Assembly (NCBI RefSeq): GCF_029167375.1
Contig: NZ_JARFTP010000034.1
Coordinates: 1-43,176, forward strand
Direction of reading: 5' to 3'
DNA length: 43,176 bases
From: Tsukamurella sp. 8F
GTDB lineage: Bacteria; Actinomycetota; Actinomycetes; Mycobacteriales; Mycobacteriaceae
Positions 1 through 43,176 of this stretch are shown piece by piece. The notes beneath the pieces were generated by a model. It saw only the letters and a program-made list of their open reading frames with translations, was not told where the DNA came from and searched no databases. A program made the position numbers and the translations under genes. The number at the start of each line of letters is the position of its first letter. Position 1 is the first letter of the stretch.

Positions 1-2
1 CC

Positions 3-602
3 ACCCCCGACCCGCCGGCCGACGCCAGCGACGGCGCCCGCCGCAGGACCCTCCTCCTGACCGAGCTCGACACGATCCTCGACCTCGCCGCACACGACGC
101 ATTCGTGAGCGACCACCCGGACGGACTGGGGACCCGAGCAGCATGGATATACGCGACCCTGCCCGCCGATCCCACACCCCGCGACGACCTGCACTACCCC
201 GGCCTGCCCGCATCGGAGCTGGACACCACCCTGACCGCTCTGCACGCCGCCGGCCTCGTGGACGTCACCTCGGCCGGCATCGCCCGCGCCGACCCGGCAG
301 CCCGGGATGCATACGCTGCCGTCGCCGGCACCGCGGGGATCCTCGACGCCAGAGCCGCCCAGTACGCCCTCGAACGTGCCCTATGGGCGTGGTGGCTCGC
401 CGAGCTCGAAGCCATGCACACACCGCGCTCCCGCAGCGGCGGCCGCGACCAACGCCGGCCGCGACCCGGGCAGCTGCTCATCGACACCCCGTCGACGCCC
501 GCCTGGGCGTCCGCCCCTGCCTACCCCCGCACCTACGGCGGCCGCGGTGACCACCGCGCAGCGCGCCGGGCCCTCGCCGACGCGGCGGCTGAGGCCGCCT
601 AG
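3..602 (+). CDS. Unknown protein, 5' end outside the window
   Basis: The reading frame is open from the first bases of the window, so the true start lies upstream; the GTG at 105 is only the first in-window start candidate. The visible 199 codons are rich in Ala, Arg and Asp. The middle section (an Asp-Thr-Thr-Leu run followed by LHAAGLVDV) resembles a winged-helix 'recognition plus wing' segment, which suggests a DNA-binding or regulatory protein, but I do not recognise a family. The C-terminal third is low-complexity and Pro/Arg-rich. It ends about 190 bases before the convergent serine protease gene. Confidence 0.55.
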   Translation, partial: TPDPPADASDGARRRTLLLTELDTILDLAAHDAFVSDHPDGLGTRAAWIYATLPADPTPRDDLHYPGLPASELDTTLTALHAAGLVDVTSAGIARADPAARDAYAAVAGTAGILDARAAQYALERALWAWWLAELEAMHTPRSRSGGRDQRRPRPGQLLIDTPSTPAWASAPAYPRTYGGRGDHRAARRALADAAAEAA

Positions 603-787
603 AACCAGGGGAGGGGCATACGCAACCACGAGAACGCGTCGTAGCGCACGATCGAGAAGGGGGAGGCCTCGAATGGGTGCGCTACGACGCTGAAAGCGAC
701 ATTACACAGTGGACCAGTCGATCACAGACAACGCGGCGGCGGATCCGAAAGTGCTGTAGTGCAACGGAAAATCGCCTGTACTCTCGC

Positions 788-1477
788 TCAGCCGACAGGC
801 TGCAGACGCAGCCCCCACGCATCCAGCCGTGGAGCGATCAGCTCGACCAACGCATGCCCGTCCGGGGTCGTGCCAAGCAACTCGCCGACGGCCCGCGCAG
901 AAGCCCCGTACGCCGACTCGACGAACACCGGTCCACCCGAGTCCCCCGACCTCGGTGTCACATCAAACTTTGCACGTCGACCATCGGACCACACGTAGGC
1001 GCCACACACCAGACCGGAAGTCTGACCCTGCAAACACATTCGAGGTCGCTCCGCCGTCAGATCCTGTGCACTCACCGTCCCTGTCACTGGGATAGCGCCG
1101 CTGATCTCAGGTCGGACTGGAAGGGACGACTGGTCCACCCCCACGACCGCCAGATCGAGGTCGGGAGTGAACCGCCACCTGTCGAAGGTCCCCACCTGCG
1201 GTCGCACCACCTCACCGGAGCCGGAAAGGGTCTGTGCACGTACGGTGTCCTGACGATGACAGTGCCCGGCCGTCAAGATCCCCACTCCATGCGCGCCGGC
1301 GACAACGAAACCCGCTGTGCAGTACTCGTTCCCCGAAAAGATCGTCACACCCGGTTCTAGATACGGAGTGCTCACGAACGCCCCAGCACGGCCGCCCGCC
1401 ACACCCGTCAGGGCGGTCATCGCGACTACCACTGCCGCGGCCGCACGCCCCGCATGCGCTCCCCGCCGCCTGCGCAT
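788..1477 (-). CDS. Secreted trypsin/chymotrypsin-like serine protease (S1 family)
   Basis: The 229-residue product starts with an Arg-rich n-region and a hydrophobic Ala/Val core (residues 11-33), a typical Sec signal peptide. The mature part carries the S1 triad: His72 in LTAGHC, Asp108 in DLDLAVV, and Ser180 in GDSGGP (178-183). Cys53/Cys73 and Cys148/Cys159 could form the usual disulphides. At about 195 mature residues it has the size of compact actinobacterial proteases of the alpha-lytic/SGPA type, but I see no large propeptide. Its ATG overlaps the stop of the upstream HNH-like gene by one base (TGATG), so the two are translationally coupled and probably co-secreted. Substrate unknown. 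Confidence 0.85.
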   Translation of the reverse strand: MRRRRGAHAGRAAAAVVVAMTALTGVAGGRAGAFVSTPYLEPGVTIFSGNEYCTAGFVVAGAHGVGILTAGHCHRQDTVRAQTLSGSGEVVRPQVGTFDRWRFTPDLDLAVVGVDQSSLPVRPEISGAIPVTGTVSAQDLTAERPRMCLQGQTSGLVCGAYVWSDGRRAKFDVTPRSGDSGGPVFVESAYGASARAVGELLGTTPDGHALVELIAPRLDAWGLRLQPVG

Positions 1478-2073
1478 CAGTTCACCTCCGGAGTAGTGCT
1501 AGCGGCGGCCGTCCAATCGCTCGCCACAGCCTCCTGAGCACCTTCGAGGCCAACCGTGCCATCACACACCGCCTGCCGCAGGGCAGCCGTCACCTTCGCC
1601 TTGGCGTCCGAGACCTTCCGAGGTACCAACCAAAGATTCCGCGAATCATTAGGTGCACCACCGAGATCCGTAGGAACAAGACGATCCAGAACCAAGCCCT
1701 TCGTCTCCTTCGGTACCCCGTAGGCCCGGCCCAGCGCTGTCACCTCCCGGAAAGAGACACCGCTAGGAAGACCTAGTCGAGCCGACCAACGACTCGTGCA
1801 GACCGTGCTCTGCGTATTCGACTGCACAACACCAAGGTCCACCGCGCCGGGAGTACACCGCGGATCAGGCAGCACACCTCCGGAGAAACCGGTGCGATAC
1901 CGGCACGCCCCGCCCTTCGGAAACGTCTGGACTTGTGCCGTCGACGCAGTCGACCCAGCCAAAGCCCATGCCGCGTCCGGGGCAGCACCCGCGACGCCGC
2001 ACGACGCCGCGACGAAGCAGGCACACGCGCCAGTGGCCCGCGCGATCCGGCCCATCCTCCGTGGAGCTCTCAT
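1477..2073 (-). CDS. Secreted HNH-nuclease-like protein with altered catalytic motif
   Basis: This 198-residue protein has an N-terminal signal peptide (Arg-rich start, hydrophobic stretch about 11-38). It then follows the pattern of secreted actinobacterial HNH-fold proteins: a CTPGAVD segment (73-79), conserved cysteines, and a beta-beta-metal core at 128-148 (LVLDRLVPTDLGG, then PNDSRNLW). In the family I know the core reads D-H-L-V-P-L-E-L-G-G; here the catalytic His is Arg131, while Asp130 and Asn146 remain. It may therefore be an inactive or binding-only relative. It is first in a two-gene operon with the serine protease, coupled by a TGATG overlap. The start at 2073 is preferred because the next ATG (2055) has its Shine-Dalgarno directly abutting. 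Confidence 0.65.
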   Translation of the reverse strand: MRAPRRMGRIARATGACACFVAASCGVAGAAPDAAWALAGSTASTAQVQTFPKGGACRYRTGFSGGVLPDPRCTPGAVDLGVVQSNTQSTVCTSRWSARLGLPSGVSFREVTALGRAYGVPKETKGLVLDRLVPTDLGGAPNDSRNLWLVPRKVSDAKAKVTAALRQAVCDGTVGLEGAQEAVASDWTAAASTTPEVN

Positions 2074-2273
2074 ACCAGCAGGGCATCACACGAGGCACCT
2101 GGCACACCACACTTCCACCTGAGATGGACACGCGGCGACACCCACACCGCCGCGTACCTCGGTGCAGGCGGCGGCGCATCCTCGCGATGGCGCCCGCCGC
2201 GGTGCGTGCCCTGACGAGAGACTCGTTCCGGCGCAGTCCTTCCAGGCGCGCTGTACTCGATCGCGAGGGAACC

Positions 2274-3077
2274 TCAGTCGCCGCCTGACATTCCATCCTC
2301 GGGTTGCTGCCCGGGTCCGCCGGAGGCAAGTCTTTCGAGATGAAGCGTGTAGACGTTCCTGCGCCGCGGCTCGCCGTGGAACGCGTAGACATGATCGTGG
2401 ACAGTCACCAGGCCTGCATCGACCAGCTCGCGTGTGGCTTTAGTCCAGGTATCGTCCGATAGGCCGTATTGGCGCTTGCGGATCCCGTCGACCCATCCGG
2501 TGCCGGCTGGCTTCCTTCCACTGGTGATCTCCTTCAGGATGATCAGAAGGGCGATTGCCCGCCCAGAGAGCGCGATCAGCCAGCCGTGCTTCCATAGGTC
2601 GATCGGAAGTGTGATGTAGGGCGACGGCAACTTCGTGTCGTCCCACTCCTGGCCCGATCCGTCTGGATTCAGAACTTGCACACTCGGCGTCCGGCCAGGC
2701 TCACGCGTGGCTTCCACAAGCTTTACGGGGGAGTTGTCCGCGCGGCCGTTCAGCCTCTCGAGATCCCGCAGCGCCTTTAACACCCTTTTGGCACCGGCGC
2801 CGTCCGGATCGCGGAGGGCAAGCATCGCCGCGAGCTCTTTCGCGCGGACCTTCTTCGCGTGCGGAGGCTTCGTCGCCTGCATCAGCACTGTCAGCAGTAC
2901 TTTGATACGGACCTCGCCGCCGCCACGCAGCAACAAAGCCAGCGGCGGCTCGGCCTCGACGCTATCGCGATCTCGCACGAACTCGATCGGTAGCCTCACT
3001 GATGATTTCCGTTGAGAGCGGACGAGCGCCTTCTCAAGCAGGTCGATCGACTCCTGTCGCGGACGGTTCAATGCCAC
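2274..3077 (-). CDS. Winged-helix protein, replication-initiator-like
   Basis: I start this gene at GTG 3077, which follows GAGGGGG at good spacing; the frame stays open to 3218, but that longer N-terminus looks non-coding. The product of about 267 residues has two predicted winged-helix sections. The first contains VRAKELAAMLALRDPDGAG with ALRDLERL; the second contains RKRQYGLSDDTWTKATRELV followed by a wing and ending at HLERLASGG. Paired winged helices of this length are typical of plasmid initiators and of related helix-turn-helix proteins in actinobacterial plasmids and integrative elements. No partition genes are adjacent and no clear iterons were seen upstream, so replication function is an inference. 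Confidence 0.5.
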   Translation of the reverse strand: MALNRPRQESIDLLEKALVRSQRKSSVRLPIEFVRDRDSVEAEPPLALLLRGGGEVRIKVLLTVLMQATKPPHAKKVRAKELAAMLALRDPDGAGAKRVLKALRDLERLNGRADNSPVKLVEATREPGRTPSVQVLNPDGSGQEWDDTKLPSPYITLPIDLWKHGWLIALSGRAIALLIILKEITSGRKPAGTGWVDGIRKRQYGLSDDTWTKATRELVDAGLVTVHDHVYAFHGEPRRRNVYTLHLERLASGGPGQQPEDGMSGGD

Positions 3078-3579
3078 CGCTGCCCCCTCGTTCCGTTGGC
3101 CCAGACCGATGTCGCAGCCACTATTAGCGGAGACATCAGGAATACCCGTGATGCCCGGGGTGCTCAGCGCTACTAGGGGGTACCTATTTAGTCCCCGCCG
3201 TTGATGACCCGGTGCCACCGCTATCGTACACCCCGTAGCACCGCCAATAGAGGCCGTCTTACTCAGCTGTTCCAGGGGGTGTTTCTCCTACCTCCGCAGG
3301 GGAGTGGCAGACCTTGCGAGACCCCTGCTTGGGCGGGCACGCTCGAAAGCGTCCACTGAAGTACCAAGCTCTACAGGAAGGAGGTGAGGGCACTGTGCGT
3401 AGATTTTGCTTGACGATCCGCTGGTCTGCCGGATCGCTCAGCATCACGCTCGAGCACTAGCTGTGGGGGTGGATCGCGGTCACTGGCAGGGAGACGTGAT
3501 CCACCCCCACCCTACGATCCTCAGTCCCAGAGTTCAATCGCTGGCCCCGGCGTCCGTCGGAGCTGGGGTGCTGGTGTCA
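3078..3579. other. Gene-poor region left of the winged-helix gene
   Basis: I find no convincing gene here. It should contain the promoter of the minus-strand winged-helix gene. A G-run segment with GGGGGTACC near 3176 and another G-run near 3285 could be origin or operator elements, but I could not define repeats. A strong hairpin at 3463-3510 is listed separately. Confidence 0.4.
3463..3510. terminator. 13-bp perfect stem, 22-nt loop hairpin
   Basis: The arms GTGGGGGTGGATC (3463-3475) and GATCCACCCCCAC (3498-3510) are exact inverted complements. It lies about 70 bases past the stop of the minus-strand unknown gene ending at 3580, so it could terminate that transcript. There is no U-tract, which is common for actinobacterial hairpin terminators. 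An operator role is the alternative. Confidence 0.5.
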
Positions 3580-3984
3580 TCAGAGGTCGGTCCCATCAGC
3601 TCTGTTCCACGGTGCGGTACCGATCTCGTGCATCCGCCGAGTGCGGCGCGCGTCCGGAGTGTCGAGGACCAGCGCCTCCGGCCTGGTCCAGAGGTGCATG
3701 GTGAGTCGGGACAGCCTGTTGCCCGCCCACGCGTCGACGTCGACGACCGCCCACCACGTCGACGTCGACTGCTGGACCCACGCGATCTGACGGCCGGGCA
3801 TCCAGGTCTCGAGCCGCAGGCCCCACCCGCGTAGGTAGCACGGCAGTCGCTGCCGATCGGTCAGACTCCGACCGATCGACGGCGGCAACGTCGAGGCCAC
3901 GTCCACCAGCACGGGCCGTGGCGGCGAGAACACGCGCACGACCCGTTGCGCATACTCGTCCTCCATCCGCCAATTATCGAACAT
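3580..3984 (-). CDS. Unknown protein rich in Trp and Arg
   Basis: The frame is open to 4122, but the upstream part looks non-coding; I place the start at ATG 3984, with ATG 3966 as an alternative. The product is about 134 residues, with several Trp and Arg residues and a strongly beta-like pattern (QIAWVQQSTSTWWAVVDVDA, then LTMHLWTR). I do not recognise a family and see no signal peptide or membrane segment. It is followed by the hairpin at 3463-3510 and diverges from the small membrane protein gene at 4150. Confidence 0.5.
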   Translation of the reverse strand: MFDNWRMEDEYAQRVVRVFSPPRPVLVDVASTLPPSIGRSLTDRQRLPCYLRGWGLRLETWMPGRQIAWVQQSTSTWWAVVDVDAWAGNRLSRLTMHLWTRPEALVLDTPDARRTRRMHEIGTAPWNRADGTDL

Positions 3985-4149
3985 ATTATCGACTCTACAT
4001 CTGGTGTCGGCCCCAGGTCGAAGTCCGCCGCGGATGTAGTTGCGTACGCATTTCTCCCGCCTAGACTGCACGCCCGTGGTGACGTTTACCCAGGTCAGGA
4101 AGAGTCTTGGCCCACTCGCCACAGCCCGACACGAGAGAGGTGGAAGATC

Positions 4150-4305
4150 ATGACCGGAGGCACCGGAGGTGTCCTGATGTGCATCGGCTGGCTGGAGTTC
4201 ACCGCTGCAGGCGGCTCGCAGGTGATCGCGGCCGGGGGTGTCGTCACCTGCAGTATCGGTTGGCTCGCCATGCTCGGCCTCCTGGACGGCCGGAAGAGGG
4301 AGTAG
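4150..4305 (+). CDS. Small putative membrane protein (51 aa)
   Basis: A short frame begins at ATG 4150 after a good ribosome site (GAGAGG, about 10 bases upstream). The 51-residue product has two hydrophobic stretches, roughly residues 8-18 and 26-45, separated by a Gly/Ala-rich turn, and a charged tail ending RKRE. This fits a small two-helix membrane protein with the C-terminus in the cytoplasm. No family recognised. Confidence 0.4.
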   Translation: MTGGTGGVLMCIGWLEFTAAGGSQVIAAGGVVTCSIGWLAMLGLLDGRKRE

Positions 4306-4488
4306 CTACGTCGGGGATCTCATGAACCCGCGGATCTGCGCGGAACCGGGCGCCCGCCCTGTGCGTCTAATTGGTGTGGACGACGATCGGCTGACAGCTC
4401 TCATTCGTGACCTCGCAGGCCCGCCGGCTCCGCCGTGGCAATCTCTGCCGGTGGGGCTCGAGGAACGGATCATGCTGGCATGGAGCCA

Positions 4489-5091
4489 CTATCGTGGCAG
4501 CGGCGCTCGTGCCGTGAGCTCCGCGCGTGCCCGTTTGAGCTCCGGATAGAAGGGGTTCGACCTGTTGCCTTGCAGGTTCAACGGCAGATCCAGGCCTTTG
4601 ATCAACTCGCCCTCGCGTACCCACGGTTCAGGATCTTCGATCCACGAGACGAAGGCGTGCTCGGCCATCCATGCGCTCAGCACTTGTTCGCCGGCGCCGA
4701 AGTCGCGTCGTGGCTTTTTCGCCGGCGCCGACGTTGCTGCTGTTCGAGGTCGCCGCAGCTGCAACCCGATGTCCAGCTCGGCCGCGAGGAGGCAGCCGAG
4801 ACTTAGGCGCAGGGTCGACGTGGACGCCGTCCCGTCGAAGTGGTTCTTGATCCGGTCTCGGATGGTTTGCGGGTTCGTGCGGGTCGACGGTGCTCGCGGG
4901 CTGATGCCTGCATACAGGAGCGTCAGGCCGTCCTGCGTCTCGCACCGGGAGGAGTCCATCACCTCAGACGGGAGCACATCGAACCACCACCCGTAGACGC
5001 CCGACACGGCCGGGACCGGACATGGCCGAGCTAGAACCTCGACGCAACTGAACGGCCTGGCGGCGAGGTACTCGGCATGCGGAGCGGACAC
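4489..5091 (-). CDS. GIY-YIG-like nuclease-fold protein
   Basis: The 200-residue product contains the elements of a GIY-YIG fold. GVYGWW (31-36) takes the place of the first strand G-I/V-Y; LLYAGI (58-63) corresponds to Y-I/A-G; and IRDRIKNHF (77-85) supplies the following Arg helix. The C-terminal part contains LNLQGNRSNPFYPEL, which is typical of an actinobacterial GIY-YIG subgroup in which a conserved Asn-rich loop replaces the usual Glu-helix end. Whether it cuts DNA is unknown. It sits outside the biosynthetic genes, next to accessory genes, and has no obvious operon partner. Confidence 0.6.
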   Translation of the reverse strand: MSAPHAEYLAARPFSCVEVLARPCPVPAVSGVYGWWFDVLPSEVMDSSRCETQDGLTLLYAGISPRAPSTRTNPQTIRDRIKNHFDGTASTSTLRLSLGCLLAAELDIGLQLRRPRTAATSAPAKKPRRDFGAGEQVLSAWMAEHAFVSWIEDPEPWVREGELIKGLDLPLNLQGNRSNPFYPELKRARAELTARAPLPR

Positions 5092-5548
5092 ACCCGCGAT
5101 GGTCCCACGCCTCGACCCTCGTCGAGCCCGTCACCGACGAAGGCGCTCGTCGAACGACTCACGTCGGCGCCCAGCGTGCGCAACCACCTGCCTGCGAAGC
5201 CGACGCCGCCGACTGCGAGCCCGCACGATCAACCACCCCGACGACACCGGGCCGCAGATCATCGCACCGCGACAGGGCCCGGTTGCGGGGTCGAAATGTA
5301 CGGACCGTCACTGTGACGAATATCGGCTGGCCCACTGAACCACTAAACCGCCACAGCGTAGCTCAAACGCCCGATCTGCGACGTCGAAGGTACCCCAAGC
5401 CTCCCGTGCCGGCGGACGGTGCGGCGCCAGCCTTCTCGCGGCGCCAGGACGCCTGGGTGGCCATAAGCTGGCCGAAACCGCCGTTGACCCCTGGACCGCC
5501 GCCATGCTGACGTGCGACGGGCGAGCGGTGTTGTCTTCCTGCATCGTC
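5092..5548. other. Intergenic region carrying the left copy of the bracketing repeat
   Basis: I find no supported gene in these 457 bases. The segment separates the GIY-YIG gene from the first biosynthetic gene and holds the 23-bp repeat at 5304-5326. It is the likely left edge of the biosynthetic locus. Confidence 0.5.
5304..5326. repeat. Left copy of 23-bp direct repeat with palindromic core
   Basis: The core CGTCACTGTGACG (5306-5318) is a perfect 6+1+6 palindrome, followed by AATATCGG. A second copy in the same orientation at 42959-42981 matches 21 of 23 positions. The two copies lie at opposite edges of the biosynthetic locus. Confidence 0.7.
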
Positions 5549-5569
5549 GAGGGGCTCGGCCGGCCCCTC
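5549..5569 (-). terminator. Hairpin terminator after the condensation-like gene
   Basis: GAGGGGC (5549-5555) pairs with GCCCCTC (5563-5569) over a 7-base loop. It lies 26 bases past the stop of the minus-strand condensation-like gene, so it probably ends the transcript that starts at the first DUF1702 gene. Confidence 0.55.
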
Positions 5570-5594
5570 TGAGCAGGGCACGACCGTGACGCGG

Positions 5595-6962
5595 CTATCG
5601 GTGCCAGCTATCGATCAGGGTGCGTTCGAGCAGCTCGGCGAATTCGCCCGCCGACGACTCGTCGAACTGCCGATGCCGGTAACACAGGGAGAGGAACAGC
5701 TCACCGCCCAGTGTCACGGCGCCCAGGGAAGTGCCCATAGGCATGTTGGTCGGGGCAGAGAACCAGAATCCGGTTACGCCGACGCCGGCATCAGCGTCGA
5801 GGTCGTCGAACGCCGTGGTCGCGCCTAGGTTGGTCACGACGGCGGTGTCGAGGATTCGGTTCCCGATGAGTGGCTTTCTGCGAATCATCCACTGCTTGAT
5901 CCCGATTGGGAGCCGACTCATCCCAGCGAGGAGGTTGAACATGAGCTCGCCCCCCGAATCCTTCTTGATCTGAGCGGTGCGAGCCGCAGCCGCTCTCACC
6001 GCGCTCGGGAGGTCTTTCAGGGCGGGCCCCTCCAGCGACACAGAGGTGGGTACCGCGAAATTGCCCACAATCTCGCGGCGCCACTGCGCCGGCCGGATGT
6101 CAATCGGCATCATCAGACCGATGCGGCCCCGCGGCGCACCATGTGCGTCGTTCCATCGCTGGATAGCGACTGCGAACGCGCCGAGCAGGAGATCGTTGAC
6201 CGTTGTGCCTGCCGGTCTGGCTTCAAATACCCGTCGAGTCGTGGACGCATCGTAGTGGAGCAAACAGAAGCCGTATCCATCGGCGGACGAGGTGCTCTTC
6301 GGCGCAATCCAGACTGGTGTACTTATGCGGCTCCGGCTGATCCGCCGCAGCTCACGGGAGCGCCTGCGTTGGCCTGCGCGCGACTTGTCGCCGAGTGGGC
6401 GGTCCAGGGAACGTGCCTGGAGCGGGTCGACGTTCGGCACCTGGTCCCGCCGATGAGAGTACGCGCGCAGCAATGACACCAGGAACCTCGTTCCTGCGGT
6501 GGCATCGGCGGCGGCATGGTGGAGGTTAAGAACCAGGCGATCCCCGCTGGGCAGATGAGCGAGCAGCAGTTCGAAGGGGCCGAATCGATCGAGTCGCGGC
6601 GCGTGGTCCAAGAGATGCTCGCGCGCGGCGTCCAGGTCGGAAGCGTTTCGGCATTCCACGATCCTGAGGGGTAGCTCGGTCAGGCTCGCCCCGACCTCCC
6701 AGTGGTAGTTGCGATGCGCCACCCCGTGTTCCGCCAGCCGGGCACGCATCATGGGGTGGGTGTCGATCGCAGAGCCAAGCGCCGCTTGGAGTTTGGCATC
6801 ATCGAGGCGGCCGGAAACAGCCAACTCCAGCTGGATTCCACATGGGCTTGGGGGGGAGTCCAGATGGAGGAAAAACTCGTCAATCGGGTTCAAGGCGGTT
6901 TGTGCCAGAGTTTCACCGCCGGAGTCGCGGGTTGAGGCCTGAGCTGTGGTCGCTTTGAGCAT
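5595..6962 (-). CDS. Condensation/PapA-like acyltransferase
   Basis: The product of about 455 residues belongs to the CoA-dependent acyltransferase superfamily that includes NRPS condensation domains, PapA acyltransferases and wax ester/DGAT enzymes. The active-site motif is HHAAAD at 148-153, with His149 as the expected base. The usual Gly after the Asp is replaced by Ala. The C-terminal half keeps family features: TVNDLLLGAFAVAIQRW, a MMPIDIRPAQ strand and GNFAVPTSVSL. I start it at ATG 6962, after GGAAG, because the open frame upstream overlaps the preceding DUF1702 gene. It is 73 bases downstream of that gene and probably in its operon. A likely role is O- or N-acylation of the polyketide, or release onto an alcohol. 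No DFGWG motif is seen. Confidence 0.75.
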   Translation of the reverse strand: MLKATTAQASTRDSGGETLAQTALNPIDEFFLHLDSPPSPCGIQLELAVSGRLDDAKLQAALGSAIDTHPMMRARLAEHGVAHRNYHWEVGASLTELPLRIVECRNASDLDAAREHLLDHAPRLDRFGPFELLLAHLPSGDRLVLNLHHAAADATAGTRFLVSLLRAYSHRRDQVPNVDPLQARSLDRPLGDKSRAGQRRRSRELRRISRSRISTPVWIAPKSTSSADGYGFCLLHYDASTTRRVFEARPAGTTVNDLLLGAFAVAIQRWNDAHGAPRGRIGLMMPIDIRPAQWRREIVGNFAVPTSVSLEGPALKDLPSAVRAAAARTAQIKKDSGGELMFNLLAGMSRLPIGIKQWMIRRKPLIGNRILDTAVVTNLGATTAFDDLDADAGVGVTGFWFSAPTNMPMGTSLGAVTLGGELFLSLCYRHRQFDESSAGEFAELLERTLIDSWHR

Positions 6963-7035
6963 TTGTCGTCTTCCGTTCGAACCGCGACTAGCGATCGGTG
7001 TTCCGGAGGGGCGGTCTCCGCGGACCTGCGCGTTC

Positions 7036-7983
7036 CTAGCTGAGGGCCCCGACGGGCGTGAACGCCTCGATGACTGCCTCCTGGACAATTTGAAACGCGG
7101 GCCGCGAGTAGTGCGCCGGAATATTAGCGAGCACGTCGTCAACGACGGCGCCGGCGTCGGAACTGCTTGCCTCGCACAGTACTTCGCATGCCATTTCGGT
7201 GTCGGGCACGGGGTTGCCGGCCCGGTGGCGGCCTTTGGCTGCGAACGCCGCCCCTGCTGCGACGTACGGGACATGCGGCGCAGCGACCTCTCGAAGGCGG
7301 GCGATCTCCCAGGGCTCCATGCCGCCGGCGTAGCAGCAGCCGGTGCCGATTCCGAGCCATAGGTCTGCTTGGCGCGCCGGGCTGAACGCGGCGACGTCGG
7401 CTGCCACTCGATCGACGTCGGCGCCCGCCGTGAACCAGATACTCCGGCCAAGTCCCTGGTCGAATACTCGGCGAGCGTAAGGGGACAGATAGGGGGCCAG
7501 CAGTTGTTTTGTCACGTATTTCTCGCGCTGGAAGAAGCCGTGGTGGAACCCGTATCCGTCCATGACGAGCCAGCGTTCGACGGGGTTGTCGAGTCGGTTC
7601 AGGAATGGCTCGGGTAGGCGCCCCATCCGAGCCAGTGCCTCGCCGGCGCCGATGTGTGACATATATATGTGCGCGTCTCCCGCTCCGGCGAGGAACTCCC
7701 GGAACCGCGACTTGCCGGGCAGCCAGCAGTCCATGCCGGTCAGACCCATTGCGATGCCTTCATGGGCGTATCCGTTCATGCCCTTCGGGAAGCGTTCCAG
7801 CACCCTGTTCACCATGGCGTCGATTCCGCCGCCTTCAAGGACCGCGTGATATCCGCCGACGGCGGCGCGTAATGCGTCTTCCAGATGGCGCCATCGCGGT
7901 GTGTCACCCTGTTTAAAGGCAACGATCTGCTTTTCAGAAACCCCTAGGAGCGCAAGGCGCACGCGGGAAAGAGTAGTGGTCAC
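7036..7983 (-). CDS. DUF1702 (UnbL-like) protein 1
   Basis: This 315-residue protein has the DUF1702 blocks shared by all four copies in the window: YAHEGIAMGLTGMD, HIGAGEALAR, DGYGFHHGFF, FDQGLGRSIWF and DLWLGIGTGCCYAGG. DUF1702 corresponds to UnbL, a protein found beside enediyne PKSs whose biochemical function I do not know to be established. There are no membrane segments or cofactor motifs; the conserved aromatic, Gly and acidic positions suggest a soluble helical enzyme or binding protein. It leads a minus-strand pair with the condensation-like gene and diverges from the SnoaL-like gene. Its motifs look closest to copy 4 (15515-16495). Confidence 0.85.
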   Translation of the reverse strand: MTTTLSRVRLALLGVSEKQIVAFKQGDTPRWRHLEDALRAAVGGYHAVLEGGGIDAMVNRVLERFPKGMNGYAHEGIAMGLTGMDCWLPGKSRFREFLAGAGDAHIYMSHIGAGEALARMGRLPEPFLNRLDNPVERWLVMDGYGFHHGFFQREKYVTKQLLAPYLSPYARRVFDQGLGRSIWFTAGADVDRVAADVAAFSPARQADLWLGIGTGCCYAGGMEPWEIARLREVAAPHVPYVAAGAAFAAKGRHRAGNPVPDTEMACEVLCEASSSDAGAVVDDVLANIPAHYSRPAFQIVQEAVIEAFTPVGALS

Positions 7984-8484
7984 GGTGTCCTCACTCGCGA
8001 AGTGGTCGTTCGATTGGCGTCGCTCAACGGTGATCGTGTTTAGGGGGAGTTACGAGGGACTTACCCCGCCGGAAAGGCGAGGGAGGTCCGTCGGCGAGGC
8101 TCCGTCTCACGTGCGCCCGCGCGGACGTAGCCGCTGTTCGTTGGGTCGCGCCCACATCGCTGCATCGTAGCGAAGGTGCTCTTCATGATCGCACGGTCAT
8201 CTGGGTCGCTGCCGGGTCGAGCGTCGCCGACCTCGGAACGGCGGTCAGCCAGCCCCTCCATGGGTGCTAACGGCGTCTAGACTTGATCTTGTCGTCTTTG
8301 CTTGACTTATCTCGAACCGTCCGGCAGGGTTGCTGCCTAGCAGGGCGATCAGCTCCCAGGCTCGGACGCGGCGTCCCCCCGCGTGCAGCTGGAGCAGCAA
8401 GATGGCAAGGGTGCTCACGGCTGGTCGCGTTTGCGGCAATGACACCTGCTCGACCCTTCATTTCGACGAAAAGGATGCACCAGC
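7984..8484. other. Divergent control region with possible SARP relic
   Basis: This 500-base gap between divergent genes should hold promoters for both. On the minus strand, about 8445-8245, a frame reads LAILLLQLHAGGRRVRAWEL and then IALLG, which resembles the winged-helix of a SARP/AfsR regulator. It lacks the rest of such a protein, so it may be a decayed fragment or chance. Confidence 0.3.
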
Positions 8485-8844
8485 ATGACGCAGCAGCAAT
8501 CGACTCTGGACACCCTCCGCGCCTACCATCAGAACTGGACGACGGGGAAGATCGATGAGGCACTCGAGTACGTTGCCGATGACATCGTGTGTAAGGCTCC
8601 GGGGGGAGACTTGGTCGGCAAAGATCAGTATCGCGCCATCTTGACGCAGTTCCAGTCCACGATGACCGGCGTGACCGATGTGGCGTTCTACGCCAACGAT
8701 CACGAGGCTGCGGCCTTCTACATCCCCGCCACCACGGCGACGTCAACCTCTACAGTGGCCGAGCACTTCACCTTCCGAGACGGCAAGATCGCCGAGAACC
8801 TGCTGACGTTCGACCAGCTCGCTTTCATGCCCCCGAAGGAGTAG
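8485..8844 (+). CDS. SnoaL-like / NTF2-fold protein
   Basis: The 119-residue product has the classic NTF2-like order: an N-terminal helix (LDTLRAYHQNWTTGKIDEAL), a strand-turn (YVADDIVCKAPGGDLVGKDQY), then strands ending HFTFRDGKIAENLLTFDQLAF. The segment FRDGKIAE is characteristic of the SnoaL/limonene-epoxide-hydrolase-like fold. Members act as polyketide cyclases, dehydratases, isomerases or epoxide hydrolases. The start follows AAGGATG at good spacing. It is probably co-transcribed with the exporter 124 bases downstream, although that gap holds a tandem repeat that could be regulatory. A role in cyclisation or isomerisation of the polyketide is inferred from context. Confidence 0.75.
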   Translation: MTQQQSTLDTLRAYHQNWTTGKIDEALEYVADDIVCKAPGGDLVGKDQYRAILTQFQSTMTGVTDVAFYANDHEAAAFYIPATTATSTSTVAEHFTFRDGKIAENLLTFDQLAFMPPKE

Positions 8845-8905
8845 TTACCCGCGCTGGCCATGGAACCAGCTACACGCACCCAGGGAAGTCATCCGGCTCA
8901 AGAAC

Positions 8906-8953
8906 GACGAGTACCTAACCTCTGATCTAGACGAGTACCTAACCTCTGATCTA
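8906..8953 (+). repeat. Perfect 24-bp tandem duplication before the exporter gene
   Basis: Two exact, contiguous 24-base units (8906-8929 and 8930-8953) begin GACGAGTACC and end CTGATCTA. The second unit is followed at once by AAGGAG, the ribosome site of the exporter gene. The arrangement fits a duplicated operator or leader element controlling the exporter. Confidence 0.8.
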
Positions 8954-8968
8954 AAGGAGACACCCGTA

Positions 8969-10435
8969 ATGACTCGCTCAGAAGAGTCCGCGGAATCGGC
9001 AGTGTCCGCGGAACCAGGAACATCGTTGGCGACGACTTACGGCAGGATCGTCGTAGCGTTGCTGTGTGCTGTGGGGTTCTTGGACTTCATGGACAGCGTC
9101 ATCGTCAACGTGGCGCTGCCCTCGATGCAAAGCCATCTCGGGTTCTCCGAGCAGAGCTTGCAGTGGGTGGCCAGTGGTTATCTGTTGACGTACGGCGGCT
9201 TTATGTTGCTAGGTGGCCGTCTAGCAGACCTCACAGGGCGTCGGCGCGTGCTGATCGTCGGCACAGCCGTGTTTGCTCTTGCGTCTCTGGTCGGAGGGCT
9301 TGCCACCACCGGGGCTGTTCTGGTCGCCGCCCGGCTCGTCCAGGGTGCCGGCGCGGCTCTGATGATGCCCGCCGCTCTATCCACCTTGACGACGACGTTC
9401 AAGGAAGGGGCAGACAGAAACCGGGCCCTGGGGGTCTGGGGTGCGATGATCGGCCTCGCCTCGACAGCTGGAGTGCTGTTCGGCGGGATGCTCACTGAGT
9501 GGTTCACCTGGCGATCGGTGCTCCTGGTCAACCCCATCATCTGCGTGTTCCTTCTCGCGGCGCTATTTCGTGTGCTGCCGGACGATCGGCGGCAGGCATC
9601 CGGGGGCGGAGGCTTTGATGCCGTGGGCGCAGTACTGGCCACTTGCGGTGTGGTGCTCCTTGTTTACGGGATCGTCGAAGCGCCGGATTCTGGCTGGAAG
9701 TCGATTAGTACGATTCTTCGGCTTGGTGGAGGGCTCGTGCTCTTGATCGCGTTCGTAGTGAACGAACGGATGCGCCGTAATCCGTTGATGCCGCTGTCCA
9801 TCTTCAGGGTTCGTGGTCTGGCGGCAGCTGACGTCACACAGTTGATCGCCATAGCCGGGTTCATGTCGATGTTCTTCTTCTTGACGCTCTACATGCAGAA
9901 CGTGCTCGGCTACTCCGCCCTCAAGACAGGCCTGGTCTATCTTCCCGTCACGGTGGGGGTCGGGATCGGAGCCGGCCTCTCGACCAAGCTGATCCCGAAG
10001 ACCGGCACACGGCCGCTGATTGTGGGCGGCTGCTTCCTCGCATCGATCGGGGTCTTCCTGCTGTCCCGGCTCCCGGTCCACGCGAGCTTCGTCTCCGACA
10101 TCCTGCCGGGAATGATGGTGATGTCCTTGGGACTTGGAACCGTCATGGTGACGGTCACCAACGCGGCCAACGCCGGCGTGCCGGCAGACAAAGCCGGTCT
10201 TGCTGCGTCGTTGCTGAACTCTTCGCAACAGCTTGGCGGGGCCCTCGGACTGGCGGTGCTGACCACAGTCGCCACGTCACACACGACCCACCTGCTCGCC
10301 GGCGGCGTAAGTCAGCCCGAGGCCCTGACTTCGGGGTTCACCCGCGCGTTGTTCGCCAGCAGCATCGCGATCTTCGTGGCAGCCCTCATCGGCCTGGGAA
10401 CCTACAACACACGGAGTAACGACGCTCCCATGTAG
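8969..10435 (+). CDS. MFS drug exporter, DHA2 (EmrB/QacA) family, copy 1
   Basis: This 488-residue membrane protein has about 14 hydrophobic segments. It shows the DHA2 signatures: LDFMDSVIVNVALPSMQ in helix 1, motif A as GGRLADLTGRRRVL, and the helix 4-5 region (VQGAGAALMMPAALSTL). Members export hydrophobic drugs and secondary metabolites by proton antiport. ATG 8969 follows AAGGAG. The gene is closely similar in sequence, including a near-identical last nine residues (NTRSNDAPM against NTRSTDAPM), to the exporter at 12100-13539, so the two arose by duplication. It is followed by a strong terminator. Self-resistance and product export is the likely role. Confidence 0.92.
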   Translation: MTRSEESAESAVSAEPGTSLATTYGRIVVALLCAVGFLDFMDSVIVNVALPSMQSHLGFSEQSLQWVASGYLLTYGGFMLLGGRLADLTGRRRVLIVGTAVFALASLVGGLATTGAVLVAARLVQGAGAALMMPAALSTLTTTFKEGADRNRALGVWGAMIGLASTAGVLFGGMLTEWFTWRSVLLVNPIICVFLLAALFRVLPDDRRQASGGGGFDAVGAVLATCGVVLLVYGIVEAPDSGWKSISTILRLGGGLVLLIAFVVNERMRRNPLMPLSIFRVRGLAAADVTQLIAIAGFMSMFFFLTLYMQNVLGYSALKTGLVYLPVTVGVGIGAGLSTKLIPKTGTRPLIVGGCFLASIGVFLLSRLPVHASFVSDILPGMMVMSLGLGTVMVTVTNAANAGVPADKAGLAASLLNSSQQLGGALGLAVLTTVATSHTTHLLAGGVSQPEALTSGFTRALFASSIAIFVAALIGLGTYNTRSNDAPM

Positions 10436-10499
10436 ATGAGACTGCGGCCGGCCGGAAGAATGCCACCTTCTGGACTCGCGTGGACCGCCCCATGAAACT

Positions 10500-10539
10500 A
10501 AGCCCGGCCAGGGCCCCGACGCGGGCCCTGGCCGGGCTT
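10500..10539 (+). terminator. 17-bp perfect stem terminator
   Basis: AAGCCCGGCCAGGGCCC (10500-10516) pairs exactly with its complement at 10523-10539 over a 6-base loop (CGACGC). It lies 65 bases past the exporter stop. Confidence 0.85.
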
Positions 10540-11434
10540 GGCATGATCGGCGCTGAAAATCCCCTTTAGCTGCGATCGCCGGTCAAGTATGCCTCCGGGG
10601 TACGGAGCGCTGAACGCGCTGGGGACCAATGCCGCACTCTGCCACAGCCTGTTGCCGAGGTGCCTGCACCGTCTACTGCCGACAACAGCGTGATCCACGC
10701 CCTGCGACGCACAATCCGGGGCAAAGGACACCGAGAACGCACAGCTACGGGCGCAGATCCGCAGCCTCGCCAAAGCACTCGCCGCAGCGCATGCGGAGAT
10801 CGAGCATCTGACCCCCGCCATGATGTCGTGGCGTCGGCCACGCGCCACACCAACCCGATCGGTCGGCGGACCGTGCACCCGCCGGGGCCAGGGCGTGCCA
10901 CGCCTTCGCGGACGCCAATTCGCACGGGTGCATAGTGGGGCATCCAACCGGACCATCGCACTTAGCGCCCTTGTGATGTCGCCGGCGTCCTCGCGTCAGT
11001 CGTTGGCGGAGCACCGTGCCGACCGCTGCGCCACACGGACCACACGCATGACCATAAAACAGAGGCCCGTCGTGGTCGCTCCGCGGTAGACGGCACCTGG
11101 GCCATGGCTCGCGTCCCGCATGCTTGCTCCGTCTAGTGGCGCGATCGTGCCGTGCGGATGACCGTCAGCCCGCCCGCCTCGGCCGCGTACGTTCGGAGCT
11201 GATCAGCCTGGTGGGACTACAACGCGCCGACGCCCCGCGGCGTCCGCGGGAGATCACCGAACAGCGCCTCGGGGTCACCGGCACCGCGCGGGGCGCGCCG
11301 CCGGAACCTCGGACGCGAATCGGAAGGTGTCATCGTCGGAGCATATCCATGCCGATATGTCACCCCGACCTCGCGCGGCCAACGCGCGTAGCTCTGCGCC
11401 GGCGGTCCAGCGTCCATCCTCAGTAATTTTGCCG
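10540..11434. other. Gene-poor region between the two exporter units
   Basis: About 900 bases without a supportable gene. On the + strand, 10712-10801 reads in one frame as a coiled-coil-like peptide containing ENAQLRAQIRSLAKALAAAH and then AEIEHL. Such segments are common in transposase accessory proteins and other actinobacterial proteins. The flanking codons are not coherent, so this is probably a decayed gene fragment. The rest shows high-GC shadow frames only. Confidence 0.45.
10712..10801 (+). pseudogene. Possible remnant of a coiled-coil-encoding gene
   Basis: The frame encodes a heptad-like segment (LRAQIRSLAKALAAAHAEIE) with a strongly amphipathic pattern, followed by an incoherent Arg/Pro-rich sequence. 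No start or domain boundary is visible. The parent family is not identifiable; a transposon accessory protein is one possibility. Confidence 0.25.
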
Positions 11435-12058
11435 CTAAGCGACTTTCTCGTTTGACGGCGAAGCGTCTGCATCGTGGCGCATCGCGAGTTGCACTGCCGC
11501 CCAATGACTCTCAGATAGCCTTCGTATGTTGTTCATCTGCTTACTCACCATCAGCAGGTCGAGCCATCCCGTCGCGTACTGGAACACCAACCCGAGCCGC
11601 TTCGCACGAGGAAGGGTCAGCTTGACGATCAAACGGGATCCGTGTTCGCCTCGCGGTCGGACGACGTAGCTTATGGCCAGATCTCCGAGAAGAAGCCGCG
11701 GAATCCATCGGCTCAATCTGATCGTGACGTGCTCGTCGTAAACGAAACTGGCCAGCGTGAACAGGGTCATGAACCGTTGCCCCACTGCGAGTCGTTCTAG
11801 CCCGGGGGTCAAGGTTCGAGGACTCTGTCGTCCGAGATTGTTCAACAGGTCATAACTGTAGGGTCCCACACGGATCTGGCAGAGCCATCTGAAGACCAGG
11901 TACGGTGGCGCCTCGATGTCCATTGCGCGGTGCGGTTCGGTCCTGGGACCGTCCCCTACCTCTATGTCGCACGGAAACGTCTCGCAGAACTCAGCTTTGG
12001 TTGATCCCCGCACGAACGGCAATCCGGTCGGGCTGAATAGTGTCTCCTTCAAAGACAT
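11435..12058 (-). CDS. SRPBCC (START-like) domain protein
   Basis: The 207-residue product has an SRPBCC-like pattern: DIEAPPYLVFRWLCQIRVGP for the first strand and helix, then GLERLAVGQRFMTLFTLASF, a beta-rich middle (ISYVVRPRG, RLIVKLTLPR), and a long C-terminal helix (GWLDLLMVSKQMNNIRRLSE). SRPBCC proteins bind hydrophobic ligands in a deep cavity; relatives include polyketide aromatase/cyclases and lipid-transfer proteins. It is the last gene of the minus-strand operon that begins with DUF1702 copy 4, 41 bases after the exporter. It could cyclise or carry the polyketide; this is inference. Confidence 0.7.
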   Translation of the reverse strand: MSLKETLFSPTGLPFVRGSTKAEFCETFPCDIEVGDGPRTEPHRAMDIEAPPYLVFRWLCQIRVGPYSYDLLNNLGRQSPRTLTPGLERLAVGQRFMTLFTLASFVYDEHVTIRLSRWIPRLLLGDLAISYVVRPRGEHGSRLIVKLTLPRAKRLGLVFQYATGWLDLLMVSKQMNNIRRLSESHWAAVQLAMRHDADASPSNEKVA

Positions 12059-12099
12059 ACCTGGTTCTCCATTCCTGAATCAGTTGCTCGGCGCGTCGT

Positions 12100-13539
12100 T
12101 CACATGGGCGCGTCGGTGCTACGAGTGTTGGTGGTACGCGACCCCAGCAGTGCAGCGACCACCAGGGCTATACCAGCGACAAACATTCCGCGACCAAACC
12201 CCCCGGTCAGTGCTGCCATGGGGTCGGTGCCTCTTGCGAGCAAATCGTTGGTGCGCGAGGTGGCGACAGTCGCCAGCACGGCGAGCCCTATCGCCGCGCC
12301 GAGCTGCGTGGATGAGTTCAGCAACGACGCAGCAAGACCGGCTTTGTCCGCCGGAACACCAGCGTTGGCTGCATTGGTTGCAGCGACCATGACGGCCCCC
12401 AGGCCGACTGACAGCACCATCATGCCTGGCAAGAGATCGCGTACGAAGGTGCCGTCGGCGGGCACCCGAGCCAGGATGAATATACCCACCGCCGCGACAG
12501 CAGGAGCGGTAACCATGAGAGGCCGGGTGCCAATCATCGGAATGAGTTTGGTAGCGATACCGGCTCCTGCCCCTATACCGAACGTGAGAGGCAGGTATAG
12601 GAGCCCGGTTTTCAATGACGAGTATCCTAGAACATGCTGCATGTACAGGGTGAGGAAGAAGAACATCGAAGTCAGTCCCGCCATGGCGAGAAGTTGGGTG
12701 CCGTCAGCAACGGCGAGTCCGCGAATCTTGAAGATCGACAGCGGCATCAGAGGGTTTCGATGCATGCGCTCGTCCACCACGAAGGCGATGAGAAGCGCGG
12801 CCCCGCCCACCAGTCTCAGGATTGTGCTAGCCGAACCCCAGCCGGCCTCGGGCGCTTCGACGATGCCGTAAACAAGTAGCAGCACCCCGGCGGTGGCGAG
12901 AACTGCGCCGAGTGCGTCGAAACCTCGCCCGCCTGCCAAGTGGCGGTCATCGGGCAGCACCCGAAACATCGCCACGATAAGCAGCGCGCAGATCGCCGGG
13001 TTGACCAGTAGGACCGAACGCCACCCGAACGCGTCGGTGAGCACACCCCCCAGCAGGACTCCGGCGCCGGCGGCGATCCCCACCGTCGCGCCCCATATGC
13101 TCAGCGCACGGTTTCGGTCGGCGCCCTCCTTGAACGTCGTGGTCACGATTGACAGCGCTGCCGGCACCATCAGCGCGGCGCCTGCGCCCTGGACCAGGCG
13201 GGCCGCGACGAGCATCGCCCCACCCGTCGCCAGACCTCCCGCGAGCGAGGCGAGCGCGAAGACGGCCGTGCCGACCACCAGGACCCGCCGGCGGCCGGTA
13301 AGGTCGGCGAGGCGACCGCCCAGCAGCATGAAACCGCCGTAGGTCAGGACGTATGCGTTCGGAACCCATTGCAGGCTCTGCTCGGAGAACCCGAGATCGT
13401 TTTGCATCGAGGGCAGGGCCACGTTGACGATCACGTTGTCCATAAAGTCCAGGAACGCTATCGCGCACAGCAACCCAACGACGACTTTGCCGTACGTTGT
13501 CGACAGCACCGAACTTCCCGTTTCAGCAGTCGCAGCCAT
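12100..13539 (-). CDS. MFS drug exporter, DHA2 family, copy 2
   Basis: The product of about 479 residues is a 14-helix DHA2 exporter closely similar to the one at 8969-10435. It shares LDFMDNVIVNVALPSMQ, GGRLADLTGRRRVL and an almost identical C-terminus (NTRSTDAPM). I start it at ATG 13539, after GGAGG, because the first 16 codons of the longer frame lack a ribosome site and do not match copy 1. It is 51 bases after DUF1702 copy 2 in the same operon. Two near-identical pumps on opposite strands suggest dosage for self-resistance or export of two related products. Confidence 0.92.
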   Translation of the reverse strand: MAATAETGSSVLSTTYGKVVVGLLCAIAFLDFMDNVIVNVALPSMQNDLGFSEQSLQWVPNAYVLTYGGFMLLGGRLADLTGRRRVLVVGTAVFALASLAGGLATGGAMLVAARLVQGAGAALMVPAALSIVTTTFKEGADRNRALSIWGATVGIAAGAGVLLGGVLTDAFGWRSVLLVNPAICALLIVAMFRVLPDDRHLAGGRGFDALGAVLATAGVLLLVYGIVEAPEAGWGSASTILRLVGGAALLIAFVVDERMHRNPLMPLSIFKIRGLAVADGTQLLAMAGLTSMFFFLTLYMQHVLGYSSLKTGLLYLPLTFGIGAGAGIATKLIPMIGTRPLMVTAPAVAAVGIFILARVPADGTFVRDLLPGMMVLSVGLGAVMVAATNAANAGVPADKAGLAASLLNSSTQLGAAIGLAVLATVATSRTNDLLARGTDPMAALTGGFGRGMFVAGIALVVAALLGSRTTNTRSTDAPM

Positions 13540-13590
13540 ATGAAGTTCCCTCCTCCAAAGGGGGTCGTTGAGCGAAAGATGGTCCAACTG

Positions 13591-14535
13591 CTACGTGCTT
13601 TGGCGTGCAGCTCCGGACTGGATCTCAGAAACGCACGCTTCACGCCACGTGCGGTAATCAGCGGACGGCACTCCCTTGAGCTCGCGTCGCGTCCGCTCGA
13701 GGATGGCGAACGCCTCCGCGGTGCTGGCCTTGGCGAAGAGTTCGCACGCCTGCTGCGTGTGCGGGGTGGGGTTTCGACCGGTGTCCCGTGTCCAGGCGGC
13801 CGTCGCGCCGGCCCAGGCCAGACGGTCGTGGTGCGGCTCCGCGGCGCGGCGCATCTGTTCCATGCCAGCCCGGTTGGTTCCTCCGGCAAAGCTGCATGCG
13901 ATGGCTGCTCCCTGCCACAGACCCGGATGCCGCTCGGACGGGAAAGCCTTGATCGTGTCTTCCACCGCCGAGACGTTGGCTGCCGATGAGAACCAGAGAG
14001 AGCGGCCCAGACCCTGGTCGAACAGCTCTCTGCCGGTATGCGACAGGTATCCGGGCAGCTGTTGCTGGATTATCGATCTCTGGCGAAAGAAGAAGCCTTC
14101 ATGGAAGCCGACGCCGTCGACGACGGCCCAACCGAGAACGTGGTCGATCCGCCCCACGTATCTCTCGGGGCGTCGACGAAGGCGCGCCAGCGCCATCCCG
14201 GCGCCGACATAGATCGTCGCGGGGTGATGCGAACCAGGACCGTTCACGAACTCGGCTATTCGCCGTTTGCCAGGCGCGAGGATGTCCAGGACCGCCAGCC
14301 CCATCGCGGCGCCCTCGTAAGCGAATCCGTGCAACACGGGGTCCATGGCCTCCAGCTTGGGCACCAGCGCGGGCAGCGATGCATCCTCCAGGCTTGCGTT
14401 GTAACCCGCCGCCAGAGCCTCGATCACCGGGCCAAACTGGCTCCACGCGTCCGGAGAGAACCCTGGCCTGCGGAACACCTTCCGCGGTTCCGCGATGCCG
14501 AACACTCGACGCCTTGCTGTACCGATAACGCTCAT
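13591..14535 (-). CDS. DUF1702 (UnbL-like) protein 2
   Basis: The product is 314 residues from ATG 14535. The open frame extends upstream to 15093, but that part lies inside the previous gene in another frame. Family blocks are FAYEGAAMGLAVLDILAPGK, YVGAGMALARLRRRPE, DGVGFHEGFF, FDQGLGRSLWF and LWQGAAIACSFAGG. Its ATG overlaps the stop of DUF1702 copy 3 (ATGA), so the two are translationally coupled. The tight packing of three DUF1702 genes suggests a stoichiometric complex or sequential enzymes. Confidence 0.87.
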   Translation of the reverse strand: MSVIGTARRRVFGIAEPRKVFRRPGFSPDAWSQFGPVIEALAAGYNASLEDASLPALVPKLEAMDPVLHGFAYEGAAMGLAVLDILAPGKRRIAEFVNGPGSHHPATIYVGAGMALARLRRRPERYVGRIDHVLGWAVVDGVGFHEGFFFRQRSIIQQQLPGYLSHTGRELFDQGLGRSLWFSSAANVSAVEDTIKAFPSERHPGLWQGAAIACSFAGGTNRAGMEQMRRAAEPHHDRLAWAGATAAWTRDTGRNPTPHTQQACELFAKASTAEAFAILERTRRELKGVPSADYRTWREACVSEIQSGAARQST

Positions 14536-15512
14536 CCGTGTACCCCTTCCATGCCATTGGCCAACTCGTGGCGATCGGACCAGATCGACTTCGCGCAACG
14601 GCGCCATTCCTCGTAGCGGGGCCCGGCCGCCTGGGGTTGGATCCGCGTGACTTCGGCGAGGAAGTGCGCGACGCTCCCGGCGTCCATTCCCCAGAACACC
14701 TGGCACGCTCCATCGGTGTGGTCGGCAGGGTGACTCGTCTGCTCGCGCAGGGCAGCAGCCGCGGCGAGACCCACTGCGACTTCGACCGCGTAGTCGCCGG
14801 AGGTAGCCAGCAGTCTCCGGTAACCGTCCGTGTTCATGGCCCCCCCGGTGTAGCCGCACGCCAAGCCAACTCCACCCCACAGATCTCTCCGCCTGCTCTC
14901 GGGGAAACGTCGAAGGACGGAAGCGATCCTGTCCGGATTGGCTGCGCTGGTGAAGTACAGACTGCGTCCGACTCCACTGTCGAAGTTGCGGGCGGCTTCG
15001 CCGGCCAGGCCGTCCGGTCGCGATTGCCTGTCCAGGCACGCTCGTGCGTTGAAGAACCCGTCGAGGAACCCATATCCGTCGAGCATGCACCATCGTTCAG
15101 GGTCGTCTTTGAAGCGGTCGACGACGCGCAAAGGATCCATCGGCAGCCGCGGAAGAATCATTCCCGCGCCGACATACACCATCGGTCTGTAGACGCCGCA
15201 CGGCCCTGCCAGTAGGGCCTTGACCCTACGGCGATATGGAAGAAGGGTGTCCAAGAACATCAACGCCATCGCAGCGCCTTCGTAGGCAACTCCACGAATT
15301 TTCGCCGAGTTGGCTTCGAGCATAGGCATGACGTGGTCCAAACTCGGTCGGTCGAGCGTGGACCAGAAGTTGTCCAGGATCGCGTGTGACGGCTCTTCGA
15401 AGTACGGCCAGACTTGATCCATCTCGGGGAGCGCCCCGAAGTGCTCCTTCGCGACCCGCGGAAAGTCTTCCACCGACAAACCCAGTACCGGCTTGAGAAT
15501 GGCGCTAAGCAT
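14532..15512 (-). CDS. DUF1702 (UnbL-like) protein 3
   Basis: The product is about 326 residues from ATG 15512, two bases after the stop of copy 4; a start at 15548 would overlap copy 4. Family blocks are VAYEGAAMALMFLDTLLPYR, YVGAGMILPRLPMDP, DGYGFLDGFFNARA, FDSGVGRSLYF and DLWGGVGLACGYTGG. It is the most divergent of the four, with an added N-terminal section (LGLSVEDFPRVAKEHFG) before the common core, suggesting a separate role from copies 1, 2 and 4. It is coupled downstream to copy 2 by an ATGA overlap. Confidence 0.86.
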   Translation of the reverse strand: MLSAILKPVLGLSVEDFPRVAKEHFGALPEMDQVWPYFEEPSHAILDNFWSTLDRPSLDHVMPMLEANSAKIRGVAYEGAAMALMFLDTLLPYRRRVKALLAGPCGVYRPMVYVGAGMILPRLPMDPLRVVDRFKDDPERWCMLDGYGFLDGFFNARACLDRQSRPDGLAGEAARNFDSGVGRSLYFTSAANPDRIASVLRRFPESRRRDLWGGVGLACGYTGGAMNTDGYRRLLATSGDYAVEVAVGLAAAAALREQTSHPADHTDGACQVFWGMDAGSVAHFLAEVTRIQPQAAGPRYEEWRRCAKSIWSDRHELANGMEGVHG

Positions 15513-15514
15513 GG

Positions 15515-16495
15515 CTACAGGAACTCTTGCAGAACCCGCTGGCGCCACAGCGCGTGGGCCGGCACATCCACCCCGGGGGGCAGATTTACGACCGCGTCAT
15601 CCACGACGTCCGAAGCCTCCTTGGCCGTTGATCCGCACAGCAGATCGCACGCCAAATCGTTGTGTGGCGCAGGATTGCCCCCAAGGTAGCGAGCCTTAGC
15701 TGCAATCGCGGCCCCCACCGCGAGATGTGCGCGGTGAACACCAGCCAGGTCGGGCAGGGGTTCGAGCGCCTCGCGCTCGATGCCTCCCGAGTAGCCGCAC
15801 GCGAATCCGACGCCGCTCCAGAGGTCGGCCTGGCGCTGCGGCAGGAAAGCCTCGATCGTCGTTGCGACGAGCTCGACGTCGGCATCTGCTGAGAACCAGA
15901 TCGCTCGTCCCAAACCCTGGTCATACACGCGGCGACCGTATCCCTGCAGGTGAGGGGGAACGTGCTTCTGGGTCACGAATCGGTCGTAGTGGAAGAAGCC
16001 TCGATAGAAGCCGTAGCCGTCCAGCACGGTCCAGCTCATCAGCGGGTCACCGAGTTTCTGACGGAAGGACTCGGGGTTCTTCCGGATACGGGCCAAGCAC
16101 ATTCCGGCGCCGAGATAGATACCGAAGACGTGATGGGCGCCGGGACCGGTCGCCAAGGCCCGGGTGCGATCGCTGCGGGGGAACATGCAATCGAGCGCGG
16201 CGAGCCCCACCCCCGCCCCCTCGTATGCGAAGCCCTGAAGCTCGTCGTCGTATGCCTCCAACTTGGGAACAAGACTCTCGAACCGAGGGTTTAGAATCGT
16301 CGTCTCACAGCACTCATGAACGGTATAAACGATGTGCTTCAACCGGGTCGCCGACATATCGTCGCCCTCATCAGGAGCCGACGGAATGACACCAGCTGCC
16401 GACCAGAGCCGCCACATGACGGAGGTGGCCGAGTCGCGGAACCCGACATCCTCGGAAGCCTCGGGTGATCCCCCTCGGATTGCGGTAATTGTCAT
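15515..16495 (-). CDS. DUF1702 (UnbL-like) protein 4
   Basis: The 326-residue product is the first gene of a five-gene minus-strand operon (three DUF1702, exporter, SRPBCC). The ATG at 16495 follows AAAGGATG. Blocks seen are FAYEGAGVGLAALDCMFPRS, YLGAGMCLARIRKNPE, DGYGFYRGFF, YDQGLGRAIWF and DLWSGVGFACGYSGG. The first 50 residues are variable and may be disordered. It is transcribed divergently from the P450, with which it shares a 286-base control region. Confidence 0.87.
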   Translation of the reverse strand: MTITAIRGGSPEASEDVGFRDSATSVMWRLWSAAGVIPSAPDEGDDMSATRLKHIVYTVHECCETTILNPRFESLVPKLEAYDDELQGFAYEGAGVGLAALDCMFPRSDRTRALATGPGAHHVFGIYLGAGMCLARIRKNPESFRQKLGDPLMSWTVLDGYGFYRGFFHYDRFVTQKHVPPHLQGYGRRVYDQGLGRAIWFSADADVELVATTIEAFLPQRQADLWSGVGFACGYSGGIEREALEPLPDLAGVHRAHLAVGAAIAAKARYLGGNPAPHNDLACDLLCGSTAKEASDVVDDAVVNLPPGVDVPAHALWRQRVLQEFL

Positions 16496-16781
16496 CGTCT
16501 ACATCCTTTGAAGAAGTCGGTGCCGGTACTGCTCGCTTCGACTCCATGCTGTGCTGGTCGACTTCCCCACACTTACCTCGATCGAAAGAGGGACCATATA
16601 AGGCGGCGTACGTCATAGACGACATCGTTCCCCGGCGACGTGGGGCCGTGTATGCAGCAATGCCGGTGCGCGCGCCTCCGCTGTGATCGCGAGTGGGACC
16701 CCAGATGCCTTACCGCGGATGTAACTTCGCCGGAAGTCACTTAAACCAGAGTCGGGACTGCGCCGGCGTAGAGGAGCACCG
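16496..16781. promoter_or_regulatory. Divergent control region: DUF1702 operon and P450
   Basis: This gap separates two divergent units and must carry both promoters. I see no coding sequence and no large repeat. The P450 start is preceded by GAGGAG. I could not assign -35/-10 boxes with confidence. Confidence 0.5.
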
Positions 16782-18287
16782 ATGGCCACGACCAGCACGA
16801 ACGCGAGCTACCTGCTCGGACGGACCAAACGTATGATCACCCCGACGCTTAGCACGCTACCGGGAGTTCGAGCGATTGAAGGAGCTCTACTCGACGTCGA
16901 CTGGCGAGCAAGAGAACTGGCGCCGCCACCGGCAGGCAGTGATCTCAAACCCGTCATCGGTGATCGCGGCCTGCCGATCCTCGGCCATGTGATCGAGCTG
17001 TTCAGAGGAGGCCCGGACTTTCTGCTCCGCGTCTATCGCAAGCGCGGGCCGGTCTTCTTCATCGACCTGCCGATCCTGCCGGCCGTCATGGCTGTCGGCC
17101 CGGATGCAACCCAAACCATATTCACGAACCGCCACGAGGATTACTCCCAAGAGGGATGGTATCCGCTGCTGGGGCCGTTCTTCAACCGGGGCCTGACCCT
17201 GCTGGATTTCGAGGAGCACCGGTACCACAGGCGGATAATGCAGGCCGCCTTCACCCCCGACCGACTAGCCGGATACGTGGCCCACTTCGATCGCGTTGCC
17301 AGTGAGACGGTGGCGAGCTATCCCAGTAACGGCGTTCGCCTACTCCTGCAACCGGCGGCGAAGCAACTTACCCTGGACATCGCGTCGCTGGTGTTCATGG
17401 GCCTCGATCCCCGCGACAACGCTGCCGAGCTCATCCAGATTAATAGGGCATTCACGACTCTAACTAGAGCTGGAAGCGCCTTGATACGTCGTCCCATTCC
17501 TCCATTCAGGTGGTGGCGCGGGTTACGTGCTCGCAAGGTATTGGAAGACTACTTCTATGCCCAGATCGGCGGACGGCGAAAGATCGACGGTACTGACATG
17601 CTGAGTGTCCTTTCGCGGGCGACGGATGAGAACGGCGACAGCTTCACCGACACTGACATCGTCAACCACATGATCCAACTGATGATGGCCGCTCACGACA
17701 CTTCGACGTCGGCGATAACCACGATGGTCTATCACCTCGCCGCACATCCAGAGTGGCAGCGACGTTGCCGCGCAGAATCAGCGGCGGTGGGTGACGGGAC
17801 CTTGGACATCGAGGCCATCGACCGGCTCAAATCCCTCGATCTCGTGATGAAAGAGTCGTTGCGACTGGTGACGCCCTTGCCCTTCAATATGCGTCGGACG
17901 GTTCGAGATACCGAGCTACTCGGTTATCACTTGCCGGCTGGCACTAATGTTGTCACTTGGCCCGCAATGAACCATCGCCTCCCGGAGTTGTGGACCGACC
18001 CTGCGAAGTTCGACCCGGATCGGTTTTCCGAGCCGCGGTCTGAACACAAAAAACATAGGTACGCGTTCGCGCCGTTCGGGGGAGGAGCGCACAATTGCAT
18101 CGGACAGATATTCGCCAATCTGGAAGTCAAGACGGTTATGCACCGGCTGCTGCTCCGGTATGAGTTCTCCCTTCCCACGGAACACTATAGAGCGCGGTGG
18201 GACTACGGCGGCATGCCCATCCCTGTTGACGGTATGCCTATCGCCCTGGAATCCGCGGACGGTGAACGAGTAGCGCGACGACACTAG
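16782..18287 (+). CDS. Cytochrome P450
   Basis: The 501-residue product has all class signatures: the I-helix AAHDTSTS (about 303-310, with His in place of the usual Gly before Asp-Thr), the ExxR pair Glu358/Arg361 in KESLR, and the heme loop FAPFGGGAHNCIG with Cys439. The N-terminus is about 50 residues longer than most soluble bacterial P450s, and there is no membrane anchor. The His/Asp-Thr I-helix and overall length recall bacterial relatives of CYP51-like or xenobiotic P450s. It probably hydroxylates, epoxidises or couples the polyketide. The 7Fe ferredoxin encoded at 41151 is a plausible electron donor; no reductase gene is present. It is followed after 142 bases by an HxlR gene. Confidence 0.93.
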   Translation: MATTSTNASYLLGRTKRMITPTLSTLPGVRAIEGALLDVDWRARELAPPPAGSDLKPVIGDRGLPILGHVIELFRGGPDFLLRVYRKRGPVFFIDLPILPAVMAVGPDATQTIFTNRHEDYSQEGWYPLLGPFFNRGLTLLDFEEHRYHRRIMQAAFTPDRLAGYVAHFDRVASETVASYPSNGVRLLLQPAAKQLTLDIASLVFMGLDPRDNAAELIQINRAFTTLTRAGSALIRRPIPPFRWWRGLRARKVLEDYFYAQIGGRRKIDGTDMLSVLSRATDENGDSFTDTDIVNHMIQLMMAAHDTSTSAITTMVYHLAAHPEWQRRCRAESAAVGDGTLDIEAIDRLKSLDLVMKESLRLVTPLPFNMRRTVRDTELLGYHLPAGTNVVTWPAMNHRLPELWTDPAKFDPDRFSEPRSEHKKHRYAFAPFGGGAHNCIGQIFANLEVKTVMHRLLLRYEFSLPTEHYRARWDYGGMPIPVDGMPIALESADGERVARRH

Positions 18288-18392
18288 TGCGGCTCGGTAG
18301 CGATCGTCTGCTTCCCTAAGGGTTGGTGGTGGATTGCGCACGCCTAGAAAGAATCCACACGGTTCGCGCAAGTACGAATTCACCGTCGGCAG

Positions 18393-18428
18393 TTGAACAA
18401 CACTTGAAGATTTGATATACTCAAGTGT
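18393..18428 (+). promoter_or_regulatory. Promoter and operator of HxlR gene 1, leaderless
   Basis: A near-consensus promoter is visible: TTGAAC (18393-18398), a 17-base spacer, then TATACT (18416-18421). The start ATG begins 9 bases past the -10, so transcription should begin at or next to the ATG and the mRNA would be leaderless. The 8-bp inverted repeat ACACTTGA (18400-18407) / TCAAGTGT (18421-18428) spans the -10, as expected of an autoregulatory operator. Confidence 0.7.
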
Positions 18429-18429
18429 A

Positions 18430-19083
18430 ATGGAAACCGTCAACCGTGGTGCCCGGATCTCGCGTTCGTACGGACAATTGTGCCCGTTGGCCTTTGCATT
18501 GGATCTGGTGGGCGAACGGTGGACTCTTCTGATCGTCCGCGAATTGCTACCGGGTCCGCGGCGCTATACCCAACTCAAGAACTCGTTGACGGGAATCGCA
18601 ACCAACCTCCTCGCTGAACGTCTGCGGACACTGGAAACTAATGGAATCGTGCGCCGAACCGTCGATGGCGGAAAGGTCATCTACGCCCTCACGCCGGCGG
18701 GCATGGGCCTGCGAGAGGCGATGGAGGCCCTGGGTAGGTGGAGCGCACCCCTGTTGATGCCGGGGCCTGCTGCCGATGATTCATTCGAGCCTCGGTGGCT
18801 TACTCTCGCGATTCCCGCGCTGCTTCGAGGGCGCGTTGCAACCCCTCCGGCTGAGTGCGGTTTCGAGGTCGGCGACGCTCTGATGGTACTCCGTGTTGAC
18901 CAGGACGGGCCGACGATGATCACTGATCCCGAAGAGAGGCCTTCCACGGTGTTCGTCGCCGACGAGGACACTGTCGTGGGTCTGGCCGCCGGTGGACTTA
19001 CGATCGGGCAGGCGCTTGAACTTGGGCAGCTGGAGGGCGACATCGAGGTCTTTCGCTCGGTCTTCGGCGAGCGACACGCGTAG
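18430..19083 (+). CDS. HxlR-family regulator with SCP2-like domain, copy 1
   Basis: The 217-residue product begins with an HxlR winged-helix (about 15-115). It contains LCPLAFALDLVGERWTLLIV, the recognition helix in TGIATNLLAERLRTLE and a wing ending YALTPAGMGL. The C-terminal 95 residues (from about 118, PRWLTLAIPALL onward) resemble the SCP2/sterol-carrier fold, which binds lipids. HxlR proteins are usually about 110 residues, so this is a fusion that may sense a hydrophobic ligand such as the pathway product. The start is chosen at ATG 18430 because the TATACT box leaves no room for a leader. Two close paralogs lie at 20272 and 28374. Confidence 0.85.
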   Translation: METVNRGARISRSYGQLCPLAFALDLVGERWTLLIVRELLPGPRRYTQLKNSLTGIATNLLAERLRTLETNGIVRRTVDGGKVIYALTPAGMGLREAMEALGRWSAPLLMPGPAADDSFEPRWLTLAIPALLRGRVATPPAECGFEVGDALMVLRVDQDGPTMITDPEERPSTVFVADEDTVVGLAAGGLTIGQALELGQLEGDIEVFRSVFGERHA

Positions 19084-19407
19084 TGGAACAGGTTGTCGAC
19101 GGCGGAAGGTCAGACGGTCACGCACGATAAGTGCGTTCCTGATCGACCCGGCTCTTCCCATAGGGCTCACACCTACAAGCGATGCGGCTCGGGCTGCCCG
19201 TGCACGATAGATGACTGACACCGGCCTGGAGGAGCCTGGGCACCCGTTGGGCGATATCTCGTTTGCGCTGGCGCCGAGTTCCGTCCCACGTCGGGGCGCC
19301 CGCCCCGGGATACGGTCCGCCTGTACACACAACTCACGTCGGCGATGATGCGTGGAGCATCCTGTCTGGGCGTGCCAGCGCGCTCCGCAGCTGCCTGCCC
19401 GGTGCCT
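19084..19407. other. Intergenic region between convergent regulators
   Basis: This 324-base segment between the stop of HxlR copy 1 and the stop of the minus-strand TetR shows no supported gene. I saw no strong hairpin in it. Confidence 0.4.
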
Positions 19408-19980
19408 TCATGTTCCTCGGTGAGTCAGGCCTGCTTCGATGAGTTCGAGCAAGCGGCGGAACGAGGCATCTGCTTCGGTTGGGGGCTGTGGCGGCGCGTC
19501 CAGTTCGAGACTGATCGCGCCGTGGAGGCAGCACCAGACGTGCATGGCGGTCTCACCGGCGTCGCTCGGACTGATCGATCCTGCTGCATGGCCGTGTCGG
19601 ATAACTCCGCGCAAAGTCTCGGCGGCCTCGGTGGACTCCGGCGCGACGACCCCTGTGAACATCAGCCGGTACAGGGCAGGATTATCGAGCGCGAACCGCC
19701 GGTAGGCGCGCGCGGTTTCCCGCAGCCGCGCAGCGGGCTCGCCGTCCCCGACGGAGCGCCAGGCCTGGTCGAGCCGAGCGTATCCCGCGTCCACCATCGA
19801 CTGCAGCAATCCGTCCTTGCTTCCGAAATGCTTGTACACGCCCATCGGCGCGACGTCTGCTTGGTCCGCGACGGCTCGGACGGTCAGGCCGGAAGGACCT
19901 TCGCGGCGCAACACATCAAACCCCGCTTGGACCAGCGCGGGTTTGATGCTCGCCCCAGGGGTCCTCGTGTTGCCGGCCAC
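19408..19980 (-). CDS. TetR-family transcriptional regulator
   Basis: The product is about 190 residues from GTG 19980. The N-terminal helix-turn-helix is clear (IKPALVQAGFDVLRREGPSG, then TVRAVADQADVAPMGVYKHF, then GSKDGLLQSMV). The C-terminal ligand domain (YRRFALDNPALYRLMF onward) resembles the TetR C-terminal group with a WHG-like fold. The open frame upstream of the GTG has no ribosome site. A TACCCT box six bases before the GTG would give a leaderless transcript. It sits between two HxlR genes, so it may regulate either, or be unrelated to the cluster. Confidence 0.8.
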   Translation of the reverse strand: MAGNTRTPGASIKPALVQAGFDVLRREGPSGLTVRAVADQADVAPMGVYKHFGSKDGLLQSMVDAGYARLDQAWRSVGDGEPAARLRETARAYRRFALDNPALYRLMFTGVVAPESTEAAETLRGVIRHGHAAGSISPSDAGETAMHVWCCLHGAISLELDAPPQPPTEADASFRRLLELIEAGLTHRGT

Positions 19981-20257
19981 GCCCCGAGGGTATCCGAGGC
20001 GTTCCCGCGTGCACCCTAAATCTTGTCGGTTTGGATTCGGGTGACATGAGATGGCCCCGTGAGTGGAGCGACCGATATCCTGCCTCAACGTGGGTCGCTC
20101 CGGCCGTCGACGTCCCGAGTGCTCCGTCGCAGTGCTGACCCTGACGGCTTAGCAATCGCTCGAGCGATCTCGCCACGGTCCGGCCCGGCTCCGCGCGGCG
20201 GTCCGCAGAAGGCTGTGACTGTCCCCCGAGTGCTCGCCACATCCTCGGTGCAGTTGG

Positions 20258-20263
20258 TATAAT
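20258..20263 (+). promoter_or_regulatory. -10 box (TATAAT) of HxlR gene 2, leaderless
   Basis: A perfect TATAAT is followed by TCAA-containing spacing of 8 bases to the ATG at 20272. The geometry matches HxlR gene 1 and predicts a leaderless mRNA. The -35 region is weak, suggesting activator dependence. Confidence 0.6.
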
Positions 20264-20271
20264 CAATCGCG

Positions 20272-20919
20272 ATGGCTAACCTCAAGGAACCTGCGGCACG
20301 GTCGTACGGTCAATACTGCGGCCTCGCTCGCGCGTGGGACCTCGTAGGGGATCGATGGAACCTCCTCATCGTCCGTGAGTTGCTGCCGGGGCCTCTGCGA
20401 TTCAACGAACTGACGACCTCACTTGCCGGAATCGCCACCAATCTCCTAACGGAACGACTCCGCGCCCTGGAGGCGGGCGGGGTCGTCGAGCGGCGTCTCG
20501 GTGATCGCGGAATCCTATATGCGCTAACGCCGTGGGGGGCCGAACTGCACACGCCGATGGAAGCGCTGGGCCGATGGGCGGCGCCCCTCCTGATGTCTGG
20601 GCGCGGCGCCGACTCCTTCCAGCCCCGCTGGCTCGTTCTCGCCCTTCCGGCTCTGCTGCACGACGTAACCTGTACCGCTACAACCGAAGTCGGCTTCAAT
20701 GTCGAGGGACTGCTGATCGTCCTTCGCATCGACGAATCCGGCCCCACGGCGGCCATCGATCCCGACCAGCCTCCGACAACAGTCCTCACTGCGGGACCCG
20801 ATGTCGTCGTCGGACTGGTCGCCGGAGGCCTGACTGTGGAGCAGGCAGTCGCCGCGGGAGAACTCACGGGCGACATCGAAGCGCTGCACGCTGCCTTCAC
20901 GGACGAACGTCGACTCTGA
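20272..20919 (+). CDS. HxlR-family regulator with SCP2-like domain, copy 2
   Basis: The 215-residue product has the same two-domain layout as copy 1: an HxlR winged-helix (YCGLARAWDLVGDRWNLLIV, then LAGIATNLLTERLRALEAGG and YALTPWGAEL) and an SCP2-like C-terminus (PRWLVLALPALL through LVAGGLTVEQAVAAGELTGD). The start ATG is fixed by the TATAAT box 8 bases upstream. It is transcribed away from the TetR gene and converges on dnaE2. Its target genes are not evident; the neighbouring biosynthetic genes are the simplest guess. Confidence 0.84.
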   Translation: MANLKEPAARSYGQYCGLARAWDLVGDRWNLLIVRELLPGPLRFNELTTSLAGIATNLLTERLRALEAGGVVERRLGDRGILYALTPWGAELHTPMEALGRWAAPLLMSGRGADSFQPRWLVLALPALLHDVTCTATTEVGFNVEGLLIVLRIDESGPTAAIDPDQPPTTVLTAGPDVVVGLVAGGLTVEQAVAAGELTGDIEALHAAFTDERRL

Positions 20920-21095
20920 TCACACGGCAGTCGTGACGGAGCACATCAGGGGTGCTGGCCGCCGTGGCAGCGGCCGGTCAGTCGCCAGCCCGATCAGCCA
21001 TCACGAGGGTGTCCGCTGATCGGTCCATGGCTGACGCGTCGAGCACCGCAACTATCGTCAGCGCAATCGCCCCCTGCCCGCCGGTTATGTTGAGG

Positions 21096-24000
21096 TCAAC
21101 GCCAATCGCGTGAACCAGGACTGGTGACGACCATCCGTTGGAGACGATCTGCGACGATCGTGACGGCACCGTCGGCATTTTGGAGTCGGCCCCGGACGAG
21201 CAGAGCAGGTGCCGTCTGTGCGATCTTCCGGTAGCGCGTCCACAGTCCCGGGCTGCAGAGCACGTTCACCATGCCGGTCTCGTCTTCCAAGTTGATGAAG
21301 GTGACCCCGCCTGCGGTGCCGGGGCGTTGGCGGTGAGTAACGGCGCCGCCCACGAGAACGCGGTCACCGTCAGGCATGTTCGGCAGATGGACGGCGCGTA
21401 CGACCCCGAGTGCGTTGAGGCTGTGCCGGAGGAACTGCGTGGGATACACGTCGACAGTGACCCCCGTGGCCCACATGTCTGCCGCGGCGAGTTCCGCGTC
21501 GCTCATTCCGGGCAGAGTGGGGGGCGTGCCGGCCGTCGCCATGCCGGCGAGGCGATCGGGCCGCTCTCTCGCCGCAGCTCCGGCCGCCCAGAGCGCCTGC
21601 CGCAAGCTTCCGCCGAAACATGCCAGAGCTCCCGCTGTAGCAAGTGCTTCCGCCTGCCTGGTAGTCAGCTCGACCCTGCCCGTGAGATCCAGCAGATCGG
21701 TGAAAGCGCCGCTGGCGTCCCGTTCCTTGGTGATGCGTTCCGCGAGATCGTCTCCGATGCCGCGTACGGCTGACAAGCCGAGGCGCACCTCCAGCCCGTC
21801 TCTCTCGAGAGTCGCCCATGCCAGGCTCTGGTTGATATCGGGTCGGTGCACCGTCACTCCGTGCCGACGAGCATCCGCGATCAGCGACTGCGGAGAGTAG
21901 AACCCCATGGGCTGTGCCCGTAGTAGAGCCGCGCAGAATGCGGCCGGGTGATAGAGCTTGAGCCAGGACGAGTAGTAAACGAGCGAGGCGAACGACTGGG
22001 CGTGACTCTCGGGGAAGCCGAAGTTGGCGAAGGCACATAGCTTCTCATAGATGCGCTCGGCAATACAGAGATCGATGCCGTGTCTCTGTTTGGCTCCTTC
22101 GTAGAACCTGCTGCGCAGTCGTTCCATCCGCTCCGGGGAGCGCTTGGCGCCCATGGCGCGACGCAACTGGTCAGCCTCCGCCGGCGTGAAGCCGGCGACA
22201 TCCACGGCGAGCTGCATCAGCTGCTCCTGGAACAGGGGCACACCGAGGGTGCGATCGAGAGCTGCCCTCATCGACTCGTGTTCCACAGCTGGTGCCTCAC
22301 GCCCGTTGCGTCGTCGGATGTACGGGTGCACTGAGCCGCCCTGGATCGGTCCCGGCCGGATCAAAGCCACTTCGACCACGAGGTCATAGAATTTCTTCGG
22401 TCTTAGACGTGGCAGCGTCGCCATCTGTGCCCGCGACTCCACCTGAAAAACCCCGACGGAGTCTGCGCGGCTGAGCATCTCGTACACCGCGGGATCGTCC
22501 AGTCTGAGCCTTGCGAGATCGACGTGCAGTCCCTTGTGCTCTCTCAACAGATCGACCGCATAGTGCAGAGCGCTCAGCATCCCCAGGCCCAGTAGATCGA
22601 ACTTGACCAACCCCTCCGCGGCGCAGTCGTCCTTATCCCATTGCAAGACGCTCCGGTTCTCCATACGCGCCCACTCTGTGGGACACACGTCCGCGATCGG
22701 TCGGTCGCAGATCACCACGCCGCACGGGTGGATCCCCAGATGTCTTGGCAGATCGGTGATTTCCTCGGCGAGTGCGCGCACAGCCGGAGGCATGTCGACC
22801 CCGTTGCCGTCGTCCCTAGTCTTCCCCTGTTTGCTCCACGCATCCTGTTGCCCCTGGGAGAAGCCCAGCGCGCGCGCAACATCGCGTACGGACGAGCGCC
22901 TCCGGTAGGTGACCACATTCGCCACCTGCGCCGCGTACTGCCGTCCGTACCGCTCGTACACATGTTGGATGACCTCCTCGCGTCGATCGGACTCGATGTC
23001 GATGTCGATGTCAGGGGGCCCATCGCGTTCCGGTGACAGGAATCGTTCGAACAGCAGGCCTTCGGCGATGGGGTCAATGGTGGTGACGGACAGCGCATAG
23101 CAGACCGATGACGTGACGGCGCTGCCTCGGCCCTGACAGAGGATGTCGCGGTCGTGACAGAACTGGACGATCTCGTGAACGATCAGGAAATAGCCAGGGA
23201 AGTCGAGAGCTTCGATCATGCGCAGTTCGTGCTCGATCTGCTTGTACGCCTTTGGATTCGACGCTCGCGGGCCATATCTGTCGTGGGCCCCTCGACTGAC
23301 CAGTTCACGCAACCACGACGTCTCGGTGTGGCCATTCGGCACGTCGAACGGTGGTAGCCTCGGCGCGACGAGCTTCAAGTCGAAGGCACACTCGCCCGCC
23401 AGCTCGACTGCTCCTCCTACGGCCGCAGGGAAGTCCGGGAGCAGCGCGGCCATCTCGTCGCCCGATCGCAGGTGCGCGCCACCCGCCGACGGAAGCCAGC
23501 CGTCCATCTCGTCCATAGTTCGTCGTGCGCGGATCGCGGCCAGGGTCATCGCGAGCCGACGCTGCTGTGGGTGGGCGAAGTGCGCGCCGGTCGTGGCGAT
23601 GATGCCTCCGCCGACGCCGCCGGCCAAGCCTGCCGGAGCCGCCAGCGCTGCTAGTCGATTGTTCCGCTCGTCGTCGTCGGGCCCGCCGTGAGTGGTGAGC
23701 TCGATGCTGACGCTGTCTGCGCCGAACCGGTCGACGAGATCGCTGACGGCCGCCAAGGCGGCTGCCTCTCCGGCGCGCTCGAGTGCGCGGCGCACTGCTC
23801 CCTTCCGGCATCCGGTGAGGATGTGCCAGTGCCCGCCGGACGCCTCCGTGAGGACGTCCAGGTCGAATCTGAGTCGCCCCTTCTCGCCGGCGGCCATGTG
23901 CGCGTCTGCCATGGCACGCGAGAGGCGACGGTAACCTTCCGGGCCCTTGGCCAGCACCAATAGATGTTCGCCCGCCGGATCGGGGGTGCCTGTCCTCTCC

Positions 24001-24380
24001 TCGTCGAGGGCGAGTGACAGTTCGGCCCCGTACACAGTGGGTACGCCGAGTGTCTTCGCGGCCTGCGCGAATCGTGCTGCCCCGTAGAAGCCGTTGTGGT
24101 CGGTAATCGCCAAGGCCTTCAGCCCGAGCGTATGTGCCTGCTCGACCATGTCCTCCGGCAGGGCGGCGCCATCGAGGAAGCTGAACGCGGAATGAGCGTG
24201 CAGCTCGGCGTATGGGACGCGCGACCCGGGGTGTTCTATCGCGGGGACGGCGGACCGGCTAGCGGGAACTTCGGGAGAGCTCCGTGGGAGGTCGGCGTAT
24301 CCCTCCCCTCGCGTGGGTGGTCGACCTGACAGCACGCGCTCCATCTCTGACCAGCTCTGCATCCCTATTTCGAATCCCAC
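21096..24380 (-). CDS. dnaE2: Error-prone DNA polymerase III alpha subunit, ImuC/DnaE2
   Basis: The product of about 1094 residues is a C-family polymerase of the DnaE2 type, which performs mutagenic lesion bypass after DNA damage. It has an N-terminal PHP domain (PYAELHAHSAFSFLDGA at about 56-72), the catalytic palm acidic pair in PDIDIDIESDRREEVI (about 457-472), and an OB-fold near the C-terminus (VLVGGAVTHRQRPGTAGGVT). It lacks the beta-clamp-proximal extensions of replicative DnaE1. I start at GTG 24380, because the peptide from there (VGFEIGMQSWSEMERVL) aligns in length with the usual DnaE2 start and a TATACT box lies 8 bases upstream. The partner genes imuA and imuB are not in the window. 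It interrupts the biosynthetic locus. Confidence 0.93.
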   Translation of the reverse strand: MGFEIGMQSWSEMERVLSGRPPTRGEGYADLPRSSPEVPASRSAVPAIEHPGSRVPYAELHAHSAFSFLDGAALPEDMVEQAHTLGLKALAITDHNGFYGAARFAQAAKTLGVPTVYGAELSLALDEERTGTPDPAGEHLLVLAKGPEGYRRLSRAMADAHMAAGEKGRLRFDLDVLTEASGGHWHILTGCRKGAVRRALERAGEAAALAAVSDLVDRFGADSVSIELTTHGGPDDDERNNRLAALAAPAGLAGGVGGGIIATTGAHFAHPQQRRLAMTLAAIRARRTMDEMDGWLPSAGGAHLRSGDEMAALLPDFPAAVGGAVELAGECAFDLKLVAPRLPPFDVPNGHTETSWLRELVSRGAHDRYGPRASNPKAYKQIEHELRMIEALDFPGYFLIVHEIVQFCHDRDILCQGRGSAVTSSVCYALSVTTIDPIAEGLLFERFLSPERDGPPDIDIDIESDRREEVIQHVYERYGRQYAAQVANVVTYRRRSSVRDVARALGFSQGQQDAWSKQGKTRDDGNGVDMPPAVRALAEEITDLPRHLGIHPCGVVICDRPIADVCPTEWARMENRSVLQWDKDDCAAEGLVKFDLLGLGMLSALHYAVDLLREHKGLHVDLARLRLDDPAVYEMLSRADSVGVFQVESRAQMATLPRLRPKKFYDLVVEVALIRPGPIQGGSVHPYIRRRNGREAPAVEHESMRAALDRTLGVPLFQEQLMQLAVDVAGFTPAEADQLRRAMGAKRSPERMERLRSRFYEGAKQRHGIDLCIAERIYEKLCAFANFGFPESHAQSFASLVYYSSWLKLYHPAAFCAALLRAQPMGFYSPQSLIADARRHGVTVHRPDINQSLAWATLERDGLEVRLGLSAVRGIGDDLAERITKERDASGAFTDLLDLTGRVELTTRQAEALATAGALACFGGSLRQALWAAGAAARERPDRLAGMATAGTPPTLPGMSDAELAAADMWATGVTVDVYPTQFLRHSLNALGVVRAVHLPNMPDGDRVLVGGAVTHRQRPGTAGGVTFINLEDETGMVNVLCSPGLWTRYRKIAQTAPALLVRGRLQNADGAVTIVADRLQRMVVTSPGSRDWR

Positions 24381-24388
24381 GCCACTAT

Positions 24389-24394
24389 AGTATA
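24389..24394 (-). promoter_or_regulatory. -10 box (TATACT) of dnaE2, leaderless
   Basis: On the minus strand TATACT is followed by 8 bases and then the GTG start. A TCGAAC half-site lies just upstream; actinobacterial LexA boxes are two such half-sites in inverted order, but the second half is not recognisable here. Confidence 0.5.
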
Positions 24395-24581
24395 TGCGTT
24401 CGAATATCGATCCGGGGCTGCGCGACCCCATACGGGGGTGGGGGCTTTCATGCGCACCCGCGGCACCGCGACTGGACGACGCGTTCCCCTCTCTGATTGC
24501 CGGGGCCGTGGGGCCACGTGAGGTTGTTGGACCGCTACCCAGCGACGCGGTGACCGTCGAGAATCCGCAGTTGGGTGCCGC

Positions 24582-25913
24582 CTAGTTCGGCATGTCGCCC
24601 GCCCGCACGGGGCGGTCCGGTGGCTGAGCCGCGATCTCCTCCACGGCGGCCGCTGCCGCCGCCTGTCTCTCTGCGTCTTCCCGTGCGGGTGTGTAGTAAC
24701 GACGGTAGATCGGCAGTGCCAGGGCGGTAGTGATGACGGCCACCACTACCAGGATCGAGAACATGCGCTGTTCGATGATGCCGAGCCCGAGGCCGATATT
24801 GATGAAGATGAGGATCATCAGTCCGCGAGCGTTCATCAGCGCCCCCATTGCGGTCGCTTTGCCCCAGCCCCATCCGTACGCCCGCGACACGAGCACGGCT
24901 GCCGCGGTCTTGGACGTGAACGCGGCGGCCAACAGTAACCCCAGGATGAGAAGGACGCTGCCGGAGATGGTGGTGATGTCCGTGTTCAAGCCCGAGTACG
25001 CGAAGAACACCGGGAGGAACAGGCAGCGGACAAGCTGTAGCAGACGGGCGTTGATCAGTGCGGAGAATCCAGGGACGGACGGTAGTGCCATACCGGCGAT
25101 GAAGCCGCCGAAGACCGAGTAGATGCCGATGTAGTCGCTGAACCAGCCCGCTCCGAGGACGAGCATCAGCAGCGCACCGAGTAACCCGTCGCCGACGTGT
25201 CCCTCATCGACGGCGCGTTGCATCGGTCGGCGGAAGAGTTTGGGTAGTAGCCAGAACGCGATCGCGGCGAAGGCCGCGGCCGGCAGGATAGTGTGCAGCA
25301 GGCCGGACAGGGTGCCTCCGCTGGCGAAACCGCTGAGCACGGCGAGCAAGCACCAGGCCATGGCGTCGTCGAGCGCGGCGGCGCGGGTGGCGACTGCGCC
25401 GAAGGGCGTCCCCATCATGCGTCGTTCCTGCAGCATGCGGGCGAGCATCGGGAAGGCTGTGACGGACAGTGCGCCGCCCACGAACACGACGAACACGCCG
25501 GGTGCAATGTCAGCGGGGCGGAACCGGTTCGCGACCAGCGCTGCGGCGGCGGCACCGATGGTGACCGGCACGACCATCCCAGCGATGGCCATGACGACCG
25601 GGAAGGATGCCTCTTTGCGCGACCCTGCCTCATGCTCGTGCTCGATGCCGACGAGGAACATGTAGAAGCTCAGGCCGAGCATGGCGATCACGAACAGGGT
25701 CTGCTTGACGTCGGTGGGAAACAGGTGGGCGGACAGGTCTGGGGCGACGGCGCCCAAGAGACTGGGGCCGAGGACGACGCCGGCTGCCATCTCGCCGACG
25801 ACCGCGGGTTGCCGCAGCATCGGGGCGATCCGTCCGAAGAGCTGCGCGGTGGCGACGATGACGAACAGCGCGACGGTCACCCCCAGCAGCACGTGGAAGC
25901 TGTGGCCGGTCAT
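24582..25913 (-). CDS. CPA2-family cation/proton antiporter
   Basis: The product of about 443 residues has 11-13 hydrophobic segments of the Na+/H+ exchanger fold. RQPAVVGEMAAGVVLGPSLLG is the typical helix-2 signature, LVGIEHEHE lies in the third or fourth helix, AALDDAMAWCLLA holds the acidic Asp-Asp ion-binding pair, and GFIAGMALP lies in the core. It exchanges Na+ or K+ for H+ across the membrane. A short Ala/Glu-rich cytoplasmic tail replaces the TrkA-N domain of KefB-type relatives. I start at ATG 25913, which overlaps the stop of a small membrane protein gene (ATGA), so expression is coupled. No link with biosynthesis is evident. Confidence 0.9.
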   Translation of the reverse strand: MTGHSFHVLLGVTVALFVIVATAQLFGRIAPMLRQPAVVGEMAAGVVLGPSLLGAVAPDLSAHLFPTDVKQTLFVIAMLGLSFYMFLVGIEHEHEAGSRKEASFPVVMAIAGMVVPVTIGAAAAALVANRFRPADIAPGVFVVFVGGALSVTAFPMLARMLQERRMMGTPFGAVATRAAALDDAMAWCLLAVLSGFASGGTLSGLLHTILPAAAFAAIAFWLLPKLFRRPMQRAVDEGHVGDGLLGALLMLVLGAGWFSDYIGIYSVFGGFIAGMALPSVPGFSALINARLLQLVRCLFLPVFFAYSGLNTDITTISGSVLLILGLLLAAAFTSKTAAAVLVSRAYGWGWGKATAMGALMNARGLMILIFINIGLGLGIIEQRMFSILVVVAVITTALALPIYRRYYTPAREDAERQAAAAAAVEEIAAQPPDRPVRAGDMPN

Positions 25914-26110
25914 CGCGGGCCTGCTTCGGCCGACAGTGCGTAGGGCGGGTATGCGGTGCTGGCCAGCGAGGCAACCCCGGTGACCATCGCTGCGACGGCG
26001 ACGGGAAGGCCACGCTTCAGGGACAACCATCCGAATAGCTGTGCGGCAAAGGCTATTACGAACCAGGCGGTAGCGACGCCGAGCAGAAGATGGAGCGATG
26101 GGTCGGTCAC
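25910..26110 (-). CDS. Small membrane protein coupled to the antiporter
   Basis: The GTG start at 26110 follows a strong GGAGGA. The 66-residue product has two hydrophobic helices (about 8-26 and 32-52). The first, LHLLLGVATAWFVIAFAAQL with FG, closely resembles the first helix of the antiporter itself (FHVLLGVTVALFVIVATAQL with FG). This suggests a partial duplication of the antiporter's N-terminus. Its stop overlaps the antiporter ATG. It may be a small subunit or regulator of the transporter. Confidence 0.7.
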   Translation of the reverse strand: MTDPSLHLLLGVATAWFVIAFAAQLFGWLSLKRGLPVAVAAMVTGVASLASTAYPPYALSAEAGPR

Positions 26111-26315
26111 TGTATTCCTCCGTGCGCGTCCGATGCCGTTCGTCACCGAGGATTCAGAACGTGGTCGACCGGCGCGTTCGTTCGGGGCACCCCGGATCCG
26201 TCGAGGTGGCTGGGGCAGAGATGCTGGTAGTGGCGCGTGCCTCATTCGGCAGGGACCGGCAACGCGCCTTGCTTCCTGGCGCGCTCGATCACTGCGTGTG
26301 TCGTGAGGGCAGCGT

Positions 26316-26657
26316 CTACTCAGCGGATTCGACGGTGGTGTCGAACAGGTCGGGCACCTTCAGCGCGAGGGTCATGTCGCCCTCGACCTGGATCTTTCCG
26401 GTCAGGAACGCCTTCATGGCGTCTTGCCGGCCCTCCGCGATTGCGATCCACGTATCGCTGGTGGTAGTGAATGTGGTGTCGGGCTCGGATACGCCTCCGG
26501 GGATGACGTGTCCCTTCCCGTCCTTGATCTCGAAGGCCCAAAGTCCCTGCTCATCGTCGGTGATGTGCCATTGGATTGTCCGCTGGAGGTCCGCGGCTTC
26601 TTCGGGCTTGAACCGGCTCGGTAACTCCTCGAAGAACCCAGCCATCGTCAGCGTCAT
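26316..26657 (-). CDS. Stand-alone SCP2 (sterol carrier protein 2) domain protein
   Basis: The 113-residue product is one SCP2 domain. It has ADLQRTIQWHITDDEQGLWA for the first strand pair, the IKDGKGHVIPGG hairpin, PDTTFTTTSDTWIAIAEG leading to the ligand-tunnel helix, and QDAMKAFLTGKIQVEGDMTL at the C-terminal part. SCP2 domains bind fatty acyl chains, sterols and other lipids. The start follows AGGAG. The same fold appears as the C-terminal half of the three HxlR regulators, so a shared lipid or polyketide ligand is plausible. It lies between the antiporter unit and a SARP gene, all on the minus strand. Confidence 0.85.
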   Translation of the reverse strand: MTLTMAGFFEELPSRFKPEEAADLQRTIQWHITDDEQGLWAFEIKDGKGHVIPGGVSEPDTTFTTTSDTWIAIAEGRQDAMKAFLTGKIQVEGDMTLALKVPDLFDTTVESAE

Positions 26658-26724
26658 ATCGAACTCCTAGGTGCGTGCTCGAACTATCCGAGCGCGGTGA
26701 ACAGCTATAGTCCGAACGCTAACT

Positions 26725-26744
26725 ACACGCACTTCACTGCGTGT
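26725..26744 (-). terminator. 7-bp hairpin between SARP 1 and the SCP2 gene
   Basis: ACACGCA (26725-26731) and TGCGTGT (26738-26744) are exact complements over a 6-base loop. It lies 29 bases past the SARP stop and 68 bases before the SCP2 start, so it may be a terminator or an operator for the SCP2 gene. Confidence 0.4.
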
Positions 26745-26772
26745 TTCACGGGGTGTAAGTAGACGGGAAACC

Positions 26773-27825
26773 TCAGCCGATGAGCTTATCCTGCAACTCT
26801 ACAAATTCGCCGGGCAGCGATGCTCCATGATCCCGCTGGATCCCTTCTCTAAACTCTTCCAATCTCTTGGTTGCCGATCGTAGATCGCCCTTGAGCATCA
26901 AGGAGTTGATGACCGCCTGGTTCGCAAGAGGATTGTACTTGTCTATCCGAAGCATCTGGTAGGACGACTCCAGGAGTTCTTCTTCAAGGCCGCCGGCGCT
27001 GTCGAACTCCATGAGCCTGACCAGGGCGTACCAGCAGATCAGCCGATACTTCCGCCGATATACGTCAGCCCAGTCGCCCTCGTCTTGCAGCAGCGTTCCG
27101 CGCGAGACATATTCGGCGATGCGCCGGTAGTAGAAGCGGGCGCGGTCGGTGGCGCCGGCCCTGTCGGCGGCGCATCCGCGCTGGTAAAGCAGCTCGACGT
27201 CCGCGACATCTGTCCACCAGAGTTCGGCCGATTCGAAGCTGTACACCCGTTTGGCGTTGTGTCGGATGAAGGACGACTCCTCCCTCGGGCCCAGGCCGGG
27301 TTCGAGGGAGCGTTTGAGGCTGTGGATATTGACGTCAAACTGGGCAATAGCCTTTTCTCGGTCGGATTCAGGCCACAGTGCGTCTACGAACTCGTCTGCC
27401 GATCGGGGGCGCCCGGGGTTGAGTAGGAACCACAGAAGAATGGAGACACCTTTTCGTCGGGGCCCTACCTCGATCTGTTGGTCATCGCGAAAGAGACGTA
27501 ATGATCCGAAAAGATACGCACGATACGGGGACGCCTGCTCAAGTGCTCTCGGGTGATCGCTCGTCGCCGCGTCCGAGGATCCCTCCCCGGGAAGGGTGTT
27601 CGAGAGCTGGGACCCGGATCCACCGCTCTTCGCAGACAGAAGGCCGCGAAGCCGCAGGGCTCCAAGATCGACGCGCCCCTCGGACGGTCCATGCGCCCTC
27701 ATTGCCGGCGCCTCGGAGTGCGGGGCCACAGCTTGGTTGATGGCCGAAGGGCAGCGTCTGCGTAGGAACTTTGCGGTATCAAATGTTCGCCCCCAGTTGA
27801 TCTGATGTCGAGAACGTGAAGCCAT
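26773..27825 (-). CDS. SARP-family activator with BTAD domain, copy 1
   Basis: The 350-residue product has a poorly conserved N-terminal section of about 100 residues. An OmpR-type winged helix follows at about 102-185 (YRAYLFGSLRLFRDDQQIEV, RRKGVSILLWFLLNPG, DEFVDALWPE, DVNIHSLKRSLEP). A BTAD helical domain follows at about 200-345 (YQRGCAADRAGATDRARFYY, through LLESSYQMLRIDKYNPLANQ). SARPs activate antibiotic pathways by binding direct heptad repeats. The long N-terminus is unusual; an internal start such as ATG 27702 is possible. It shares clear similarity with the SARP at 29152 and probably arose by duplication. Confidence 0.82.
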   Translation of the reverse strand: MASRSRHQINWGRTFDTAKFLRRRCPSAINQAVAPHSEAPAMRAHGPSEGRVDLGALRLRGLLSAKSGGSGSQLSNTLPGEGSSDAATSDHPRALEQASPYRAYLFGSLRLFRDDQQIEVGPRRKGVSILLWFLLNPGRPRSADEFVDALWPESDREKAIAQFDVNIHSLKRSLEPGLGPREESSFIRHNAKRVYSFESAELWWTDVADVELLYQRGCAADRAGATDRARFYYRRIAEYVSRGTLLQDEGDWADVYRRKYRLICWYALVRLMEFDSAGGLEEELLESSYQMLRIDKYNPLANQAVINSLMLKGDLRSATKRLEEFREGIQRDHGASLPGEFVELQDKLIG

Positions 27826-27977
27826 GATTTGTCCGACTAACCGACTGGCCTGTGCGCTTGACCACGACCGTGCGACAGTCTCTACCTCACCGTCTGCTTT
27901 GACGATCGATTGCTGGGTTCGCCGTCACCGACCGCCCGCCCACCTCGCGTGACCGCTCGCCCAGTTGCTCATCGTTC

Positions 27978-28006
27978 ATACTCAACTGTACACGTGAAAG
28001 TCAAGC
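27978..28006 (+). repeat. Degenerate copy of the HxlR-3 promoter/start
   Basis: This segment matches the region at 28361-28389 with small gaps: TACTCAAC, then CAC and TGA with short insertions, then AAAGTCAAGC. It includes a GTG at the position corresponding to the HxlR ATG, but no HxlR coding sequence follows. It is either a duplicated operator or a relic of a lost HxlR gene. Confidence 0.5.
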
Positions 28007-28358
28007 ACGGGGGTGTAGTGGACCAGCTGCCGCTGCACTCGCCTGCCGGCGGGGCTCGCATCGCGATGTCCTTCCCGGCAGGCGACGATCCAGCTGTCTG
28101 TGGGACGCGACGATCGACGTCCTGCTCGGCTCGGTGTGAGCTGTCATAGTTGGCGGATCGACGAGGGTCGCCCCCCCTCCGAGCAACGGCGGGGCGTTAC
28201 GGTGGGCCCGGCGAGCCCACCGGCTCGGCATGGGAAGCGTCTGGCTGCGATTCATGGCCGGCGGCCGAAGTCGGTCACCTTGCATGCTGCCGACTCCCTT
28301 GGTGTCTCGACGACGTCAAGAACCGAGCCAGGTCCTCACTCTGCAACCGAACTTCGTA

Positions 28359-28364
28359 TATACT
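28359..28364 (+). promoter_or_regulatory. -10 box (TATACT) of HxlR gene 3, leaderless
   Basis: TATACT is followed by CAACCACAC and then the ATG at 28374, leaving a 9-base gap. The motif TATACTCAA is shared exactly with HxlR gene 1. Confidence 0.6.
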
Positions 28365-28373
28365 CAACCACAC

Positions 28374-29060
28374 ATGAGAAAGTCAAGCCTAGAGGAGTGG
28401 AAGATGGGTGGCTACCGTCAGTTTTGCGGTGTAGCTCGCGCCCTGGACCTAATAGGAGGGCGATGGTCGATGCTCATCGTCCGAGAACTCCTTGTGCGCC
28501 CAGCTCGCTATAGCGAGTTGAGGGAGTCGCTCCCTGGCATCGCCACGAACCTGCTGGCCAACCGGCTACGCGAGCTGGAGGCAGGCGGAGTTGTCGAACG
28601 ATCACTGAACACGACGACCAACAGCATCGTCTACTCCCTGACTCCGTGGGGGGAGGAGCTGCGAGCGGTCGTTGACCCGCTGGTTCGTTGGAGTGTTCCT
28701 CTGATGGTCTCGGGACCGCGAGCGGACGACACATTCCGGCCGCAGTGGCTTGTCGTCGCCTTGGAAGCTCTGTTGGAGGACGCCAGGTCGGCCAAGAAGG
28801 TCACATTCGGACTGGACGTCGAGGGCGCCCTGGTGACGGTGACCATCGACCGATCAGGCTGCCACGTCGAACTCGACACCGGAACGCGTCCCCAGACGGT
28901 GTTGCGCGTCGATCCGTTCGTGGCGCTTGGCCTTGCGTCAGGTGAGCTTCCAGCGGCCGACGCCATCGGCGCCGGCGTCCTCGAAGGTGACCCAGGCGTC
29001 ATATTCGAGGCCTTCGCGCCTCATACGCACCAAGCAGCGACACCAGCAAGGCTCGCCTGA
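28374..29060 (+). CDS. HxlR-family regulator with SCP2-like domain, copy 3
   Basis: The product is about 228 residues from ATG 28374; the frame is open further upstream, but the promoter geometry argues for this start. The HxlR winged-helix contains FCGVARALDLIGGRWSMLIV, LPGIATNLLANRLRELEAGG and YSLTPWGEEL, and the SCP2-like tail contains PQWLVVALEALLEDARSAKK. A second ATG at 28404, with a ribosome site (GAGGAG), is a possible alternative and would give a 218-residue protein. It lies between the two SARP genes and is transcribed toward SARP 2, convergently. Confidence 0.84.
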   Translation: MRKSSLEEWKMGGYRQFCGVARALDLIGGRWSMLIVRELLVRPARYSELRESLPGIATNLLANRLRELEAGGVVERSLNTTTNSIVYSLTPWGEELRAVVDPLVRWSVPLMVSGPRADDTFRPQWLVVALEALLEDARSAKKVTFGLDVEGALVTVTIDRSGCHVELDTGTRPQTVLRVDPFVALGLASGELPAADAIGAGVLEGDPGVIFEAFAPHTHQAATPARLA

Positions 29061-29151
29061 AAGGGCGGCCCAATCTGACGCCGCTTGCTGCGTTTCGCTC
29101 GATGCGAGGTGTTTGACGGATGGCCCGGCGACTCCGACTGGCAGGCAACAG

Positions 29152-29997
29152 TCACCGATCGGGATCGGCGCGTCTCGCCTGGTCCCACAGACGCTCGGCG
29201 GTGCTACTGTGATCCGCGGCCGAGGCCGGGCCGCCGACCGCGTCGATATAGGTCGCGAAGTAGTCGCCGGCTGCCAGGCCGTTTCCATGACGCATGCAGA
29301 CGTCGATAATAGCTGCCATCGCCTCCTCGGAGCAGGGATCATACTCCTGAATCAGCATCGCACACAGTAGAGCCTTGTGAATGAGTCCTTCAGTTATGTA
29401 TAGCGTCAGGAGTTCGTGTTGAACGGCCTGCTGATTGACCTCGTGAACGGCGCGATCGTCGTCGAACCGATCGTCGAAAAGGTCTTCAGGCAGAAAACCG
29501 TGCGCGTAGTAGTCGAGCAGGCGTTCGTAGTGCGCGATCGCCGTAACGTTGTCTCGGCTCTTCCGCGCTCGCCGCGCGGCCGCTGCGAGGGACTCGACCT
29601 CCGCTACGTCTGTCCACCAGACACCGTTCGTATCGAACCAATAATGCCCTGTCTTGTTGAGCCGGATGAATTTCGACTGTTCGCGAACTCCCAGCTCGGG
29701 TTCAAGAGCGTGTCGCAAATGATGCACGGCGACATGCAACCTATTCGTGCTGTCAGAGCCGTTCTCCGGCCACAGTAGATGGGAAAGTGTTGACGCATCG
29801 ACTCGCACATTCGGGTGCAGAAGAAACCACTTCAGGAGCTTCCGAGCGCTGGCCCTTCTAACCGCAGTAATTGCGCAATCGTCGCGAAGTACCTGGAACG
29901 GGCCGAACAGGTGGGCGCGGTAGTGTGGACGATCGGCCGGGCAGGCGCGGTCGGAACGTTGTAGGGTGTATTCTGTTTGGACGCTGCCTTGAGAAAT
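29152..29997 (-). CDS. SARP-family activator with BTAD domain, copy 2, no standard start codon
   Basis: From GTG 29808 the product contains only part of the winged helix, but the same frame continues upstream with clear homology to SARP 1 (YRAHLFGPFQVLRDD, against YRAYLFGSLRLFRDD in copy 1). This full-length frame runs back to a stop at 30042-30040 without any ATG, GTG or TTG before 29808. The best initiation candidate I find is ATT at 29997, about 9 bases after GGGGG; CTG is another option, and a frameshift from the frame starting at ATG 30056 is a third. The BTAD part (AVHEVNQQAVQHELLTLYIT, CAMLIQEYDPCSEEAMAAI) is intact. It may be functional with a rare start, or a decaying gene. Confidence 0.6.
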   Translation of the reverse strand: MSQGSVQTEYTLQRSDRACPADRPHYRAHLFGPFQVLRDDCAITAVRRASARKLLKWFLLHPNVRVDASTLSHLLWPENGSDSTNRLHVAVHHLRHALEPELGVREQSKFIRLNKTGHYWFDTNGVWWTDVAEVESLAAAARRARKSRDNVTAIAHYERLLDYYAHGFLPEDLFDDRFDDDRAVHEVNQQAVQHELLTLYITEGLIHKALLCAMLIQEYDPCSEEAMAAIIDVCMRHGNGLAAGDYFATYIDAVGGPASAADHSSTAERLWDQARRADPDR

Positions 29998-30042
29998 CTC
30001 GAAACCCCCAGTGTCGAAGTCGAGTTGAGCCTGTTGGCGTCA

Positions 30043-30846
30043 GTGCGACCTAACATGCGTCACCGTCGATTCCCCCCGAATCCGAAGCCATTGCAGTCCA
30101 CCGTTGCGGGCAAGTGGGCCGCGAGGTCTACGCGGATCAACCGTGGGTGTCAGGCGCGGCTGGCACCCAACTCCATCAACCAAACGCCGCGCATCTTGCG
30201 CTTCTCTTCCCCCGTCCGTAAGCCGCTTGACAACCCCAGTCAACCAGTGGTCCACGGTTCATGAGGTCCGGATCGATCGGGAAGCGGGGCACGATCGGCG
30301 CAGTCGGCGGTTGCGGTGACAGCGCCGTCGCCGTGAACACATGGATCGTGCAGTGGCGGCGGGCGGCGACGTCGGTTCGGGCGCTGACCTGCCGTAACAA
30401 GATCAGTCGCACTGATCGGCTTGCGGTCCCGGTCGGCGCCCGATAGGGACGAGCTGCCTGGCCGAGGAGCGGCGTTATGTCCGCCACTCTCCTCGCCCGC
30501 CGGCCCACACGTCACGGCACGGATGTCGAGGCCGCTCTGTGCCGGACCCCCCAAGCCTGGCGTGGAGCCACACGCGTCAGCAGCAGCCCAAAGCGGTCTC
30601 ACCGGTCGTCGTTGGGCCGTGCCTCGTTGAAATCTGCGCCGCGCCGGCTACAGAGACCTCCCTGGCAGATCTCGACAATTTAGGCACCAAACGGTGGACG
30701 CGGCGACCTGGTCCATCAGCGCACGCCATGCGACCCGTTAACTCGACCAGACCAAACGGGAATCCTCTTGAGCACTCCTTTCCTCGCAAGTAAGCCGAAC
30801 GGAATCGCCGCCGCCGACAGTGTCGATGAGAAAGGCGGCTGATTGG
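30043..30846. other. Control region upstream of the halogenase-PKS operon
   Basis: About 800 bases between SARP 2 and the first halogenase-like gene. I find no gene I can support. It should contain the promoter of the + strand halogenase-TE-PKS-ferredoxin operon and probably SARP binding repeats, but I could not define heptad repeats by eye. Confidence 0.45.
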
Positions 30847-32673
30847 ATGACGAAGGCTATTAGCGAACGACTGACAGAACTGTCAGATGACCAGCGTGCT
30901 GCGCTGACGGAGGCGCTTCGGGCCCGGCGTAGCGACGAGTCCGACAGACCGGGCCATGACGTCGTCGTTCTCGGTGGTGGCACGGCAGGCCTGACCCTGG
31001 CGCTGCAACTGCTCGGAGACATGCCGGACCTCCGGGTCGCGATCGTCGAACGGCGGGAGCACCCGGTGCCCGAGACGACACACAAGGTAGGCGAATCGAC
31101 GGTCGAGATCGCCGCACACTACCTGCGTGAGACGATGGGGCTGCGAGAGCACCTGGAAACAAGGCAGATCCGAAAGTTCGGCCTTCGGATGTTCTTCAGT
31201 ACCGACGACAACACCGACATAGGACGGCGTGTCGAACTCGGCAGTTCGCAGTTCCCGCCGCTCAATACCTACCAGCTCGACCGTGGGCGCCTGGAGAACG
31301 AACTAGCGCAACGGTGCGCCCGCGCCGGCGTCGACCTGCTATCGGGCCACATGGTGACTGGTGTCGATCTGTCATCCGCAGACTGCTATCACCAGGTTCG
31401 CCTGTCTGGACCCGATGGAGAACGCGAGCTGTCCGCGCGATGGATCGTCGACGCGTCGGGACGGAACAAACTTCTACAGCGACACAACCATGCGCAGAAG
31501 AAGGTACCGCACTCGGCGAACGCAGCGTGGTTCCGTATCGCTCATCCCATTGACGTCAACACCTGGAGCTCGGGAACCAACTGGTCGAATCGGATCACCG
31601 ATGGCGATCGCGCCATGTCGACCAACCATCTGATGGGACCGGGTTACTGGGTGTGGCTGATCCGACTCGCATCCGGGTCGACCAGCGTCGGCATCGTCGC
31701 CGAGTCCGATGCCCATCCGTTCCGGGACTTCAATCGCCTCGACAAGGCACTGGAGTGGTTGCGAGTCAAGGAACCTCAGTGTGCAGCTCTCATCGACGAG
31801 CACCGCGACGCCATCCAGGACTTCCACGTCATGCGGGACTACGCTTACAGCTGCGACAAGGTCTTCTCCGGCGACGAGAGGTGGTGTCTGACTGGCGAAT
31901 CCGCGCTCTTCCTCGATCCGCTCTACTCGCCGGGCCTGGACCTCATCGCGATCGGCAACGGCCTCGTCGTCGACCTGATAAGTAGATCGCAGCGCGGCGA
32001 GGACGTCACCGCGCTCGCAGCGATCCACGATCGACTGTTCCGTAGCGTCACCGAGATCTGGCTGGCGATCTATCAGGGCCAGTACCGACTGATGGGTAAC
32101 GCCCGAGTCATGTCGTCGAAGGTGATCTGGGACACAGCGTTCTACTGGGGCGTCTTCGGACTGCTCTTCTTTCAGGATAAGTTTCGAGTGGCCGCCACGA
32201 CCCCCGCCATCGCAGCCAACCTCGAGCGTCTCACGCAAATCAGCAATAGGATGCAGCAGTTCTTCCGCGAGTGGGAGTCAATCGACGACACGCAGCTGAC
32301 GGATCGATTCGTAGACCTCTATGCGCCACTGGATTTCATGGTGAAGCTGCACACGGGCATGGCGGACGCGCTGACCGATGTGGAGTTCGAAGCGAGATTC
32401 GCCGACAACACCCGACTCTTCGGACAGCTCGCCGGCCAGTTGATGAGCACGGTTATCGAAACGTACGCGGAGCGGACGCTCGCCGACGACGTGGTTGCCC
32501 GCATCCAAGAGTGGCAACGAGATTCTCTGGTCGCCGATCTCATCGCAACCTATCGACGCGAACGCAAGCAGAACCCGACCAGCACGAAGTGGATGATGGT
32601 GGGCCAGCCCGAGCCGCCAGCGATGACCGACGACCAGTGCAGCGTCGAGAACGCCGTAACTGCAACCGCATAG
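30847..32673 (+). CDS. Flavin-dependent halogenase-like enzyme 1, with N-terminal docking-like helix
   Basis: The product of about 608 residues belongs to the FAD-dependent (tryptophan-halogenase-like) family. The FAD-binding GGGTAG is at 43-48 and HKVGES contains Lys80, placed like the catalytic Lys of flavin halogenases. The WxWxIP motif is present as WVWLIR (268-273) with Pro replaced by Arg. DPLYSPGLDL forms the FAD/chloride-side loop. The start at ATG 30847 makes its first 27 residues (ISERLTELSDDQRAALTEAL) align with the N-terminus of the thioesterase at 34483, suggesting a shared docking helix. GTG 30820 and ATG 30826 are alternative starts. It is 10 bases upstream of its paralog. Halogenation, or flavin oxidation if the Arg matters, of an ACP-bound or free polyketide is inferred. 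Confidence 0.82.
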   Translation: MTKAISERLTELSDDQRAALTEALRARRSDESDRPGHDVVVLGGGTAGLTLALQLLGDMPDLRVAIVERREHPVPETTHKVGESTVEIAAHYLRETMGLREHLETRQIRKFGLRMFFSTDDNTDIGRRVELGSSQFPPLNTYQLDRGRLENELAQRCARAGVDLLSGHMVTGVDLSSADCYHQVRLSGPDGERELSARWIVDASGRNKLLQRHNHAQKKVPHSANAAWFRIAHPIDVNTWSSGTNWSNRITDGDRAMSTNHLMGPGYWVWLIRLASGSTSVGIVAESDAHPFRDFNRLDKALEWLRVKEPQCAALIDEHRDAIQDFHVMRDYAYSCDKVFSGDERWCLTGESALFLDPLYSPGLDLIAIGNGLVVDLISRSQRGEDVTALAAIHDRLFRSVTEIWLAIYQGQYRLMGNARVMSSKVIWDTAFYWGVFGLLFFQDKFRVAATTPAIAANLERLTQISNRMQQFFREWESIDDTQLTDRFVDLYAPLDFMVKLHTGMADALTDVEFEARFADNTRLFGQLAGQLMSTVIETYAERTLADDVVARIQEWQRDSLVADLIATYRRERKQNPTSTKWMMVGQPEPPAMTDDQCSVENAVTATA

Positions 32674-32683
32674 GGGAAACACA

Positions 32684-34432
32684 ATGGCCAGAGCAGCCGA
32701 AGCCGTGAGCGACAGCGAAGTACGCTCCACCGACGTCGATGTAGCGATTCTAGGAGGCGGCATTGCGGGTCTGACGCTCGCTCTACAGCTCAAACGCGCC
32801 TTGCCCGACCTCGACGTCCTTGTCATCGAGCGCGAGGCCCATCCGGTGCCGGAAGCCGCGCACAAGGTGGGCGAATCGAGCGTGGAAATGCAGGCCCATT
32901 ACCTGCGCGACGTGCTCGGGCTGCAGGCGCACCTCGAGAACGATCATCTCCGCAAGTTCGGGTTGCGGATCTTCTTTCCTCACGGCGACAACAGCGATAT
33001 TGCCGAGCGCGTCGAGTTCGGTCAGGTCGAGGAGGCGCCGCTAGCCACCTATCAGCTCGATCGCGGCAGACTGGAGAACTACCTCGCTCGGGCCGTAGCT
33101 GATCTCGGTGTCCGGTTCCATGACAACAGCAGGGTCCGCCACGTGGAGCTGGGCGAGGCCGACAAGCCCCACCGAGTCGAGATGACCGACCACACGGGAA
33201 GCGCGGCCGTCGTCAATGCTCGCTGGGCAATCGACGCGTCCGGTCGGGCGGCTTTGCTGAAGCGGCAGCTGGGCCTTGCGAAGCCGGTCGGGCATAAAGC
33301 CAGTTCGGCATGGTTCCGAATCGGACATCAGATAGCTGTCGACGACTGGTCATCCGACCCTGACTGGCAGGCTCGGGCCAATCTGGAACGCGGCCCCTAC
33401 GGCCGCAAGGGAGGGCCGCGATACCTGTCCACCAACCACCTGATGGGCCCTGGCTACTGGGTCTGGCTCATCCCGCTCGCGTCGGGAGCTACCAGCATCG
33501 GGATCGTCGCTGACGGGCAGATGCACCCACCCCGGGGCTTCAACACCCGCGACCGCGCTTTGGCGTGGCTCGACGCACACGAACCTCAGTGTGCGGCGGC
33601 TATCCGCCGGCATCAGGACGCGATCAAGGACTTCCGCGTCATGACGGACTACGCCTACAGCAGCAAGGCGGTGTATTCACCCCACCGCTGGTGCCTGACG
33701 GGCGAAGCGGGGGTGTCGATCGATCCGCTCTACTCCTCCGGCGGCGACCTCATGGGCATCAGCAACGGCCTGATCACCGACCTGATCCAGCGAGACTTTG
33801 CCGGCGAGGACATCACCGAGCAAGTGGTCGCCCACAATCAGGTGTACCTCGTTCTGAGTGAGATCTGGCTCGTCGCCTACGACAAGCAGTATCCGCTCAT
33901 GGGCAACGCGCAGGTGATGGTCGCAAAAGTGATTTGGGACACGATCATGTACTGGGCGGTGCCCGGGTTGCTCTTCTTCCATGAAAAGATTCCACGCCTC
34001 GGCGATAGCGCTCCGGCCATGGTGAACCTGATGCGGGCGTGGAAGATCCATGAGCGCGTGCAGAAGTTCTACCGCGAGTGGCACTCCGTAGACAACGAGC
34101 CGGCGGCCCGGGTCTTCGCAGATCCTTACACGCTTATGAAGTTCATCGTCGACCTTCATGAGGGTATGGACGCCGGCCTGCCCGATGCCGAGCTGGAACG
34201 ACAGTTCGACGCGAACGTCCGGCTCCTCGAACAAATCGCGGGACAGTTGGCGGACACCGTCGTCGCCAGCCTCAGTCGATCCGACGATCCGGCGACGGTC
34301 GCCCAGGTAGCAAGCTGGGAGGCGGACTCGATGTTGTCTGAGTTGCGCGCCCTTCACCTGCGCATGAGCGAGACGAATCCCATCGACGATGCGTGGATCA
34401 CGTTGGGCCGGCAGAGCCCTTCACTGGCCTGA
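32684..34432 (+). CDS. Flavin-dependent halogenase-like enzyme 2
   Basis: The 582-residue product is a paralog of enzyme 1. The FAD motif GGGIAG is at 24-29, HKVGES contains Lys61, and the full WVWLIP motif is at 259-264. DPLYSSGGDLMG parallels the halogenase DPxxSxG loop. The C-terminal third is helical and closely follows enzyme 1 (WDTIMYWAVPGLLFFHEK against WDTAFYWGVFGLLFFQDK). Unlike enzyme 1 it lacks the N-terminal docking-like helix. It starts after AGGGG, 10 bases past enzyme 1, in one operon with the thioesterase and PKS. Of the two it is the better halogenase candidate because the diagnostic motif is intact; two enzymes suggest two chlorination or bromination events. Confidence 0.85.
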   Translation: MARAAEAVSDSEVRSTDVDVAILGGGIAGLTLALQLKRALPDLDVLVIEREAHPVPEAAHKVGESSVEMQAHYLRDVLGLQAHLENDHLRKFGLRIFFPHGDNSDIAERVEFGQVEEAPLATYQLDRGRLENYLARAVADLGVRFHDNSRVRHVELGEADKPHRVEMTDHTGSAAVVNARWAIDASGRAALLKRQLGLAKPVGHKASSAWFRIGHQIAVDDWSSDPDWQARANLERGPYGRKGGPRYLSTNHLMGPGYWVWLIPLASGATSIGIVADGQMHPPRGFNTRDRALAWLDAHEPQCAAAIRRHQDAIKDFRVMTDYAYSSKAVYSPHRWCLTGEAGVSIDPLYSSGGDLMGISNGLITDLIQRDFAGEDITEQVVAHNQVYLVLSEIWLVAYDKQYPLMGNAQVMVAKVIWDTIMYWAVPGLLFFHEKIPRLGDSAPAMVNLMRAWKIHERVQKFYREWHSVDNEPAARVFADPYTLMKFIVDLHEGMDAGLPDAELERQFDANVRLLEQIAGQLADTVVASLSRSDDPATVAQVASWEADSMLSELRALHLRMSETNPIDDAWITLGRQSPSLA

Positions 34433-34482
34433 GAGTGGGCGCCGACGTGACGAGTCGAGCATCCAGTAACGAGAGTAACCAC

Positions 34483-35349
34483 ATGGCGACATCCATTCGG
34501 TCCCGCTTGGGAGAGCTGTCACCTGACCAGCGGGTCGGACTAGCAGAACGCCTGCGTCAAAACGCGCAGCGCCGTAGCTCCGCTTGGTTCGTCAAGCATG
34601 CCGACGACGAACGTCCAGTGCGTCTGTTCTGCTTCCCGTATGCGGGAAGCGGCGCCAGCGTATTCCACACCTGGCCAGCCCTACTTCCCGACTACGTGCA
34701 GCTGTGCGCGCTCCAGCTGCCCGGACGCGAGACTCGTCTCACCGAAAATCCCTATCGTCAGCTCCGGGCGCTGGTCAGCGACTTGGGCGATGAGATCATC
34801 CCCCTGCTGGATCGCCCCTTTGCCTTCTTCGGGCACAGCATGGGCGCGCTCGTAGCCTTCGAACTCGCGCGACAGCTGGGGGATCATGACGTCCTCCAGC
34901 CGTCTCGCCTGTTCCTTTCTGCCTTCCGCGCACCACAGCTGCCCAACCCGAACATCAAGATCTTCCACTTACCCGACGAGGTACTGAAAACTGTTCTCGC
35001 CAAGGAAGGGATGCCGAGAGGTCTGCTCGACAGCGACGAAGTCATGGCGGCACTACTGCCTGCCTTGCGCGCAGACCTCGAGGTATGCGACACCTATAAG
35101 TACGCACCGCAAGCGCCACTGTCCATACCTATCTCGATGTACGGGGGGCTCCAGGACGTACGCGTGGGTCGCGCCGACCTAGCCGCTTGGGGCGACGAAA
35201 CGTCGGCATCGTTCGATCTCACTATGCTGCCCGGTCCGCACCTGTTTCTGCAGAGTGCCCAGGAGCAGTTGGTAGCGAGTATCGCGCGAAAACTAGGCCC
35301 CCCGGCCGACCGCCCCAGAGCCACGGCGATATCGAGTCTTCACGAATGA
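34483..35349 (+). CDS. Type II thioesterase with N-terminal docking-like helix
   Basis: The 288-residue product is a GrsT/RifR-type alpha/beta hydrolase. It shows CFPYAGSGASVFHTWPALLP near the N-terminus, the nucleophile Ser119 in FGHSMG, and His253 in LPGPHLF. Such enzymes clear mis-primed carriers or release products. The first 30 residues (MATSIRSRLGELSPDQRVGL, AERLRQN) are an added helix that aligns with the N-terminus of halogenase-like enzyme 1. The ATG at 34483 is chosen because the frame upstream overlaps the halogenase end. As the only thioesterase seen in the locus, and since the PKS lacks a TE domain, it may release the chain. Confidence 0.88.
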   Translation: MATSIRSRLGELSPDQRVGLAERLRQNAQRRSSAWFVKHADDERPVRLFCFPYAGSGASVFHTWPALLPDYVQLCALQLPGRETRLTENPYRQLRALVSDLGDEIIPLLDRPFAFFGHSMGALVAFELARQLGDHDVLQPSRLFLSAFRAPQLPNPNIKIFHLPDEVLKTVLAKEGMPRGLLDSDEVMAALLPALRADLEVCDTYKYAPQAPLSIPISMYGGLQDVRVGRADLAAWGDETSASFDLTMLPGPHLFLQSAQEQLVASIARKLGPPADRPRATAISSLHE

Positions 35350-35458
35350 AACGTCGGCGGACGGCCGTCGCCCAGCAGGCGGTCAACGAGATCCACTGCG
35401 CCGCTGCGGGCCTCAACGCTCCGAAGACAAAGACAGAATCCAGGGAGGACGCTGCCAG

Positions 35459-38400
35459 ATGATCGAACAGAAGGGCCGCATGGATCGGCCCGAGCCGCTC
35501 GCGATCGTAGGAATCGGCTGCCACTTCCCAGGGGGCGCAACAACTCCGAGCAAGTTCTGGGATCTGCTCTGCGCTGGCGTCGACGCCACCTCGGAGGTGC
35601 CCGAGAACCGGTGGGAGTCGCGCAAGTTCTACGACCCCGACAGCGGGAAGCTCGGCAAGATGTCGACGACCCGAGGCGGCTTCCTCGACCGAGTCGACCA
35701 GTTCGACGCTCATTTCTTCGGAATCGCTCCGCGGGAGGCGATCTGGATCGATCCGCAGCAGAGGCTGTTGCTACGGGCGGCGTGGGAGGCGTTCGAAGAC
35801 GCTGGACAGCCGGCGGACCAACTCGCTGGTAGCGACACCGGGGTGTTCATGGCGGGGTTCACCCTGGATTACAACCTGCTGCAAAACTACGGAGTGCAAA
35901 GCCGCTACGAACTCGACTCGCACTCCGCGACGGGAATGATGTCGACGATGCTGTCCAATCGACTCTCGTATTCCTTCGACTTCCGCGGCCCCAGCCTTAC
36001 CGTTGACACGGCCTGCTCAGGATCGCTCGTCGCGGTACACCTTGCAGCACAGTCGATCTGGAACGGCGAATGCTCGATGGCTCTCGCCGGAGGCGCAAGC
36101 GTGATCCTCGCACCGAATATGACGATCGCCGAGTCCAAGGGCGGCTTCCTCAGCGCCGATGGGCGGTGCAAGGCGTTCGACGCCAGCGCCGACGGCTACG
36201 CCCGGGGCGAGGGAGCGGGGGTTGTCTTGCTGAAACCGTTGAGCCGCGCACAGGCCGACTGCGACGACATCTACGCACTGCTCGTCGGAAGTGCGGTCAC
36301 TCAAGACGGCCGCACCAACGGAATCACCGTGCCCAACGGTGACTCTCAAGCCGAAGCGATGCGCGTCGCATGCGCTCGCGGCGGGGTAGAGCCGCGCCAA
36401 GTGAGCTACGTCGAGGCGCACGGCACTGGCACTCCACTCGGAGATCCCATCGAAGCCACGGCCATCAGCAGTGTCTTTGCTCAAGACCCTTGTCGTGACC
36501 CTGTCCTGGTCAGCTCGGTCAAGACCAATATCGGACATCTCGAAGCTGCCGCAGGCGTAGCCGGCCTGATCAAGACCGCACTGGTTCTGAAGAACGGACA
36601 GGTTCCCGGACACCTGCACCTGAACGAACCGAACCCCGCAATCGATTTCGACGAGCTGGGTATTCGTGTACCAGCGGAGCTCGAAACGCTGCCGGACGAG
36701 GCAGCCCCCCGGTTCGCCGGCGTCAACTCGTTCGGTTTCGGAGGTACCGTGTCGCACGCCGTCTTGCAGAGCGCACCGGCACTCGCACCGCAGACTACCG
36801 ACGAAACCGCCCCGCGGGAGGGCACCCCTCGGCTGCTGACGCTGTCCGCCAAGAGCGCTCCGGCGCTGCGTGATGTTGCAGCATCCATGTCCGACCGCCT
36901 CCTTGAGCCAGGCGGCAGCCTCGACGACATCGCCTTCTCGTGCAACGTCCGGCGAACACATCATGAGCACCGCCTGTCCGTGGTCGCGAGCGACGCGGTC
37001 GAGGTCCGCGAACGCCTGGCGGAGTTCGCTGGGGGAGAGGAGCATCCGGACGTGGTCACTGGACGGGCCCGAGTTGGATCGACACCTCCGAAACTGGCGT
37101 TCGTGTTCACTGGCATGGGCCCCCAGTGGTGGGCGATGGCCCGTCAGTTGCTCGACTCGGAACCCGTGTTCCGTGATGCAGTCCAAAGATGTGATGACGA
37201 GCTACGGAGATACACCGGTCGCTCCCTGATGAGTGAGATGCTTGCCTCGGAGGACGAGTCTCGCATGTCCGAGACCGAGGTCTCGCAGCCGGCAAACTTC
37301 GCTGTCCAGGTGGGCCTGACCGACCTCTGGCGGGCACGCGGAATCACTCCGGACGCGGTCATCGGCCACAGCACGGGAGAGGTTGCGGCACAGTACATCG
37401 CCGGCGTGCTGAGCTTCGAAGATGCGGTCAAAGTCGTCTACCACCGCAGCAGACTCCAACAGCGCACATCAGGCCAGGGCCGGATGCTTGCGGTGGGTAT
37501 GACGCCGGAGACACTCAATCAGGCGGTCGCTGACGCTGGACCACTCGTCTCTGTGGCCGCGATCAACGGCCCGAGCGCAGTGACGATCGCCGGTGAATCC
37601 GCAGCCCTGGAAAACATGGCCGACCAACTGGAGACCTTCGGAGTCTTCCACCGCTTCCTCGACGTAGCAGTCCCGTTCCATAGTCATTACATGGATCCCC
37701 TCCGAGCGGAGCTCGTAGACGGACTGCAAGACATCACCCCTCGGTCCGCGACAGTCCCGCTGTACTCGACGGTGACCGGAACTCGGATCAATGGTCGGGC
37801 GGCCGACGCCGAGTACTGGTGGCAAAACGTCCGAGCCACCGTGTTGTTCGCGTCCGCATTCAGCCAGATGGTCAGCGACGGGTACACCCACATCGTCGAG
37901 ATCGGACCGCACCCCGTCCTGGCCAGCTCGATGCGGGAGCTGCTCGCCGACGGCGAGGGGCTGCTCGTGCCCTCTCTTCGTCGGAATGGAGACGACCACA
38001 GAGTCCTCCTGCAATCGCTCGGTGCATTGCACAATCACGGGCACCGGCCAGACTGGAGCACACTCCATCACCCGTCGGCGAAGTACGTGAAGCTGCCGAC
38101 GTATCCGTGGCAACTCGAGACGTTCTGGAACGAGTCAGCCGAGGCGAGGGAGGATCGCCACTACGCTCAGGTCCATCCACTACTGGGCCAAAGGATGAAC
38201 GCGTCCCACCACACGTGGGAGCTTGAGGTCAGCGCATCGCACCCCGCGTTCCTGACCGATCACCGGATCCAGAACAGTACGCTGTTGCCTGGCGCAGCCT
38301 TTATCGAGATGTCGTTGGCAGCGGGACGTGACGTCTACGGCCTCGGCGTTGGCGACCTAAGCATCGAGGATCTTACGTTCCACAGGGCGCTGATTCTGAG

Positions 38401-41062
38401 CGACGCGTCAGACGCGCGGCTGCGGACAATCCTCTACGAGAGTGATGCTCGCGTAGAGATCGCGAGCTTCGTCGCCCTCCCCAACGGGACGCGGGAATGG
38501 ACCATTCACGCCACAGCAAAGCTCAACCTGCGGACCGCAGCTGCGGGTCACAACGAGTTGGCGGCCGTCCGCAGCGAGTGCCAGATACAAATCGGCCGCT
38601 CCGACTTCTACGATCAGACGTCGGAGATGGGTTTTCAATACGGCCCATCATTCCAGCCGGTGCAAGAGATCGCTTACGGGCAGGGGATCGCGATGGGCAC
38701 CCTTGAGGTGCCTACGGCGATCGCCGACGAACTCGGGGACTACCTATTCCACCCATCACTGGTGGACGGGGCATTCCAGGTCCTGCTGACAGCCGCTACT
38801 CCGGCTGACTCAGATGCAACCCGCTCCACACCGTTCCTGCCGGTGGGGCTGCGGCGGGTCGACGTCCTGGCGCCCCCGACGAGGACCATGGTGGCCGTCG
38901 CTCATGTGGTCGAGGCCGACGACGCTCACATAGTCAGCGATATCACGCTCAGCGACACGGACGGCAGGATCCTGGTCAGACTATGCGGCTTTCACGCCCA
39001 GTCTCTCCAGACCACGACTGCGTTGTCGACCGAGCGAATCGACCGAGACCTACTGGAACTGCAGTGGCAGAAGGCATCCCGTAATGACGTAGATCGGAGC
39101 GCCGGCGAGGAGGACGCTGCGGCATGGCTCATCTTCGCCGATCGAACCGGCGTCGCCGCTGAAATAGCGCAGATGCTGCAGAGCGATGGGGTCCGAGTCT
39201 TCACGGTCGCACGAAACAACAGTGGACCTCGCGATCTTGGAACGGTTCAGGACTCGTTCTCCATCGACCCTGCCGACCCCGAGCAGTACAAATCCGTGGT
39301 CCGCGCCCTGAACAACACCCCGATAGCCAACGTCATTCACCTGTGGAGCCTCGATGCTCCGGCGGATGACGGCTCGGTCGACGGTTCCGCACTGGCATCC
39401 CAGGATTTCGGCTCGCAATCGGTCATGCTTCTGATCCAGGCAATCTCGGCCGAACTGGGCCAGCTACCTAAGGTTTGGTTGGCAACCCGAGGTGCACAAG
39501 CAGTAGGGACTGGTGAAGCACCGCCCCACATCGATCAGGCGGCAATGTGGGGGCTAGCGAGAGTCGTTGGACACCAGGAGTTCACGAGCCTCTGGGGTGG
39601 CATATGCGACCTCGACCCGGACTCGACCGCGGCGACCCAGGGACGCGCGCTGCTCGAAGAGGTGATCCACTCCGACGGGGAGGATCAAATCGCATTCCGG
39701 CAGGACGAGAGGTACATCCTGCGACTGTCGGAGGTCAGCGGCCTCAAGCGACCTTTCCCCGCAAGCATGCGAGAGAATGGAACCTACCTCGTCACCGGTG
39801 GCCTCGGGGCCCTAGGGTTGCTCGTGGCGCGGTTCCTGGTCGAAAACGGCGCACGCGACATCGCCCTGACGAGTCGCAGCGGTCTTCCGCCGCGAAACTG
39901 CTGGAGCACGGTCGAAACGTCACATCCTCAACGTCACCTCATCGACGCCGTCGTCGAACTTGAATCGAAGGGAGCCCGGATACACGTAGCAGCCGTGGAC
40001 GTCGCTGACGACGCCCAGATGCGCGCCTGGCTCGACGACTACTACAGGAGCGGAATGCCTCCTGTACATGGCGTCGTTCACACTGCCGGAGTTGTGTCGG
40101 ACGAGCTGCTTATCCGAATGAACACCGCCGACTTCCATCGTGTCCTGCGCCCGAAGATTGGTGGCGGCCAGGTGCTCGACAGGCTGTTCGGCGACGCCGA
40201 CCTCGATTTCTTCGTCCTGTTCTCTTCCGTGGGGTCGGTGATCGCATCGCCAGGACAAGCAAACTACGCCGCCGGCAATGCATACCTGGACGCTCTAGCG
40301 CACCACCGGCGAAGCCGTGGGCTTCGTGCTCTTAGCATCGGCTGGGGTCCATGGTCGATCGGAATGGTCAAAGATCTAGATCTAGAACAGGTGTACGCGC
40401 GCCGCGGCATCGGCCTTATCACCCCGGAATCTGGCATGCACATCCTCGGCCGACTGCTGAACCAGGCTGTCCCGCACACCGTGGCAATCACTGTGGACTG
40501 GGAGGTTGCTCAGGAATCGTCCTTCGCTGGGAACCCACCACCCATGTTCTCCCTGCTCGGACCAAGCGGACAAAATGGCCAGGGCGACCTCGTCGGAGCG
40601 AGCGACGCCCCCCTTAGAGAGCTGCAAAGCGCGGAGCCCGGCGAGCGGTTCCCGATCTTGGTTCGTCACCTGGGGGCGATGGTGTCTGCAGTCCTGGGCC
40701 TCGAGGTCGAGCAAGTACCGATTGATGAGAATCTCAACAGCCTCGGCTTCGACTCGATGATGGCTCTCGAACTGAAGCGCCGCGTCGAAATCGGACTGCA
40801 AGCAGACGTGTCGGTCCTCGAGCTCCTTCAGGGAATAACGATCACGAGCCTGGCCCAGGCTCTGATGTCTGACCTGCTGATGCCCACGGACGCACCGCCC
40901 GCGGACCAGACAACCGCGTCCACCGCGGAGGATCACCAGATCGACGCTGAGCTGGATGAACTAGAGCAACTCCTCGCTTCCGCGGATCCGTCTGAAATCG
41001 AACAGCTTCTCAAAGAGGTCGAAGGCGGTGCGCTTGGAGCCGCACCGGGAAGCGGTTCATGA
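35459..41062 (+). CDS. Single-module type I PKS, KS-AT-DH-KR-ACP
   Basis: The 1867-residue megasynthase has the following domains. KS, about 12-440, with Cys186 (DTACSGS), His321 (EAHGTGT) and His360 (NIGHLE). AT, about 545-860, with GHSTGE and Ser638; the specificity region reads VPFHSHYMDPL, which has Phe as in malonyl-type ATs. DH, about 905-1190, with His935 in DHRIQNSTLLPG (the usual Gly is Asn) and Asp1103 in VDGAFQ. KR, with GGLGALG at 1447-1453 and Tyr1603 in QANYAAGN. ACP, with Ser1766 in LGFDSMMAL. An acidic helical tail lies at about 1824-1857 (ELDELEQLLASADPSEIEQL). There is no ER, TE or PPTase. One module with reduction and dehydration suggests an iterative synthase making a polyene or aromatic product. 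It starts after GGGAGG. Confidence 0.95.
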   Translation: MIEQKGRMDRPEPLAIVGIGCHFPGGATTPSKFWDLLCAGVDATSEVPENRWESRKFYDPDSGKLGKMSTTRGGFLDRVDQFDAHFFGIAPREAIWIDPQQRLLLRAAWEAFEDAGQPADQLAGSDTGVFMAGFTLDYNLLQNYGVQSRYELDSHSATGMMSTMLSNRLSYSFDFRGPSLTVDTACSGSLVAVHLAAQSIWNGECSMALAGGASVILAPNMTIAESKGGFLSADGRCKAFDASADGYARGEGAGVVLLKPLSRAQADCDDIYALLVGSAVTQDGRTNGITVPNGDSQAEAMRVACARGGVEPRQVSYVEAHGTGTPLGDPIEATAISSVFAQDPCRDPVLVSSVKTNIGHLEAAAGVAGLIKTALVLKNGQVPGHLHLNEPNPAIDFDELGIRVPAELETLPDEAAPRFAGVNSFGFGGTVSHAVLQSAPALAPQTTDETAPREGTPRLLTLSAKSAPALRDVAASMSDRLLEPGGSLDDIAFSCNVRRTHHEHRLSVVASDAVEVRERLAEFAGGEEHPDVVTGRARVGSTPPKLAFVFTGMGPQWWAMARQLLDSEPVFRDAVQRCDDELRRYTGRSLMSEMLASEDESRMSETEVSQPANFAVQVGLTDLWRARGITPDAVIGHSTGEVAAQYIAGVLSFEDAVKVVYHRSRLQQRTSGQGRMLAVGMTPETLNQAVADAGPLVSVAAINGPSAVTIAGESAALENMADQLETFGVFHRFLDVAVPFHSHYMDPLRAELVDGLQDITPRSATVPLYSTVTGTRINGRAADAEYWWQNVRATVLFASAFSQMVSDGYTHIVEIGPHPVLASSMRELLADGEGLLVPSLRRNGDDHRVLLQSLGALHNHGHRPDWSTLHHPSAKYVKLPTYPWQLETFWNESAEAREDRHYAQVHPLLGQRMNASHHTWELEVSASHPAFLTDHRIQNSTLLPGAAFIEMSLAAGRDVYGLGVGDLSIEDLTFHRALILSDASDARLRTILYESDARVEIASFVALPNGTREWTIHATAKLNLRTAAAGHNELAAVRSECQIQIGRSDFYDQTSEMGFQYGPSFQPVQEIAYGQGIAMGTLEVPTAIADELGDYLFHPSLVDGAFQVLLTAATPADSDATRSTPFLPVGLRRVDVLAPPTRTMVAVAHVVEADDAHIVSDITLSDTDGRILVRLCGFHAQSLQTTTALSTERIDRDLLELQWQKASRNDVDRSAGEEDAAAWLIFADRTGVAAEIAQMLQSDGVRVFTVARNNSGPRDLGTVQDSFSIDPADPEQYKSVVRALNNTPIANVIHLWSLDAPADDGSVDGSALASQDFGSQSVMLLIQAISAELGQLPKVWLATRGAQAVGTGEAPPHIDQAAMWGLARVVGHQEFTSLWGGICDLDPDSTAATQGRALLEEVIHSDGEDQIAFRQDERYILRLSEVSGLKRPFPASMRENGTYLVTGGLGALGLLVARFLVENGARDIALTSRSGLPPRNCWSTVETSHPQRHLIDAVVELESKGARIHVAAVDVADDAQMRAWLDDYYRSGMPPVHGVVHTAGVVSDELLIRMNTADFHRVLRPKIGGGQVLDRLFGDADLDFFVLFSSVGSVIASPGQANYAAGNAYLDALAHHRRSRGLRALSIGWGPWSIGMVKDLDLEQVYARRGIGLITPESGMHILGRLLNQAVPHTVAITVDWEVAQESSFAGNPPPMFSLLGPSGQNGQGDLVGASDAPLRELQSAEPGERFPILVRHLGAMVSAVLGLEVEQVPIDENLNSLGFDSMMALELKRRVEIGLQADVSVLELLQGITITSLAQALMSDLLMPTDAPPADQTTASTAEDHQIDAELDELEQLLASADPSEIEQLLKEVEGGALGAAPGSGS

Positions 41063-41150
41063 ACTGTGCTGGCGCGCAAAATGACGAGGGGTGCCGATCC
41101 TCCATCGTCCAGTTGATCCGGCAGCACGTCGATATTGAAAGGAGCACCCG

Positions 41151-41408
41151 TTGCCCTACGTAGTAACCGCGCCGTGCATAGGAACCAAAGACGCATCGTG
41201 CCACAGTGCCTGCCCGGTAGACGCGATTCACCCTTCGCCCGATGAGGCCGAGTTCGATTCAAGCGAACAGGTCTACATCGACCCGACGGTGTGTATCGAC
41301 TGCGGGGCGTGCGAACCAGCGTGTCCGGTCGAGGCCATCTACTTCGATGGCGAAGTGCCAACCGAATGGCAGTCGTCGATCGCTGCGAATGAGGCGTACT
41401 TCGACTAG
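41151..41408 (+). CDS. 7Fe (3Fe-4S/4Fe-4S) ferredoxin
   Basis: The 85-residue product carries two cluster motifs: Cys9, Cys17 and Cys21 (CIGTKDASCHSACP) and Cys48, Cys51, Cys54 and Cys58 (CIDCGACEPACP). All seven ligands of the FdxA-type 7Fe ferredoxin are present. The start is TTG at 41151, after AAAGGAG; there is no nearer ATG or GTG in frame. It ends the + strand operon, 88 bases after the PKS. It is a plausible electron donor to the P450 at 16782 and would link the two halves of the locus. No ferredoxin reductase is encoded here. Confidence 0.88.
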   Translation: MPYVVTAPCIGTKDASCHSACPVDAIHPSPDEAEFDSSEQVYIDPTVCIDCGACEPACPVEAIYFDGEVPTEWQSSIAANEAYFD

Positions 41409-41720
41409 CGGCGCGAGCGTCGTCAAAGCCTAGGTGGCCTGCCCGAAGTCATCGCCGAAAAGGTCGCCGCGACGCCGCGGCGCCCGGAAGTGGGGAGCTC
41501 GCACGGGCACTCGCCGAGGGGCGGGTAGCTGCCACGCAGCAGGGGCGATGTTGATGTCGGCGTGTGCGGCGCGGCAAGAGCGCGTTGGTTCAGGTGCTCG
41601 CTAGCCGCCTCACGGGAGGGTGCAACGTCCTCGCCGAATGCTACGCGACGAGCCGGAGCCGCGGGGTGCGGTCTACTTCTACGTTGCGGGCGCGCGGTTC
41701 GGCCCCCAGCCGATCTCATG
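41409..41720. other. Intergenic region after the ferredoxin gene
   Basis: No gene is supported in these 312 bases. It has high-GC hairpin-prone sequence near 41460-41490 (GCCGCGACGCCGCGGC) that might end the PKS operon transcript. Confidence 0.35.
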
Positions 41721-41762
41721 CGTGTTGGATGACTCAACATGCTAGTGTTGACTCATCCAACA
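41721..41762. promoter_or_regulatory. Large inverted repeat before the right-flank gene
   Basis: The arms GTGTTGGATGACTCAACA (41721-41738) and TGTTGACTCATCCAACAC (41745-41762) are inverted complements with a single mismatch over a 6-base centre. Each arm is itself an imperfect palindrome (GTTG...CAAC). A TTGACT within the right arm could serve as a -35 box. It ends 25 bases before the start ATG at 41788. This looks like a paired operator for a dimeric repressor. Confidence 0.65.
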
Positions 41763-41787
41763 CACTGGCAAGCGGAAGGCACAACGA

Positions 41788-42789
41788 ATGGAAGACCTCG
41801 CTCCGGCATTCAACTCCGCGTGGACCGCACCGTCACCGATCGCATGCGGCCTGCGCACGGACCATCCGATCGTCGGCCTGCCGCTGGTCGACGATGGCGA
41901 GCTCGACCTCGCCGACCGACACGCGATCGAAGCGATCGGCCGCGTACAGGGTAACGACCTCGGCGCCTGGGGGCGTGAGGACCGCATCTACCTCGACCAA
42001 CCCGAGGAGGAGCCGAGCCTGCCTGTCGGCTGGTGCGCTTTCACGACCAGCGGCATCGATCCGCGCTTCTCCTGGGTCGTCCGTAGGCACGAGGACGAAA
42101 CTGTCAGCGTCCTGCTGTACTGCGGTACATCCGCCGGCGCCTCTGCGTTCAGTAGCTTCGACGGGAGTCCGGAGCTGTACCTGATGAACCGTGGCGGCTA
42201 CCACCTGGACCGCGAGAAGACCTGGCGGCGGCCGCGGCACACGGCCTACTCCGGCCGCGTCCGCTTCGTCGACCACGGCGACCGTCCTGCCTGGGAGCCG
42301 GAGTGGACCGTCCCGGTCCCGGCGGCGCGGACCGTGTCCGCGATGGAGTACCTGAGCCTCAACAGCGTCACGCCGGAAGAGGACGTGAACTGGATTCCGT
42401 GGAGTCTCGGCGGGACAGGGAGGTTCAGCTCGTCGCTCTCCATCAGTTCCGGCGGTCTGGTGCTGGACGTGCCAGACACCGAGCCGTGGAACAACGAGTT
42501 CTCGCTGTGGCTGGTCGAGCGCGACAAGCGCGCGGCCGCCGGCGAGGATCTTTGCTCGCTCGCAGACTGTGTCGTCGGATTCACCGCTCCCGAGCTGAAT
42601 CCCGCCGAGCTGATCGACTCGACGCGGATGGCGGCGATGGCTGGCCGAACGATCAATAACTTCTCGGCGAACCGCGCTCGCGGCGGCATCGGTATTCCGC
42701 AGCCGTACGTGCATCTCGGCGGCAATCCGGTGTGGACGTACGCGGTCGGCTCCGCATGGGCAGCCGGTTCCAGGCGCGGCGAAGGCTGA
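41788..42789 (+). CDS. Unknown protein, 333 aa
   Basis: The gene starts at ATG 41788 after GGAAGG. The protein is acidic and Trp-rich, with a beta-rich middle (GWCAFTTSGIDPRFSWVV, SVLLYCGTSAGASAFSSF) and a C-terminal part containing GIGIPQPYVHLGGNPVWTYA. I see no signal peptide, membrane helix or cofactor motif and do not recognise a family. Codon use is regular and the frame is long, so it is very likely real. It follows the double-palindromic operator at 41721-41762, so it is probably tightly regulated. It seems outside the biosynthetic operon. Confidence 0.75.
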   Translation: MEDLAPAFNSAWTAPSPIACGLRTDHPIVGLPLVDDGELDLADRHAIEAIGRVQGNDLGAWGREDRIYLDQPEEEPSLPVGWCAFTTSGIDPRFSWVVRRHEDETVSVLLYCGTSAGASAFSSFDGSPELYLMNRGGYHLDREKTWRRPRHTAYSGRVRFVDHGDRPAWEPEWTVPVPAARTVSAMEYLSLNSVTPEEDVNWIPWSLGGTGRFSSSLSISSGGLVLDVPDTEPWNNEFSLWLVERDKRAAAGEDLCSLADCVVGFTAPELNPAELIDSTRMAAMAGRTINNFSANRARGGIGIPQPYVHLGGNPVWTYAVGSAWAAGSRRGEG

Positions 42790-43176
42790 TTGTCGTAGGT
42801 CCCGCGCCAGATCAGGCGCAACTCGTACATGTCGCAACAGCTGCCTCTCGCTAACGATCATGGTCCCAGCGTGGTCCGCACATCCCAGATCCCGTACGGC
42901 GGTTGGTGAGTAGCAAACCCGAGGCAAGTCGGTGCCACATCAAGTAAGAACCGACATTACCGTCACAGTGACGAATAGCGGTCGGGGTCCCGGGCTTCCG
43001 GAACGGGAGTGGCACAGCCCGCCAGCGGTGACGGATCGACGTGGCGCGAGGACCATCACGACGCAGGGAGTCCAGGTGGTGCGCCAACGTAGACACGCGT
43101 AGCAACTACGGTGCTACGTGTGTCATCATGTCCACGTACGCTCATCGCAGCGTGAATGCCATTGCAGCCCAACGTG
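42790..43176. other. Right-edge intergenic region
   Basis: I see no supported gene in the last 387 bases. It contains the right copy of the 23-bp bracketing repeat. Confidence 0.45.
42959..42981. repeat. Right copy of 23-bp direct repeat with palindromic core
   Basis: The core CGTCACAGTGACG (42961-42973) is a perfect palindrome followed by AATAGCGG. It matches the left copy at 5304-5326 in the same orientation at 21 of 23 positions; the centre base and one base of the tail differ. Confidence 0.7.

Follow-up and report, generated by a model that had tools for sequence, protein, structure and literature searches.

A conserved locus joining four DUF1702 genes to a single-module polyketide synthase and halogenase-type genes in Tsukamurella sp. 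8F

DUF1702 proteins are known mainly from enediyne antitumour-antibiotic pathways, where the polyketide synthases (PKSE) carry their domains in the order KS-AT-ACP-KR-DH-PPTase. A passage in PMC5181780 gives the enediyne cassette as E3/E4/E5/E/E10. On the basis of the C-1027 gene order, E4 and E5 were equated with UnbV- and UnbU-type genes. A second system resembling the present locus is that of neocarzilin, which is said to be a chlorinated polyenone; a cluster study from 2004 reportedly described an iteratively acting type I PKS together with a FAD halogenase and a type II thioesterase, in a cluster with several PKS modules. The neocarzilin cluster is not known to contain a DUF1702 gene. 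In the open-access full text searched, one of 5.39 million papers has the word DUF1702, in the legend to a figure of enediyne clusters, and no stated function was found; also, no open-access paper on the gene set described here was recognised by title and beginning of the abstract.

The window, i.e. the whole analysed stretch of 43,176 nucleotides of Tsukamurella sp. 8F, contains the features listed below, in which identities refer to G270, a genome of another genus.

5595..6962, minus strand: condensation-domain/PapA-like acyltransferase (PF00668, 39.9 bits), window-specific accessory
7036..7983, minus strand: DUFa, DUF1702 (PF08012, 263 bits; 80%)
8485..8844, plus strand: SnoaL-like protein (PF12680; 57%)
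8969..10435, plus strand: MFS transporter 1 (PF07690; 76%)
11435..12058, minus strand: F207, conserved protein with relatives only, no family match
12100..13539, minus strand: MFS transporter 2 (PF07690; 68% to the first MFS protein of G270)
13591..14535, minus strand: DUFb, DUF1702 (PF08012, 234 bits)
14532..15512, minus strand: DUFc, DUF1702 (PF08012, 205 bits)
15515..16495, minus strand: DUFd, DUF1702 (PF08012, 273 bits)
16782..18287, plus strand: cytochrome P450, accessory (PF00067, 227 bits)
18430..19083, plus strand: HxlR-type regulator (PF01638)
20272..20919, plus strand: HxlR-type regulator (PF01638)
21096-24362: DnaE2-type polymerase
24582..25913, minus strand: cation:proton antiporter, NhaP type (Na_H_Exchanger PF00999, 158.8 bits)
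26316..26657, minus strand: SCP2 lipid-carrier protein (PF02036; 64%)
26773..27702, minus strand: BTAD/SARP-like regulator 1 (Trans_reg_C and BTAD below cut-offs; 58%)
28470..29060, plus strand: HxlR-type regulator (PF01638; 56-57%)
29152..29727, minus strand: BTAD-like regulator 2 (very weak BTAD; 47%)
30847..32673, plus strand: FDH1, flavin-dependent halogenase-type (PF04820; 70%; motif Y-W-V-W-L-I-R)
32684..34432, plus strand: FDH2, flavin-dependent halogenase-type (PF04820; 68%; motif Y-W-V-W-L-I-P)
34483..35349, plus strand: stand-alone thioesterase, TE (PF00975, 140.8 bits)
35459..41062, plus strand: single-module type I PKS, KS-AT-DH-KR-ACP (Pfam domains; 60%)
41151..41408, plus strand: 4Fe-4S ferredoxin (PF00037; 55%)

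Most of the first-pass annotation of this DNA was recovered with Pfam: four DUF1702 proteins (205-273 bits against a gathering cut-off of 25 bits, which places them in the family), one KS-AT-DH-KR-ACP PKS with a TE, the P450, ferredoxin, SnoaL and condensation-like proteins and two exporters, both of MFS type. The two halogenase-like enzymes it had named are both in the window, but a third one, FDH0 on contig C40 (70% identical to FDH0 of G270), had been missed. Contigs C28 and C40 do not overlap at their ends, so only homology ties FDH0 to the cluster in the window. An SRPBCC label did not hold, as the sole candidate seen, F207, matched nothing in Pfam or NCBIfam up to E = 1, and its structure model, built from 3 sequences, is unusable (pLDDT 37.7). 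Relatives of F207 occur in G270 (67%), Nocardia amamiensis (74%) and Pseudonocardiaceae YIM PH 21723 (64%). HxlR/TetR regulators are also present in the window; like the antiporter, the DnaE2-type polymerase, the SCP2 protein and the BTAD-like regulators, they had gone unmentioned.

When ten C-1027 enediyne proteins were compared with the window, relatives were found for the DUF1702s, the PKS (29-31%) and the P450 (30%), and none at E <= 0.001 for UnbV (CRTAC1), UnbU (RnfD-like), SgcE6, the DUF5987 protein, the GMC protein or SgcE10. UnbV and UnbU were not found in the whole Tsukamurella genome (G000) either, which agrees with the first-pass statement that these genes and the enediyne PKS architecture are absent. 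They are likewise missing from 17 of the 19 genomes with the system, the other two having a separate enediyne-type cassette. DUF1702 genes belong to the core cassette of C-1027, and the window resembles that cassette in having such genes beside a single-chain, putatively polyene-making PKS; unlike that cassette it has four DUF1702 genes of other lines, halogenases and an antiporter. A canonical enediyne cluster was therefore rejected, given the KS-AT-DH-KR-ACP order, the 31% identity of the KS to the C-1027 PKSE and the lack of UnbV, UnbU and E10.

A whole-genome search for DUF1702 returned the four window genes and no others. DUF1702 is scarce, turning up in 6 of 301 genomes sampled from the strain's own bacterial family and in 3 of 396 from its phylum (this genome included in both), and chance does not account for the observation. 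In a tree of 49 rows (48 distinct genes, one being entered twice, with the single DUF1702 of G248 left out), the cluster proteins formed four orthologous lines separate from the enediyne DUF1702s. Both sides have 27 near-invariant residues in common, four of which vary in one or two of the seven enediyne-side proteins. The structure model of DUFa reached pLDDT 91.6; fold comparison, in which 19 of 1000 chains gave no alignment, yielded no clear match pointing to function. Against solved structures, the DUF1702 profile matched three engineered or designed proteins only, over a 46-residue stretch.

Relatives of the locus were collected from named genomes; of 279 relatives the best 80 were kept, and these make up 77 loci (more members exist). 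In G270, cluster parts lie within about 26 kb and are syntenic with the DUF1702 half of the window, and in G248 one DUF1702 gene stands immediately before FDH1-FDH2-TE-PKS. The expanded cluster (types A and B) was found in at least 16 genomes, 12 of Actinomycetota and 4 of Chloroflexota, related genomes in these counts not being independent. Whole genomes were checked for DUF1702 in 25 cases, namely the 16 type A/B genomes and nine from the other 59 loci (seven of the 57 of type C and both remaining ones). Among these members of the best 80 of 279 relatives, DUF1702 was present in each of the 16 type A/B genomes (one, L070 of type A, had been classed partly by its DUF1702 genes; the other 15 loci have FDH2) and in none of the nine comparison genomes, and exactly four copies accompanied the cluster in 13 of the 16.

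All 11 type B loci among the best 80 of 279 relatives have three tandem FDH genes followed by TE and PKS, with one FDH matched in two pieces in two of them. Their order is three halogenases-TE-PKS-DUFa-DUFd-antiporter-DUFc-DUFb, with variations; the DUFa-DUFd-antiporter-DUFc-DUFb block lies downstream of the PKS in Herpetosiphon, Streptomyces albipurpureus and Kribbella. In Nocardia, Streptomyces, Kribbella, Nocardiopsis, Herpetosiphon and Ktedonobacteria, DUF1702 genes stand beside halogenase genes, and also beside the PKS on contigs of sufficient length, while Lentzea and a Brachybacterium MAG have DUF1702 and halogenase on short contigs without a PKS. Because this synteny extends over several genera and two phyla, the DUF1702 half and the PKS/halogenase half are one conserved biosynthetic system. 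The synteny and the lack of UnbV and UnbU in 17 of 19 genomes indicate that DUF1702 here belongs to a polyketide pathway distinct from that of the enediynes; the first-pass annotation had proposed this and had named missing synteny in relatives as the finding that would speak against it, and synteny was present in several genera. Its further suggestions, a halogenated polyene or aromatic product and a general DUF1702 function to be learnt from the locus, are conjectural. That the two halves belong to unrelated loci brought onto one contig by chance is extremely improbable: DnaE2 and several regulators do sit between them in the window, but elsewhere they are contiguous or operon-like in several genera of both phyla.

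A reduced form, type C, made up of halogenase, PKS and antiporter, was found at 57 or more loci, mostly in Mycobacterium. Its FDH1 is 49-53% and its full-length PKS about 46-49% identical to that of the window. Unlike the window, the type C locus (FDH1-PKS-ABC-antiporter) has one FDH, no TE relative found and, in 54 of 57 loci, an ABC ATPase; DUF1702 was absent from all 57 loci, which span up to 10 kb on each side and in some cases less, and from the seven genomes searched whole (all among the best 80 of 279 relatives). The numbers of FDH and DUF1702 genes climb together, from one and none in type C over two and one in G248 to three or more and four in most type A/B members. The antiporter is present in all 57 type C loci (among the best 80 of 279 relatives) and on the cluster contig of 17 of the 19 genomes with the system, the exceptions being two type A genomes; that of the window is only 33-38% identical to the antiporters of other members. 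G288 and G257 contain a broader set of FDH, TE, PKS and antiporter genes, and Janthinobacterium has a set like it. Janthinopolyenemycin was considered as a possible product of the Janthinobacterium locus and dropped, the passages on it in two reviews being silent on chlorine and on the genes responsible.

The window PKS is a reducing single-module type I PKS with catalytic motifs; Pfam detected no ER domain. It is 46-47% identical to four Mycobacterium PKSs, and its KS is 67-78% identical to those of other type A/B members. The 16 type A/B KS domains, including those of the window and G270, formed a single clade in a tree of 46 of the 88 distinct KS domains, in which Mycobacterium was represented in part. 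Trees were built with FastTree and midpoint-rooted, support values being seen for the DnaE2 tree only. In the window PKS and 12 relatives, the catalytic motifs of KS, AT (GHSxGE), DH (His of DHx8PG) and KR (nucleotide motif) were kept in 13 of 13, though the DH glycine is replaced in four (by Asn in the window); the ACP serine was found by pattern in 12 and separately in the remaining one.

FDH1 (608 aa) and FDH2 (582 aa) are Trp_halogenase-type FAD proteins. For the motif analysis 120 FDH matches were collected, and 110 were left after removal of 10 that were short or interrupted. The halogenase lysine, defined by its position in PrnA, and both Trp and the Ile of W-x-W-x-I were kept in 110 of 110. 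The next residue, Pro in known halogenases, is Arg in 73, Pro in 35 and Ala in 2: most FDH1, that of the window among them, and 6 of 7 type B FDH0 have Arg. Pro is retained throughout the 18 FDH2 and the 6 type A FDH0; it is the residue in FDH2 of the window and in the FDH0 on C40. A passage in PMC6864650 describes the conserved lysine and a two-Trp/Ile/Pro tunnel motif as the halogenase signature. The two best matches of the FDH profile among solved structures were PltA (E 1.1e-29) and CmlS (4e-27), the third the flavoprotein 3nix, not named as a halogenase; CndH (3e1t) matched at 6.7e-25. The cluster FDHs share the lysine, W-x-W-x-I and profile similarity with these PF04820-type enzymes, and differ in the Arg of most FDH1 and in the expected substrate, a polyene. 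In the FDH tree the Chloroflexota sequences formed a group of their own, which means that one-to-one orthology of the three FDHs does not extend across the phyla. Of the ORFs scanned, none was recognised as a flavin reductase.

Judged from sequence, a somewhat better than even case can be made for one cluster, probably acquired and perhaps plasmid-borne, that directs synthesis of a linear polyene polyketide bearing several halogens, or of a compound formed from it by cyclisation. The ER-less PKS, by its architecture, would work iteratively, its ACP carrying the growing conjugated polyene. FDH1, FDH2 and FDH0 would halogenate the carrier-bound or freshly released chain, as family, motifs and gene order suggest, and the stand-alone TE would free it. 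More speculatively, the four all-helical DUF1702 proteins may bind the (halo)polyene and promote isomerisation, loss of HX or ring closure, a role that would parallel their place beside the enediyne PKS, also a maker of linear polyenes. The antiporter may shield the producer from a membrane-active, lipophilic product, which the MFS proteins would export.

The halogenation step itself could be doubted, the FDHs being flavin oxygenases (epoxidases or hydroxylases) that oxidise the polyene to a halogen-free product. The Arg in most FDH1 and type B FDH0 would fit this, as would the top rank of the flavin monooxygenase QhpG among the NCBIfam models matched by FDH1 (73.9 bits against a cut-off of 240; CmlS follows with 66.7 bits against 900; both below cut-off), but the invariant Lys and W-x-W-x-I, the Pro of FDH2 and type A FDH0 and the halogenase identity of the two nearest solved structures make it distinctly unlikely. 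With halogenases accepted, DUF1702 might merely bind or transport, while chlorination by the FDHs takes place at the acidic alpha carbon of a beta-keto polyene and TE-assisted release with decarboxylation gives a (tri)chloromethyl polyenone. This likens the window to the reported neocarzilin cluster (iterative type I PKS, FAD halogenase, thioesterase), and the FDH-TE-PKS-antiporter sets of G288, G257 and Janthinobacterium are in line with it, as are the aliphatic substrates listed for CmlS and CndH in a passage of PMC8407142. We regard this route as rather unlikely, however, for it leaves four conserved DUF1702 lines and three FDHs unexplained. Neocarzilin is not mentioned in three reviews that were searched for it.

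An opposite weighting would give DUF1702 the decisive chemistry: the FDHs halogenate the polyene, and the DUF1702s turn it into alkynes or a strained carbocycle by eliminating HX or closing rings, without UnbV/UnbU. DUF1702 is common to enediyne cassettes, which also have a linear-polyene PKS; the 27 near-invariant residues, the parallel rise of FDH and DUF1702 numbers, the P450 similarity to C-1027 and the extra DnaE2-type DNA polymerase are further points for it. A passage in PMC8725005 reports an iodinated intermediate in the dynemicin route and calls the early steps mostly unknown. On the other side, the KS is distant from the C-1027 PKSE, UnbV, UnbU, E6 and E10 are lacking in the window, DnaE2 is missing from all 77 named loci (best 80 of 279 relatives) and alkyne chemistry by DUF1702 is hypothetical, so that this proposal has a small chance of being correct. 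Similarly improbable is its extension, a second, UnbV/UnbU-independent pathway in which the quartet performs an enediyne-kind step (linear polyene to alkynes or rings) driven by three halogenations, as an old halogen-dependent relative of enediyne assembly common to Actinomycetota and Chloroflexota.

Under the favoured assignment to a halogenated polyene, the cluster points to a widespread family of such probable products. It also opens a new way into DUF1702 function: named species that can be cultured have four distinct lines of the protein in a pathway that lacks UnbV/UnbU, which allows DUF1702 to be studied apart from the enediyne machinery, with type C, having halogenase, PKS and antiporter and no DUF1702, as a natural control.

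Among the accessory genes, DnaE2 was rejected as a conserved cluster part on its distribution in the named loci given above. In the same 77 loci (best 80 of 279 relatives) the condensation-like protein had no counterpart and the P450 had weak relatives only (22-26%). Plasmid relatives searched by DNA gave no match to window positions 1-20000; the plasmid matches at the left window edge were at the protein level only.

The Tsukamurella sp. 8F genome (4.68 Mb in 70 contigs) belongs to the family that contains Mycobacterium, and the window is one of its contigs, C28, in full (43,176 bases). The four DUF1702 genes, the KS-AT-DH-KR-ACP PKS, the two halogenase-type FAD proteins and the thioesterase reported in the first-pass annotation were recovered, as were the P450, two MFS proteins, SnoaL, ferredoxin and condensation-like protein; for the SRPBCC label given to the product of 11435-12058 (here F207) no confirmation was obtained. 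The DUF1702 half and the PKS/halogenase half are separated by regulators, a DnaE2-type polymerase, an antiporter of the NhaP type and an SCP2 protein. Gene starts were predicted with a simple purpose-made gene caller.

Coordinates of further genes of the window and of contig C40
Window 788-5007, minus strand: left-edge genes (trypsin-like peptidase, plasmid-like protein, GIY-YIG nuclease)
Window 21096-24362, minus strand: DnaE2-type DNA polymerase, extra copy
L040 15083-16831, on contig C40 (26.5 kb): FDH0, third halogenase

The two halves of the window are one system. In G270, a genome from another genus of the same family, relatives of the window genes occupy a single stretch of about 26 kb: SnoaL, MFS, HxlR, F207, the DUF1702 proteins DUFa, DUFd, DUFc and DUFb, and a second MFS, together with FDH0, antiporter, regulator, the halogenase-type proteins FDH1 and FDH2, thioesterase (TE), PKS, ferredoxin, SCP2 and regulator. 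Most of these proteins are 47-80% identical to those of the window; lower values apply to the antiporter (36%), to the second MFS (33%) and to FDH0, which was compared with window FDH1 (49-50%). The counterpart of G270 FDH0 in the Tsukamurella genome is found on C40 (70% identity), a contig that shares no end overlap with C28. C40 also carries a gene with distant relatives on actinobacterial plasmids. In a further genome, G248, one DUF1702 gene immediately precedes FDH1-FDH2-TE-PKS.

When named genomes were scanned with the halogenase alignment, the best 80 of 279 relatives gave 77 loci, which fell into three layouts apart from L132 and L134. Type A has four DUF1702 genes and FDH0 near FDH1-FDH2, with TE and PKS in Streptomyces sp. 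ODS25, a Pseudonocardiaceae bacterium and Nocardia amamiensis, the latter two each having one additional FDH1-like gene; in Lentzea aerocolonigenes the contig ends in FDH2, and on the short contig of a Brachybacterium MAG four DUF1702 genes and one FDH are visible. Type B (11 loci: Kribbella, four Streptomyces, two Nocardiopsis, Herpetosiphon giganteus and three Ktedonobacteria) has three tandem FDHs followed by TE and PKS. In eight of these loci the best match of the third FDH was FDH0, and in Herpetosiphon and two Ktedonobacteria it was nearer to FDH1 or FDH2; the Chloroflexota FDHs form a separate group in the FDH tree. Downstream of the PKS, the order DUFa-DUFd-antiporter-DUFc-DUFb was seen in Herpetosiphon, S. 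albipurpureus and Kribbella, and this order also occurs, with two extra DUF1702 copies, in a Ktedonobacterales MAG. In other stretches the gene caller dropped some of the four DUF1702 genes, which DNA matches reveal. Type C consists of FDH1-PKS (57 loci), always with the antiporter and in 54 cases with an ABC ATPase; its hosts are mostly Mycobacterium and Mycolicibacterium, along with MAGs labelled Ilumatobacteraceae and Acidobacteria. No relatives of DUF1702, FDH2, FDH0 or TE were found in the 57 type C loci.

DUF1702 is tied to the expanded (type A/B) form: among 25 genomes searched whole it occurred in 16/16 with type A/B and in 0/9 others (Fisher, about 5e-7, a value to be read with related genomes not being independent and L070 being sorted partly by its DUF1702). 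Exactly four copies accompany the cluster in 13 of the 16, including N. amamiensis, where a fifth adjoins an enediyne-type cassette. Six copies were counted in one Ktedonobacterales MAG and five, one of them interrupted, in Ktedonospora; in a MAG split over contigs one DUF1702 adjoins an antiporter and another an enediyne synthase (PKSE). As background, DUF1702 occurs in 6/301 genomes of the family and 3/396 of the phylum, the window genome counted in both. Of the five other family genomes, G270 and G248 have the halogenase-PKS system, G212 and G257 have UnbV and UnbU, and G174 has neither; in the two other phylum genomes DUF1702 adjoins UnbV.

Passages of PMC5181780 define a conserved enediyne cassette, E3/E4/E5/E/E10. 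From the C-1027 gene order, we read E3 as a DUF1702 gene. UnbV and UnbU were missing in 17 of the 19 genomes that have the present system and were searched whole, and the other two contain a separate enediyne-type cassette. A DUF1702 tree of 49 rows, of which 48 are distinct, places each window protein in a different line, all four lines containing both Chloroflexota and Actinomycetota; the seven enediyne-side proteins cluster separately. The window KS is only 31% identical to that of the C-1027 enediyne PKS. The steps to the iodinated intermediate and the enediyne core are called mostly unknown in parts of PMC8725005.

A third DUF1702 context occurs in G174 (L193/L194, joined position 15794-16795), where the single gene has as its neighbours a ketosynthase-like stretch and ABC-transporter-like genes; this genome gave no UnbV/UnbU match, and the 38 kb fetched held no relatives of the system's halogenases. 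In a Ktedonobacteraceae MAG (G314, L139; Chloroflexota), which also has the halogenase-PKS cluster, DUF1702 adjoins a PKS of the enediyne type, which matches C-1027 PKSE at 63% over 380 aa, and UnbV-/UnbU-like genes are on the same contig.

Of 19 genomes with the system, 17 have an antiporter of the same family on a contig of the cluster; Streptomyces sp. ODS25 does not, nor does the Brachybacterium MAG. In the 11 type B genomes it lies inside the DUF1702 run in eight, after the run in two Nocardiopsis and next to a DUF1702 in the split MAG. On a Janthinobacterium lividum plasmid (NZ_CP139977.1, 440 kb; L135 13359-31290) a cation:proton antiporter neighbours a related halogenase (43%), followed by an aspartyl/asparaginyl hydroxylase, an alpha/beta hydrolase and large PKS genes. 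Because of its presence, its placement and the Janthinobacterium neighbour, we count the antiporter as a core part; its role would be self-protection. The window protein is distant from the others (33-38% identity).

Among KS domains, that of the window shares 67-78% identity with other type A/B sequences, 61-65% with type C and G248, whose KS groups with type C, and about 52% with the G288 and G257 loci. KS, AT, DH and KR motifs are conserved in all 13 PKSs checked, with the DH-motif Gly replaced in four, including the window. Against solved structures, the FDH profile gave its two best matches with PltA and CmlS; a flavoprotein that is not named as a halogenase ranked third, ahead of ChlB4 and CndH (3e1t). 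NCBIfam hits of the window FDHs were below every cut-off shown, the top model being QhpG for FDH1 and CmlS for FDH2. A conserved lysine and a two-Trp/Ile/Pro tunnel motif of halogenases are described in sections of PMC6864650; the lysine and W-x-W-x-I were conserved in 110/110 FDH sequences (10 of 120 hits dropped), and the Pro is Arg in most FDH1. Variant B halogenases target carrier-bound substrates, according to portions of PMC8407142. At 6828-14991 of L134 (Ktedonobacteria bacterium brp13), two short carrier-protein-like proteins and two discrete ketosynthase-like genes flank a related halogenase, and a relative of the ABC ATPase lies upstream; the context suggests a use of the halogenase family in type II-like systems as well.

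DUFa was confidently predicted to be all-helical (pLDDT 91.6, pTM 0.89), and no convincing solved-structure match for DUF1702 was found. In the 49-row alignment 27 positions are conserved in at least 95% of rows; among polar residues, E75, D142, D175, R180, R204 and R252 are kept in 49/49, while 48 rows retain D85 and R93, and D207 is found in 47. Since neither Cys nor His is among the 27, there is no hint of a metal site. Alongside the observed parts, synteny, motifs and distribution, we infer that the PKS, its module assumed to work iteratively, would make a polyene, as expected from KR and DH without ER; the FDHs would halogenate it, and the product would be released and exported. Any reaction of DUF1702 is speculative.

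The cluster was probably acquired. GC content is 63.8% in the window and 65.9% in C40, compared with 67.7% in the sequence flanking the second dnaE2 of the genome and 68.7-73.1% in the corresponding region of 11 relatives from the genus; DUF1702 was absent from all 15 other genomes of the genus. The cluster may reside on a plasmid: one left-edge protein shares 56% identity with a protein from a Herbiconiux plasmid, and the GIY-YIG nuclease resembles those on Rhodococcus and Prescottella plasmids; the first 20 kb gave no DNA match to plasmid records. The second DnaE2 of the genome, on contig C41, is 79% identical to the window copy, and there is one dnaE2 per genome in the 15 other members of the genus (split over two contigs in G030). 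No DnaE2 was found beside the cluster elsewhere, and the window copy could function in DNA-damage tolerance or be plasmid cargo.
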